From NCBI GenBank assembly GCA_038087015.1, contig JASBNA010000024.1, positions 1 to 64,000 on the forward strand: 64,000 nt of DNA. The letters run 5' to 3'. A program made the translations under genes and the position numbers. Shown here one piece after another: positions 1 to 64,000 of the stretch; the stretch's first letter is position 1, and the number at the start of each line of letters is the position of its first letter. Source of the stretch: Cerrena zonata (taxonomy: Eukaryota; Basidiomycota; Agaricomycetes; Polyporales; Cerrenaceae). Under the pieces are notes generated by a model, which worked only from the letters and a program-made list of their open reading frames with translations, had not been told where the DNA came from and searched no databases.

Positions 1-1
1 T

Positions 2-982
2 GCCTCTATAAATTCTTTCGAGATTGGTTCAACGGTGGCATACTTTTTTTATAACCTTGCTCAAGATATAGATGATTTTTGTGAATTTGCTTCACCAGAC
101 TTGGATGACCTTATACACTTTGTTTTGGAGACAAATAATTATCATCACCAGATTAACATATTTGATTTGGTTAATATTGATCAATTGAGATCATCTTTGC
201 TAGAACTTTTAAAATCATACTCCAGTACCAAAGCAGCAATTAGGGCTTGTCAAATGTCTGACAAAGAAGAGCACATTGTATTGATCCCAAGTTTCAAATG
301 CAACTTTTTTCCCTGGGAATCACTCGAATGTATGAGAGATCGATCTGTGTCAAGAATGCCATCCATCTCTTCGACAATTCAATTGTTGAAATCTAAAAAG
401 AGTTTGAAGGTTTATTCAGAAAACAAGAATGAGTTATTTTACTTGATCAATCCTGGAGGTGATCTCACCCGTACAGAAAATAAATTTAAACCCTTATTTC
501 AATCAATTGATAATAGTAATGGAATGTTTGGAGTAAAGCCACAAGAAGAGAATTTCCTTGAAGGATTATTGACCAGTGATCTTTTTGTCTATTTAGGACA
601 CGGCGGCTGCGAGCAATATGTCAGACCATCATCATTATTGAAAACAGTCAATTCATCCCCCTCACAGAAACTACCACCTAGTCTTTTGGTTGGTTGTTCC
701 TCCGGTAAGCTTCATTCAAACGGATTCCTCGAACCAAATGGTAACGTTTATGATTGGCTTATTTGCGGCTCGCCGATGATATTGGTAAATCTCTGGGATG
801 TAACTGATAAAGATATTGATTCGTTCAGCTCGTCAGTATTTGAAAAATGGGGGTTGTTTAGTTCCTCTAGGACTGACTTTAGCATCTCTGAGGCAGTTTC
901 TGCGTCCCGTGATGAATGTACCTTAAAGTACTTGAATGGGTCTGCGCCTATAGTTTATGGACTTCCTTTGAAAATTAGGTAA
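2..982 (+). CDS. ESP1: Separase, C-terminal catalytic part (5' end outside window)
   Basis: Separase (peptidase family C50) cleaves the cohesin kleisin to release sister chromatids at anaphase. Only the C-terminal protease region, about 326 residues, is present; the frame is open to the first bases of the window, so the gene begins upstream. The catalytic dyad is visible: His in YLGHGGCEQY (nt about 590-620) and Cys in LLVGCSSGKLH (nt about 678-710). It is followed by the family signature in which a glycine-rich stretch leads to LVNLWDVTDKDIDSFS. The apparent start at nt 35 is a GTG inside the domain and is not a real start. The gene ends in TAA and faces the next gene tail to tail, with about 185 bp between. 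Identification is from motif recognition and is secure. Confidence 0.93.
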   Translation, partial: ASINSFEIGSTVAYFFYNLAQDIDDFCEFASPDLDDLIHFVLETNNYHHQINIFDLVNIDQLRSSLLELLKSYSSTKAAIRACQMSDKEEHIVLIPSFKCNFFPWESLECMRDRSVSRMPSISSTIQLLKSKKSLKVYSENKNELFYLINPGGDLTRTENKFKPLFQSIDNSNGMFGVKPQEENFLEGLLTSDLFVYLGHGGCEQYVRPSSLLKTVNSSPSQKLPPSLLVGCSSGKLHSNGFLEPNGNVYDWLICGSPMILVNLWDVTDKDIDSFSSSVFEKWGLFSSSRTDFSISEAVSASRDECTLKYLNGSAPIVYGLPLKIR

Positions 983-1168
983 TGTATGTTTTTTTAAAAA
1001 AGAAATAAAAGGCACACGTTCAAAGAGTAGTTTCTTATAATCCACCGTAGCTAAAAGCTCTTATGAAAAATTTAATCTTATACATACTTAAAAACATAGC
1101 TAATCATAATTTAAAATATTTGTTTAAATAAAGGTTGAATAATGGAGAGATACATCAGGATTTCAAAG

Positions 1169-2452
1169 CTAATTTGATGAAAGTCCAAGGCTTTCACGTT
1201 GAGATTTTGAATTTGGATCGAATTTGACTGGACCTAAAGTAATAACTCTTGTTCCATGTCTTTTTTCAGTCTCATCATTTTCATCAAAAGGGATGATTAC
1301 GTGTTGAGAAATACGGTTATCCCATATAGCGGTAGTTTGCAGACCTTCAACGTTTGGCTGCCAATGAAATCTTACCTGAATATCCAAATTTTTCTCGTAA
1401 ACATTGAAAAGGAATTCCAAAATAGTTTTAGATTCGTCAGGTTCTAAACCCACAATCCTGACGGTCATTGAGCGGTTGACGTAGAGTGACTTCCATCCGG
1501 TAACAGGATGAGTGAAAACCAAAGGATGTTCTCTTTCGATGTATTTTGGTCCTCTTAAAGGGTTTTCTCGATCAAGGTAAGTATGAGCTGACCTAAATAT
1601 TGCAGTTTTACCGTCTAAAAAAGCTTGAAAGGCTGGCAGAAGCTTATCGTAAGCTCCATATCCAGAAGCCCATATAGTGTCACCATCGTATTTAGGGAAA
1701 GCGTCTATTGTTAAGGAGGTATAAGAGGCTGGATTACGTTCATGAACAACATCCGTATGGAAAGAATATTGTCGATTTTTAAAACCATTATTAAAGCCAT
1801 AGTATTCCTCGAAGAATTTTCTCCATACAGTTGTGATACCACTACCTTTAGCCAAATCTTCAGTTGAATCTTCAGTGATATTTTCGCTTAAAGGAACGTA
1901 AGGGGCTTGAGGGTGTCTTTCAATTTGTCCCCAATATCGACCAATTTCCAATTGTTTTTGAGGCGAGATATCTTGATCTTTAAAAAAGACAACAACTCTT
2001 TCGGCAACCAACAACGCTAATTCGTCTCTTTGTTTGTCCGTCAATTCAGAAAGCTGTAAGCCAACAAGTTCAGTTCCAACGTATTTGGTTAAATGCTTAA
2101 CTTCTTTTGCAGCCTTGAATAGAGCCTCTTTTTTTGGATCGGCGAATTTAGCACGATCCTCGAAGGGATAATCTGTATTTCTTATTTCAAATGCTTCATC
2201 AACATAAGTTGGGATATCTTCTGGATTTGGAATAATTGGGTATCCTTTTGATAAATCGATTCCGTGTTTCTCAAATCTTCTACGAGTTGAATCAGGTAAT
2301 TTTTCTACCCATTCTTTTGCAGTTCCAGCCTTAGGCGCATTCTTAGAAGAACCATGGCCAAGCGGTTTCAAAGAAACTAACTTACGAACTGTTTGGTCGA
2401 TTTCATTATCATGTTCACGAGGAACTATACTAGCAGCAGTAACTGGAGCCAT
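1169..2452 (-). CDS. JLP1: TauD/TfdA-family sulfonate/2-oxoglutarate dioxygenase (Jlp1-like)
   Basis: 427-residue Fe(II)/2-oxoglutarate dioxygenase of the taurine/sulfonate class. By family, it oxidises alkyl sulfonates to aldehyde and sulfite so they can serve as a sulfur source in the cytosol. The iron ligands are visible as H232-x-D234 in SFHTDVVHE and the distal H384 in DNRISQHV; the 2-oxoglutarate arginine lies in KRHGTRVITLG (R398 or R402). The start is an ATG with no better upstream choice, and length is normal for fungal members. Residue 272 is encoded by CTG inside DKL-x-PAFQAFL. Relatives have serine there (LSP-x-F), which supports CTG-Ser decoding. Fungi carry several TauD paralogues, so the exact substrate (sulfonate or other) is inference. 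Confidence 0.8.
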   Translation of the reverse strand: MAPVTAASIVPREHDNEIDQTVRKLVSLKPLGHGSSKNAPKAGTAKEWVEKLPDSTRRRFEKHGIDLSKGYPIIPNPEDIPTYVDEAFEIRNTDYPFEDRAKFADPKKEALFKAAKEVKHLTKYVGTELVGLQLSELTDKQRDELALLVAERVVVFFKDQDISPQKQLEIGRYWGQIERHPQAPYVPLSENITEDSTEDLAKGSGITTVWRKFFEEYYGFNNGFKNRQYSFHTDVVHERNPASYTSLTIDAFPKYDGDTIWASGYGAYDKLLPAFQAFLDGKTAIFRSAHTYLDRENPLRGPKYIEREHPLVFTHPVTGWKSLYVNRSMTVRIVGLEPDESKTILEFLFNVYEKNLDIQVRFHWQPNVEGLQTTAIWDNRISQHVIIPFDENDETEKRHGTRVITLGPVKFDPNSKSQRESLGLSSN

Positions 2453-3247
2453 ATTCAGTATATGGAGAAGTATAATTTAGTTGGAAATGATTACACATTT
2501 TGAGGGAGATTCATTTCGCTTTTATAAGATTTCAGGGACGGTTCAATGTTCCGTTGCCGTTTAGGGAGTACCTTTTAACGTACATAGCCATATTCGAATG
2601 GTCTTATAACAACGGACTGTGGATTCAACCCAAACCGGTGGTCAAAACTGAGGTTGGGTGCGAATTTAATATTTTTATTTTGGTTTATCTTTATTACAAG
2701 GGCTGTGGCTGCAATATCAATATTACAAATCTAAAATGTAGTTTTACTATAAAACTCTTGAGATGATTGGCCATGGTTGCTTAAAAATTCTCGAATGGTA
2801 TTTAGCGTACATCTATAAAGCGATATAAATGAAGTTGTTTATCAAATACTTGGTATACTCGAGCCCTACTTCCAAGGTGTTTCAGATAACTAAAAACGAG
2901 TTGGCTTGTGAGCTTCGAACTGCTTCGGGTTTTTGAGCTACGCCGTAAAAGCATGTCGTTGAGGTTTAACAACCTGGTATTTGATGATAATTGCAAACAA
3001 ACGTGTAGAAAACTACGTCGTCAAATATTATTAATTTTTTATCATATTCTATAGATCTATAAGCATTAATATAATACAGTGAAAAAATGATTTGGACGTG
3101 AAAAAGAAAGCAAAAAAAAGCGAAAAAAATAGCTTTTATTATGAAAACCCAAAAGCTTAGAAGGGTATAATAAAATAAACCGAAAATATTCGACAGATCG
3201 AATGACAAAAACATGACAGAAAGAAAAGGTAAATCATCAGGACTTCA
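2453..3247. other. Intergenic, no gene seen
   Basis: Short open frames here have no coding character. The stretch next to 3248 is A-rich and is the likely 3' UTR of the minus-strand adhesin gene. It contains one ACCGAAA/TTTCGGT motif near 3180, which recurs near other 3' ends in the window. Confidence 0.6.
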
Positions 3248-6200
3248 TTAAAGGAAAATACTCAAAAATAAAGCCAAAGCACTGAGAATTGTAGGAATTT
3301 GGATTGTTACACCACCATCATAACTGGTTACAGAATAAGAAGCCATATTTGGAGACTTAGAAGTTGACATGGTTAATGTAGTACTGTCAAATTTGGTATA
3401 AGCAGCTGCAACTGACTGGGAAATACCTGTGACTTGAGAATCAGCATCTCTAGTTGATGCTTCATTTGAGTCAGCAGCATTACCACCTAGGCTATTATCA
3501 GCTTCCGGGATTGACGATTCTAAACCACCAATTTCATCTCCAGAGGTCGATCCATCATTAGAGTTGTATCCAGGTTCAGACTCATCATTCGAGCTATTTC
3601 CGAAGTTGTTAATAGAGTTAAATCCTTCGCCTGAGTTAGATCCAGGTCCATTGTCTAAGCCTTCTGGGCTCGGGGAATTGCCCAAGTCAGGGCTTATTAA
3701 TGATGATGACAAAGACTCTGGTACTGAAGTACTTGAAATAAGTTTCCTACTGCTAGAAGAAAACGCACTTGAACTTTCAAGAGACACAGTGGTTTGAGCG
3801 ATAGTCATACTTGTAACATCAGGGGCTGAAGAACCACTAGACGATGCTAAGAGAGAAGTGGATCTAGTCAAAGTGGATACATCGGAAGAAACAACATTCA
3901 TTCTGGTGCCTCGGGTAGCTGAGGCGCCAGTAGCTTCACTAGCAAAGGAAGCAGATACTGAGGAAGATGGAGTTCCAGTGACAGAAACGCTGGCTCTAGT
4001 AAATGAAGCAACAGTAGTCAATGAAGCGTATATAGTAGATGAAACACCTTTAGTTGAATCCCTAGAGGTAAAACTTGCAGTTTGGGAGATTGATGAAGCA
4101 GGGAACTTATTACCAGTTCCCGATACTTTCCTAACACTAGAAGGAGAATGGAATGAACTAACCGGTGCAGACGATACCATAGAGCCAGTACTACCGACAA
4201 CTTTAGTAGCCTCATCCGGGAGCACAGATGCTAAAGACGTAACCGACATAGTAGCCGTAAACGAAGACTCTTTGAAATTTCTCTTCCCACTAGATGATGG
4301 TAAACTAGAAGAAACAACAGATGATGAGACAACAGCAGACGAGAATCTCGAGCAAAGACCTTGACTAGACGATGCTAAAGCTGACGAAGCAGCAGAAAAC
4401 GAGAATATGGAGTAAGGATTTTCACTAGATGATGGCAAAGCTGATGAAACAGCAGAAGATGCAATTTGGGAGTGAAGACCTGCGCTGGATGATGATAAAG
4501 CTGTTGAAACAACAGAAGATGAGAATCTAGAGTGAGGAGCTTGACTAGATGATGGTAAGGCTGATGAAACAGCATACGATGAAGCAACAGAAAATGAAAA
4601 TCTAGAGTGAGGAGCTTGAATTGATGATGGTAAGGCGGATGAAACAGCAAATGATGAAGCAACAGAAGATGAGAATCTAGAATAAGGATCTTCACTAGAT
4701 GATGGCAAAGGTAATGAAACCACAGATGATGAGAATCTGAAGTAAAGATCTTCACTGGATGATGGTAAAGCTGATGAAACAACAGATGATGAAACCACAG
4801 ATGATGAGAATCTAGAATAAGGCTGTTCACTGGATGATGGTAAAGCTGATGAAGCCACAGATGGTGAAACAACAGATGTTGAAACAACAGATGATGAGAG
4901 TCTAGAGTACCGATCTTCACTGGATGATGGTAAAGCTGATGAAACAACAGATGATGCAACCACAGATGATGAAACAGCAGAGGATGAGAATCTGGAGTAA
5001 AGATCTTCACTGGATGATGGTAAATCTGATGAAACAACAGATGATGCAACCACAGATGGTGAAACAGCAGAGGATGAGAATCTGGAGTAAAGATCTTCAC
5101 TGGATGATGGTAAAGCTGATGAAACAACAGATGATGAAGCAGCAGATGATAAGTAATTAGAGTAAAGACCTTCACTGGATGATGGTAAAGCTGATGAAAC
5201 AACAGATGATGAAGCAGCAGATGATAAGTAATTAGAGTAAACATCTTCACTAGATGATGGCAAAGCTGATGAAACAGCATATGATAAAACAACAGAAGAT
5301 GAGAATCTAGAGTAAAGATCCTCACTGGATGATGGCAAAGCTGATGAAACCACAGATGATGATGCAGCAGATGATGAAACAGCAGAGGATGAGAATCTGG
5401 AGTAAAGATATGATGGTAAAGCTGATGAAGCAACAGATGATGCAACCACAGAGGATGAGAATCTGGAGTAAAGATCTTCACTAGATAATGGCAAAGCTGA
5501 TGAAGCAACAGATGATAAAGCAGCAGATGATAAGTATTTAGAGTAAACATCTTCACTAGATGATGGCAAAGCTGATGAAACAGCATATGATAAAACAACA
5601 GAAGATGAGAATCTAGAGTAACGATCTTCACTGGATGATGGTAAAGCTGATGAAACCACAGATGATGAAGCAACAGATGATGATATCCAAGTAGTCGGAG
5701 AAGCCAAAGATTCTGAAGGCATAAAGCTAGAAGAATTATGGTAACGAGAAAAAGGAGCACTAAGAAAGCTAGCAGACGACGAAAGAGAAACCGATGATGA
5801 GAGTCTAGAGTAAAGATCCTCACTGGATGATGGCAAAGCTGATGAAACAGCATATGATAAAACAACAGAAGATGAGAATCTAGAGTAACGATCTTCACTG
5901 GATGATGGTAAAGCTGATGAAACAACAGATGATGCAACCACAGATGGTGAAACAACAGATGATGAAAATCTAGAGTAAAGATCTTCAATGGATGATGGTA
6001 AAGCTGATGAAACAACAGATGATGCAACCACAGATGATGAGAATCTAGAGTAAAGATCTTCACTGGATGATGGTAAAGCTGATGAAGCAACAGATGGTGA
6101 AACAACAGATGATGAGAATCTGGAGTAAAGATCTTCACTAGATAATGGCAAAGCTGATGAAGCAACAGATGATGCAACCACAGATGATGAGAATCTAGAG

Positions 6201-8887
6201 TAAAGATCTTCACTAGATAATGGCAAAGCTGATGAAGCAACAGATGATGAAGCAGCAGATGATGAGAATCTAGAGTAAAGACCTTCACTGGATGATGGCA
6301 AAGCTGATGAAACAACAGATGATGCAACCAGAGATGATGAGAATCTGGAGTAAAGATCTTCACTGGATGATGGCAAAGCTGATGAAACAACAGATGATGC
6401 AACCACAGATGATGAGAATCTAGAATAAGGATCTTCACTAAATGATGGTAAAGCTGATGAAACCACAGATGATGATGCAGCAGATGATGAAACAGCAGAG
6501 GATGAGAATCTGGAGTAAAGATATGATGGTAAAGCTGATGAAGCAACAGATGATGCAACCACAGAGGATGAGAATCTGGAGTAAAGATCTTCACTAGATA
6601 ATGGCAAAGCTGATGAAGCAACAGATGATAAAGCAGCAGATGATAAGTATTTAGAGTAAACATCTTCACTAGATGATGGCAAAGCTGATGAAACAGCATA
6701 TGATAAAACAACAGAAGATGAGAATCTAGAGTAACGATCTTCACTGGATGATGGTAAAGCTGATGAAACAACAGATGATGCAACCACAGATGGTGAAACA
6801 ACAGATGATGAAAATCTAGAGTAAAGATCTTCAATGGATGATGGTAAAGCTGATGAAACAACAGATGATGCAACCACAGATGATGAGAATCTAGAGTAAA
6901 GATCTTCACTGGATGATGGTAAAGCTGATGAAGCAACAGATGGTGAAACAACAGATGATGAGAATCTGGAGTAAAGATCTTCACTAGATAATGGCAAAGC
7001 TGATGAAGCAACAGATGATGCAACCACAGATGATGAGAATCTAGAGTAAAGATCTTCACTAGATAATGGCAAAGCTGATGAAGCAACAGATGATGAAGCA
7101 GCAGATGATAAGTATTTAGAGTAAACATCTTCACTAGATGATGGCAAAGCTGATGAAACAGCATATAATGAAACAACAGAAGATGAGAATCTAGGGTAAA
7201 CATCTTCACTAGATGATGGTAAAACTGATGATACGGCAGAAGACGAGAATCTAGAGTAAGGAGCTTTGCTGGATGATGGTAAAGCTGATGAAACAACAGA
7301 AGCCGAGAATCTAGAGTAAGTAGCTTCACTAGATGATGGTAAACCTGATGAGACAACAGAAGATGACGGGAAGTGAAGATCAGAACTAGTAGAAGATGCA
7401 GTAGAAGAAGATGGGCTGATAGTGGAATCACTACTAGCTGTGAAAGTTGAAGAGGCAGCAATATTGGATGAATCATGACTCTGCACTTTGGTAGATCGAG
7501 GGAAAGATGAGTGAATGCTTGTAGTTATTGAATCTGAAGATTTTTCCTTGGTTGAACTAGTGGAATAAGTAGTGACGGTGATACTAGATGCTATAGGATT
7601 CGATGACGAGATGGTTAGTGAAGTGATTGACTCAGTAGAGGTTGTCATTATACTGGATGATCTTCTGACGGGTACAGTGGAAGATCTCTTGCTGATAGAG
7701 TTACTGTTGAACGATGAGCTGCTTTTGGAAGATGAGCTTGAACTGGAGGAGCTTGAACTTTCTTTGGAAGTGGTGGATGGACCAGGAACAAGGACTTCTA
7801 TAGTTTCGGTACCACCATTACTCTTAAAAGGAAGGGTAGTTGTTTGGGTATCTATTCCGGTCCAAGTAGTGGTAGCCAGAGTAATTTCTCTAGCTACTAC
7901 ACTTGGTCTAACAAACTTATCAGTATTCCAAACGTATTCAGCCTTGTTGGTGTATGTGTAGAAATCAAAGAAACAATTGTAAGTGTTAGTGTATTCAACA
8001 GTAGCAGTAGGACGATACGGAGTTACAATTATATCCAAAAATGGACGAACATAATTGGTAGCACCGGAATATGCAATCAGGACTTGAAGCTTTGAACAAG
8101 AGACCACCGAGTAACTGAGAGCTTCAGCGGTAGCCGGGAGGTACCATTGATTTATATAACTAACGGCAGCAACATTGATGGAGTTACAATCGATATTCCC
8201 AGTATTCAAAGTCATGGTTAAAACACCGGAATAAGCTTGATTAAAATAACATCCACCACTGGCAAGAAAAGAATATTCATGTTTTTTGCTAGGAAGAACC
8301 CTACGGTCAACGGCTATAGTACGTGGCAGCACTCCTTGGCTAGACAAATCAGCGTTAACCCCATTATTGAAGTTTACTGTTGAAGAGAAAACATTTTCTC
8401 CATCGCTCCAACTAATTGTGTTTGGCCCAGCAGAAAATTTTACCGAACAAGTGAGATCAGATTGTGAAGTACCCAATCCAGAATTAAAGATGAATGGAAT
8501 GGTAACAGTCCCAACCACATTAGTAGAATCGGTGACTATGCTTGAGACAGTACATAGCAAATAAGAATCAGGATTTGTATCATCACTGTGTGAAAAGTCA
8601 CAAGTAGCAAATGTTTTACCGTTCGCAGATAAGTCAACGGAAGAAGTCGAGGAGGTGAATCTACTCACGCAGGGTAATCTCAATTGGAAAGTATCACCAG
8701 CTTTAACCCCGGAGATGGCCCAATCAAGAGTGGCTATCCAATTGGGGGTTTCAGGAAGTTGAGGACTAGTGGTTCCTGCTTGACTCCAAGTAATTGAGGA
8801 TATATCCTTGAAAATCCCGTAAACGGCGGAACCCTCAACGTAAGCACAAGTAAATAGTGCTAGTAAAAAGTATGAGAGAACAATCAT
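3248..8887 (-). CDS. Als-family GPI-anchored cell-surface adhesin with about 39 Ser-rich repeats
   Basis: 1879 residues. Residues 1-19 form a signal peptide. Residues about 20-310 match the Als N-terminal adhesin fold (tandem Ig-like): ITWSQ near the start, the GDTF-x-L-x-LPCV motif, and eight cysteines placed as in Als proteins. A T-like segment follows (TTTWTGIDTQTTTLPF, then IEVLVPG) and a Ser run. Residues about 500-1500 are an array of about 39 imperfect units (core SSALPSSSEDLYSRFSS), then a Ser/Thr/Asn/Gly stalk. The C-terminus is a hydrophobic GPI-addition tail (IPTILSALALFLSIFL). Inference: after GPI processing it is covalently linked to wall glucan and mediates adhesion. It is a tandem paralogue of the gene at 12082-15529, same strand. 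The repeats differ entirely between the two. The frame is intact across 5.6 kb. Confidence 0.93.
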   Translation of the reverse strand: MIVLSYFLLALFTCAYVEGSAVYGIFKDISSITWSQAGTTSPQLPETPNWIATLDWAISGVKAGDTFQLRLPCVSRFTSSTSSVDLSANGKTFATCDFSHSDDTNPDSYLLCTVSSIVTDSTNVVGTVTIPFIFNSGLGTSQSDLTCSVKFSAGPNTISWSDGENVFSSTVNFNNGVNADLSSQGVLPRTIAVDRRVLPSKKHEYSFLASGGCYFNQAYSGVLTMTLNTGNIDCNSINVAAVSYINQWYLPATAEALSYSVVSCSKLQVLIAYSGATNYVRPFLDIIVTPYRPTATVEYTNTYNCFFDFYTYTNKAEYVWNTDKFVRPSVVAREITLATTTWTGIDTQTTTLPFKSNGGTETIEVLVPGPSTTSKESSSSSSSSSSSKSSSSFNSNSISKRSSTVPVRRSSSIMTTSTESITSLTISSSNPIASSITVTTYSTSSTKEKSSDSITTSIHSSFPRSTKVQSHDSSNIAASSTFTASSDSTISPSSSTASSTSSDLHFPSSSVVSSGLPSSSEATYSRFSASVVSSALPSSSKAPYSRFSSSAVSSVLPSSSEDVYPRFSSSVVSLYAVSSALPSSSEDVYSKYLSSAASSSVASSALPLSSEDLYSRFSSSVVASSVASSALPLSSEDLYSRFSSSVVSPSVASSALPSSSEDLYSRFSSSVVASSVVSSALPSSIEDLYSRFSSSVVSPSVVASSVVSSALPSSSEDRYSRFSSSVVLSYAVSSALPSSSEDVYSKYLSSAALSSVASSALPLSSEDLYSRFSSSVVASSVASSALPSYLYSRFSSSAVSSSAASSSVVSSALPSFSEDPYSRFSSSVVASSVVSSALPSSSEDLYSRFSSSLVASSVVSSALPSSSEGLYSRFSSSAASSSVASSALPLSSEDLYSRFSSSVVASSVASSALPLSSEDLYSRFSSSVVSPSVASSALPSSSEDLYSRFSSSVVASSVVSSALPSSIEDLYSRFSSSVVSPSVVASSVVSSALPSSSEDRYSRFSSSVVLSYAVSSALPSSSEDLYSRLSSSVSLSSSASFLSAPFSRYHNSSSFMPSESLASPTTWISSSVASSSVVSSALPSSSEDRYSRFSSSVVLSYAVSSALPSSSEDVYSKYLSSAALSSVASSALPLSSEDLYSRFSSSVVASSVASSALPSYLYSRFSSSAVSSSAASSSVVSSALPSSSEDLYSRFSSSVVLSYAVSSALPSSSEDVYSNYLSSAASSSVVSSALPSSSEGLYSNYLSSAASSSVVSSALPSSSEDLYSRFSSSAVSPSVVASSVVSSDLPSSSEDLYSRFSSSAVSSSVVASSVVSSALPSSSEDRYSRLSSSVVSTSVVSPSVASSALPSSSEQPYSRFSSSVVSSSVVSSALPSSSEDLYFRFSSSVVSLPLPSSSEDPYSRFSSSVASSFAVSSALPSSIQAPHSRFSFSVASSYAVSSALPSSSQAPHSRFSSSVVSTALSSSSAGLHSQIASSAVSSALPSSSENPYSIFSFSAASSALASSSQGLCSRFSSAVVSSSVVSSSLPSSSGKRNFKESSFTATMSVTSLASVLPDEATKVVGSTGSMVSSAPVSSFHSPSSVRKVSGTGNKFPASSISQTASFTSRDSTKGVSSTIYASLTTVASFTRASVSVTGTPSSSVSASFASEATGASATRGTRMNVVSSDVSTLTRSTSLLASSSGSSAPDVTSMTIAQTTVSLESSSAFSSSSRKLISSTSVPESLSSSLISPDLGNSPSPEGLDNGPGSNSGEGFNSINNFGNSSNDESEPGYNSNDGSTSGDEIGGLESSIPEADNSLGGNAADSNEASTRDADSQVTGISQSVAAAYTKFDSTTLTMSTSKSPNMASYSVTSYDGGVTIQIPTILSALALFLSIFL
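4375..7330 (-). repeat. Tandem repeat array of the first ALS-like gene
   Basis: About 39 in-frame imperfect units, mostly 48-84 bp, encode variants of SSALPSSSEDLYSRFSS. Larger blocks inside the array are duplicated: 5826-6263 matches 6672-7109 at an offset of 846 bp, and 5338-5656 matches 6451-6769 at an offset of 1113 bp. This is the pattern of unequal recombination. A non-repeat interruption lies near 5680-5790. Unit number is likely to vary between alleles. Confidence 0.93.
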
Positions 8888-11800
8888 TTCTCAGTGGAAG
8901 ATGATCAATAAAAGTATAGTGAAATAGTTTATGCAATGGCAAAGCTAAAGCCACCATCCATAGGCTACAATTACATATATATATATATATGTATAACTAA
9001 ATCATCCGACAACACAAACTGGTGCTTTCTTTTCTTTAGACAAAACCCACTCGCTAAACTCAAAGATAACAGTTCAAAATTACTTTACGAAGATCCAAAG
9101 TATCATGCACATCCCAGAAGGTAGGTGAACAAATTGCGCAAGAAGGAGGAATTTCATAGTTTTTGCAACAGAATGAAAGCGAAGTAGTGCAAAAAGAAAT
9201 CAATTGCTGAAAAAAAAATATTTAAGAACAGAAAAAAAAAAAGTTATTTTGAATGCACGGCAGGCTCATATTTCTTTTTTTGACTCCTGAAAATTCAACA
9301 AGACAATAGGAACAAGGGAGTCTTATCTTGGGATCCTCCACGGGAAACAAACCATGGCTGGACGTTCAGGGGTAAGGATCAAGTGAGCGTTAGCATGAAG
9401 CAGTGTCAAAAAGTCTTTGATCTCATTGTCTTTTGTTCTTTGATCTCTTGATCTCTTTTGACCCCAGAGGATTAGGAGGACGGGCCGTTTTCGCTCATTT
9501 ACAGTTCTCGAAACAGATATAAAGGCAGATCCGCAGGCCTCCCGTTCTAACCCCATTCCGGAAGGTCACAATTCGAGATTGCCTTACGGACATTAGAACT
9601 TGTGCCTGAGCACTTTTCATTTGTTAGTGAGATCCTCATATTGAATAATTGCAGTCACAAAACCCTTTTCAAAACAATCTTTAGAATCTTTATTCTGCGA
9701 AACAACTTATACGAAATACACAAGCTAGTTGCTGTGGTGAGACGGTTCTTGAGCTCAAAAACGTCAGGTGTTCTAGACATGTCTACTTCTTCTGGAAATA
9801 CACAATTAATTCTTTTTTTTTTTAATTGAGTTCACTTATTGGTTCGGAATTATTAGGTTTAAACTTATTGGAATAAACTCAAGGGTGGCAAGCTTATTGG
9901 TTCCAATTGAGTTATAAACCTCTTGCTAGAAACACTCTTTTTTTCAAAGGGAGGGTATCTATCCCAATTATAATTATTGATATAAGCGAAGGAACAATTT
10001 ACATGCACAGTTTAGCGCGACGCATGTTTATTTTGTGGGGCATGCGAGTGATCGGTAGTTCGATCTTCGATACATACACGAAAACGCAACCTTATATAAG
10101 CTATACAAATAAACCCTGCTTGTATTCTTCCCGAAGAAGGAGCTAAGAATACTGAGGAATACGGTAGTAAAGAAGAATAGCTTGGACAAAATCCGGTTGT
10201 GGTTGTTTACATTAACTGACTTGTCGCCTTTGAATTGGTATCTACAATTTAAAAAAAGTTGAAGGAAATATAAAATGAAAAGGTGAAAGTATCCACTGAC
10301 TATGTTAAGAAACTATAGCTAACTAGAGAGTTTCTTTGGTATCCATATAAGGTTTTCAAATGATTTCATTGACTTTCGGGGACGTAGAGATCTATGCCCT
10401 TGGACGTAGATCACGAGATTTGACATGACTAATTTTGTCAATCATCTACGGGTGTCCTCGGCAAGACTAAAAATAATGAGACGATAGACATACTAAATCA
10501 ATAAATAACCTAAAGTCACTAAACTAAGGAAAAGGTAGCAAAAGTAAATGAAGCAAAAAGAAATTCAACCCCAACTGATCCGTTCAGATATAAGGCCTAA
10601 ACGAACATACTGTCTAACTTTCGGATAAATCACGGACGTAAGATCTAACTCGGATGAATAGCGCATGTACAATCTTAGTAGCTTTTTCTTAAAAAGTTTT
10701 TCTTGGTTATAGTCCACTTTGTAAATTCGGTAGGTCACTCACATGGGATATTCGGTGGTTTGAGAAGAGCTGGACTTTAGTGGAAATATGGGACATATGG
10801 AAGAGCTCGGGGAAAGGGGGGAGGATGACTGCGACGGAGGTTTCGTACTTTCCGGAGATGTCCACCGGGGATGTCCACCGAGCGCCTCACTGTTGCTCGA
10901 CGTAAAAAATACTTAAAAAAAACAACAGTTAAACGCATGGAAGCCTTCCACTGGCGATCGTTTGTGCATCGTCTCTAGCTCGGTTATTCGGAATGGTGTG
11001 ATTTTGTCTTTGATTTGTTATACATTGTACTTCGACTCCTTAAGTTGTAGCCAAAGCGAACATAAAAGTGTAGCTTGACTTGATTACTGTGTTGAGGATC
11101 TAGTGAGGACTCGAACCCCCGGTGAGGGTGCGAAAAGTGCCCTTTCTCAGTTTTTTCGCTGCCTATTGTTTCTTCAGCATTCTAAATCCTATTCTCCTCC
11201 GTGATAACTGTTGTATAAGCTGCAGTTATCATGAATAGAGCAGTCTGTCATTGGAAAAGTATAATTATAGTTTTATAGTTTGATGACCTCGACAAATTTT
11301 TTTTAATTTGTATTCGAAAAAGCAATTTATTCGGAAAAACCGTAAATTGTGCTTTAAAAAACGGCCAAAAAAAGTTTTGTGTCACACATCGTTAAGCGAA
11401 TTATCTTTCTTATTCGAAGTTTATAAGGTAAAACAAAACCTTCATGTCCAGTCGTGCCCAACATAAGGTATTGCGAGAGGGTTGCATAGTTTGAAGTACG
11501 AAGACGATTAAAATTAGAAGCTGATTTTAACTTTTACTGTATACAATAATTTGCAAATCAATTGACTGAAAATCAGTTAACCATCATTCGATTTCTCAAA
11601 GAAATTATTAGTAATCAACGAAATATTCTTACTTCAAATTTTATGTTCTCGTATCTTTTCTGTCTAATAGTCACTCGGAAAACATTTATGTCTCGTAGAC
11701 TCCCGTAATTGAACAATATAATTCTCTGGTTTGAGCCACTTTTATAGTAACGTGGTTTTACGTAAATTATACAAAATCAATGAGCCATACAACTGTATCG

Positions 11801-12081
11801 AAATATTTTATATTAAACATTTATTCCAATCATATAAATCTATAAAAATTAAAACACTAGATTTTTTTTATAAAGCAATACAGAAAACGAAAAGAAAAAG
11901 AAAAAGACGGTGAAAAAAAAAATTCAAAACCAAATATAATCATATAATACAATCAACCGAAAACTTTCGATATTTCGAAAAGGTAGAAGAGGAATTAAAA
12001 AAGAAAACAGCAAAATTTTAAAATCGAAATATTAGTAAAAAGAACAATGAAACTTCAAAAGGGTATCATATCACACTGAGA
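8888..12081. other. Long upstream region of first ALS-like gene, no gene supported
   Basis: 3.2 kb with only short, unconvincing open frames. A TATA-like (AT)n tract lies at about 8974-8992, roughly 90 bp upstream of the adhesin start. A block at about 10040-10135 resembles one upstream of the second ALS gene (see separate entry). A perfect tRNA-type B box on the minus strand (11107-11117) has no convincing tRNA around it. Long regulatory regions are usual for regulated wall adhesins; that role is inference. Confidence 0.6.
10040..10135. repeat. Upstream element shared by both ALS-like genes, copy 1
   Basis: Contains the 16-mer TTCGATACATACACGA (10066-10081), followed by a diverged GCAAC-TTATAT-CAAATAA-CC-TG-TTG pattern. 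The same order occurs at 16615-16705. The distance to the adhesin start is about 1.18 kb here and 1.12 kb there, as expected if the promoter was duplicated with the gene. A decayed solo LTR is the main alternative. Confidence 0.55.
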
Positions 12082-15000
12082 TTAAAAGAACAAGCTGAAA
12101 AATAATGCAAGAACACCGAGAATTGTAGGTATTTGGCTGTTTGCAACACCATCATAACTGGTCACAGTATGAGAAGCCAGATTTGGGGACTTCGAAGTTG
12201 AAATCGCTAATGTAGTACTGTCAACTTTAGTATAAGCAGCCGCAACTGACTGGGTGACACCAGTGCCTCGCAAACTAGCATCGCTGTCTGTGCTAGCACC
12301 GGTTTCCAAAATAGAATCTTCTGAACCCGTACTTGTTCTGTTAGGCGAAGTATTATCTCCAGTTTTCGATCCATCATTTGAGTTGGCTCCTGATTTAGAG
12401 TCTGAAGTAAGCCTCTCGCCTGATCCATTGTCTGAACCATTGCCTGAACCATTACCAGAGTTAGAACCATTACCAGATCCATTACCAGAGTTAGATCCAT
12501 TACCAGAGTTAGATCCATTACCAGATCCATTACCAGAGTTAGATCCATTACCAGAGTTAGATCCATTACCAGATCCATTGCCAGAGTTAGATCCATTACC
12601 AGATCCATTGCCAGAGTTAGATCCATTACCAGATCCATTACCAGAGTTAGATCCATTACCAGATCCATTACCAGAGTTAGATCCATTACCAGATCCATTA
12701 CCAGATCCATTACCTGATCCATTACCAGATCCATTACCAGATCCATTACCTGATCCATTACCAGAGTTAGATCCATTACCAGAGTTAGATCCATTACCTG
12801 ATCCATTGCCTGAGTTAGATCCACCACCAGTACCACCATTAGGTTCCCCGCTTGAAGAAGCCATTGACCCGGTATCTGAAGTTCTCGAGATCAGATCACT
12901 TACGCTTGACAGGTGAGCCGTTGTATTATTGGGAGACATAGAGGTATTAGCTGTAGGCGTGCTAGACCTCAGAGCATCAGCAAGTGTAGAGCTAACTGAA
13001 CCAGAAGAGCTATCCTTAGACGAAATTCCGCTTGTAGGCCCAACCATTGTCACAGAAACAAAGCTTGACTTAAAGCTAGAAGGCAACAGTTCACTAGTAA
13101 AAGACCTGGAACCAACAGAAGAAGCTCCACCAGTTATGGATGCTGGGTCAGAAGAAGCTCCAGAAGCACCACTAGAAGAAGCACCAGAAGCACCAGAGGA
13201 ACCACCACCAGTTATGGATGCTGGATCAGAAGAAGCTCCAGAAGCACCACCAGTTATAGATGCTGGGTCAGAAGAAGCTCCGGAAGCGCCAGAGGAAGCA
13301 CCACCAGTTATAGATGCTGGGTCAGAAAAAGCTCCGGAAGCGCCAGAAGAAGCACCACCAGTTATGGATGCTGGATCAGAAGAAGCTCCAGAGGCACCAC
13401 CAGTTATAGATGCTGGGTCAGAAGAAGCTCCGGAAGCGCCAGAGGAAGCACCACCAGTTATGGCTGCTGGGTCAGAAGAAGCGCCAGAAGCACCAGAGGA
13501 AGCACCACCAGTTATGGATGCTGGGTCAGAAGAAGCACCAGAAGCGCCAGAGGAAGCACCACCAGTTATGGAGGCTGGATCAGAAGAAGCTCCAGAGGCA
13601 TTAGAAGAAGCACCAGAAGCACCAGAGGAAGCACCACCAGTTATGGATGCTGGGTCAGAAGAAGCTCCAGAAGCACCAGAAGAAGCTCCACCAGTTATAG
13701 ATGCTGGGTCAGAAGAAGCGCCAGAAGCACCAGAGGAAGCACCACCAGTTATGGATGCTGGGTCAGAAGAAGCTCCAGAAGCACCAGAAGAAGCTCCACC
13801 AGTTATGGATGCTGGGTCAGAAGAAGCGCCAGAAGCACCAGAGGAAGCACCACCAGTTAGAAGACGCACCACCAGTTATAGATGCTGGGTCAGAAGAAGA
13901 ACCAGAAGCATCACTAGTTAAATAGATAGGTTCAGAAGAAGCTCCAGAAGCACCACCAGAAGAAGCTCCACCAGTTATGGATGCTGGGTCAGAAGAAGCT
14001 CCAGAAGCACCAGAAGAAGCTCCACCAGTTATGGATGCTGGGTCGGAAGAAGCTCCAGAGGCATTAGAAGACGCGATGTTTGTAAAACTGTCTGACGCGC
14101 TATTGGTTGCATCGCTAGAAATTTCTGCAGGTGCACCGGAAGAAATACTAGACGATGTACCACTTGTCATAGAAATAGCATTAGAAGATGTTATCGGAGA
14201 TTGACTTGCTGATATGACCGAAGAGCTGAATGTAGGTTGGCTCGTACTTGAAACAGTAGAGGAGATTTTGCTGCTTGAACTGCTGCTTGAACTGCTGCTC
14301 GAACTGCTGCTCGAACTGCTGCTCGAACTGCTGCTTGAACTGCTGCTCGAACTGCTGCTCGAACTGCTGCTTGAACTGCTGCTTGAACTGCTGCTTGAAC
14401 TGCTGCTTGAACTGCTAGTTCCAGGGACGAGAACAGCTATGGTCTCTGTCCCAGTAGTACTTGTGAAGGGAAGAGTAGTGGTCTTGGTAGTGGTCCCGGT
14501 CCAAATTGAAGTGGTCAGAACGATTTCTCTTCCAACCACATTTGGTTCAACGATTTTGTCATTATTAGTCCAAGTGTAGTCAAGGTCATTAGAGTAATTG
14601 ATAATATCGAACAAACATTTGTAAGTATTGGTATAATGGACTTTAACATTCTTGGATGTTGGGGTTACCACAACATCTAAGAATGGACGCACCCAATCAT
14701 CAGCACCAGAATATGAAATTTGAACACTAGTACTTGAACAAGAATCGAGTTTATAAGAAAGAGAAGAAGTTTGTGAAGGGTGATACCAGTCATTGATGAA
14801 GCTAGCTGCAACAACTTCAAGGGTTGAACAATCAATCAGAGCAGATTCAAAAGACATTCCCAAAACACCAGAATATTTGGTACTAAGTAAACAATTACCA
14901 TTACCAAGAAGAGAATATTCTTGTTTCAGATCAGGATGGATCTTACGATCTACAACCATAGTAATTGGGCCATAACCCTTTGAGCTTAAATCAGTATTGA

Positions 15001-15529
15001 CACCACCGTTATAGTAAACGCTTGAAGTTAAAGTATTTTTACCGTCACTCCAACTAATTGTATTGGTACCAGCATTGAGTTTTGCAGCACAAGCGAGATC
15101 AGAACTATCAGTACCTAAACCGGAATTGAAGGTGAAAGGGATAGTCACACTTCCAACCACATTAGTAGAAGCAGTAACAATACTTGAGACGGTACATAAC
15201 AATTGAGAATCAGTATTTTTATCAGTACTATTTGAAAGGTTACAAGTAGCAAACGATTTACCGTTGGCAGCTAGCTTAACCGAAGTTGCAGAAGAAGTAA
15301 ACCTGTCCACACAAGGTAATGTTAATTGGAAAGTATCACCGGCTTTCACACCAGATATGGACCAGCTAAGAGTAGCTAACCAATTAGGATTTTGAGGAGA
15401 TTGGAAGGAATAACCAGCAGCATCACTCCAAGTAATTGAAGAAATACCAGTGAAGACCCCGTAAACGGCGGAAGCCTCAACATAAGCACAACTGAATAGT
15501 ACTAATAAAAAGTAAGAGAGGAAAATCAT
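12082..15529 (-). CDS. Second Als-family GPI adhesin, reading frame broken by +1 shift in its repeats
   Basis: Signal peptide at residues 1-19, then an Als N-terminal domain clearly paralogous to its neighbour: ITWSD, GDTFQLTLPCV, and eight cysteines in the same places. A T-like motif (SIWTGTTTKTTTLPF) and a run of about 55 serines (14268-14418) follow. Next come 16 copies of a roughly 18-residue unit containing ASSDPASITGGASS, then a Gly-Asn-Ser tract (GNGS units) and a GPI tail (IPTILGVLALFFSLFF). The N-terminal frame (13817-15529) meets a stop 56 bp after the C-terminal frame opens (12082-13872). At 13858 one extra base remains where about 36 bp of a unit should be, a +1 shift. If bridged, the protein is about 1148 residues with all domains. 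It may be a disrupted allele, a misassembled repeat, or a real frameshift. Confidence 0.85.
12418..12830 (-). repeat. 12-bp GNGS-encoding tandem array
   Basis: About 34 units alternate Gly-Asn-Gly-Ser and Asn-Ser-Gly-Asn in the stalk of the second ALS-like gene, just before the GPI tail. It is low-complexity, flexible and glycine-rich; the Asn/Ser content is typical of wall-protein stalks. Confidence 0.9.
13125..14060 (-). repeat. 54-bp tandem array encoding SDPASITGG units
   Basis: Sixteen copies of an approximately 18-residue unit (SGASGASSDPASITGGAS) encode the Ser/Ala/Gly-rich stalk. Some units are shortened by 12 bp. The frame break of the gene (13858) lies inside this array, where a unit has lost a number of bases that is not a multiple of three. 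Confidence 0.92.
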
Positions 15530-18500
15530 TTCCTGTTTAGTGTACTAAAGTTAGCTTAATTGAAAGAAAGAATTAATGAAATTGTGAGAAAGAAAGAAAG
15601 AAAAAATAGAAAGTTCAATACATCATACTATTAATAAAATAGGGAAGAGCTTATATATTTAAGCCTTCAATTAACCAGGCAATATCTAGTAATTCAGACG
15701 TTGTAATTCGAAAGATTCAATAGTGTCTAGGCATGGAAGCCTTTCATCATGCATGAAGATATTTTCAACAAACTTGAAAGTACCATGCACCACTGGGAAG
15801 TATCGTCTAGAATTCATTATTACAAAATAAGATATTCTATGAGTTTGAAAGTAGACAGAGAGTTTTTTTTGCAACAGTCTAATAATAATGTGACGCAAAG
15901 AAGAAAATTTACAATAAAATATCGTAAATGAAAAGAGGTGCGTTTTTTTTTTTTTTTTTTTTTTTTTGTTCTTTTTATTTCTTCTTTATGAAAAAAGGAA
16001 TATTATTTTAGAACCCCTCCTAAACCCCACGCTATTTATGAAGAATGTAACCATCATTTCATGGCTTAATTTTTTCTAAGAAAGAAGACTTAGATGGTCT
16101 TGATGGTGGATGCTTTGTTATTGCTCGAAATAGAAATAAGGTAATACATTCGATTCTTCAACTCAGGGAAAGTATATTACCATCAAGGCATTAGCCCTAC
16201 TGCCGGGAGTTTAGCTTATACTTGCCAGAAAAGAACATTTAAAGTCAGTTAAAAAATAAAGATTACGAATAATCAAAAAGTTGAAAAGAAAAAATAAAAT
16301 AATAAATGAAAAACTCATGTTACAGTATATCAGCGGAAATTCCAAACAAACAAGCATGCTCTCATATTTGGCTTCGTTGGAAAGTGGTGCAATTGGAGAA
16401 CGTTACCAAGCATCGTCTACCTACAGTAATGAAGAAACCACCTTGCAATGTTAATGAGCCCAGCCAATGGCTTGGTCAAAGTCTTAGTATCCAACACCAA
16501 TTGGGAAGTTTCCCGATCACCTAAAAAATAACCCAGAACTTAAGAAAGGTAACCGAATTATGCGTGGTTCTATGCTTGTTGTTGCCTGTATGCAGCGATA
16601 ATGCATGGGGTGCGAAACTCTAAACCCCCACTGAGAGATTGGCTTGAGATTCGATACATACACGATATGCAACTTTATATTCAAATAAGCCTTGATTGAT
16701 TACTTTAACGAGGCAAGTGAGAAGGCAGCTTTGTATAGGAGCAACGAAACAGAGAAGCGTATTGGAATTACAATCGAATCGAAAGCTTCAGCTGTTTAAC
16801 ACTCGAGGCGTGTCCCAATTAAGCGCTGGCCAACTTTTATTAGAAGAGAGAGTTGGATGTTTTCCTAGCGGTTAAAAGGAATTGCTGTGCATTTTGCATC
16901 CAAAAAGAATAATTCTCAGACAACCTTCGGGGTTTATAGACTGACAATAGGCTCCTGATAGGCTAATAGTTTAAAAAAATAACGAATTACTAGATTGGAT
17001 TATCCAATTGCAGAAAAGGGTTCTGGAAGTAAAATTAAACTCACTCAACAATGGCCTTAGCGAAACTTAATCACCAGATTTCCAGTTTATGTATAATTTT
17101 CTTCCTGTGATGTAGAAGTGGAATTTGTCCTTCCCCAAGGCAGTCGCATACATCAACCCGAAAGACTCCGTGTAATAGGGGACTCTCGAAAGAGCACTAA
17201 GCAGAGACAGTTTTAGCAGTAGCACCACGCCTGGACCCAACAACAACTGCTTTTATGCGTGGAAGTCATCAGCTAGTGTATGAAAGCTGTCCTTCTCTGT
17301 GGCCATTGCAGTGGCGATTGCAATGTTGACCGAGATGAAACTCAAAGAACCAACACCCATTACAAAAAAAAGGGCGCCCAGTTGCAACTACGGCAAACGG
17401 ATACATCGTCAAGGAGTTACTTAAAACGGAAGAACTCCAACCAGCTGTGGATGTAGATGATCTTTCCAGTAAACAGAAAGATTGAAACAATGGGAATCTC
17501 CTCGTAATTTCTATTGTATCTATTGATGTTCGGCTTATTTTTTCATAACTCCCGTTCACCTTAGCAAGGTGTTAAGCCATCTTTGCTCAATAGAACGTGC
17601 CTCCTAGAATGTAACTACCCCAAGAGCATTTCCAACTACTTTGTTGTTACAAAAAGTTTTCCCTCGTTGCAATAAACATGTATTTCGCTTAAAATTATGC
17701 TTTTGTGGGAGACGTTTATTCTCTCGAATGGACATAGAGTTGACTTGGTATACCGAGCAAGTCTACAAAGCAATAGAGTCGGTGTTTCATTGCGGACTGC
17801 CGGTTTCATCGCTTACTGCGTTCCATCGCTTACTGCCGTTTGTAAAAGTAGGTTATACGATACCATATACGACATCTCTCGAGATCTCCTAATCTCATCT
17901 GCTACCGAAAATGAAGAGAAAAAAAAAAAATTAGCCAAATTCGTAAAAATGGAAGAATGACTCCTTTTCATTCAAAAGTCATCCCTAGAAAGCTGTTCGA
18001 GCAGTCGTCGCCGTAAATAAAGACCCCCACACTGTTATCTCCCAAAACAATATGGTCATTTGAAGATCATAAGCAGGAAGTATTTAAGGTGCAAAGACAC
18101 CCATACAACAAATTTTTTTCAATTTCTGTGCGGCCCCAAAATAATCTAATTATATCTTCAATCGGCTTTGGTATCATCGAATGCTGGAATATCGCCTCCT
18201 TCGCTAGTTCATACCTCAAAGGCGCTTTATTCTCGATTCGGGGGCAAGGTTCTGTGACACCGGAATTGTTCTGGTCTCGGAGATATTCTTGTTGCATCGG
18301 AGTTACCTGAAATCAATCTTAAGAAATTTCTGGATGGAATGCATGGATGTTTGAGTTGAATTCAAGACGATAATTCAATATGTATAACGAAATGGTTATT
18401 GTCTTTAACAATAGAACAGTTCGTAAAAGTGAGTCAATTGCAATTTGGGTTCTGGCTACGCTGCTCCTTATTGTTCTATAAAGGCGAAGAATGAACTATT

Positions 18501-18612
18501 CGGGAAGTGAAACTTAAATGGCCCAAAAATAGTAATTTTTTCTCTTAAAATATATCTACGAGTTTGCTATTAAGTAAAATGCATTAAATCTACTCATTTC
18601 TTCATAAATAAT
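15530..18612. other. Long upstream region of second ALS-like gene, no gene supported
   Basis: 3.1 kb between the second adhesin start and the 3' end of MUB1. A T26 tract lies at about 15942-15967. The conserved upstream element is at 16615-16705. The part from 17.0 to 18.3 kb is less AT-rich and has open frames of 70-96 codons on both strands, none of which I recognise; a decayed gene is possible but unsupported. Confidence 0.55.
16615..16705. repeat. Upstream element shared by both ALS-like genes, copy 2
   Basis: Contains the identical 16-mer TTCGATACATACACGA at 16650-16665, then GCAACTTTATATTCAAATAA. It is the counterpart of 10040-10135 in the same orientation and at a similar distance from its adhesin gene. 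Confidence 0.55.
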
Positions 18613-21274
18613 TTAAGAACTATTGGTTTGATGGTCCATATAGATATCTTCACCATTAGTATTAGTATTGTTGTTGTTAGCACCGTCATCTGCACTTGAT
18701 TCATTGATATTGGAAGCGGTATTTCCATAATTTGAAGTAGTGGCAGAATTACCGGTGTTAGATGTAGTATTGGATAAATTACTTGGGATACACCAATTTC
18801 TATGACAATGCCATGCTTTCATTTGACATTCTCTAGAACAATACTTGGTACGCTTACATCTTCTGCATTTTGAAAATTCTCTTGGATATTTTTCCCATTT
18901 ACCACATTCAAGATTCCCACATTGTCTAACACCTCCTTTAAAATCATTTCGACGACATGAATTTCTCATAATTACTCCTGACCAATAATACATGTCGGTA
19001 CCAGCTAAAAAGGTAAATTTTTCAACCATTGGAAATAAATTAAATTTTTTATATTCAACTAATGAATCATCATAATCATTTTCTTCATTTGAGTTATATC
19101 CAAATGGTTCATCATCAATATCAAAATTATCATAAGTATCATAATTCCATTTTTCTTTTAAATATTTCTTCTTTTCTAATCTTTTTTGAATAATTGAGTT
19201 ACTTAATTTTTTACTCTCCAATTCAATATATCTATTGATTTTATCACTGATATGAAATAGAGCAATTTCTCGATCTAAGTCGTTAACAATCGATTCAGCA
19301 TCAATTATAGAATCATATAATTTACTTAAATATGAGCTATTTTCTTCACTTTTTAAATTGGTTCCTGCCAAACATGATAAATATTCTTCATCTTCGTCAT
19401 CTTCATTGTTCTTATCATCAAAATCATCTTCGTCATCTTCTGCTTCAGCATCTTCAATTAAATCCTCAACATCTGGCTTATTATTACATAAATCTAATTT
19501 ATCTTCATCCAATATAAAATCCTCGTTTTGAATACTATTTATGTCATTCAACATTTGAGGTGAGCTTGACGCTGAGGCATTAAATCTTTCCAAGTATGTA
19601 TTGGTAGTTATTGGATTGATATTTCTGATACTATTAAGACTGTTGGTACCATTTTCAGGAGCAGGGTCGATTGAAAAACTTATATCTTCTCAGTTTGGGG
19701 GTCATGGTTGGCCTTGAATTAATCTTCTGTTGTTTCTTTAATTTCATCTTCATTTGCTTTTGAAGATATAATTTCAATTGCTTATCCCGTATACTCATAT
19801 CTATTACTAAATCAGTATTCTGTAATATTTCTTTGAGATGAGGATATTTTGATATATATGCTAATAATTGTAAAGACCAAACGATATCATCATCTCTCGG
19901 AATAACAACTCCAGTTTCAGTAAAACTTCGAGGAGCAGATTTTGAAGTAACCATATTACCCAAATGAATATTTCGATCTTCTTGCAAATACAAATCTGAT
20001 AAAAATTGTAATCCATTATCCATTTCGTAATCATTGTCATCCAAGAATTTATCATCAAGTAAATCGTCCTCCTTTTCCTCTCGTAACTTTTTGATAATAT
20101 TGACAATTAAATATCTTCGCTTGATATCATTATTTGCTAAATTCTTGTTGGTAGATACACCATTGTTATTGAATTGTGTGCCACTGATCCCATTCACATG
20201 AACTAGCTTGAATAATTGATCTACGGTCAAACTATCATAGTCATCACTAGTTAAATTATCTGAGCGATTACCATTGAAAAAATTAGGCATAGAATTACTA
20301 TTGGGGATAGATGTGCTGGTAACTGTATCTGAAGCTAACGAAGGAGTTATTTGGATTGGAAAGGTAGAGCTTGAAAATGAGTCAATTTGATTTAAAAAAT
20401 TGCTGGTAGCATTGTCAATAGCTGTATTAATATTTCGATTATTATTATTGGTATTATTATTATTATTATTTGTAGTTGTATTATCAAATGCGACTTCTTG
20501 AGTGGATCCAACTTCTGGAAAAGATTCACTTGCAGTAGCAGGTGCTGAATCGGGTTGACTATTAAGGTTCTCCATATTCATATTACTTTGAGGTTGGTTA
20601 TGTTGAGTTGTAAACAGGAGTCCCGTATCTTGAGTTGGCGCAGTTCTATTGGTTACTTGAGGATCTAATGTAGGTGGTTGATTTCTTTGGGTATTAAGGG
20701 TACGGCGATTCTGCTGCTGCTGCTGGGCTGGAGGCCTTTGTTGTTGTGGATTGACATTGGATTCATTTGACAGGCGCAATTGGGTTGATGGTTGTTGGCA
20801 ATTAAAATTTTCATGCCCACAACCTGGACGTACATTTGCATGAAGAAAAGTTCTTTCATGAATAGTTAAGTAATTATCTAAGACAGTGGCAATAATGGGT
20901 AACATACCAGCCTTAACAACTTTTTGTCTTATTTTTTCGGTACCCCTTGTACCTACTAAAACTAAACATTGGAAAGCCAAAGTCCATTTCCAAGCGGTGA
21001 GTAGTTTCTTTTCGCTATTGAAAATATTATCTTTTAAATTGAAAGTCAGGTTATGACATTCGTGTAAAATCTCAATCAACCGTTCAATCCCACCATCATT
21101 TGATAAAGTTTCTCGAACTTTAGCCGAAGATGAAACGAGGTAAGTTAAATGATTTAAAGAATTGACAAGAGGTTTATCGGACGTGACTTCTAAAGCTCTT
21201 CTATCATAAAGACTAGTGGTGATGGTCACCGCAGCTTTATTACTTGATACAGACTTGTAATTTGAATCTCTCAT
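18613..21274 (-). CDS. MUB1: Mub1 MYND-finger ubiquitin-ligase cofactor, with one +1 frame break
   Basis: Mub1 partners Ubr2 and Rad6 in ubiquitylating Rpn4. The N-terminus (MRDSNYKSVSSNK, then VTITTSLYDRRALEV) closely matches yeast Mub1, so the start is the ATG at 21274 and not the longer open frame to 21475. The armadillo-like N-terminal half (KVRETLSNDG, WKWTLAFQCLVLVGTRGTE) is followed by a Gln/Asn-rich linker, then WSLQLLAYISKYPHLK. The C-terminal MYND zinc finger is intact (CGNLECGKW, CRRCKRTKYCSREC, HRNWC), preceded by YYWSGVIMRNSCRRND. The first frame stops at 19655-19657 (TCC TGA A), and the MYND half continues in the +1 frame. Skipping one T there gives 886 residues without a gap. 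The shift lies in a poorly conserved linker, so its exact base is uncertain within about 40 bp. Confidence 0.88.
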
Positions 21275-22133
21275 ATATGCTTTTATAAAATTTCTGAATA
21301 ATTGAGCTTGATGATTTAGAATTTCATGAAAAGAATTCTTGATGCAAATATACCAAATGAAAAACGTAAATTGGATCGAGTTGAAGTTGTCTGAACTTGA
21401 AATAATACTATGAAGTGAATTAATTGAATAACCAAAGTGAATAAAGTCTAAAAGGACCAAGTAGAAATAAAGCAAACAGCTCCGCTAATACAAGAATAAT
21501 CGAAGCTTATTAATGAAAGTATAAGTGAACTCACTTAATGGGAAGAAGAAAGTATAATGAAGTCCGAGATGGCAAATCAAGGATACAGAAAAAAAAAAAA
21601 CCAAAAACCTAAATGACCCTGGATGGAAGGCAAAACAAAATTCAATCAACGAAAACTAAAATTGAAGCCTAATTTGATGTAACTTCTCGATAATAAGATC
21701 TGGAGTTGGGCTATATCCAAGCACTCTGCGTGGCGCTGATGACTAAGGAGAATTCAGGGGTAGGCAAAGACGTTCAAGCAAGAGCCCTCAAGATTCCGCC
21801 AAGGCAACACTAATTACGTCGAGGTTATAGATGATACAAGCCTTATGGATTATCTGGGCCGTAATCGATTCAAATTGGTTGCAAATGTCTCTAATCAAAA
21901 AGCACTATCAAAAACTCTATTATTCCAGTTCTGTTGATACTGTTTTTTTTTTTTGTTTGTTTTTGGAACTAAAGATCCGTACATTTTCTGGCTTCAAATT
22001 TTGCCACTTACCGGAATTCCTTTCTCCCTTGGATTCTGTCACGTGTAAAGTTTCATTTCCGGTCGCGGGGATATCAGATAAACTTCAAGATAACCAAATG
22101 GAACAGATGAATGGGGCATAAGAGGGTATTGGC
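21275..22133. other. Divergent promoter region MUB1 / DUF3074 gene
   Basis: No gene seen. A TCACGTG E-box (Cbf1-like) lies at 22039-22045, about 90 bp upstream of the start at 22134. A short plus-strand open frame (21831-22121) has no recognisable features. Confidence 0.55.
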
Positions 22134-22871
22134 ATGAATTCACAACCGTTAAAGGATCTCAGTAAGCTCTCCTCCAAAGGGTTGCTTGAGCAGTCACGGG
22201 AAATCATTGAATCTATGGCTACCAGTTGGAACCGGAACAAGTCGTATCAATTCCGATACGACGATCAAACCATTACTACCCAAATTTATACCAAAGACCA
22301 TTTGAACGACGACTACTGGGCTGGAAGGATAACCACGTGGAGTGATGGTTTTTCCAAAGAGTTTAAGCAAGGTTTGTTCAGCAGATTCATGAAGTATGGG
22401 GTTGGTCTGTTGGAGTCTTTAGAGAAAAGTCATACTGAGTATGAAAAGGAGTATATTGATATATTCTATGGGTCGAAACTTAAACCCTTTGAGCTTGAGG
22501 AAACTGACCCGAGCTATACTTCGATTAGTTATCTTGCCGAATGTTATTATGATTTGGGATTCCCGTTGAAAAAAAGAGTCTTTTATGAACTAATTCATGT
22601 ACTAAAGTCGGTCGATGGATCGGAAGCTTATGTGATATCATTAGCAGTTGATCCATCTCATTTAACCGATTCGAAATCTTCCTTTGTTCATGCAGTGTAC
22701 ACTTCGATCGAAAAGTTCACTTATCAAAATGAAAAATTATCTTGGAAAATGTGTACATGTTCAGATCCTGGTGGTCTAGTTCCTTCTTATATTACAAAAT
22801 TGTCTATAAAAAATGCTATATCTAAAGATGTTCCGAGTTTCTTGAATTGGTCAAGGACTAAGTCAGTTTGA
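22134..22871 (+). CDS. DUF3074 (START-like) domain protein
   Basis: 245 residues. The C-terminal two thirds fit the fungal DUF3074 family, a START/Bet v 1-like lipid-binding fold: KKRVFYELIHVL, VISLAVDPSH, YTSIEKF, WKMCTCSDPGGLVPSYI and a closing AISKDVPSFLNW. Those pieces occur in the family's order, including the SD-x-GG and KDV-x-x-FL-x-W signatures. The function of the family is not established; lipid binding is an inference from the fold. The start is the only sensible ATG. The gene overlaps the 3' end of the opposite-strand CCZ1-like gene by 14 bp. It uses CGG arginine codons in frame without any frame break, which matters for interpreting CGG near shifts elsewhere. Confidence 0.72.
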   Translation: MNSQPLKDLSKLSSKGLLEQSREIIESMATSWNRNKSYQFRYDDQTITTQIYTKDHLNDDYWAGRITTWSDGFSKEFKQGLFSRFMKYGVGLLESLEKSHTEYEKEYIDIFYGSKLKPFELEETDPSYTSISYLAECYYDLGFPLKKRVFYELIHVLKSVDGSEAYVISLAVDPSHLTDSKSSFVHAVYTSIEKFTYQNEKLSWKMCTCSDPGGLVPSYITKLSIKNAISKDVPSFLNWSRTKSV

Positions 22872-25137
22872 AGCTATCTAGCCATAATTTGACGTCATCT
22901 CCTAAATTATCCAAAAATCCTAAATTAACATTGCCAGCAATATTATTTAAGAAATTTCCTTCGTTTTCTTCTAATGATACTGAATTAACTTTTTTTTGAT
23001 TTTTTTTCTTTGAACTATGATGTCGATTTTTAATGATTATAATGAATCTATTAGGATATTTAATATAATAAAACATCCAATCGTTGGTCTTATTACTATT
23101 GAATTTATGTAGATATTCCCCGATACTACTTTCATCATTGAAAAATTCTCCATTATTTCTAGTGATGAATAAATCGATTAATTGATCATGTAAATGAAAT
23201 ATAGCGTTTTGGTATCTTAAAACAACTTTATTGATCTGTTGGTCTTTTTCTTCCTCTTGTGGCTGTTGTTGTTGTTCTTGTTGTTCATTATCGTTTTCTT
23301 GTTGTTCAAAAATCGCAGGAATAGGTAAAAATGGTAATGATGACTGAATTGAATAATCTTTATTGTTGTAAATTACATAGAAAAAATCATTGTCAGGTTC
23401 AGGAGATTCTTTTTGATTAAACATTGTATTGAACGATCCAATACTGTTTCCCAAAATGCTTCCACCTAATAAAAAATTAGTAATTGTATCAGTAATTGGA
23501 TTAAGAATCATTTCTTTCAAAGTTTTATAAAAATCGTACTCATGTAATCCATCATAGGAAGAATCATAAATTAATGTCACGTAGATATTATCTTTTGAAT
23601 AAACAACCAACAGATACTCTCTTTCTTCAACAATGATTTTATCTTTTTTAAATACCTTCGTGCTTAAATAAACTGGTCGGGTGAATATAAACTTATTTCC
23701 AGATTCGTCATTTTTAAGTCCAATTAAATATTCACCATGGTCACTTTCTGATTCACTCAACTCGGAAATCGTATCAGGAGCTTGACTTTCATCTTCATTA
23801 TTTTGGGCTGAGCTATAACTAAATGGATTTAAATAACTCGACACTGATAACCAGCTATTTCTGTTTGAGTCTTGGGGTGGCTGTTGCAGTTGAATATTTG
23901 TCGGCTGTTCTGTTCTCATTACATTTCCACCTAAATTTATAACACTATTCATTGTATAATTTAGTGGCAGAATGACCAAATTATTCGTTAGACTTATTGG
24001 GTTCAACAATTCTAACGCAGCAGTAGGACTAATTTTGAGTCCGTAATCGGATTGATTTGATGGAGTATTTGAACTTGACGTCGTTATAGGTGTTGATATT
24101 TTTTTCTTAATGGAATCAGATGATGAAAAAAATTTCCCACTACTTCTGTTGGTTGTTAGTTTATTTGAATCCAAATTATCATGATAATCATGATATTCCA
24201 ACCAGGTATAAATGTCCGAAAGGGAGGCTCTATCTATAATACTTTCACTGTATTCCTCTGAATATTCATCATCAAAATTGTCACCATGAACTAAACCATA
24301 CTTTTTGGGAAGCTGTTTATCGAAGTAGGAAATTAAGAAGCCCTTCGGAGTTGCTTCCAGCCTTTCCAGGCGAATTTTTCTATGTAAAGTTTCTTTTATT
24401 TCATTTATTGCAGCATAACTTAGATTAATAGAAGACTTTTTGAATGTAGGATCATTAAATGAACCATTTGGATCGGTAATCATTCCTAGAAAGCCTCCGT
24501 AATTGAGACTATTGGTCCATTTTAAATCAGGTGGGAATTTAAAGATTTCTGAATTATAAGCATCCAAGAATTCTTGCCAATAAGTCAGCAAGATCACTTT
24601 CATATCTTTCAAATCCAAAAATCTTGAAAGTTTACTGAATGACGAATTTAGCATGAAAAAGTACCTATTTGCTTTCTCGAGTATTTTTAATAATTGATTA
24701 ATGATGGAATCTGCTTTACCTTCAATCTGTGAGGGGATTGAAACTGAACACGCAAGGTAATACTTATCTTGTAAAACCTTAGTAATAGTTGTTGAATTGG
24801 AACTCTTAATTATACTGGTTTCATCATTGTGTGATTCATTGAATGCGTGAGCTAACGAGTTGATCCCTCTCAACAATCCAATTATATTCAAATGTTCCTG
24901 GAGAATAGTGTCATTGGCTTCCAAAACCCCTTGGGCCTGTGGGGTTAAAAAGCATAAGACTTGGTTCTGCAACTGCTCATTTGATTCTTCTTTATCATCA
25001 ACTAACTCTGGATTATAAATCGTGATATAATTTATCTTCGCAGCAGAGTCCTGGTCAGCTTGAACATAGGCTGACAAGTCTGTCCCTCCCTTCAAATTCG
25101 ATATCAGTGAAATAAGATTAGTGAAGTAGTTATTCAT
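22858..25137 (-). CDS. CCZ1: Ccz1-like vacuolar trafficking protein (longin domain)
   Basis: 759 residues, intact. The N-terminus has the CCZ1/INTU-type longin start: YITIYNPELVDDKEE, then QNQVLCFLTPQAQG, then an amphipathic INSLAHAFN helix. By family, Ccz1 with Mon1 forms the GEF for the Rab Ypt7 and drives vacuole and autophagosome fusion. The middle is Ser/Asn-rich low complexity. Later segments (YLSTKVF, EREYLLVVYSKDNIYVTLIY, FYYIKYPNRFIIIIKNRHH) look like the second and third longin-type sheets. Length is close to yeast Ccz1 (704). Identification rests on a few motifs and overall layout. The last codons (FKLT with a CTG) overlap the convergent DUF3074 gene by 14 bp. Confidence 0.65.
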   Translation of the reverse strand: MNNYFTNLISLISNLKGGTDLSAYVQADQDSAAKINYITIYNPELVDDKEESNEQLQNQVLCFLTPQAQGVLEANDTILQEHLNIIGLLRGINSLAHAFNESHNDETSIIKSSNSTTITKVLQDKYYLACSVSIPSQIEGKADSIINQLLKILEKANRYFFMLNSSFSKLSRFLDLKDMKVILLTYWQEFLDAYNSEIFKFPPDLKWTNSLNYGGFLGMITDPNGSFNDPTFKKSSINLSYAAINEIKETLHRKIRLERLEATPKGFLISYFDKQLPKKYGLVHGDNFDDEYSEEYSESIIDRASLSDIYTWLEYHDYHDNLDSNKLTTNRSSGKFFSSSDSIKKKISTPITTSSSNTPSNQSDYGLKISPTAALELLNPISLTNNLVILPLNYTMNSVINLGGNVMRTEQPTNIQLQQPPQDSNRNSWLSVSSYLNPFSYSSAQNNEDESQAPDTISELSESESDHGEYLIGLKNDESGNKFIFTRPVYLSTKVFKKDKIIVEEREYLLVVYSKDNIYVTLIYDSSYDGLHEYDFYKTLKEMILNPITDTITNFLLGGSILGNSIGSFNTMFNQKESPEPDNDFFYVIYNNKDYSIQSSLPFLPIPAIFEQQENDNEQQEQQQQPQEEEKDQQINKVVLRYQNAIFHLHDQLIDLFITRNNGEFFNDESSIGEYLHKFNSNKTNDWMFYYIKYPNRFIIIIKNRHHSSKKKNQKKVNSVSLEENEGNFLNNIAGNVNLGFLDNLGDDVKLWLDSFKLT

Positions 25138-25315
25138 CTTTAACCACTGCTTCCACTGACACTTTTATCGAGATATCTGGGAAGAATATGACCTCTTTTG
25201 TTTTTTTTTTGCGTGTGCTGATATTAACTACAAATCGCGATTTGATAACGTCTACAGAAGTTGATCTTAATTTGCAATCCTATTATTTACAGAAAGATAC
25301 TATACTAAGTAGGAA

Positions 25316-28006
25316 TCAGTGCAGCCATAGTTCGGCCCAACCAATGTTCTTTCTTACCGCATTGGAGAAACCTTCGTTATATTTGACCCATATTCTTGTA
25401 GCTTCATGATTTGGGTCCTTTTCTCTACCATTATCTTTTTGCAATTGACTTGAAAGACCATCGTATTTGTTTTTGAAGAAATCAACAGAGTTGGCTGGTT
25501 TGGCCCTTTTCTTCTTGGTGTTTTCCTTTTCTGCCTCTTCCTTTTGTTTTGAGATTGGTCCATCTTCAATTCTTCTTTTTGAAGCTCTACTGGCCATTAG
25601 CATCAATTCAATTTCCGATTTGATTAGTGGGAATAAACGATGTCTTTTATTTTGTACTAACTTGGAACGGGCCAAAGAATTAATTGGGGCTAGATGGTTT
25701 TCGAAATTGACTATGCTGTCCCAATCGTTGGAGAAATGTAATGTTATTAAACCAGATTCCACGTCTTTTTGACTTTCTAATTTCAAATTAAAAGAATGTA
25801 CTAAATTAGCACACTTTTGAATTGATTTTATCTCATGATCTTGTTTGATCTTATTCGAGGCTAATTCAGGGGATAACAACCTATCTAAGAATGGTAAAAT
25901 ATGGCAGGAGAACGATTCCGAGGATTCTGAGGATCCGAATCCCATGCTTACTTTTGCACTCAATGGGATAATTTCAAGAAGTCTTTTCACAGTAGACTTA
26001 TTTTGTTTCATGACTTCCATAGTTTCAAAATCAAGGTTTCTGCTATTGGGTATCAAGCTAGTGTCGCTGGCATGTTTACGAGGGTTTATTTCACTGAATA
26101 AAGACCATACTTTCATCGTTACCAAACTCGAATAATTATTAGCATCGTTTTCTAGTTTTATGTTATCATAAAAGCTGAACCAATCACTTAATTGAGAAGG
26201 CTTTTTTAATGAATCGTCCTGTAGATGAACAACATCTAAATATCTATTGAAACAGCCTCTAACGACTTTATCTAGGGATCCGGAACTAGAGACTGCAGAT
26301 TTACCCTTACCATTTGAAATCAGATCTAATAGTTTTTCAAACGCTTCGTCTTTTGATAATTGAGCATCTCTTTTAAAGAGTTGGTCTACCATTGCAAACC
26401 ATGTCAATTGAGTATCTTTATTACCGTTGGTCTTCTCTCCTCTCAATGTGTAAATTGTGGGATCAAGTTTGCGACCATTGAATTGAAGATAATTGATACA
26501 AGCTCTCATATCACATTCACAAACTTCAACAATCTCACTTATTTGTTGGTAATCCAATCCAAGTTTCTCAAACTGACTGATTTTCATCAAGTGATCTTTA
26601 ACACTTCTCAATGCATTACCACTGGATATAGAACCGGTTCCCGATTTCGTAGATTGTGGTTTTTTAAAGGCCACCATTTCACATAAGGGTCTCAATTTTT
26701 CCATTGGAGATCCGGTGTATCTTGATGAGCTAGTCAGATAAATATCGTTAGGCAATACAAATTATTGGTCTATTCAATACAAATGGTTTCTTCTTCAGTT
26801 TCTTTGTGTTGGAATTAATTTCAATATTTCCTTGTTTGTTTCTTGATAATGTTCTTTGATCACTTTGGCATAAATCATTCAAGACTTTGACAATTTCATT
26901 TGCATTTATACTCGAATCAATTTCATCAATAACGAGACAAGTGGGTCTTCCTTTGGAAGTGATACTATTTGTGGTTAAAGCATTAATGATCTTTAACTTG
27001 AGGGCAGCCGAGGCATTTTGAAATGCATTTCCAGTAGCACTGCTTGCTTGGGGTAAAGTATCCATACTATTTGCAGCGTTTAGTTCTTGAACTGAGTACC
27101 CCATTTGTTTTGCTAAAATATGAACAATAGCTGTTTTACCAATACCCAGGGGACCATGAACCAATAGAACTTTTTTATGAGGACGACCTAATGCATCAAT
27201 ATTTTCACCCACAAAATCTTCACCGTGGACTATGGCAGACCATTTTTTCAACCATGATGATACCAACCGATATTGTTTATCATTTCCGGCAGAACAAATT
27301 TGCAAAAAAGTTTTTGGGTTTGTATTTTTCACTCCAGACTATCGACTCATTCTTTTTGGGCTTTTTAGTTTGTTTTTCAAGCGATAGGAGCTTATCTCTA
27401 TTTTCTTTATCCTTTTGTTGTTCTCTTACTCTATCAAATAAAACATCCATATCATACAAATTTCCACTACTTTCTTGTCCTAGTTCTTCGATACTGGCAA
27501 GATGTCTTTGTCTTCTTTTTGGTTTAAGTCTTATCTTCTCACCAGTGAAAAGCTTAACTTCTTTTCCTCTATAAGTTGTGTCTTCAAGTTCAGGAGAATT
27601 TTCTGCTGTTTCACTGGAGTCTCTATTTTCTTCATCAAATAACGCATTGTTTTGGCCATTAGATGACCCATTGGATAAAATAGAGTTGGACATGTTAAAT
27701 ATAGAAGATTGGGAAGCGTCTTTGGCCTGGGTCACACCACTGAATAAGAGTGAGTCCGACATCTCAAACTGATTTGGATCCTGACGATCTGGTATCGAAT
27801 CAACATTCTTAGAGCTGGAAAATAGCAAAGAATTTTGCGTATCAAAATCATTTATATTACCCCCATCCTTTTCGAGAAATTCAGTACTCGGCTGGTGGTC
27901 ATTTTTGGATCCTTCGTTGTCTTTATTGGGAGGATTGAATAACGGTGACTGATCTAGAGAAAACCCTAACGAATTTCCCGACCTTATCTTTTCAGGTCTC
28001 CAGCAT
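25316..28006 (-). CDS. CTF18: Ctf18, alternative clamp-loader large subunit, with three +1 frame breaks
   Basis: Ctf18 replaces Rfc1 in the Ctf18-Dcc1-Ctf8 RFC complex that loads PCNA and supports sister-chromatid cohesion. Visible are VWSEKYKPK, Walker A (GPxGIGKT, x encoded by CTG), Walker B (CLVIDEIDSS), RPIICI and NDIYLTSS, MEKLRPLCEMVAF, and a near-invariant C-terminus (WVKYNEGFSNAVRKN). The gene is split into frames 27280 and up, 26748-27332 and 25316-26755. The only ATG that fits (28006) reads four codons, then ACC TGA A at 27994-27992; skipping T enters the long frame. The second break is at A5 (27311-27315) or at AAA TGA T about 30 bp downstream. The third is GCC TAA C (26748-26750). 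With all three shifts the protein is 895 residues and covers the family end to end. Confidence 0.9.
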
Positions 28007-28067
28007 ATTTAACTCAAATATCTATTGAAAGTATATATTAGCTATTGAAGCAGTACTATTTCACAAG

Positions 28068-28098
28068 GGAGAGAGAGAGAGAGAGAGTGAGAGAGAAA
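28068..28098. repeat. (GA)n microsatellite in CTF18 promoter
   Basis: About 30 bp of GA dinucleotide repeat with one interruption, between the CTF18 start and the 3' end of KRE6. Confidence 0.85.
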
Positions 28099-28135
28099 AC
28101 AGTATTCTTAGTTAAAATCTTTGAAACAACGCGAT

Positions 28136-28141
28136 ACGCGT
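28136..28141. promoter_or_regulatory. MCB element (ACGCGT) upstream of CTF18
   Basis: ACGCGT lies about 130 bp upstream of the CTF18 ATG. MBF binds this element and drives G1/S replication genes in yeasts, and CTF18 is an S-phase gene, so the fit is good. It is a single site, and function is inference. Confidence 0.5.
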
Positions 28142-28193
28142 AAGGTTAATATCAATATCCTGCACACAACCACTAAATCATATAAGCAGAGTA

Positions 28194-30449
28194 CTAAAAC
28201 ACTGGCACGGGAGCTTCACAACCATCCATCATCTTGTTCTTTGGCCTTCGGTACCCAGCCTGTTCCCATGAAGTCAAGTTGAAATTGGTGTATGCATTCA
28301 TGTGTCTATTTATATAGTCGGTAGTGGGATAGTCAACCGGATCACAAGTCATTTCAACCGAGTCTTTTGGCTGATATATTCTTACATAATCCACCTCAAG
28401 TACGGCTGGAAGCTCTAAAGAAGCAAAGTCAATATCCATCCAGGTGGGAGAAAGACCTAGATTGAATACTAAGGACATTGGCTCTCGAGAGATCTGTCTC
28501 CAGCCCACACCAGTCTCTGGATGTAAAGCATCGCCATAAATTGTTAACGTTGGATCATTTCCTAGAAAGAATTGGATATAACTATCCCTTTCATTTGTTT
28601 TAGCACTCATGTATTCATAACCATATGTTTGGAAATGAGTGTTATTATCTAAATGTTCTTTATTGTCGCTATCGTTACGGACTGAATCAAACCAAGTATT
28701 ATTCAAAACTGTAATTGCAGCAATTGCTTCTTGGGTCGGTGTTCCAGTATCTTCCTTCATAAAAGTAACAAATTTATCTCGTATCTTCATATAGCTATAA
28801 TCTGGTCTCCACCAAGGATCAAAAGGAGCAACTTGTAAAGTTTGAACTCCCAACCCCCAATTTGCTTGTTTATCATGGGATCCTTCAATTATATCAATTT
28901 CTGGAGCACCTCTACCAATTCCAGGACTAGGGTGATCCTCATCAAAACAAGTACACCTACTAAGTCTTTGGCCAGGCAAGTATGATATGCCATCGGGTGA
29001 TGATTGATTTGGAGTTATACCAAAATCACATTCATCGTACGTATAGGGCCAAACGCCATCGGTGGTGGCTTGAAACCCTGCCCGAGCCAAATTTCCTAAA
29101 GACCAAATAGCAGGCCATAAACCTCTGGATTGAGAGTATGCTGGCATTTTTATACTGACAACCACTTTTGCATTTTTATTGAAACATAACTTATTCCAAC
29201 TTTGAAGCATACCCGATCTGTAATCTAATCCATTAGTTGGAAAAGCATCGATTTTGATTTGCAAGGTACCATTCTTTGTCTGAATCATATCGGGTACGTA
29301 GAATTCCAAATCTGATGTAGCTGCATAGTGAATGTCTTGGGCCGTGAAAAACTGGTCTTCTCCTTCATAAAAAGTTCGTCCTTCTGCGTTGAATTCATCG
29401 GAAAACACCAATTTCCAAGTGTCTTTTGATTCAGAAGAAAACATTTCATATGCTTCTTTAGGGGTATCTGGATCAATTAAAGATGTTCTTATCGCTGCTA
29501 ATGTTGGATATCGATATGGTGAGAGGATTTCATAAACTTCTGGGTCTGGGGAACCATAATACTTTTTGGCATATGAAACCAAAAATCCAACTGACCCAAA
29601 TACGATTAAAGCCAATAACCCAATGGTTGCAATTAAATAACCGGTTTTATTTTTACTATTCCAATATTTTGGTTTATAAAAATTCTTGCCAAAGTGTTTC
29701 AAATGGCCAGTGGAGTTGTCCTTCAAGTCTAAATTATCCTGATCAGTCATTAAAACTCCGCTTAGGTTGACTAATTGATACTGCTCTCGTGGAGACTTGT
29801 CAGTTTTGAGAAGGTTTTGCAATGTTAAATAATCCTTTTCGGCCTCCACAGTACGAACTCTTTGGACAATATCCTGCTTTTTATCTTGGGAAATAAATGA
29901 ATTGTTCGAATTATCAGAGCTTCCATTTAGAGCTTGAGTGGTAGAATCTTCACTGAGATAATAATAGGGACCTTCTAATTTGTCTAAAAACCTAGCTGGC
30001 GGTGAATGATTAATGAAATACCTTGAAAGGTTTTTATCTGCCCTTCCTGATAAATGAATGTATGAATTTTCTCTATTCAATAATCTTTCATCTTTTTTAT
30101 GAAAATTAGGATGTCTTGTTCTCGATTCATGATAATTATGGCCATCCTCATTTACTGTCTCATTTCCAGATTGCGCCATTTTAAACATATCTGCTATCTT
30201 CTTTCTTGACTCTAAATCATAACTTGGGCTGTCGTTAACTCCTCTTATACCAATTCTTGAAAGGAAAGTATTTGATTTGAAAGAATCTTCGCTATACCTT
30301 GGATATTCAAGATTCTCTTGTAAGGAACCTTCAACAACAGAATTTGTTCCAGTATTAGAACCTGAAGTAGATGGCTGAGAACTATCATAAGTCAAGTTTG
30401 GGCTACTCAAAGGGATTTTCTTTTCTTCCAGGTTGGATTCAAGAACCAT
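28194..30449 (-). CDS. KRE6: Kre6/Skn1 beta-1,6-glucan synthesis protein (GH16, type II membrane)
   Basis: 751 residues, intact. The cytosolic N-terminus of about 265 residues is Ser/Asn-rich, followed by one membrane anchor (GYLIATIGLLALIVFGSVGF) and a lumenal GH16-like domain starting SPYRYPTLAAIRTS. The catalytic-type motif EIDIIEGSHD is present, along with WKLVFSDEFNAEGRTF, SRGLWPAIWSLGNL and a C-terminal VDYVRIYQP. Family role: synthesis of cell-wall beta-1,6-glucan in the secretory pathway, the polymer to which GPI adhesins such as the ALS proteins here are attached. Length matches Kre6 (720) and Skn1 (771); which of the two it corresponds to cannot be told from sequence alone. Confidence 0.93.
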   Translation of the reverse strand: MVLESNLEEKKIPLSSPNLTYDSSQPSTSGSNTGTNSVVEGSLQENLEYPRYSEDSFKSNTFLSRIGIRGVNDSPSYDLESRKKIADMFKMAQSGNETVNEDGHNYHESRTRHPNFHKKDERLLNRENSYIHLSGRADKNLSRYFINHSPPARFLDKLEGPYYYLSEDSTTQALNGSSDNSNNSFISQDKKQDIVQRVRTVEAEKDYLTLQNLLKTDKSPREQYQLVNLSGVLMTDQDNLDLKDNSTGHLKHFGKNFYKPKYWNSKNKTGYLIATIGLLALIVFGSVGFLVSYAKKYYGSPDPEVYEILSPYRYPTLAAIRTSLIDPDTPKEAYEMFSSESKDTWKLVFSDEFNAEGRTFYEGEDQFFTAQDIHYAATSDLEFYVPDMIQTKNGTLQIKIDAFPTNGLDYRSGMLQSWNKLCFNKNAKVVVSIKMPAYSQSRGLWPAIWSLGNLARAGFQATTDGVWPYTYDECDFGITPNQSSPDGISYLPGQRLSRCTCFDEDHPSPGIGRGAPEIDIIEGSHDKQANWGLGVQTLQVAPFDPWWRPDYSYMKIRDKFVTFMKEDTGTPTQEAIAAITVLNNTWFDSVRNDSDNKEHLDNNTHFQTYGYEYMSAKTNERDSYIQFFLGNDPTLTIYGDALHPETGVGWRQISREPMSLVFNLGLSPTWMDIDFASLELPAVLEVDYVRIYQPKDSVEMTCDPVDYPTTDYINRHMNAYTNFNLTSWEQAGYRRPKNKMMDGCEAPVPVF

Positions 30450-31563
30450 TTTTAAGAGTTAGAAGAAAAAAAAAAAAATAAAAAAACACGATAACCTATT
30501 GAACATTCAATATATATATATAACTCAGAAAAGCAACTAATTTATAAGAAATGAATTAGCAAGTCTTTAAAACTACCAGATAAAAGCTTTTTTATCAAAG
30601 CTGATGAGACATACCAAATAAGTTTCGGTACAGGATAAGTCGGGCAACCAGTCTTCAAATGCAATTTTATATCCGTCGTTCAATGCAAGATTCGTTTGTT
30701 TAGCTTATTGAAATAGTAATGGAATACTACGAATTATGTATGATTCAGTAATTTTGCAATCAAAAAAAGTAAAAATTTTCTTTTTTTGCCTCAATTTGCA
30801 TCAAAAAGCGTTAAAATCCACAAATATTTCAACTCACAATCGAAGCTTACTGTAAGCAAAGAACTTTTTTTAAACTTTTTTCCACTTTGGCTAATAGGGT
30901 GAATTAAAGATTGAAAATCGTTTAAGTTGGATCAATAACGGGGATAACGTTGGCTTCAGCCGCAAATTACCTTTGTAGCGAGATAATTTCAGATTATTTG
31001 CAGCAATTGAAGAGGCACTAAAAATATCTCCGATATGAACAAAAACGAATCTCAGAGAGTATTTCAAGTCTTTATTGTAAGACTAAATGTATATTTAACG
31101 AATCAAGAGGGAGGAGGTTGTCAAGGTTCCAGGCGTCTTGATAATAAGTTCCCATAATTAAATTCTTTGAGAATCCAGGCTTACCAATGACCTGAAACAC
31201 CACACCAGCATGATTTACAGCTACACAGGAGGGACAGCTGCTAACTGTGGGATGCCATTCATTTGTTTCCAGGTTCCAAGATGGGGCAAAAGGTGGATAT
31301 AACTTGCCTTGGGTTCCCAAGCAGCACCCGTGCACCAAACAAATACCACGTTACATTAAGCTACAGATATTGGGATAAGATATTGAACGGAATCAATACA
31401 TATTCTATAAACATATCTAAGCAGAAGAATTAAATAATGTTAAAGATAAAAAAAAAAGAAACAAAACAAAGGCCAAAATATTTAGTTTATATAGAAGATG
31501 TAATAATTTTTCCGAAAAAAAGAAGTTAAACACCCTGTTCTATTATTATATCAGAAGATTGAT
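30450..31563. other. Intergenic KRE6 promoter / SEC14 3' side
   Basis: 1.1 kb with a TATATATATA tract near 30512-30520 upstream of KRE6. A minus-strand open frame of 88 codons (31072-31338) has no recognisable domain and no close ATG context support; I do not call it a gene. Confidence 0.55.
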
Positions 31564-32479
31564 TTAATTAGCATCAAAAGCTCTTGGAGCTTCACCTTCA
31601 GGACCAATGTATTTAGGATCTCTCCAAGGACCGTAATCATTTAAGTATAATTGATCATCGGTGACTTCGGATTTACCACCGAATTTGGTTGGTAAATTTT
31701 CAGCAGGAATTTGTTTTAATAATTCTTTGGAGTAAGAAGAACCCAAAATATGAATTTTAGAAACGGTAACTGGATCTAAGAAAGGCTTAAATAATTTAAA
31801 AGCAGTTGAGAAACCAAAAGGAGCATTAATTAAGTAAAATTTCCCCATTCTTTCTGGATAATAATCTTGACCAATTTTAGAAGCTTCTTTAACGTAACCA
31901 ACAACGTTATAAGCAGCACTGATTGAGATACCTTTTAAATCCATAATGGTACAAGGAGGTTTCAACCAAATAGTCTCTTTCTCTTGAACAAGCAGCCAAT
32001 CTATATCTAGCAAAAGATTCATATTCCCAAACCAAATTTTTTAACATTCTATCTTGAGTAGTTAATTTTAACATTTCATTTAAATTAACTTTACCCAATT
32101 CTTCAAAATAAACCGGTCTACCATCTTTATCAGTTTTATGATAATATTGAGGATACAATTTAGCAACCAATGGTTTTTCATCGTAATGGAAATCAGTTAA
32201 AATATTATTGGTACCAAATTCTTTTCTCCATTTTTCACATTCAATAAACATTTGTTTGGTTTTTTCTAAATCAAACTTTCTAGCTCTTAAAAATCTCAAT
32301 AATGATGCATCATCTAAACGTTCAGTGTATCCTAATTCTGATAATTGATCATGAAGTTGCTTTAAAGTTTGCTTTTGAGCTTCGGTTAAGTTTGAAGTAT
32401 AACCGGTTTGGTCTGTTGGAGCGTTAACTTGAGGAAAAGAAGCCAAATATTCGGCTTCGGAAAGTGGTGCTGCACTCAT
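31564..32479 (-). CDS. SEC14: Sec14 phosphatidylinositol/phosphatidylcholine transfer protein, one +1 frame break
   Basis: Sec14 exchanges PI and PC and is essential for Golgi secretion in S. cerevisiae. CRAL-TRIO N domain: [27 protein letters not shown] lipid-binding domain: [46 protein letters not shown], and the C-terminal [12 protein letters not shown]. The start is the ATG at 32479 ([11 protein letters not shown]); an upstream TTG in the same frame is not used. The first frame ends in residues unlike any Sec14, and the second begins in the middle of the conserved CTIMDLKG motif. One extra T at 31954 (TCC T TGT) separates them. Removing it gives 304 residues, the normal length. The shift point is fixed by conservation on both sides and is not at a stop codon. 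In a gene expected to be essential, either the base is an error or the ribosome shifts. Confidence 0.95.
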
Positions 32480-33120
32480 ACTTACTACTGGGTTCAATTA
32501 ACTTACTGCAATATATCTATCCAAGAAAGAAAGTATTTAAAGGAAATTGAAGTATTTCAAACCGATCATAAACTTTTTTTTTCGTTCTTTTTTGCTTTGC
32601 TCGTTGAAATTTTAGTGTTTTTTTTTTGTTCGTTACTCTTTTTTACAGTTTTCGTTTTGTTAGTCTACTGCTCAAGTATAAACAAAATGGTCTATTGAAG
32701 TAAAGCAGCTTATTAGTAGTAAAGCTTCTGGGTAGCAGAACCGCTTCTTAATAGCAGACAACGAGTCAGCAGAAAAGGTGTAAGTACAGAACGATAATTA
32801 GGGCTGATAAAATGAAGTTTCGCCGGACAAAACCTAATTTGAAAGAAACTTAGTCTTGATAGATTATCATAGAAATTAGGAACAGCGTGTGGTTTCAATC
32901 CTCCATAGGAGTGTGTCGATACCAGGGCACTTTTGTCAGTCTTCGTCTATCGGATGGAGCCTGGGCAGGTTTATTTTGTAACGAGTTAGACTATAAAACA
33001 TGTATTAAGCATTCTACAAATATAAGACACAACAAAGAAGAGAACCAGGATTGATAGAAATAAAGAAAAGTATTAGTAAAACTATTATTGAAATGAAGAG
33101 CTGGGACAAGAGAGATGTAG
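32480..33120. other. Intergenic SEC14 promoter / BUD2 3' side
   Basis: No gene seen. T-rich tracts at 32568-32640 lie upstream of SEC14. Open frames are short and overlap low-complexity sequence. Confidence 0.6.
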
Positions 33121-36100
33121 TTAATTTCTTCTTAACCATTTTTTAAAAGGGTTTTTAGTAGTTTTCGTTACTGAACCCAAAGAGTTAGAACTGTTAAAAT
33201 TAATATCCGTGGTATTATTGGAAGAGTCATTATCAAAATTTATATCTTGAAATTTCAATTTTAGTAAACCAAGGGCGTTATCAGTAATTTTTTTATAATT
33301 ATGAGGGATACCATCTTGAAAATGGGAATCGTAGAAGACAATTGCATTTCTTGAAGTGTCGAGATAAGCTCTTGATAAGATATCGATTGTAAACGAATCC
33401 CACATTAATTGATCATTTTGGAAATTTTCTGGATATTCAGGGTAATTCTAATTCAATTAATAAGTCACTTATTTTATTCATTAAATTAGTACTTTGTTTT
33501 TGAATATCTTTTAATGTGATATTTGAAGTTATAAATGAAAAGATATTTTCATTACTTCTACAAAGTGATTTAATGAATCCTTCAGTTTCATTATCTCCGA
33601 ACTAAATCTAAGAATTCCAGTTTTTCAAATTCTAAAGATCCAATTTGGTAAACGTTTTTCTCGTTGTTGATATGAATATCTCCATTACTTTCTCTTGAGC
33701 TATCTCTTTGATGAAACAAACTACTGCTGTTGTTGTTCAATTGATTCTGTGAATTAATTGATCCTCGAGCTTGTTGTTGTTGCAGTTGTTGTTGCAGTTG
33801 TTGCAGTTGTTGTGGGGGTTGTTGCAGCGTTGAAACGCTTTCGTTAGCTGATAACGTAGTACTAATGCTGATTGAAGAATTAGATGAACTGATCTTGTTA
33901 CCTGATGAAGTAGTTGGTAATAAGTAATTCCCATTTCCATTACCGTTGGTTCCATTATTAGTCGAGGTATTATTAATCGATGAAATAGAAGATGAATGAT
34001 GATGTAAATTAGCCCCTTTTAAGTTTAATAAATGAATAAATTGAGTTAATCTTAAATATTTATCAATTAAATATGGAGTCGTTGGTAATTCATTAGAAGT
34101 TGAGTCTCCACTCAATCCTAAATCAAATCTTTTAACTTCATGACTTAAATCTAAGATTTTTTCATTAAAATCATTTTTACGCCCAGTGATTTTATCAAAG
34201 TAATCATAAATATCATCATGATGTTCTTTTAAGAAACGATTCATTTTCACTAAATGAGGTTCTTTATGAGGACTAAATTCTTGTCTATTGGCTAAATTTA
34301 ATAAAATTTTAGCGATTAATGTTAAAGTTCTTTGAGTTTTACCAGTTTGATGATTCTTAGTTAAATAAAATAACTTTGGATTTAAAATAGCTGGACAGAA
34401 AAATCTTAAGAAAATAAAAGCACTTAAACAATTTAATGCGGTCACCTTATCATCAGGATCACAAGCTAAATCAACTTTTGTTCTAAAATTTTTAAGTTGA
34501 ATTTTAATTTGTTGTGGTAAATCATTAGAAGTGATATAAATTTTATTCCAAATTTCTTCAGCGTAATGATATAAATTATTAAAGTTTTCTTCAACCATTG
34601 ATTTGATTTTGGTTTCACGTTCTTTTTCAACATCTGAGTCATAACCATCACTATCATCATCACTATCATCACTTCCATTTTCTAAAGAGTCAGTAGTTTT
34701 ACCCTTTCTTTCAGCTTTTTCTTGTAATCTAACATATCTTGGATCAACTTCACAACTTTTATTTTCTTCACTTACTTTACTGAAAAAATCACCAAAAACT
34801 TTTTCAAGATATTCTTGACCAATTCTTAAATTATATTTTTCTAAAGATTTTGAAAAAATTGAAGAACCTCTAAATAAGGTATTGAAAACATTATTCGAGC
34901 TTGAAGAAGTTGGATTATTTCTATTAACATAATTTTTTCTAGTCATTTTATCAACATTAACTAATTCAACTTCCATTAAAGACTTAAACCATTTATCTTC
35001 AATACCTAAACTTTGGAAAATATCTAACATTATTAAACTAACATTTTCAAAGTCTGATGTTGGTACATTATCATTACAATATTTGATTAGGTCTTTCATT
35101 GGTGCATTTAATAACATACTTTCCAAAGTTTTAAAATTTGAAGGACTTAAAATATGATATTCTTTTAAATTAACTGTAAGTAATAATTTACCAATTGGTA
35201 AATTAGTTGAGTCATAAATTGATAATCTAACAATATCATTACCAATAGTTGAAGTATTAATTAAATTGCCACCATTAATACCATTATTACCAGCAGAACC
35301 CGACATCATCATGGTTGAATTAGTATTTAATTGTTTTATTAAGATATCAGGAGTAATATAAACTGTACCAATTAATTTATCTTTTGAAGAATAAGTATTA
35401 TTATTTGAAGAACACTTTTTAATTAAAATATGAACAATTTGAGTCAGAATAGGTAAGTCAGTTGAAAATTCTTCTTTCCAAAAGGGATTGATTGAATAAT
35501 TAACCATGGCAGTTCTTGACCAAGGTAACCCCCACATAACCACTTCTGCATAAATTTTACCATTTTTCAAAGGTTCTTCATCAAATTTAGCTTCAATAAT
35601 ATCTATACCAACTTTTTTAGAAACTCTAAAATTATCTTTTGAATAATCACTCAAAGGAGGTAATAAATTAGTGGAAGAAGATTGATTTGAAGATTGATTT
35701 AAAGGTTGATCTAATAAACTTTGATTATTAGCAAAACTAAAAGAAGAAGCCTGTTGGAGTAGCCGGATTAGAAGCACGTCCGGATGAATTAAAAGAGCTA
35801 AAGGTAGTATCGTTAATAGTACTATCATTATCATCATTATTTAAACTTATGGTTGAATTTTTTCTAACATTTGATGAGGGAGCAATATTGGAAAAGGGAG
35901 GATTTAGTTTAAGAGAAGATTTTTCATTAAAAGAACCAATATATTCACGTTTAGCAAAATAGTTTAAACCAACAAACCAATCTTCTAGATCAATATGTAA
36001 AGGAAATTCAATCAAGATTCTTTGGTTTGAATGAATTGGTTTACAGTCTTTAGTTAAAAAGGCATTGTGAGGAGCCAATAGATCAGAATTAGTAGTACTA

Positions 36101-37069
36101 ATTGATTTTATAATATTATTCCAACGTAATTCTTTAATTTGACCAATGAATAAAATATTTGAACTATCAAAGATAGAATGATGAACTTCTCTAATTTCCG
36201 AAGACATCATTGATTTAATATCAATTGAATAAAGAAGAGTACCATCTAATTCACTAATAAAATTCAACATACCATTACTTTTCAAAACCCCCATTGTATA
36301 AAACCAGCCTTCATTTATATTATCAAGATTTGAATTTTGTTGATGAGATTGATGGTGATTGTTATTATTTGAGTCAAGATTGGTTAAGGATTCGAAATTA
36401 CTCGAATCAAAGATATTTGCTTGATAAATTGGAGCTTTTGGACCAGGAACAATTTTTAAATTTTTTTGTTTTGATGGAATTGGACCATAAATTTTATAAC
36501 GACAAACCAATAATTCATGAGGAGTACTTGAAGAGCTAGTTGATTCAAAAACTTTATTATCACAATACCATTTTTTCACCAAACCAGCTGGTTTTAAAGA
36601 TTGCCAAACTATTAATGAACTAATTAAATTACCAAAATTACTTTTGGAAGGTACTTTGATATAAATTTTTTCATTATCATAAGTTTTAATGAAAATAACC
36701 GGAGGCTCATCATGAGCATTGGTATTGTTTGAATTCCCATTATTGTTTTTAGGCAGAGTGGTTGTATTTGATGTATTATTAAGGGATCCATTACTGGATT
36801 TTTTCAGTAATTTTTTTTTAGAAGTATGATTTGATGGATTCGAAACATTCAACGTTGGATAGATCTGAACGTAACACGATTGTAACGATTGTAAAAGCAA
36901 ATAATGAGTATCATTTTCATCATTTGAATATAATTGTCCCTGATGAATTTATCGATAATGAATAACTATGGATCCAATTGATTGAATCGGACGAAATTAA
37001 AAAATTCTGTCCGGAAAAAATCCCCTTATTTCTAGCAATAACTTTATGGAAAGGTGTAGAATGCTTCAT
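33121..37069 (-). CDS. BUD2: Bud2-like GTPase-activating protein for Rsr1, with four +1 frame breaks
   Basis: RasGAP with an upstream C2-like region, the layout of Bud2/Cla2, which inactivates the polarity GTPase Rsr1 at the bud neck. The C2-like part contains VEVMWGLPWSRT-type sequence (AEVVMWGLPWSRTAMV), and the GAP core has FIFLRFFCPAILNPKLF. The C-terminus is Gln/Asn-rich. The frame runs 37069-36920, then 36921-35740, then to 33591, then 33592-33437, then 33438-33121. Breaks occur at AAA TGA T (36922-36920), near GGC TTC or TTT TAG T (35737-35755), at GTT CGG or AGA TAA T (33591-33599), and at CCC TGA A (33439-33437). All four are +1, and skipping one base at each gives 1314 residues with no leftover. 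The assignment to Bud2 rather than another RasGAP is from domain order and is probable, not certain. Confidence 0.78.
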
Positions 37070-38192
37070 CTTGTTACTGGGAGAGAAAAGAAGGTAGTCG
37101 GATCAATTATTCAAAAATTTCTGCTGGTATAAGTAAAAAGAAGAACCAAAAATCAAAAAAAAAAAAAAAGAAAAGAAAAAGAAAACTCAACTGTCAATCA
37201 AAATAGAGTGCACATTATGATTTGATAAATACGCGTATTACAAGGTTGAAAAGTCAATTAAGAGCTTGAAACTATGAGGCTGATACTTACTTTTAATAAC
37301 TGACTTCCCAAGACCAGTGGGTGTTGGCAGTCATTGTGTAATTTCGGCTAAATTTCAAGCTGAATCCCTCAATCAGTGCAGAATTTCTGCTTGAAACCTG
37401 GAATCATTTGGCCGGGGTGCTTTATCAGCATTACATGATGGTACGATGCGTACTTATGCACATACTGTGGACAAACTAACACGGTACTATAGTAGGTGTA
37501 ATAGAGGAAGTAATAGTAATAGTATGTAGTAGAGTAATAGAGTTATGGTAATACTAGAAAAGTTGTAATAGAATGGTAATAGTAGTAATAAAATGGTAAT
37601 AAGAGTAATAGAATGGTAATAAGAGTAATAGAATGGTAATAGTAGTAATAGAATATTAATATGGTAAGAGTATCAATTATCGCATTAGAGTTGTAGTAAT
37701 TGAGTACAATGTAGAGTAAACTAAGGTACTTAAATTACAGGATCAGTACGCGTATCAGTACCAGTACTACATACTAGTAATAGTATAGCATACAGTAATA
37801 GTATACAGTAATAGAGCACGAGTATTAGTAATCCAGAAGATAGTGAACTAAAACACCTGAATATCAAAGTATCCCAGTAGTAATAGAGTAATGGAGCGTA
37901 GAGTAAAGGAGTATTAGTAAAGGAGTAATGGTAATGTGTTGGAGTGCAACCGGGTAACCTCCGTGCCGCACAAACTGTCAATTACACTACTCTTTCGAGT
38001 AACGACAAAATCGACTCAATGCAGCGAACAAAAATTTCAGCAGAGAAGCCATCGATAGATACTTGGAATACTATAGAATAAAGAGATCCACATGTATTGA
38101 GAGAGATAGGGCATACCGTTACTGTGGTGGGAAGAAATAATATATACTGTGGAAGAAATACTAAACCAGGATAATTAGCTAAAGTTGATAAA
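37070..38192. other. Divergent BUD2/UPF1 intergenic region
   Basis: 1.1 kb. Holds a 20-bp minisatellite (37561-37660) and further GTAATAG-rich sequence to about 37930. ACGCGT (MCB-like) lies at 37231-37236, about 160 bp upstream of the BUD2 start. No gene seen. Confidence 0.6.
37561..37660. repeat. 20-bp minisatellite, five copies
   Basis: Five head-to-tail copies of a 20-bp unit related to AAGAGTAATAGAATGGTAAT, each differing by 0-4 bases. Flanking sequence on both sides (37490-37560, 37670-37930) contains looser GTAATAG repeats, so the array has probably expanded from that background. Confidence 0.9.
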
Positions 38193-41107
38193 ATGAGTAA
38201 TTTAGCTTATCAAAATTTTGAAGTTGATACGATTGATGATGTTTCATCCCATCATTCCACGATAGTGGAAGGACATGAGATTGACCAGGACAATGGTAGT
38301 GATGTGGGAGATTCAGACTTGCAATACCTAATTGATGACTTAAATGAAGAAGGAACGGGGATAATTTCTGAAGAAAGTTTACCAGCACATGCATGTTCAT
38401 ATTGTGGGATACATTCACCGGATTCAGTATTAAAATGTAATACTTGTAACAAGTGGTTTTGTAATTCCAAGTCCCATGGAGGATCTTCCCATATAGTGAC
38501 TCATATGGTTTTATCAAGACATAATTCAGTTTCATTACATGAAGAAAGTGAATTAGGAGATACTAATTTGGAATGTTATAATTGTGGGAATAAAAATGTA
38601 TTTATATTAGGATTTGTCAGTGCTAAAAGAGAATCAGTTGTTATAATATTGTGTCGATTACCATGTGCACAAAATAAAGATTTTAATTGGGATGTTAATA
38701 GTTGGCAATCATTAATTGAAGAACGTCAATTTTTACCATGGATTGCTGCAATACCCCAAGAAGAGGAATTGATTAATTCTAAATTAGTGAGTCATGATCA
38801 AATTACTAAATTAGAAACTCAATGGAGATTGAATCGTGATGCTACAATTGAAGATGTTGATAATGATAAAACTGAAGAAGAAGAAGTTTTACCAATTTTA
38901 ATGAGATATAATGACGCTTTCCAATATCAACATGCTTTTGCTCCTTTAGTCCAATTAGAAGCAAGTTATGATAAAAGTTTGAAAGAATCACAAGCTTTAG
39001 AACATATTAGTATTAAATGGGCCATGGGTTTAAATTTCCATCACTTAGCAAGTTTTTCATTATCAACTTTTGAATCCACTGATCTAAAAATTGCCGTTGG
39101 TGATGAAATAATTTTAAGATATAATCGTAATGATTATGAGAAATGGGAAGGTCACGGTTATATTATTAGATTACCAAATAGTCATCAAGAAGAATTTACT
39201 TTGGAATTATCAAGTAATAAAATTAAACCTCCAATTCATTTAAATACTGGATTTACGGCAGAATTTGTTTGGAAAGGTACCTCTTATGAAAGAATGCAAT
39301 TGGCGTTGAAAAGATTTGCCATTGATCAAGAAAGTGTTAGTGGTTATATTTATCATAAATTATTAGGTCATGATGTTAATCCAATTGAATTTGATATAAA
39401 TTTACCAGAAAAATTATCACATCCAAATTTAACAAAATTAAATTCATCACAAACAAATGCAGTTAAATCAGTTTTGAAAAGACCATTATCATTAATTCAA
39501 GGTCCTCCAGGTACTGGTAAAACCGTTACTTCAGCAACAATTATTTATCATTTAAGTAAGTTAAATAAGAAAAAAACTTTGGTTTGTGCACCATCAAATG
39601 TTGCAGTTGATCATTTAGCTGCTAAATTAGATTCTTTAGGATTATCAGTGGTTAGGTTAACTGCAAAATCAAGAGAAGATGTTGAAAGTTCGGTCGATCA
39701 TTTATCATTACATAATTTAGTAAATAAAAGTGCTAAAGGAGAATTGAAAAACTTAATTAAATTAAGAGATGAAATTGGTGAATTAGCTGATGAAGATTCA
39801 AAATCCTTATTTAAATTAGTTAAAAATCGTGAAAGAAAAATTTTAAATAAATGTGATGTTGTTTGTTGTACTTGTGTTGGTGCTGGTGATAGAAGATTAA
39901 GTGAGTTAGCTTTTAGAACTGTTCTCATTGATGAAAGTACTCAAGCTTCAGAACCAGAAGTTTTAATTCCAATTGTTCAAGGTGCTAAACAAGTCATTTT
40001 AGTTGGTGATCATCAACAATTAGGACCAGTTATATTGGATAAAAAGGCAGGGGATGCCGGTTTAAAACAATCACTTTTTGAAAGATTGGTTGTTTTAGGA
40101 CATGTTCCAATAAGATTAGAAGTGCAATATAGAATGCATCCAATATTATCGGAATTCCCATCAAATATGTTTTATGAAGGATCATTACAAAATGGAGTTA
40201 ATCTGGAACAAAGATTGATTCAAAATTCAACGTTCCCATGGCCAGTTTATAATAATCCAATGATGTTTTGGGCAAATTATGGTAAGGAAGAAATGAGTAG
40301 TAGTGGTGTTTCATTTTTAAATAGAGTGGAAGCCATGAATGTTGAAAAAATTGTAACAAGATTATTTAAAGATGGGATAAAACCAAGTCAGATTGGGGTC
40401 ATTACTCCTTATGAAGGTCAAAGAGCTTATATTAATCAATATATGTCAATAAATAGTACTCTTATTGATAGAAGAAATGAATATTTAGAAATAGAAGTTA
40501 CCTCAGTTGATGCATTCCAAGGAAGAGAAAAAGATTTTATCATATTAAGTTGTGTTAGAGCTAATGATGGACAAAATATTGGTTTTTTAAAAGATCCAAG
40601 AAGATTAAATGTTGCATTAACCAGAGCCTAAATACGGTTTGTTTATATTAGGTAATCCAAGAGCATTATCAAGAAATAAATTATGGAATCATTTATTAAT
40701 TCATTTCAGAGAACGAGGATGTCTTGTTGATGGACCATTAGAAAACTTACAATTGTCAATGGTTACATTAAATACTAAAACCAGAGGTAATTTACCTGGA
40801 GAAAAACAAATGTATAAAAGTAAATTTCGGATTGAATTCAACTAATTTCTCCGGATCATCTACCAATTTTGATACTGAAAGTATCCTCTCTTACGCCGAT
40901 AGTCGAATTAGCAACACCGGTAATTGGCCAACTTTAGAAGAAGCACAATCGCAACAAGTCTTTAATTCCGAAGTGAATTTAAATGCTAATTTTGCATCCA
41001 GATTAAATGATATTAATCAACATTACGATAAAAATACCAACCATCAAATGGAAGATGATATTAAGAGTATAACTAGTTCTTTTGCAGCAGGCCTAAACTT
41101 AAATTAA
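38193..41107 (+). CDS. UPF1: Upf1 (Nam7) nonsense-mediated decay RNA helicase, with two +1 frame breaks
   Basis: Upf1 is the superfamily-1 helicase that triggers decay of mRNAs with premature stops. The zinc-binding CH domain (residues about 65-160) shows CSYCGIH, CNTCNKWFC, CYNCGNKN. Helicase motifs: GPPGTGKT (about residue 437), LIDESTQASEPE, VGDHQQLGPV, VQYRMHP, VDAFQGREKDFI, RRLNVALTRA. The first frame stops exactly after that last motif at GCC TAA A (40629-40631); KYG-x-FILGNPRALS continues in +1. The second frame stops at AAC TAA T (40843-40845), or shifts at TTT CGG A just upstream. The C-terminal tail is Asn/Ser-rich. With both bases skipped the protein is 970 residues, against 971 in S. 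cerevisiae. The first shift point is fixed by strong conservation. Confidence 0.95.
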
Positions 41108-42126
41108 GTACATATGTATTTATATATATATATATATATAAATCAAAAAAAAAAAAAAAAAAAAATTGTTTACACGAGATAAATTTGTACCCATCAACAA
41201 ATCAGTTACTGAACCTACTCCCAATTCACCAATTAACAGAGGAACTGGGAAGGAGGACCCCCACGGAACTCCGGAAAGAGCGAAGCACGATCTACCATAA
41301 CAGTTGAGCTAATGTAAACCCAGGTAAAGTTCAGTAAGTTCAAGTAGGGCAAACACCATTTTGTCTCACTAATGCTTTATATTTCTATTTCGATTATTAT
41401 GAAAATAGTGATTTAAGCAATTGTACAGTAAAGAAAGCTTGAATCGTTTATAGTTACCGGATCGGAGCAATTAAATTGGCAGTTTGCACAATATGAAATC
41501 AGAGTATTAGTCTAGTCAGCTGCACATTTGTTTTTGCAATTTGTTATCTCGTAATAAAAAGAGGTTCTAAAAAAATTATGCTTATAAGCTTATGTTAAGT
41601 AGGTTACGTTATCTTTGTTGAAAATAGCGGATATGCCGCATATAAAGATAATCAGAAATGCAACGTTTTATACCCAACTGAAAACATCACCCAATGAAGT
41701 AGAAACTCGCCTCAAGAGCTTATTATTGATTAGAAAATTATTGCAAGATCGACAATTTAACAGCTTTACGTCCTGTTATGTTTAACAGGAGCAGGTTTTA
41801 TTAAAAAATTTTGATGGTGTCATCACTGAAATTTCTTTATTAAAACTGGTAATAATATCTAATTAGGCTAATCTACAAGTTAACTAGTCAACCTTTAAAA
41901 CGCCAAACACAAAAGTAGTCAAAGGGTATAGGTATATTGGCTAATTGACTATTGTTCTATTGTATGTAGATGAGGATTATATAAATTTCTCTTTTTTATT
42001 TCCTTCTTTCGTTGGTGTTGTTTGTTGTTGTGTTGTGGTTAATGCGGCAAGTATGTCACTATGCTAACTACACCAATGTCCTTAATATTTCTACATTGTT
42101 CTTTGCCTTGGGCCTTTTGCTTTCTT

Positions 42127-42300
42127 TTGGTTAGTGAAGCTTTTCTTTTGCAAAGGTTTCTTTTGCAAAGGTTTCTTTTGCAAAGATTTGTTTTGGTTAG
42201 TGAAGCCTATAGTGAAGCCTTTAGTGAAGCCTTTCGTGGAGCCTTTAGAAGTCTTGAGTGAAGCTTTGGTTGTTGCTTTCACTAGTGAAGCTTTGGTTCT
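42127..42300. repeat. Tandem TTTCTTTTGCAAAGG and AGTGAAGCCT repeats
   Basis: Three copies of a 15-bp unit containing TTTCTTTTGCAAAGG (42142-42187) run directly into six or more copies of AGTGAAGC(C/T)TT in varied spacing (42198-42296). No conserved protein is encoded in any frame. Confidence 0.8.
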
Positions 42301-42318
42301 TTGTATTTTGTTTCGTTC

Positions 42319-42383
42319 GTAGGATTTTTTTTTTTTTTTTTGTAGGATTTTTTTTTTTTTTTGTAGGACTTTTTTTTTTTTTC
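42319..42383. repeat. Three copies of GTAGGA(T/C) plus T-tract
   Basis: GTAGGATT or GTAGGACT followed by 12-17 T, three times in succession, about 20 bp apart. Confidence 0.8.
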
Positions 42384-43108
42384 ACTTCTTTTGCTTTAAG
42401 CTTCCTTTTGGTATTTCTGTTTTTTTTTTGTTTCTTCTTCTTCTTTAACGGTGAGTCTTACCTTGGTGCTGCTTGTGATACTTGTCCTGACTTGTTGATT
42501 GTGCTGCTGTACGTTTGTTGTGTTTGTTGGTTGTGATTCTTTGTTCTGTTTCTTTAGACAGAAGTCAAAATCCGAACTACTGATACCGTTTTTGAATTTA
42601 AGTTGTACTACAAAATCGCTTGAGATATATAGCGGCTTGTTTAGCGGTTTTGTTTATAGCCAGGTTTGTTCGATTCCAATTTTGTTGAGTTTTCCTGCTT
42701 CGTTCGTTTTTATATTGTTGGTTTCAGTCTTACGAAAAAGTTTCCTCCAGATTATTTTATTTTCCCATTGACCACCCTTTCTTCTCATGAAATCACTGCT
42801 TTGCCAATCTGAAGTTGTGTCTTCCCTTGGTTTCATATAACATTTAAAAAAAAAAAGAAGAAGAGTAAATATTTTTGGAAAAATTCCAATTTTTTCATTA
42901 ATCAAAGTGATTAACCATTCGTTAGTGTCAATAAGAAGGAGTTGACAGGATTTGAAAAGAGAGGCCCCTTAAAAAAATAAACAGTTTGTTCTTTTCTTCC
43001 TTTCTTTCTTTCTTTCTGTCTTTCTTTCTTTCTTTCTTTTTTTTTTTTTACATTCACTTGCAATTTAAAGTTATATTCGACTACATTTACGGAAGTATAT
43101 TAGAAAAA

Positions 43109-44440
43109 ATGGCATCCAAGAGTCGGAAGTTTTCCAATATTAGAGATTTAACCAATAATTCATCAAATGAATCATCCCCAGTTTCAACAGAACAATCCAA
43201 AACTAGAATAAAGTCAAATAGTAATAGTCCAATATTAAACAATCTGGAAGATTCAGATGTTGAAGAAGGAGTACATTCCCAATTGAATACTAATAATCCA
43301 GATAATACAATTTCCACCATTGACGATCAAACAATTAATGAAACAAATACCCCATCAACATCAACAATATTGAAAAGTAATCATCGAACAAAATTAACGT
43401 TACAAGATATTCGATTAATATTATATTTAATTGTAAGTATAAAACCATTTAAATACGTTGGAGATAAAAAAATCACTCAAACTAAGAAATGGGAAATAAT
43501 TCAAAATAAATATCAAGAAATTAAAAAATCCGAAAACAATAATAATATTTTGAAAAATGTTAATGATGAAATTATAGTACCAACAGTCAGAACATTACAA
43601 CGTCAATTAGCAAATGCAATTAAAAAGGTTAAACTATCTAAAAATAATAAGAAAATTAGTAAAATTGATTTAAATAAAGATATATCAACTTATTATTTTA
43701 ATTTTATTAATAGAGATAGTCTGATTAATGAATTAGAAATTGCGTTATATGAACTACATGAATTAAGTGAAACATTAAAAATTGGTAAAAATATTAATAA
43801 TAATAATACCACAACAACAACAAATCTACCAATTTATAGTGAAAATGAATCAATAACAAATAAAAAACAAAAAAAATCACCATCATCCATTAGTAATATA
43901 TCTACGTTATTACCAAATACACCCAATATAAGTCAACACGAGGTTTTTCTTAAACAATCAATTAATTCAACCAACGGAGTTATAAACAATATAAACGAAA
44001 TAAGAAATCAATTATCACAAAATTTGAAAACCAATATTGAAACAAATAAAATTATTGAAATTTTGAATCAATTAGTATTCAAAAATTTAGAATTAACTAA
44101 TTTGTCCGAAAGCTTATTTCAAGAACATATTGAATTTATAAGAAGACAGAATCATTATCTAAATCAGATTGTTGGAACTTCTCAGAATTTTAAACTTAAA
44201 CAAGATGAATTGAACAAAAATTTAATTGTGGAAATTATTGAATCATTGAAAAATGTTGATGAAGATTTTGAAGAAGAAGAAGAAGATTTTGAAGAGGGTA
44301 AAACTATTCTACCTAGTATTAACCAATTATCTTCTACTCAAACTTCTTTATCTCTAGCACCTCCTTCTTCATCTTCCTCTACCAAACCAGATAATCGAAA
44401 TAATCGAATTTTAAAATCATTACAAGAATTACTTAATTGA
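43109..44440 (+). CDS. Uncharacterised Asn/Ser-rich protein with SANT-like segment and coiled coil
   Basis: 443 residues from the ATG at 43109 (MASKSRKF); an upstream in-frame ATG would add a Phe-rich tract that is clearly translated CT-repeat DNA and is rejected. Residues about 90-175 (KLTLQDIRLILYLIVSIKPF, QTKKWEIIQNKYQEIKK, TVRTLQRQLANAIKKVK) look like a helical, Myb/SANT-like DNA-binding segment of the type seen in yeast-specific proteins. The C-terminal part is a long helix-rich region with heptad character (about 290-400) ending in an acidic EEEEEDFEEGK tract and a Ser-rich tail. I do not recognise a named orthologue. The nuclear role is inference. The frame is intact. It faces the 47 kb gene tail to tail. 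Confidence 0.7.
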   Translation: MASKSRKFSNIRDLTNNSSNESSPVSTEQSKTRIKSNSNSPILNNLEDSDVEEGVHSQLNTNNPDNTISTIDDQTINETNTPSTSTILKSNHRTKLTLQDIRLILYLIVSIKPFKYVGDKKITQTKKWEIIQNKYQEIKKSENNNNILKNVNDEIIVPTVRTLQRQLANAIKKVKLSKNNKKISKIDLNKDISTYYFNFINRDSLINELEIALYELHELSETLKIGKNINNNNTTTTTNLPIYSENESITNKKQKKSPSSISNISTLLPNTPNISQHEVFLKQSINSTNGVINNINEIRNQLSQNLKTNIETNKIIEILNQLVFKNLELTNLSESLFQEHIEFIRRQNHYLNQIVGTSQNFKLKQDELNKNLIVEIIESLKNVDEDFEEEEEDFEEGKTILPSINQLSSTQTSLSLAPPSSSSSTKPDNRNNRILKSLQELLN

Positions 44441-47016
44441 AAACTACTAATTAATCATTAAGAATTACTAATTTGAAATCATTCGCCTCAATGATAAACC
44501 CAAAAAACACAATATGAACAGACATCAAGCCCAAAAAAAATAAATAAAATAAAAGAAAATAAAAGAAAATAAAATAAAATAATGAATAAAAGTAACAAAA
44601 GCTAAAGGAGTACTAACGAAAAGGAGCAAATTATAAATGTTCGATTATATCAGTATTACATATGAAGGCTTGTTCAAACAAAGGAAAAAGAAAAGTTCGT
44701 AACAAGAAGGCAAATGCCTGAAAGTCTACAAATCCAACAAATTTTTTTTTAAATTAATAGCTGTATATCTATACAACACAATTGTACATTAATAATAAAC
44801 CTAATAATAAGGGTCATTTTCAATAGTTACAAGGCCATACTTGTAAGATGATATATATATATATATAAAGGAGGTTCATCAAATTCAATTCGCTGATACA
44901 ATACCGGGTTGATGTTGCATTCTATTTCTTTTGATATGTTTCGATTGTTAACAAAGTTGACTCAATGTATAGCGTCTTTTTGCTATTTTTTAATTATTTT
45001 TTTTGGTTTGTTCCATATTATTTTCCTTTAAGGCCGTTTTATTTTTCTTTTTTAACACAACCTACCAGCAGCTCAGTTATTCAATTAGCTGTAAGTAAAA
45101 AAGTTGACGTTACGGCTGAGCTGAAAATAGCAAATCAAGTGAGCAACCTTTTGGTGCAAGTATAGTGATTCTAAGAATTTTTTTTTTTTTTTTTCTAAAA
45201 AATTTTTTTCTTTTGACCTTTGGCAGCACCACTTTAATCAGATGGAAAGTTATCTGTTCTCGTCTAAGCAAAAGGGGTTACAAATTATTTGGGTGCTTCA
45301 TTAATTTGCTGTTGAAAAAATTGACCTTCATGTTAAATTATTCCCACCGTCATGAGTCAGTATTCAAAACAGAAGAATACGAGCCTTCGTTTATTAATGC
45401 CAACTTAAGTTCCAAATATTCAAGTAGTTTGTGTAATTTAGTAGATGGTGGTAAAGAAGTAAATGAAAAGATTTGACTTGAAGGATGGTGTAGCGTTGAG
45501 AATACACAGAATCGGTGTTTTTCAAAGATGCGCGTTTGTCCAATCCTATTTGGCAGATGAGGAACGGTCGTTTTGAAATTAGCGCAGCGTACCTATAATT
45601 TAGCCCATGACGAATAACACAAGAAATAATAGAATATGGCAAAGTGGAAATTTGTTGGGTTTAGTGAATGAAAGGCACCTTACTGGTTTACGATGCTCAA
45701 ACGGTTCCTCTGTGGTACGACTTAAAATACGCTTGACCTAGCTTTACTTCTACACAAGGTTGCAAGGGTTGCAAATTGCAGATTGCAAATTGCAGGTTTG
45801 CATATCAACATAGTGAACTTCAAAACAAAAGAAAAGAGAAACAAAAGAGAAGGGAAACAAAAGAGAAGAGAAACGAAGGGGAAAAAAAAGCGCAAAAAAA
45901 CAAATCAAAAACATCAAAAAAGCAGAAAAGACAATTAAAAGCCGAAAAACCGAAAAAAAACAACAGAAGTGACTCAAAGTCTAAAACGAGAATCGGAAAA
46001 AAGCGCGCTTTCCTAATCGGGAAAGATGTATGATTGCAACGCATTGACTGAAAAGGAATTACTTATTTAGGCCAAAAACTGAAGTGCATATGCACCTGCT
46101 CAAGAAGTTTGCCTAATTAGGCCTCTTTACCCAAAGAGGTAAAAACACAAGAGCACCGGAGCTTCCGGCCACAAAACTGCACTACCCCACAATTATCACT
46201 CCTTCTGGAAGGGCGAGCAGAACAGAGAGCTGAGGGGCACCCAATGAGGCAAACGTTTGCAGCAGCAGATTTTCACTTGCCTGAACGGGTATATTAATAG
46301 AGAGTGGAGAATGTAAATGGAAAATGGATTGAAGACTACAATGACAAGTGGAACAAAGAATATACGTTGAAAGACCCCCACCAAACGAGCTAGAACCGAA
46401 CCCCTCCACGGAGACATGGATAAGCTGTTGAGTTTGAAAGTAAATTATACTTTTTCGAAATAGTAAAACAATAGTTACTGTAAATTATAGTATTCCAAAA
46501 TAGTTACAAGTAAATGATAGTTTAAAAGGGTATAGTTTAAAAGGGTATATTATTAAATTGCTAAACCAAAAATTTAGAATCGAAAAGGGTATTATAATTA
46601 TCTCGTAAACCGAAAGAAAGAACAAAAAAAAGAAAAAATAATAAGTATAACCGAAAATAAAAGGTTGGGGTAATGCGTAAGCATACAAACGCCAACCCAT
46701 ACAGAATTAAAGTCTCCAAGAAAGAACTTTTAAACCGAAAAAATAAAAAATGCAAGTAGATAATGAAAAATCATTGCCGATGGGGTATCAATTGAAGAAA
46801 TTCACAAGGTGAAATTAAATAATTTAAATTTTAGCTAATTGAATAGCACCGAAAAGTCATGAGCAAAGTAAAAAAAGTAACCGAAAAGTCGTAACAGCAC
46901 TGAAGGGGGGTATCTTGTAAATAAAAATCAGTGAATAAAAGTAATAAAACCGAAATATTGAATAGCGACAAAAGAATTGAAAAAAGCCAGAATGAAATTA
47001 TTAATGTACAAGAAAT
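44441..47016. other. Convergent intergenic region, no gene supported
   Basis: 2.6 kb between two converging genes. Contains a (TA)n tract at 44851-44866, a short TTGCAAATTGCAGA tandem at 45764-45796, a K/E-rich open frame from A/G-rich DNA (45776-46033), one CCTAATTAGG palindrome (46112-46121) and six ACCGAAA motifs (46609-46955). None of the small open frames shows a known domain. Confidence 0.6.
46609..46955. repeat. Six ACCGAAA (TTTCGGT) motifs in the 3' flank
   Basis: Copies at 46609-46615, 46650-46656, 46734-46740, 46848-46854, 46880-46886 and 46949-46955. On the transcript of the minus-strand gene at 47017 they would read TTTCGGT and lie within or just after its 3' UTR. Single copies also follow both ALS genes and the flippase gene. 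Confidence 0.55.
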
Positions 47017-48113
47017 TTAAATTGCAATAAAAGCATTTAAATCAAATTCACGTCTATCATTGAAAAATCCATCAATTTCACCATTCAAAAATGAAGGTTC
47101 GATAGCTGGATTTTCAAATTGATTAAATTCTTCAACTTCAGAATTATAATCGGAAGTTGGAGTCAAAATTTCTTCATTTTGATTAGTTGTATTTAAAAAC
47201 AGTTCAATTTGATTATTGAGAGTCATGAAATCTTGTAAATCACCCAGTTTATTATTTGGACTTGGAGGTAAAGTTGGAATCTTCTTGGCTGATTTAGCAA
47301 CCTTCAGTTTTTTCAAATTTGGACCATTATAAGTTTTAAATTGAAATTGATTTTTTCTTCCTCTTTTATTAACTGGTTTTTCAGTTGATTTTTCAACTGG
47401 TTTTTCAACTGGTTTTTCAACTGGTTTTTCAATTGGTTTTGTAATTGATTGTGTAGGTTGCTCTTGGAATTGGCAATGGTAATCCAAATATTGATTGAAA
47501 TTGAATTGATTTTGAATAATAAAGATTCGATTTCATTTGATTCATTAAAATTTATTCCTAATCCAACATTATTGACATTTGATTCTAAAAGGGTATTAGA
47601 AAGGCTATCATCCTGCACATTGGCCAGTGCGGCAGCGGCATTAGTGTCAAAATCGGTAAATTGATGAGGTGCGTCGATTGGTGAGAAATTTCCTAAATAG
47701 GAAGGATTACTGAAGATTGAATCATTATGAGAAACATCACTAATTGAATCACTAGATAAATCTAACATTGGAGATTCCATATTAATTGGAGAATCACTTA
47801 ATGATTTGGTAGTAGCGATAGAAGCTTCTGATTTGACTGGAGACAAATCAACAAAAACAAAATCAGTTGGCATACCTGGTTTTGTCTTTGGTCTTCTTGA
47901 TGGAGGTTTTCTTGTAGTATATGATTTACCAGCAGCAGCAATTTTCAATGAATTTTGTAAGCATTCAATTGAACTATTTGATTCTTGCCCTGATGATTGA
48001 CTTGAGCTAGATGGAGTTCTTCTAACTCTCCATAATTTCTTACCATTAGCTGGAGGTAATATTTTCCTATTCTTGTTAGTATATATTGCAATTGACTTAT
48101 TATAAAGTAACAT
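47017..48113 (-). CDS. Uncharacterised Ser/Asn-rich basic protein, probably regulatory, frame broken once (-1)
   Basis: The first frame (47313-48113) starts with a clear ATG; a basic segment (NRKILPPANGKKLWRVRRTP) is followed by Ser-rich sequence, RKPPSRRPKTKPG and TDFVFVDLSPVKSE. The second frame (47017-47487 and somewhat upstream) encodes Gln/Asn-rich sequence, EKPVEKPV repeats, KRGRKNQFQFK, and an acidic C-terminus. The codon character of the first frame decays after about 47530, where the second frame becomes plausible, so one missing base (or two extra) near 47520-47530 would give 365 residues. I do not recognise the family. Basic patches plus acidic tail suggest a nuclear protein. The 2.3-kb upstream region with many CCTAATTAGG palindromes suggests a heavily regulated gene. 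Confidence 0.6.
47370..47450 (-). repeat. Short in-frame EKPV repeat
   Basis: Five copies of a 15-bp-like unit (GAAAAACCAGTT) encode EKPVEKPVEKPV in the second frame of the 47 kb gene and NQLKNQLKNQ in the other, so both frames stay open across the junction region. Confidence 0.75.
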
Positions 48114-50404
48114 ACTGTTGATTCATTATCCAAGGGTATAGGGTATAAGAGGATATAAAAGGCTATAAAGATATAAGGAAAGATTAGAAGAAGAAGGAAT
48201 TTTTTTGCAAAATTTATGGGAAATCCCCAGATATTTATTTCAATTGGAAAGGATACGAATATTAGTTGTTGGGTTTGTCATATGGGAAGGGGTTATAAAA
48301 AGGGATGGTGGTTATTATCTAGTATAGATAATTTTTGTTTCATTAACTTTCCTAACATGGATGGGTAATTATTATTGTTGAAAAAAAAAAAAGAAAAGAA
48401 ACTCTTTGTTATTGCAAAGATGCCAAAAAAACAAAATTTAAAAATAAGGCAATTGAAATAAATCAACCGAAAAATAAAGAAAGAGGTTGCAAAACTAGTG
48501 AAATAGACATATGCATAAAACTTTTTTGGAGCGAACCTTAGTGCTTAAGAAAAAAAAAAAAATAATATAAATGGACTAATAATGCAGGATGTCATGATAT
48601 TATTAGGATTGGTAACCTTATCCTGTTAGGACAATGTCCATTTGTAAAAGACAAGTTTGCTCAATTGAATCCCCCCCCATAATGTTTATCAAATAGCTTA
48701 GTTCAGTCGTCAAAGCCGTAGAAAGCCAAAAAATTTAGTGTCAGAAACAGTGAGAAGCTCATTAAACGAGCCTCATTTTTGTAGGACTTGCCTAATTAGT
48801 CACGGTGATTTTGCACTCTACCCAATCACTACACTAACCCACCAATGCACTAACCCACCTACTACACTCAGTACATCGAATGGACTAGGTACACTAAGTC
48901 AAAATACGCATACCATCCCTTCGAACTCCACCATTACCAAAGCATGTGTATTGTAGTGGGATCACTTGAATCAAAAAGAACAAAACCGATCAAACAAACA
49001 AAGAAAAAAAAAAAAAAAAAAAAAAAATTAAAAGAGGAGTGCGAATGTTTTCATAAGTTACCAAAAAAGTAGCCACTACGTCAATGAACCTACCTAATTA
49101 GGATTCAGTGATAATAAAAGGACTTGAATGTGAATGTGATTAATAAACCTAAAGAGGAGAAATCCATTTTAATTAGATGCATAAGAGAAGTCCGGAGTGT
49201 GGCAACTCCGGATTGTTTTTTCATCGGGCCCAATTAGTGCGCAACATCATGGGTTAGGCAACAACAGACAGAGTGCCTTTCTTGATTAGGCTTGAGGGGG
49301 AGGGGTTCTCCTCCAAATTGACTAATAAATAATGCTTAATTAGTCTTGCCGGGGATCACGAGAGGAGCCCTGCCTATTGTCGTTAGTAGGAAGGAGCTGA
49401 TTTGATTTTTAAGGATTGTCTGTGAAAAAGGCTCATTAAAGGCAGAGAGGAAAAAAAAAAATAATTGACAAACAGAAAATGTGGAGACAAACGAGCAAAA
49501 AAAGGTCGTCAGCCATTATTCATTCGGTTAAAAAACTCATTGAATGCTACTGAACAATATAAGCCTAAAGAAAATATCAATTTCTAACTCCTTGCACAAC
49601 CCATTCTACAGCGACTTGCCCATTTAATCCACTCCTTGAACTGAAGCTTGCCTAATTAGTCTTTCTGATGCGCCTAATTGGGCCAACCACCAAAAGGATT
49701 CAAAAAGCATATTTTTAGGGCTTTTTAGTTTATTTTAACTAGATGGCTAGCAATCAAAGAAATAGTACGAATACGATGATTTGGAAAGAGTTAACTTGAA
49801 TAATTTTACCCAACACTTTTTTTGTAACTCAGTAAAATTCCTGTTGATTCCTGTCGAATTACCAAAGTATATTTGATGATCTTTACGGGTACTGATGATT
49901 AACCGATACCTCAAGTTAACTGGTAGTATGCTATACTCCGTAATCTAGATATAACTCGTCCACCCGATACATCATACACCACCCCAAGTGGAGTGATTTA
50001 GATTAATTTGGTTTGTTGGATATTGTCTACCATTGGAATCTTTTTAGTGATTAGAGTCATTTTTGGAAAAAACTTTTTCGGGCGGATTTATAAGCGTGCG
50101 CGCTGCAATTAATTACCCAGCCTAATTAGGCAAGCCATTTTGTATACCACTTACCTAATTAGGCCGGGCGGTATATGCGGCTAAAGTAGCACGTCTAAGT
50201 CAAAACTTAAACCTTACCAAGTCATTATGATTTCATTTCTTCAAAATCTGACGATCTTGGTTTGTTGGGTTGACTCCTTACACCTCCGTATATATCTCGG
50301 AGATGATGTTGCGCAATGAATTGGTGAGTCTGGAAGAGCTACAATCGCAATTGAAATAACTTAAATATCTATGTTACACTATATACAGGGATCAAAAGAT
50401 AAGA
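48114..50404. other. 2.3-kb upstream region of the 47 kb gene, no gene supported
   Basis: No coding sequence recognised. Contains homopolymer tracts (A23 near 49005-49027), a CACTAACCCACC direct repeat (about 48833-48863), and a cluster of CCTAATTAGG and variants listed separately. Its 5' end also borders the 3' end of the small gene at 50405. Confidence 0.6.
48791..50163. promoter_or_regulatory. Cluster of CCTAATTAGG palindromes (CArG/Mcm1-type sites)
   Basis: Perfect CCTAATTAGG at 49093-49102, 50121-50130 and 50154-50163. One-base variants are CCTAATTAGT at 48791-48800 and 49651-49660; looser ones lie at 49281-49290, 49335-49344 and 49673-49682. A further perfect copy is downstream of the gene at 46112-46121. 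The motif satisfies the MADS-box CArG rule CC(A/T)6GG and equals the core of the palindromic Mcm1 P-box. Binding by Mcm1 is inference; a homeodomain dimer (TAAT/ATTA) is an alternative. Confidence 0.65.
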
Positions 50405-50716
50405 TTAATCTTTAGGATTTTCTTTAGCATTTTCTTTAGCATTTTCTTTAGCATGTTCTCTGGCATTTTTTTCTTCAACAAGTTTTTTCAATCTTTCCTT
50501 TGCTTCAGGGGTATAATCTAAAGTTCTTGTATCGGTATGTCTCATTGACATGCCAATGCTTTCTCGTTTTCTTCTCTCGATTTCTTCTTCCAGGTGCGGA
50601 GTGAACTTGACAAATTCAAAGTCCCTGCCAGTGTCCCACATGACATAGACCCCAGCAATGGTGGCCAAAGTACCGACCACGACCCTTTGCCAAAATGGCG
50701 GCGTTGGAGGAGGCAT
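50405..50716 (-). CDS. Small single-pass membrane protein, possibly mitochondrial
   Basis: 103 residues from an ATG. One predicted membrane helix (VVVGTLATIAGVYVMW, residues about 12-27) is preceded by PPPTPPFWQR and followed by a charged helix (HLEEEIERRKRE) and a C-terminal AKEN repeat. Size and layout resemble small inner-membrane assembly factors of mitochondria, but I find no diagnostic motif and do not name it. It is divergent from UBC13 with about 230 bp between starts, so the two probably share a promoter. The AKEN repeat comes from four copies of a 12-bp unit (50407-50460). Confidence 0.65.
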   Translation of the reverse strand: MPPPTPPFWQRVVVGTLATIAGVYVMWDTGRDFEFVKFTPHLEEEIERRKRESIGMSMRHTDTRTLDYTPEAKERLKKLVEEKNAREHAKENAKENAKENPKD

Positions 50717-50779
50717 CTTGGAGATGAAGAAGTTGGTATTAAAAGATTAATTGCTGAATTCCAAAAAAAATTTTTTGCT

Positions 50780-50782
<3 letters not shown>

Positions 50783-50819
<37 letters not shown>
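50783..50819. repeat. T37 homopolymer in the shared promoter
   Basis: An uninterrupted run of 37 T between the divergent starts of the small membrane protein gene and UBC13. Poly(dA:dT) tracts exclude nucleosomes in yeast promoters. Confidence 0.9.
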
Positions 50820-50832
50820 CAATAGCGAGCAT

Positions 50833-50838
50833 CACGTG
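50833..50838. promoter_or_regulatory. CACGTG (Cbf1-type) site
   Basis: TCACGTGA core about 105 bp upstream of the UBC13 ATG and 117 bp upstream of the divergent gene, immediately followed by ACGCGT (50842-50847). It fits the Cbf1 consensus; function is inference. Confidence 0.45.
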
Positions 50839-50943
50839 ACTACGCGTTCTGGTTATAAAACTACCTACTTACTCATGAAACTTAAAGGATCAAAGGGGGG
50901 TTTTCAATTAAACCCACCATTATTAATCGAATTTATATTCATC

Positions 50944-51396
50944 ATGGCAGCGTTACCCAAGAGAATCATAAAAGAAACCGAACGATTAGTATCAGACCCG
51001 GTTCCGGGAATAACAGCCACCCCGTCCGAAGACAACTTACGATATTTCCAAGTAACAATTGACGGACCGGAATCCTCTCCTTATTCTCAAGGTAAATTCG
51101 AATTAGAATTATACTTACCAGATGATTATCCAATGTGCGCACCAAAAGTTCGTTTTATTACTAAAATATATCATCCAAATATTGATAAACTAGGTAGAAT
51201 CTGTTTAGATGTATTAAAAGATAATTGGTCACCGGCATTACAAATCAGAACCATTCTATTAAGTATTCAAGCATTGTTAGGAGCTCCAAATCCTGACGAT
51301 CCTCTAGCCAATGATGTCGCCGAAGATTGGAAGAAAGACGAAAAACAAGCCATAAAAGTTGCCCAAGAATGGACTGAAAAGTATGCCGTCAAGTAA
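50944..51396 (+). CDS. UBC13: Ubc13 ubiquitin-conjugating enzyme E2
   Basis: Ubc13 with Mms2 builds Lys63-linked ubiquitin chains in post-replication DNA repair. 150 residues from [13 protein letters not shown], almost collinear with yeast Ubc13 (153). The E2 signature [19 protein letters not shown] places the active-site cysteine at residue 87, as in the yeast protein. An in-frame upstream ATG at 50875 would add 23 residues rich in hydrophobics that no Ubc13 has, so the internal ATG is chosen. No intron and no frame break. Confidence 0.97.
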
Positions 51397-52276
51397 TAGC
51401 CATCTCCTCTTATATAGTATATCTTCATATACAATTTTCCATACAATATCTATATATACAAATAGCTACGTCACACGACTCCAATACAATTGGCTTAAGC
51501 GAACAAAACAAACAGTAAATAAACAACACGTTTAATGCTTGGTTGAAGCATACAATCCCCTGAGTAGGCTGTGAAGATCAAGAACTTGGTTTCTTTCCTT
51601 CACTAGACGATGGAACATGTCTTGTTTGCATAGCTAGCTGCTTGCTGGTGCACGGGTGGAGGTCTCCTGAAACCACTAACAAAACAAAAAAAAATCACCA
51701 AAAAAAAAAAAAAAACACCCGAAAAAAAACCACGCAAAATCGGGACATTCCTCCTACTCCTTTGGCAAAGGAGGTGTTTTAGCTGAAAGACTATACAAAT
51801 ACAGGAGACCAAGGTAACTCGGCAACCAGTCTTTGGTGTAGACCAAGATCCGTAGGCTCGGGTTGCTTGTGTAGATGGATATCCGCAGGATATTAATAGG
51901 TTTGTCCTTATTTTGGTTGTATTTTGTTCTATTTTAGTTTGGCGCTTCTCTTTTCTCTTTTTCTTTTCTTTTTTTTTTTTTTTTTTTTTTTTTTCGTTCT
52001 TCTTCTTCTTTTTGATCAAAACAACCGCTACGTACCTCTTCTCTTTCCTTTCCGATATAACCTTCTAGTATATGATAATCATCTTTCGTCGGTTCGTCAG
52101 TGCAATCACCCGCCAGTGCAACCATCATATTATTTCACCCTCAACCTTGTTTTAACCTGCTGAAATCATCTTGTCATTTACCCGCTGTATTCTTTCGCTA
52201 TTAACGTGTCACATTAAACCATTCATTCAATTCTGCATTTATTCATTGCATTTGAACCTTGTAAACCCCATTTAGG
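51397..52276. other. Flippase promoter region
   Basis: 880 bp with A/T homopolymers, including a T24 tract near 51970-51993, and a C/T-rich tail to the start codon. No gene seen; a minus-strand K/E-rich open frame (51603-52019) is translated poly(A/G). Confidence 0.6.
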
Positions 52277-55200
52277 ATGTCCCAGCATATCAACAACAGT
52301 GATGAGGATATACTGAGTCCATTTCAAGATCCAAACTCGTCATTTCATTCAAATGATGAAACTCCATTCAATAACACTCCTCAATCAAGAGATTTTTCAA
52401 ATGATTCATTCAAATCAGCAAGACTGCCACCACCAACGTCCCAGCCTCCGGTGTTACCAACTTTTAATAATAGTCAGAGAAATTCAAAGGCTTCGGATAA
52501 TGAATCAATCATTAGTGCATTACCAACTCCAAATTTGAAAACAGTTTCTTCACCACAACAAAGTATAAATAGAAGACCCTCACTTCGATTTAACCTACCT
52601 AACAGTCCTCAATCAACCATTTCAAATGTTCCTTCGCCCACCACTCTTCATTATAGTCATACTCAGAATCATAATCAAAATAATACCACCATTCCACCAA
52701 CAAAGTTTATTCCAACTAATTCAAAATCTTCTCCATTTATGGATTCAAATGTAATCATGGAAAATGAAATTTATGGGTTGAAAAGACCAAACAGCCCATT
52801 CATTCACGATGCAAACGCGTCAACCAATTATGAAGAAGAAGAAGAAGATGAATATTATGATAACGACCCTAATGATGTTAATAGAAAAGAAACTGTAATG
52901 AAAAGAAATAGATGGGGGACCACTAGAAATAAAAGTGGGAAACCTCAACGAGAAAATTTAAGTCGATCCAAAACTTTAACTAAAATTTTACATCCAAAAA
53001 ATTCTAATAGATCAAGATCAAATACTATTCGTAGTAGAAATGATTCAATTAAGAAACCAAATACTTTAAGTCAGGACGATTACCATCCTTCTAACTTAAG
53101 TACTGAAACTTTAACTAACTCTTCAAATAATGATGTTAATGATCCAGAAAAAGATCCTTCAGATAAAAAAGATGAAAAACGTTCAGTTGTTTTCAATAAA
53201 TTATTACCAGATGAATATTTAGATCCTGAAACTGGTAAGCCAATCACTTGGTATCCAAGAAATAAAATTAGAACTACCAAATATACTCCTTTATCATTCA
53301 TACCCAAAAATTTTTCAAACCAATTTTTACATAATATTGCTAATATTTATTTCTTAACTTTAATCATTTTAGGTGCTTTCCAAATCTTTGGTGTTCCTTC
53401 TCCCGTATTGGCGGCAGTCCCTTTGATTGTTATCGTTATTATCACTTCCATTAAAGATGCCATTGAAGATTCAAGGCGTACCATTACTGATTTGGAAGTT
53501 AATAATCAAACTACTCATATCTTGACCCAAATCAAAAATGATCCCGATTATACTTATCAAAATTTAAACGTTAATGATGAAAAAATCAGTTGGTGGAGAT
53601 TATTCAAAAAATCATGTTCTAAACTTTTATTCAAATTTATTCATTGGTGTAAAAATAATTTTTCAAAAGAAGCAAAAGCAAATAATATTAGATTGAAAAA
53701 TCAAAAATTAAATGGTGATAATCCTGATTATAGAAAAAGTTTAGATAGTACTTTTTTCGAAGTTTCTTCTCCTCGCGATTCAACTAGTGATGATCCTTTC
53801 AGTTCAAATAATGAAAACTTGGAAAGAAAACGTCAATCTTTTATTCAACGTCGCTCAATGCAAGTTAATCGTGATAAAACTTTGGAATTCTCCAAAAAAT
53901 ATTGGAAAGATGTAAAAGTTGGTGATATGTTAAGAATTTATAATAATGATGAAATTCCTGCTGATGTTATTATTTTAGCCACAAGTGATGAAGATAATTG
54001 TTGTTATGTTGAAACTAAAAATTTAGATGGTGAAACTAATTTAAAAGTTAGACAAGCTTTAAAATATGGCTCTGCTTCTGATAATAAAATTAAAAAAGCT
54101 GATGATTTAATTAATCATCGTTTTCAAATTGAAAGTGAAGGCCCTCACGCTAATTTATATTCTTATCAAGGTTCTTTGAAATATGGTGACGATGATAATG
54201 AAAATAAAGAATCAATCACTATTAATAATTTATTATTACGTGGTTGTTCTTTACGTAATACTAAATGGGTTGTTGGAATTGTTGTTTTCACTGGTGATGA
54301 TACTAAAATCATGTTAAACGCAGGTATAACACCAACAAAACAATCTAGAATTTCAAGAGAATTGAACTATTATGTTTTAATGAATTTCGTTTTATTATTC
54401 ATAATCTGTTTCGTGTCTGGTTTAGTAAATGGTATTTATTATCGTCAATCGGGTACTTCAAGAGATTATTTTGAATTTGGTACTATCGGTGGATCTCCTT
54501 TTAAAAATGGATTGATTAGTTTCTTCGTGGCTGTTATTTTATATCAGTCTTTAGTTCCTATCTCCCTTTACATTACTATTGAAATTATTAAAACTGCCCA
54601 AGCTTTTTTCATATATTCTGATCGTGCTATGTATTTTGAAAGATTGGATTATCCTTGTACTCCAAAATCTTGGTCAATTTCAGATGATTTAGGTCAAATT
54701 GAATATATTTTCAGTGATAAGACTGGTACTTTAACTCAAAATTTAATGGAATTCAAAAAATGTACTATTAATGGTGTTAGTTATGGTCGTGCTTATACTG
54801 AAGCTTTAGCTGGTTTACGTAAACGTCAAGGTGTTGATGTTGAAGCTGAGGGAAATATTGAACGAGAACTTATAAATCAAGATCGTATCAAAATGATTGA
54901 TGACTTACGTAAACTCAATCAATCAAGCTCCGATTATGATGATGAATTAACCTTCATTTCTACCAACTTTGTTGATGATTTAAATGGTCAAAATGGTCCT
55001 ATTCAAAAACAATCCAATGAACACTTTATGTTGGCCTTAGCTTTATGTCATTCAGTCTTAGTTGAAGATGACCCAAAACGACCAGGTAAAAAATTACTTA
55101 AGGCCCAATCTCCGGATGAAGCTGCTTTAGTTGGTACCGCAAGAAGTTTGGGATATGCATTTCAGGGTAATACAAAGAAAGGTTTTTTAATTGATGTAAA

Positions 55201-57544
55201 TGGTATTCGTAAGGAGTATCAAGTTTTGAATACTTTAGAATTTAATTCAACCAGAAAAAGAATGAGTACCATTATTAAGATCAGTGAAGAAAACCAACCT
55301 CCAAAAGCATTACTTATTTGTAAAGGTGCTGATTCTATTATCTATGGTAGATTGTCCAAAAAATATAATCATTCCAATATGTTAGAGAGTACTTCAAAGC
55401 ATTTAGAACAATATGCCACAGAAGGGTTAAGAACTTTATGTATTGCTCAACGTGAATTAAGTTGGAGTCAGTATTCGGAATGGAATAAACGTCATTTGGA
55501 AGCTTCAACATCATTAGATGATCGTGAAGCTAAGATGGAGGCAGTTGCCGATTCAATTGAACGTGAATTAATCTTATTAGGTGGTACTGCCATTGAAGAT
55601 CGTTTACAAGATGGTGTCCCTGATTCGATTTCATTATTGGGAGATGCTGGTATTAAATTATGGGTATTAACTGGTGATAAAGTTGAAACCGCTATTAACA
55701 TTGGATTTTCATGTAATTTATTAGGTAACGATATGGAATTATTATTATTGAAAAATACTTTACAAGAAGAAGATATTAAAGCTTTGAGTTTACCACCCAC
55801 AATTAATGAAGATTTTAATAATGATCAAGATTTGATTAATTATTTGATTGATAATTATTTGAGTCGTTATTTTGGTAAAACCGGATCCATTGAAGAATTA
55901 GAAGAAGCAACTAAGGACCATTCACCTCCAGATGAAGGATTTGGAGTTGTTGTTGATGGGGATGCATTAAAATTAGCCTTGAGTAATGAAGAAACCAAGA
56001 GAAAATTTTTATTACTTTGCAAACAATGTAAAGCAGTTTTATGTTGTCGTGTATCACCAGCACAAAAGGCAGCAGTTGTTAAATTAGTTAAAGATACTTT
56101 AGACGTTATGACATTAGCAATTGGAGATGGATCTAATGATGTTGCTATGATTCAAGCAGCAGATGTTGGTGTTGGTATTGCTGGTGAAGAAGGTAGACAA
56201 GCGGTTATGTCATCCGATTATGCAGTTGGACAATTTAGATTTTTAGCTAAATTATTATTAGTTCATGGAAGATGGTCATATAAAAGGTTTAGTGAGATGA
56301 TCCCCAGTTTTTTTTATAAAAACGTTATTTTCACCATTGCATTATTTTGGTATGGACTTTATAATAATTTTGATGGATCATATTTATTTGAATTCACTTA
56401 TCTTATGTTTTATAATTTAGCCTTTACCTCGTTACCCGTGATATTTTTAGGGATATTTGATCAAGATGTTAGTGCCAAAGTATCATTATTAATCCCCCAA
56501 TTATATCGTACTGGGATTATAAGAAGTGAATTTACAGAAAGTAAATTCTGGTGGTATATGGGAGACGCAATTTATCAATCGATCATATCATTTTTTTTCC
56601 CATACTTGATGTATTATGAAGGATTTCAATCAATGGACGGATTACCAGTTGATCATAGGTTTTGGATTGGTATTGTTGTTACGTGCATCTCATGTATTGC
56701 ATGTAACTTCTATATATTGTCCCATCAATTCAGATGGGATTGGTTATCGAGTTTGATTGTTGCCTTAAGTATATTGGTTATTTATGGATGGACCGGTATA
56801 TGGACGTCATCAATTGCATCGGCCGAGTTTTATAAAGCCGCCGCACAAATATTTGGACAGACATCCTTCTGGGCATGTTCGTTTATCGGGGTTCTAGTTT
56901 GTTTGATCCCCAGATTTTTCTATGATTTTGTTCAAAAAATATACTGGCCAAAAGACGTTGATATCATCAGAGAATGTCAGGCCAGAGGCGACTTTGACGC
57001 GTATCCCGAAGATTACGATCCAACCGATCCCAAAAGACCCAAGATCAGCCAGTACAGTAGCGAACACGTTAAAAGGAAAAGCATGACTCAACAAACCCAG
57101 TCGTCGCCAATCACCGGAACCACCATCAATCCCTCCCCCACCACCAATTACTATAAGCATATGGAAACAAGCAGTTCCACTGGCGCTAGTGGAAGCACCG
57201 ATTTAGAACAACAGGCTGGGTATTACAACACCAAAGAAGAACAAAGAAAGTCAATGATCAAAAGCCTAGATCCCCGTAAAACCAAAAGACAATCGCAGCA
57301 AAACCCCCCCAAGAGAAGATCAGTGTTAGATCTTTTCAAAAGAAAATCCCAAGGAGTCTCCTATTACGACAACAACTCAATCATTGAAACCTACAATTTC
57401 CTGAATGGCACCACCGAAGACCTACCCAACTCCATTAGAACCGAAGAAATCGCCATGGAAGATTTTAATAACAATCAGCAAAAGTTCTCCAGAATATCCA
57501 ATGACACCAGAAGAATCTCCGCCAACTACCAGCCAAACCGCTAG
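52277..57544 (+). CDS. DNF1: DNF1/DNF2-type P4-ATPase phospholipid flippase
   Basis: 1755 residues, intact. P4-ATPases flip aminophospholipids or PC from the outer to the inner leaflet; the DNF branch acts at the plasma membrane and in endocytic recycling with Lem3. The long cytosolic N-terminus (about 340 residues, Ser/Asn-rich) is followed by the first membrane pair, actuator motif DGETNLK (about residue 582), phosphorylation motif DKTGTLTQN (about residue 814), nucleotide site KGADSIIYGRL, hinge GDGSNDVAMIQAADVG, then six membrane helices and a basic C-terminal tail. Length exceeds S. cerevisiae Dnf1/Dnf2 (about 1570-1610), mostly in the N-terminus. Only one CTG codon was noted (residue 13). 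Dnf1 versus Dnf2 cannot be separated. TTTCGGTT lies in the 3' UTR. Confidence 0.94.
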   Translation: MSQHINNSDEDILSPFQDPNSSFHSNDETPFNNTPQSRDFSNDSFKSARLPPPTSQPPVLPTFNNSQRNSKASDNESIISALPTPNLKTVSSPQQSINRRPSLRFNLPNSPQSTISNVPSPTTLHYSHTQNHNQNNTTIPPTKFIPTNSKSSPFMDSNVIMENEIYGLKRPNSPFIHDANASTNYEEEEEDEYYDNDPNDVNRKETVMKRNRWGTTRNKSGKPQRENLSRSKTLTKILHPKNSNRSRSNTIRSRNDSIKKPNTLSQDDYHPSNLSTETLTNSSNNDVNDPEKDPSDKKDEKRSVVFNKLLPDEYLDPETGKPITWYPRNKIRTTKYTPLSFIPKNFSNQFLHNIANIYFLTLIILGAFQIFGVPSPVLAAVPLIVIVIITSIKDAIEDSRRTITDLEVNNQTTHILTQIKNDPDYTYQNLNVNDEKISWWRLFKKSCSKLLFKFIHWCKNNFSKEAKANNIRLKNQKLNGDNPDYRKSLDSTFFEVSSPRDSTSDDPFSSNNENLERKRQSFIQRRSMQVNRDKTLEFSKKYWKDVKVGDMLRIYNNDEIPADVIILATSDEDNCCYVETKNLDGETNLKVRQALKYGSASDNKIKKADDLINHRFQIESEGPHANLYSYQGSLKYGDDDNENKESITINNLLLRGCSLRNTKWVVGIVVFTGDDTKIMLNAGITPTKQSRISRELNYYVLMNFVLLFIICFVSGLVNGIYYRQSGTSRDYFEFGTIGGSPFKNGLISFFVAVILYQSLVPISLYITIEIIKTAQAFFIYSDRAMYFERLDYPCTPKSWSISDDLGQIEYIFSDKTGTLTQNLMEFKKCTINGVSYGRAYTEALAGLRKRQGVDVEAEGNIERELINQDRIKMIDDLRKLNQSSSDYDDELTFISTNFVDDLNGQNGPIQKQSNEHFMLALALCHSVLVEDDPKRPGKKLLKAQSPDEAALVGTARSLGYAFQGNTKKGFLIDVNGIRKEYQVLNTLEFNSTRKRMSTIIKISEENQPPKALLICKGADSIIYGRLSKKYNHSNMLESTSKHLEQYATEGLRTLCIAQRELSWSQYSEWNKRHLEASTSLDDREAKMEAVADSIERELILLGGTAIEDRLQDGVPDSISLLGDAGIKLWVLTGDKVETAINIGFSCNLLGNDMELLLLKNTLQEEDIKALSLPPTINEDFNNDQDLINYLIDNYLSRYFGKTGSIEELEEATKDHSPPDEGFGVVVDGDALKLALSNEETKRKFLLLCKQCKAVLCCRVSPAQKAAVVKLVKDTLDVMTLAIGDGSNDVAMIQAADVGVGIAGEEGRQAVMSSDYAVGQFRFLAKLLLVHGRWSYKRFSEMIPSFFYKNVIFTIALFWYGLYNNFDGSYLFEFTYLMFYNLAFTSLPVIFLGIFDQDVSAKVSLLIPQLYRTGIIRSEFTESKFWWYMGDAIYQSIISFFFPYLMYYEGFQSMDGLPVDHRFWIGIVVTCISCIACNFYILSHQFRWDWLSSLIVALSILVIYGWTGIWTSSIASAEFYKAAAQIFGQTSFWACSFIGVLVCLIPRFFYDFVQKIYWPKDVDIIRECQARGDFDAYPEDYDPTDPKRPKISQYSSEHVKRKSMTQQTQSSPITGTTINPSPTTNYYKHMETSSSTGASGSTDLEQQAGYYNTKEEQRKSMIKSLDPRKTKRQSQQNPPKRRSVLDLFKRKSQGVSYYDNNSIIETYNFLNGTTEDLPNSIRTEEIAMEDFNNNQQKFSRISNDTRRISANYQPNR

Positions 57545-57683
57545 CCCTTATGACTTTATTTCGTTTTTCTCCCCCTTGTTTCGGTTTTGTATATTTTAAT
57601 AGATCGTATATATGTTATGTACATTTAGATGTAAATAAAAAAGTTATGTTAAGGTAGTGTGAGTTGGGTGCAAAACAACCGAA

Positions 57684-57717
57684 TGGCCATATCCGGGCAT
57701 TGGCCATATCCGGGCAT
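57684..57717. repeat. Direct duplication of a 17-mer
   Basis: TGGCCATATCCGGGCAT occurs twice with no spacer, just after the flippase gene. Confidence 0.9.
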
Positions 57718-57971
57718 TTCAACTTTTTTCTTTTTTTTTTTTTTTTCTTTTTCTTCTTTTTTTTTTTTTTTTCACATCCGGTGAATTTTTCGTCTACACG
57801 AAACAACCGCCGGTGGACCTTGTACCGAGGGCGTGAAGGGTGCCGACACCTAACTTTAAGCTTTGGCGAGAGCCTTCGCAAGCACAGCAGGACCTCGCTC
57901 TCTGTCTTTGGCCTGGTGCCGGCCCCAAGCACCACCTCAACACCGGCGCTGGCCAAATCAGCGCTGGCGCC

Positions 57972-57984
57972 ATTGGCCAATCAG
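57972..57984. promoter_or_regulatory. Palindromic double CCAAT box upstream of AAC
   Basis: ATTGGCCAAT (57972-57981) places CCAAT on both strands, the downstream one followed by CAG as in HAP-complex sites. It lies about 420 bp upstream of a respiratory carrier gene, the class of gene HAP2/3/4/5 activates. Confidence 0.55.
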
Positions 57985-58064
57985 AGCGCGTCATTTTCTA
58001 ACAATTTGTCCGAAAATGCCCGTTTGTGCTTTGTATTAGGAAACGATCGCAAAGTTACCGGTCC

Positions 58065-58137
58065 AACCTGCAAACCGTCCGGTCGCAACCTGTAGAACAC
58101 GCGCCTAACCTGTAGTTTCTCCGCGGCGCAACCTGCA
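58065..58137. promoter_or_regulatory. Four AACCTG(C/T)A motifs upstream of AAC
   Basis: Copies start at 58065, 58087, 58107 and 58130, all in the same orientation and spaced 20-23 bp, about two helical turns. The regular phasing suggests repeated binding of one factor; I do not recognise which. Confidence 0.5.
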
Positions 58138-58197
58138 CTTTAATTGCCCAATCCGAGTTAGAAAAACCCCCTTGGTAAAAATTAGAGTGGAAAAAGA

Positions 58198-58228
<31 letters not shown>

Positions 58229-58402
58229 ACTACGATTTGGTGGTGATTTGAATTTTCCAATGATTTAAAGGGATTCATTCTTCTTCTTTCTTTCAAAAAA
58301 AAATTTTTTCCTTTTTCCTTTTCCTTTTCTCTATAGTTACATCCATATATAACTTAATATTGTTAAGTATATACAATCTATCTATTCAATTAATACACAA
58401 CA

Positions 58403-59314
58403 ATGGGTGCTTCTGATTCTTCTTTCTTTATTGATTTCATGATGGGTGGTGTTTCCGCCGCCGTCTCCAAGACTGCCGCTGCTCCAATTGAAAGAGTCAA
58501 ATTATTGATTCAAAATCAAGATGAAATGATCAAACAAGGTCGTTTAGGTAAAAAATACGATGGTATTGGTGAATGTTTCAAAAGAACTGCTGCTGAAGAA
58601 GGTGTTACTTCATTCTGGAGAGGTAACACTGCTAATGTTATTAGATATTTCCCAACCCAAGCTTTAAACTTTGCTTTCAAAGATAAATTTAAGGCTTTAT
58701 TCGGTTTCAAAAAGGAAGAAGGTTACTGGCCATGGTTTGCCGGTAACTTGGCTTCTGGTGGTTTAGCTGGTGCCACTTCTTTAGCTTTTGTTTACTCTTT
58801 AGATTATGCTAGAACTAGATTAGCTAATGATGCTAAATCCGCTAAAGGTGATGGTCAAAGACAATTCAATGGTTTATTCGATGTTTACAAGAAGACTTTA
58901 GCTTCTGATGGTATTGCTGGTTTATACAGAGGTTTTGGTCCATCTGTTGTTGGTATTATTGTTTACAGAGGTTTATACTTCGGTTTATATGATTCTTTGA
59001 AACCAGTTGTTTTGGTTGGTCCATTAGAAGGTTCTTTCTTGGCTTCTTTCTTATTAGGTTGGACTGTTACCACTGGTGCTTCTACCGCTTCTTACCCATT
59101 AGATACCGTTAGAAGAAGAATGATGATGACCTCTGGTCAAGCCGTTAAATATAACGGTGCTTTCGACTGTTTCAAACAAGTTGTTGCTGCCGAAGGTGTC
59201 AAATCCTTATTCAAAGGTTGTGGTGCTAACATCTTAAGAGGTGTTGCCGGTGCCGGTGTTATCTCCTTGTACGATCAATTACAAGTTATCTTATTCGGTA
59301 AAAAATTCAAATAA
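58403..59314 (+). CDS. PET9: Mitochondrial ADP/ATP carrier
   Basis: 303 residues. Exchanges matrix ATP for cytosolic ADP across the inner membrane. Three mitochondrial-carrier repeats are present (first helix end [10 protein letters not shown], then [15 protein letters not shown] [10 protein letters not shown], then [12 protein letters not shown]). The RRRMMM signature is unique to ADP/ATP carriers. Codon use is strongly biased (GGT, GCT, TTA, AGA), typical of a highly expressed gene, and there are no CTG codons. Yeasts have several AAC paralogues, so the symbol stands for the major one by inference. Intact frame. Confidence 0.97.
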
Positions 59315-59505
59315 ACTAATTAATTCTATACATTAAATTAAGTTTTTATCCTTTTTATATTTTACTCTTTTTTCGTTTAGTATAATGTTATTAATTGTAT
59401 AAATTTTTGTATATATTTAAGTTAGTTTATTTAAAAAAAAAAAAAAAATTTTTTTTTTTTTCAGTTTTTCGCTGTAATTCCTTTTTGCTCCGGGACAAGT
59501 GTCTG

Positions 59506-59547
<42 letters not shown>

Positions 59548-59777
59548 AAAGAAAACTTTCAGACACGGAATAAATGTCTGATTAGGTAATATTACAGTTT
59601 ACCGAAATTACATGTGAAGGATTTTGCAACTACATTAAATTTAAGTGAAAACAATTTATTACTATATAACCAACAAACGAATGTAGATTAGCCAAAACAT
59701 TCATTACATTCCACCACCTGTAGAATATTTACAAGAAATATAATAGAAATGCTTTAACTAACCTATCCCCCAAAGTT
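59315..59777. other. AAC/SPE2 convergent region with poly(A) and inverted repeats
   Basis: After the carrier stop there is an A16-T13 palindrome (about 59431-59460), a likely end-of-transcript hairpin. Then an A38 run (59506-59543) sits between the 10-bp inverted repeats GTGTCTGAAA (59499-59508) and TTTCAGACAC (59557-59566). Confidence 0.7.
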
Positions 59778-61027
59778 TTAATTGGCACTTTTTTTAAAAT
59801 TTAAGTACAATAAATTGTATTCGTTTTTCAAATCATAAAGAATCTTTTCTTGTTTGGTATAACCAATTTTATTTAAGATTTCATCACAATTGATCAAATC
59901 GTTTAAATCATTATTAGAAGTCTGTTTCATTTCATTGATTAAAGTAACACTGAAATTGCCCGGTTCAAAAATTGATAATATTTTGATCAAAACTTGAGAA
60001 ATCGATACCTGATTCGATTCACTAAATGGATAATTGGTTTCAAACGATGCATATGACCAACCTGATTCCGGAGTGATATGCAAGGTATAATAGTAACCAC
60101 CATTTTCTAAATCAATCGAATTTGATGAATATCCACATGGACTAAATGAAAAAGCATCGTGGATAAAGTCAAACTTGTTCAATGGAATAACTTCTGCATC
60201 TTCATCGTCATTGAATTCCATATTATCACTTAGGGATGGCGATGGTAATTGGACTTCGGAAGATTTGAAAATTGAATCTAAGCCAGTAAATTTCATTGTT
60301 TTATATCCATTTTCGTGTCCTTTATCATCATCTTCACCTAAACTATCAATTCCTGGTTTACGATCAGTGATGAAATTAATAGCTTTATTTGGATTCAATT
60401 CAGTCATCAATACTTCAAAAGTTTGATCATTACAACAATCATCATCAGAAACAACTTGTTCACCTCCCATATAAAGGTACCAATGATCGTCACTAGTGAA
60501 GTCCCCAACAACGTAAGATTTCCCGTTAATGAAAAACTCATTCAATAACTTCACTTCATTTTTCCAATCACGATGAACGTGTTTTTGTTTATCAGGAAAC
60601 ATAAATGATCTTCTTGAATAAAAAATTTTAAAATTTTAAAACTATCAATACTTTCACCCAAGTACTTACAAATAATCTTGAATAAATCTTCTAAACAAGC
60701 TAAAGTTGTGGTAGTACCACAAGTCTTCAAAATCAATTTATGTGGGAAAACAAACAAAGATGATTCTGATAAGAGATAAGAATCCATATATTTAGATGAT
60801 TTCATCGACAAGATTTTGCAATTAACTAAATCCAAAATCTTAACCCAATCATCTAATTTAATACTTCTTAATCCTTCCTTGGTAATACCATCCGGAATTC
60901 TTGACTCATTTGACCAAAACCATATTTCTAATAATTTTTCTGGTCCTTCAAATGCAAATGTAGAATCTAAATTTGCCAGAAGTTCATGATCAATATAGTT
61001 ATCTTCAATGTAAGCAGGAGCAACCAT
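59778..61027 (-). CDS. SPE2: S-adenosylmethionine decarboxylase proenzyme, one frame break (-1)
   Basis: Spe2 makes decarboxylated AdoMet for spermidine and spermine synthesis. Family start region ATLDST-like (NLDSTFAFEGPEKLLEIWF), the self-processing site LLSESS (cleaved before Ser to form the pyruvoyl group), the catalytic CGTTTTL, and the C-terminal half with TFEVLMTELNP, PCGYSSN, YYTLHITPE and WSYASFE. The start is the ATG at 61027 (MVAPAYIEDN). The frame breaks at about 60626, where a T6 run should be T7: the first frame reads KFF then goes out of phase, whereas the family has FYSRR. With one base added the protein is 416 residues (yeast 396). This break is in a homopolymer and in the direction opposite to most others in the window. 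Confidence 0.94.
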
Positions 61028-62279
61028 AATCTGTAAATTCAAAAAGCTTTCAGTGTTTTATTTTTTTTTCTTTTTTTTTTTAATTATCTAAGGTGGATTG
61101 AAACTTACTCTTAAACAAGTTAAATTGAAACGAAGAGAGAAGTAGCAAGAAACGTTTCAATGTAAAAGGCAGAATCAAACCTTTTTGAGCAGCAAAATAG
61201 GTTTTTTTTTTTTTTTTTTTTTAAGTTTTTTAGCAGTCTTTGATTATCAACAATACTTTTTATTTAGCTAACCAAAAAAAAGTATTGAATTCACACTGGC
61301 GGAAGGGGGAGGGTCAACAACCAAGTGGAGTTTCTAAAAAAAAAGGGAAAATATGTCAGCAAGAGGTTACGGAAGTCAAAACGACAGATTTCTAATGAAT
61401 TCAATAAATGATCTCAGAAAACAACGGCACTTGCTTCGTATTTATCTAAGACCCAGTAAAATGGATATATAATGTTATCCAGGTTCTAAAAGTTCAGTTG
61501 TGAAATTCAAACGTCGTGATTCTTTCTTAGGCATAAACCTTAAAGAGTTGTACGTGTATAACTTGAAACCAGATCCTTTAAACTAATCTTTCTTGAAATT
61601 ATAACAAGAAAGAAACAATCAAAGGAAGTCTTAAAGCAGTTATTGATCTAATAACAGCAAATATAAAAATTGAGCTTAATTAACGAGTTTTTTATGCTTG
61701 TTTAATACTTTCGAACAAACCTTGTCGAGCAACAATAAAGTGAACTAGCTGAAGAATACTTTACCAAACACCAAGCTTTCAATCAACTTATAGTGAATTG
61801 CAGTAAGCAGTAAAGAAGAAGGAGTAATAAACATGAAAATTTTTCAGTTGTCGTTTGATTAAATCAGTCATTCTAAATTTCCCGCATTTTTCAGATCCTT
61901 TTTTTTTTTTGTTTTGTTAGCAACTTTTAATTTCTGAGACATTTTTCTATTGTTTAATGGACAAGTAAAAGATACTGAACTATGGACAAGAGAATTCTGA
62001 GGTGGTGGATACGACTAAGTCATAAGAGGTTTAGGTGAGAATGAAGTTTAGGCATTTTTGCATGTCTGGGGTAAAGTTCTACGGGAAAAAATTGCAAGAA
62101 AAAAAAAAAAAAAACTAGAAAAAACTAAAAATTAAACAATAATTTATTAATATGAAATAAAGATCTAGAGATCAAGAGAATTATAGAGGAGATAATGTAA
62201 ACTAAACACTTGAAAAGGTAAGTTAGGCCAAATCCTTGAAAAGGTAGGTTAAGCCTAACCCTTGAAAAGGTGATTTAAT
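61028..62279. other. Intergenic SPE2 promoter / VPS1 3' side
   Basis: 1.25 kb without a gene. T-tracts at 61060-61080 and 61201-61222. GTAAGT followed later by an AG just before the SPE2 start could mark a 5'-UTR intron, but no TACTAAC branch site is seen. The end adjoining VPS1 is a 26-bp tandem repeat. Confidence 0.55.
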
Positions 62280-62296
62280 CTAAACACTTGAAACGA
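62209..62296 (-). repeat. 26-bp tandem repeat spanning the VPS1 stop codon
   Basis: CTTGAAAAGG-type units start at 62209, 62235, 62261 and 62287, an exact 26-bp period. The last copy lies in the final codons of VPS1, so the 3' flank appears to be made by tandem duplication of the end of the coding region. Confidence 0.85.
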
Positions 62297-64000
62297 TTTC
62301 ACTTGCGTTTCTCAAGACTTCAACCATCTTCAAACATTCTTTTCTCTTTTGAACAGTCAATTCATTTTCTTTAACCAAATCACCTAAATCAGGAGAATTA
62401 TATAATTTTTCTAATAATTCTTTTTGAATATCTTCTTTTGATTTAACAATTAATTTCAACATGATAGCTTTTGGAACAACATCGGCAACAGTTCTTTTAA
62501 CTATATTGAAATAAGAAGAAATCAATAATTTAATAACTTCAGTTTCCATTGTTTCTCTTTCAGTCATGGTACCAGTAGCTCTCAAGACTGGAGGAGGGGC
62601 TTCCATACTTTGTAATCTCTTTTTATTTTTAGAAGAGAAGAATCCACCAAAGAAACCGTTTGAATTGTCATCTTTTGGAGATTGTTGTTGAACTGGTTGT
62701 TGACTTGGAGGTAATGGTTTACCAGTTTTTGGATCAACAGCAACTTGAGGTTTTGGATGGAATTTTTCTTCAACAATAGCCATTGCTTGACTACCTTTTA
62801 ATAAATCTGGATGAGCAGTGTTAACATAAGTTTCTTCTGATTTGATAATATCAGTAACAAATGTATTACAAGGAATTAAAGCATCTCTTAAAAATTGAAT
62901 GAAATGATTAGATAATTGTTCTTTTAATTGAGGATAACGAGAATATTGAGTTTGACTAATAATTTGAGATAATATTCTTACCAATTCATCAAAAATTAAA
63001 TTAATACAACGAGTAGAAGGTTCTTCCATTCTATGAATTTGTTGTTTGACTAAGACTTCGAAAGCTTGAGTACCAACAAATAATGAAGGAGCAGAACCTG
63101 AAGTATTATGCATAATTGTTCTAATATCAGCATCTTTAATTTGATCATAAGGATCTAAAGCATTAATACCATTTTTGAAAATTTCGTGGAAAACAAAAGA
63201 AATACGAGCACCACCACTTAATTCTTGAGAAGTTAATTCTCTTGCTTCACCATTTAAAATTCCATTATAATCTTTTGAGAAATTAGTAATCATATTAAGA
63301 GCAATTGAAGTTGGAGATTCACTCATTTCTGGTCCTAATAAACTTAATTCATTTTGATATTTTTTCAAAGAATGTTCAATTCTCATCTTGATATCTGGTA
63401 AAGTACCTTTAATATGATGTAATAAAATACCATTTAATTTTTTAGCTAAATATGGAGTACCACAGAAATGAGCTTTTGCTTTATAAGATGGATGATTTTC
63501 AAAATAATTACTTTCATCTTTCAAAGCTTCTCTAATAGTTTTTTTCTGTTCGATATCTTTTTGACCTCTATTTATAACTGGAACATAACCAAATCTTAAT
63601 GGAATAACTCTACCAGCCAAAATATCAATAACATCAGTACCATGATCCATTAAGTCAACTTTTGTTAAAACACCAATTGTTCTTGAACCTTCAGGATCAA
63701 CTTCTCTTGCCAATTTTAATCCATCTGAATTAGCTAAATCAGTGTTTCGATGCATTAACTGATAAAATAATTGCATTTGGTTTTGAAATAAATTTCATAA
63801 TCATTTCTCTAATTTGTCTTTCAATATCCTTTGGTTGATCTCCCACTGGAACTTTAGTTAAACCTGGTAAATCAACTAATGTTAAAGTTAAAACATGAGG
63901 TGAATAAATTCTTAAATTAATTGGACTTGCACTAATTCCTAAATTTTTACCAGTTTTAGCATCGGTTTCTCTAACAATTTCTTCTCTAATTTCTTCAAAA
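62280..64000 (-). CDS. VPS1: Vps1 dynamin-like GTPase, 5' end outside window, one +1 frame break
   Basis: Vps1 is the dynamin of vacuolar sorting, endocytosis and peroxisome fission. The GTPase domain part shows VLTKVDLMD (G4 region), preceded upstream in another frame by [13 protein letters not shown] sequence and [10 protein letters not shown]. Middle domain, then a Pro/Gln-rich insert (about 62600-62730) in place of a PH domain, then the GED ending at the stop. Reading down from the window edge, the frame stops at CAC TGA T (63741-63739), and the conserved [17 protein letters not shown] continues in +1. Conservation of the N-x-D-L-A motif puts the extra base at about 63747-63750 (GCA TCGA AAC), six or so bases before the stop. 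The gene continues beyond 64000. Confidence 0.95.

Follow-up and report, generated by a model that had tools for sequence, protein, structure and literature searches.

Single-base frame breaks in conserved yeast genes of a mixed fungal assembly are very probably sequence errors and not programmed frameshifts

Programmed +1 ribosomal frameshifting has been described in Saccharomyces cerevisiae for Ty1, Ty3, ABP140, EST3, OAZ1 and YFS1 (PMC12719033), and in these cases the second frame stands +1 to the first, as it does at the +1 breaks described here. That account names four chromosomal genes that use the mechanism, and describes for these systems a defined heptamer, which in YFS1 is conserved across most sequenced Saccharomycetaceae. 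Frames may also be broken by errors in the sequence itself; for a nanopore assembly of a fungus followed by polishing, another study reports more insertions than deletions, with runs of one base more often too long (PMC7500977). The window, that is the whole stretch of 64,000 bases analysed here, occupies positions 1-64000 of C24, a contig of 577 kb in an assembly of 55.5 Mb in 171 contigs, and several of the window's conserved genes pass from one reading frame into the next. Since UPF1 and BUD2, two of the genes affected, have near-identical copies elsewhere that read straight through, the frame breaks are very probably single-base errors of sequencing or assembly and not programmed frameshifts.

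At least two fungi contribute to the assembly, as follows from two classes of base composition (about 35% and about 47% GC) and from the presence, beside the one yeast-like UPF1 on C24, of another UPF1 on C3, in pieces and at 36-68% identity. Among the contigs sampled, C24, C47, C55, C15, C60 and C100 combine about 35% GC with a yeast-like coding signal, and C140 (39% GC) was grouped with them less surely; C1, C2, C3, C20, C30, C40, C50 and C80 have 46-49% GC and little yeast-like coding signal, and C10 (35% GC) was without such a signal at the spot sampled. The mitochondrial COX1 gene, sought as a high-coverage control, lies on one contig (C152), whose fungal owner is ambiguous, and decides nothing. 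The named relatives found with UPF1 and BUD2 are CTG-clade yeasts, among them Scheffersomyces stipitis for UPF1 (74%) and Suhomyces tanzawaensis for BUD2 (74%, with three quarters of the query aligned).

The intact first piece of UPF1 was used as query against a set of 5.8 billion proteins, and the search returned P0034, a protein of 970 aa in a single frame with a listed identity of 100%; its contig, 3.3 kb long, has the source 'lgn', presumably the Logan assemblies of archived reads. An unbroken BUD2 of 1318 aa (P0154) is likewise present, on two contigs with the same source label. Compared with P0034 under the standard code, the window UPF1 is spread over three successive frames with 809/812, 65/66 and 93/96 identical residues; the BUD2 pieces follow P0154 through five successive frames with few differences and two small in-frame gaps, four residues in total. 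The length of 970 aa predicted for UPF1 in the initial annotation is exactly that of P0034, and the 1314 aa predicted for BUD2 differ from P0154 by the four extra residues in those gaps. With an amino-acid identity of about 99% to the window pieces, P0034 and P0154 appear to come from the same yeast species, and the several residue differences together with the two in-frame gaps indicate another strain or haplotype. Relatives at 78% identity (P0035 for UPF1, P0155 for BUD2) are also unbroken. The comparison confirms the two +1 breaks claimed in UPF1 and the four claimed in BUD2, and places them as follows:

40626..40632, plus strand: UPF1 break 1 (+1), exactly placed, at the junction of P0034 residues 812/813
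40822..40831, plus strand: UPF1 break 2 (+1), at the junction of P0034 residues 878-879
36934..36943, minus strand: BUD2 break 1 (+1), at the junction of P0154 residues 44-45
35748..35755, minus strand: BUD2 break 2 (+1), where two tblastn pieces of P0154 in successive frames join at 440/441
33596..33602, minus strand: BUD2 break 3 (+1), with the junction at P0154 residue 1161
33436..33445, minus strand: BUD2 break 4 (+1), at the junction of P0154 residues 1213-1214

At all six sites the extra base is absent from the independent sequence of the same gene, and a search of the assembly for a second yeast copy of UPF1 or BUD2 found none, so that each is single copy. A limit on reading the breaks as errors is that P0034 and P0154 represent another strain or haplotype and not this very isolate.

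Breaks were detected more widely with a codon-usage hidden Markov model (HMM) that allows frame switches. In control sequences it called no false break in 180 kb of synthetic genes and one in 69.7 kb of intact ORFs. Of 128 insertions and 128 deletions introduced by simulation, it detected 123 and 126, respectively, in the correct sense. Within the window 15 breaks were called, 11 of +1 and four of -1 sense. The first BUD2 break, only 44 residues into the protein, was missed by the HMM and is shown by the protein comparison; three weak calls, at 14258 (-1), 42927 (-1) and 14415 (+1), were absent from the earlier list. In the other window genes the breaks are:

31907..32022, minus strand: ORF overlap with the SEC14 break (+1), near 31950-31960; Sec14p matches in successive frames, and HMM
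26748..26755, minus strand: CTF18 break (+1); HMM switch at 26750, AAA domain and lid split between ORFs
27280..27332, minus strand: CTF18 break (+1), near 27312; HMM switch at 27316
19655..19690, minus strand: MUB1 break (+1); HMM switch at 19687, MYND finger in the downstream ORF
63740..63776, minus strand: VPS1 break (+1); Dynamin_N profile shared between two frames, and HMM
60551..60602, minus strand: SPE2 break (-1), opposite in direction; SAM_decarbox profile in two ORFs, and HMM
47313..47487, minus strand: break (-1) between a pair of ORFs at 47 kb; HMM

For SEC14 and VPS1, homologous domains carry on in the next frame. Of the two SEC14 pieces, one follows S. cerevisiae Sec14p (chain 6f0e_A) as far as residue 182 and the other takes it up at residue 179, and in VPS1 the Dynamin_N profile is covered from 65 to 139 in one frame and from 134 to 168 in the next, the second match being of 25.8 bits, just below the family cut-off of 27, with Dynamin_M directly after. 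The CTF18 breaks at 26750 and 27312 and that of MUB1 (listed at 19657) are supported by the HMM; at 26750 the AAA domain lies in one ORF, and the following ORF gives an RFC1-like lid match that scores below the family cut-off. The two breaks of opposite sense in the initial annotation were recovered as well, SPE2 through the HMM and a SAM_decarbox profile split into 2-105 in one ORF and 114-343 in the other, and the 47-kb ORF pair, for which no Pfam family match was found, through the HMM only. Eleven of the thirteen +1 breaks listed there were thus supported. The one near 27993 in CTF18 received no HMM support, coding being called only from 27952 on, and near 13858, in the second ALS gene, all that is seen is two listed ORFs in +1 relation. 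A low-complexity piece of this second ALS-like ORF, used as query, gave no useful relatives.

The broader sample comprised the window and 13 ten-kb stretches on C24, C47, C55, C15, C60, C100 and C140. On these seven contigs, with a total of 124.0 kb of coding DNA, the HMM called 23 breaks of +1 and nine of -1 sense, 12 (+1) and five (-1) of them outside the window; two of the 13 stretches (L012 and L029) were break-free. The breaks are therefore confined neither to the listed genes nor to the +1 sense; they occur over the genome, in both directions and unrelated to gene function. Their placement along the coding DNA of the window is as by chance, the variance/mean ratio in 3-kb coding bins being 0.99, a value reached in 3904 of 10000 random placements; the initial impression of clustering is not sustained by this test, which used 13 window breaks and omitted the three weak HMM calls as well as the sites at 27993 and in the ALS gene. 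The fungus of 47% GC was tried as a control of the break rate; in 19.8 kb of it the HMM switched frame six times, and every switch had an intron candidate that fitted it, so that its introns make it useless for this purpose.

Two families of conserved genes were also surveyed. All nine HSP70 loci taken as the yeast's are whole, without a break in about 16 kb, a rate below that of the window, so breaks are either unevenly distributed or less frequent in conserved genes; this too limits the reading as errors. The chaperonin loci taken as the yeast's number nine, seven of them whole and two (on C15 and C58) in overlapping pieces, whose starts lie 587 and 596 bases apart, which is 2 modulo 3 and corresponds to the -1 sense. 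Two further chaperonin loci, on C36 and C113, are of ambiguous owner, and two pieces on C36 stand in +1 relation. An uninterrupted frame was one of the criteria for assigning the HSP70 and chaperonin loci, base composition having been sampled for only some of their contigs, and this criterion biases their break rate low.

The sequence at the breaks is consistent with lengthened runs of bases. By inspection, every exactly placed break in UPF1 and BUD2, six of six, can be explained by a single run lengthened by one base; this is suggestive and not strong, because the same explanation is available for 50.4% of 3000 random-base insertions made in simulation. All six also touch a run of two or three equal bases, and contact with a run says little, as 92.4% of 3000 simulated random insertions touch a run of at least two. 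The earlier remark that few sites lie in homopolymers holds for long runs, but not for these short ones. An alternative description, in which the extra base would sit at a CC/AA boundary of one or the other strand, was dropped, over-long runs being simpler for the same sites.

Widespread programmed +1 frameshifting, in which ribosomes would skip one base per site, accounts for the observation that pieces in successive frames sum to full-length proteins. Moreover, two of the six exactly placed junctions are followed at once by a stop codon in the old frame, which resembles the yeast antizyme site (PMC12719033); yet when runs were lengthened by one base in simulation, a stop at the junction arose in 433 of 4000 cases (10.8% per site), and two or more such stops among six sites have a simulated chance of 0.13. 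The breaks of UPF1 and BUD2 are missing from the near-identical copies, and since P0034, P0035, P0154 and P0155 are all unbroken, the break is, for these two genes, not conserved in relatives. A search for five known yeast +1 heptamers up to 60 bases from each of 13 window breaks found none, and breaks of the -1 class, which +1 skipping cannot explain, also occur. Frameshifting on this scale, proposed among the initial explanations, is accordingly judged extremely improbable. Hardly any credence is given to the narrower version in which a few junction-stop sites would be real bases stepped over by +1, the strain tolerating frame-breaking insertions in conserved genes.

Real mutations in the isolate, whether in decaying genes or in a mutator strain with insertion bias, are very unlikely. 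As P0034 and P0154 belong to another strain or haplotype, strain-specific insertions are conceivable; however, UPF1 and BUD2 have no second yeast copy in the assembly, six breaks in two genes about 99% conserved in amino acids do not fit relaxed selection, and SEC14 is essential in S. cerevisiae. Gene decay, also considered initially, is not supported for UPF1 and BUD2, which do not look like duplicated or further damaged pseudogenes but are single-copy genes whose pieces are about 99% identical to intact proteins. Short introns of lengths not divisible by three would shift the frame in the same way, and near 24 of the 32 breaks there are generic GT...AG stretches whose length would fit, a count that chance may give with such short patterns. 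A yeast-type intron, sought by a narrow pattern (GTATGT or GTATGA donor, TACTAAC branch point, AG), was found within 200 bases of none of the 32 breaks, and no residue is lost at the six placed sites, so that one base is in excess there; introns are scarcely credible as the cause.

There is thus little doubt that the breaks are an assembly artefact and not a real biological feature. Insertion-biased consensus error, which the initial annotation had named as one explanation, is supported by the unbroken near-identical copies and by breaks in both directions with an excess of insertions, 23 (+1) against nine (-1), over seven contigs. The errors would be single-base ones of the consensus, for the most part a short run of one base lengthened by one, and the extra bases would be missing from the cell's own DNA. 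Noisy long reads or over-polishing may have been their source, and since the assembly mixes at least two fungi, the yeast may have had low coverage in the mixed sample, which could have made the error worse.

Taken as errors, the breaks (32 in 124 kb) interrupt the sampled yeast gene models roughly once in every 4 kb of coding sequence, and users of the assembly should beware of split yeast gene models and of the mixture of at least two fungi. If they were programmed, a yeast nuclear genome would use +1 frameshifting on a much larger scale than S. cerevisiae, for which PMC12719033 names four chromosomal genes. Unlike the systems of that yeast, the window has genes with up to four breaks and none of the five tested heptamers nearby, and near-identical copies of its UPF1 and BUD2 are break-free. 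There is also a likeness to the nanopore assemblies of Drechmeria coniospora (PMC7500977). The six placed sites here differ in standing at runs of only two or three bases; in those assemblies, single-base indels likewise break the frames of conserved genes, insertions outnumber deletions after polishing, and runs are predicted too long.

The 55.5-Mb assembly (171 contigs) is a mixture of a CTG-clade-like yeast, of about 35% GC, and at least one other fungus, of about 47% GC. Both contig sets carry UPF1 and chaperonin genes, and in the sampled stretches of the assembly (L009-L030) the genes of the 47% GC fungus are apparently split by introns. One of these stretches, L019 (contig C10, 100001-110000), has a GC content of 35%, and no yeast-like coding signal was found in it; because exon-like chaperonin pieces are also present on C10, L019 may be an AT-rich part of the other fungus's genome.

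Three further loci were recorded:

Window, 47017-48113: two ORFs in a -1 frame relation, with a clear coding signal and no Pfam match.

Contig C55, stretch L015 (20001-30000), at about 3800-4600 of the stretch: three +1 breaks within 800 bases, called by the codon-usage model with frame switches, in a yeast KRE6-like gene and beside it.

Contig C152, 7602-10004: COX1, in two pieces.

In-frame TGA occurs several times in the C152 COX1, a pattern known from mitochondria in which this codon stands for tryptophan, and the contig may derive from either the yeast or the other fungus.
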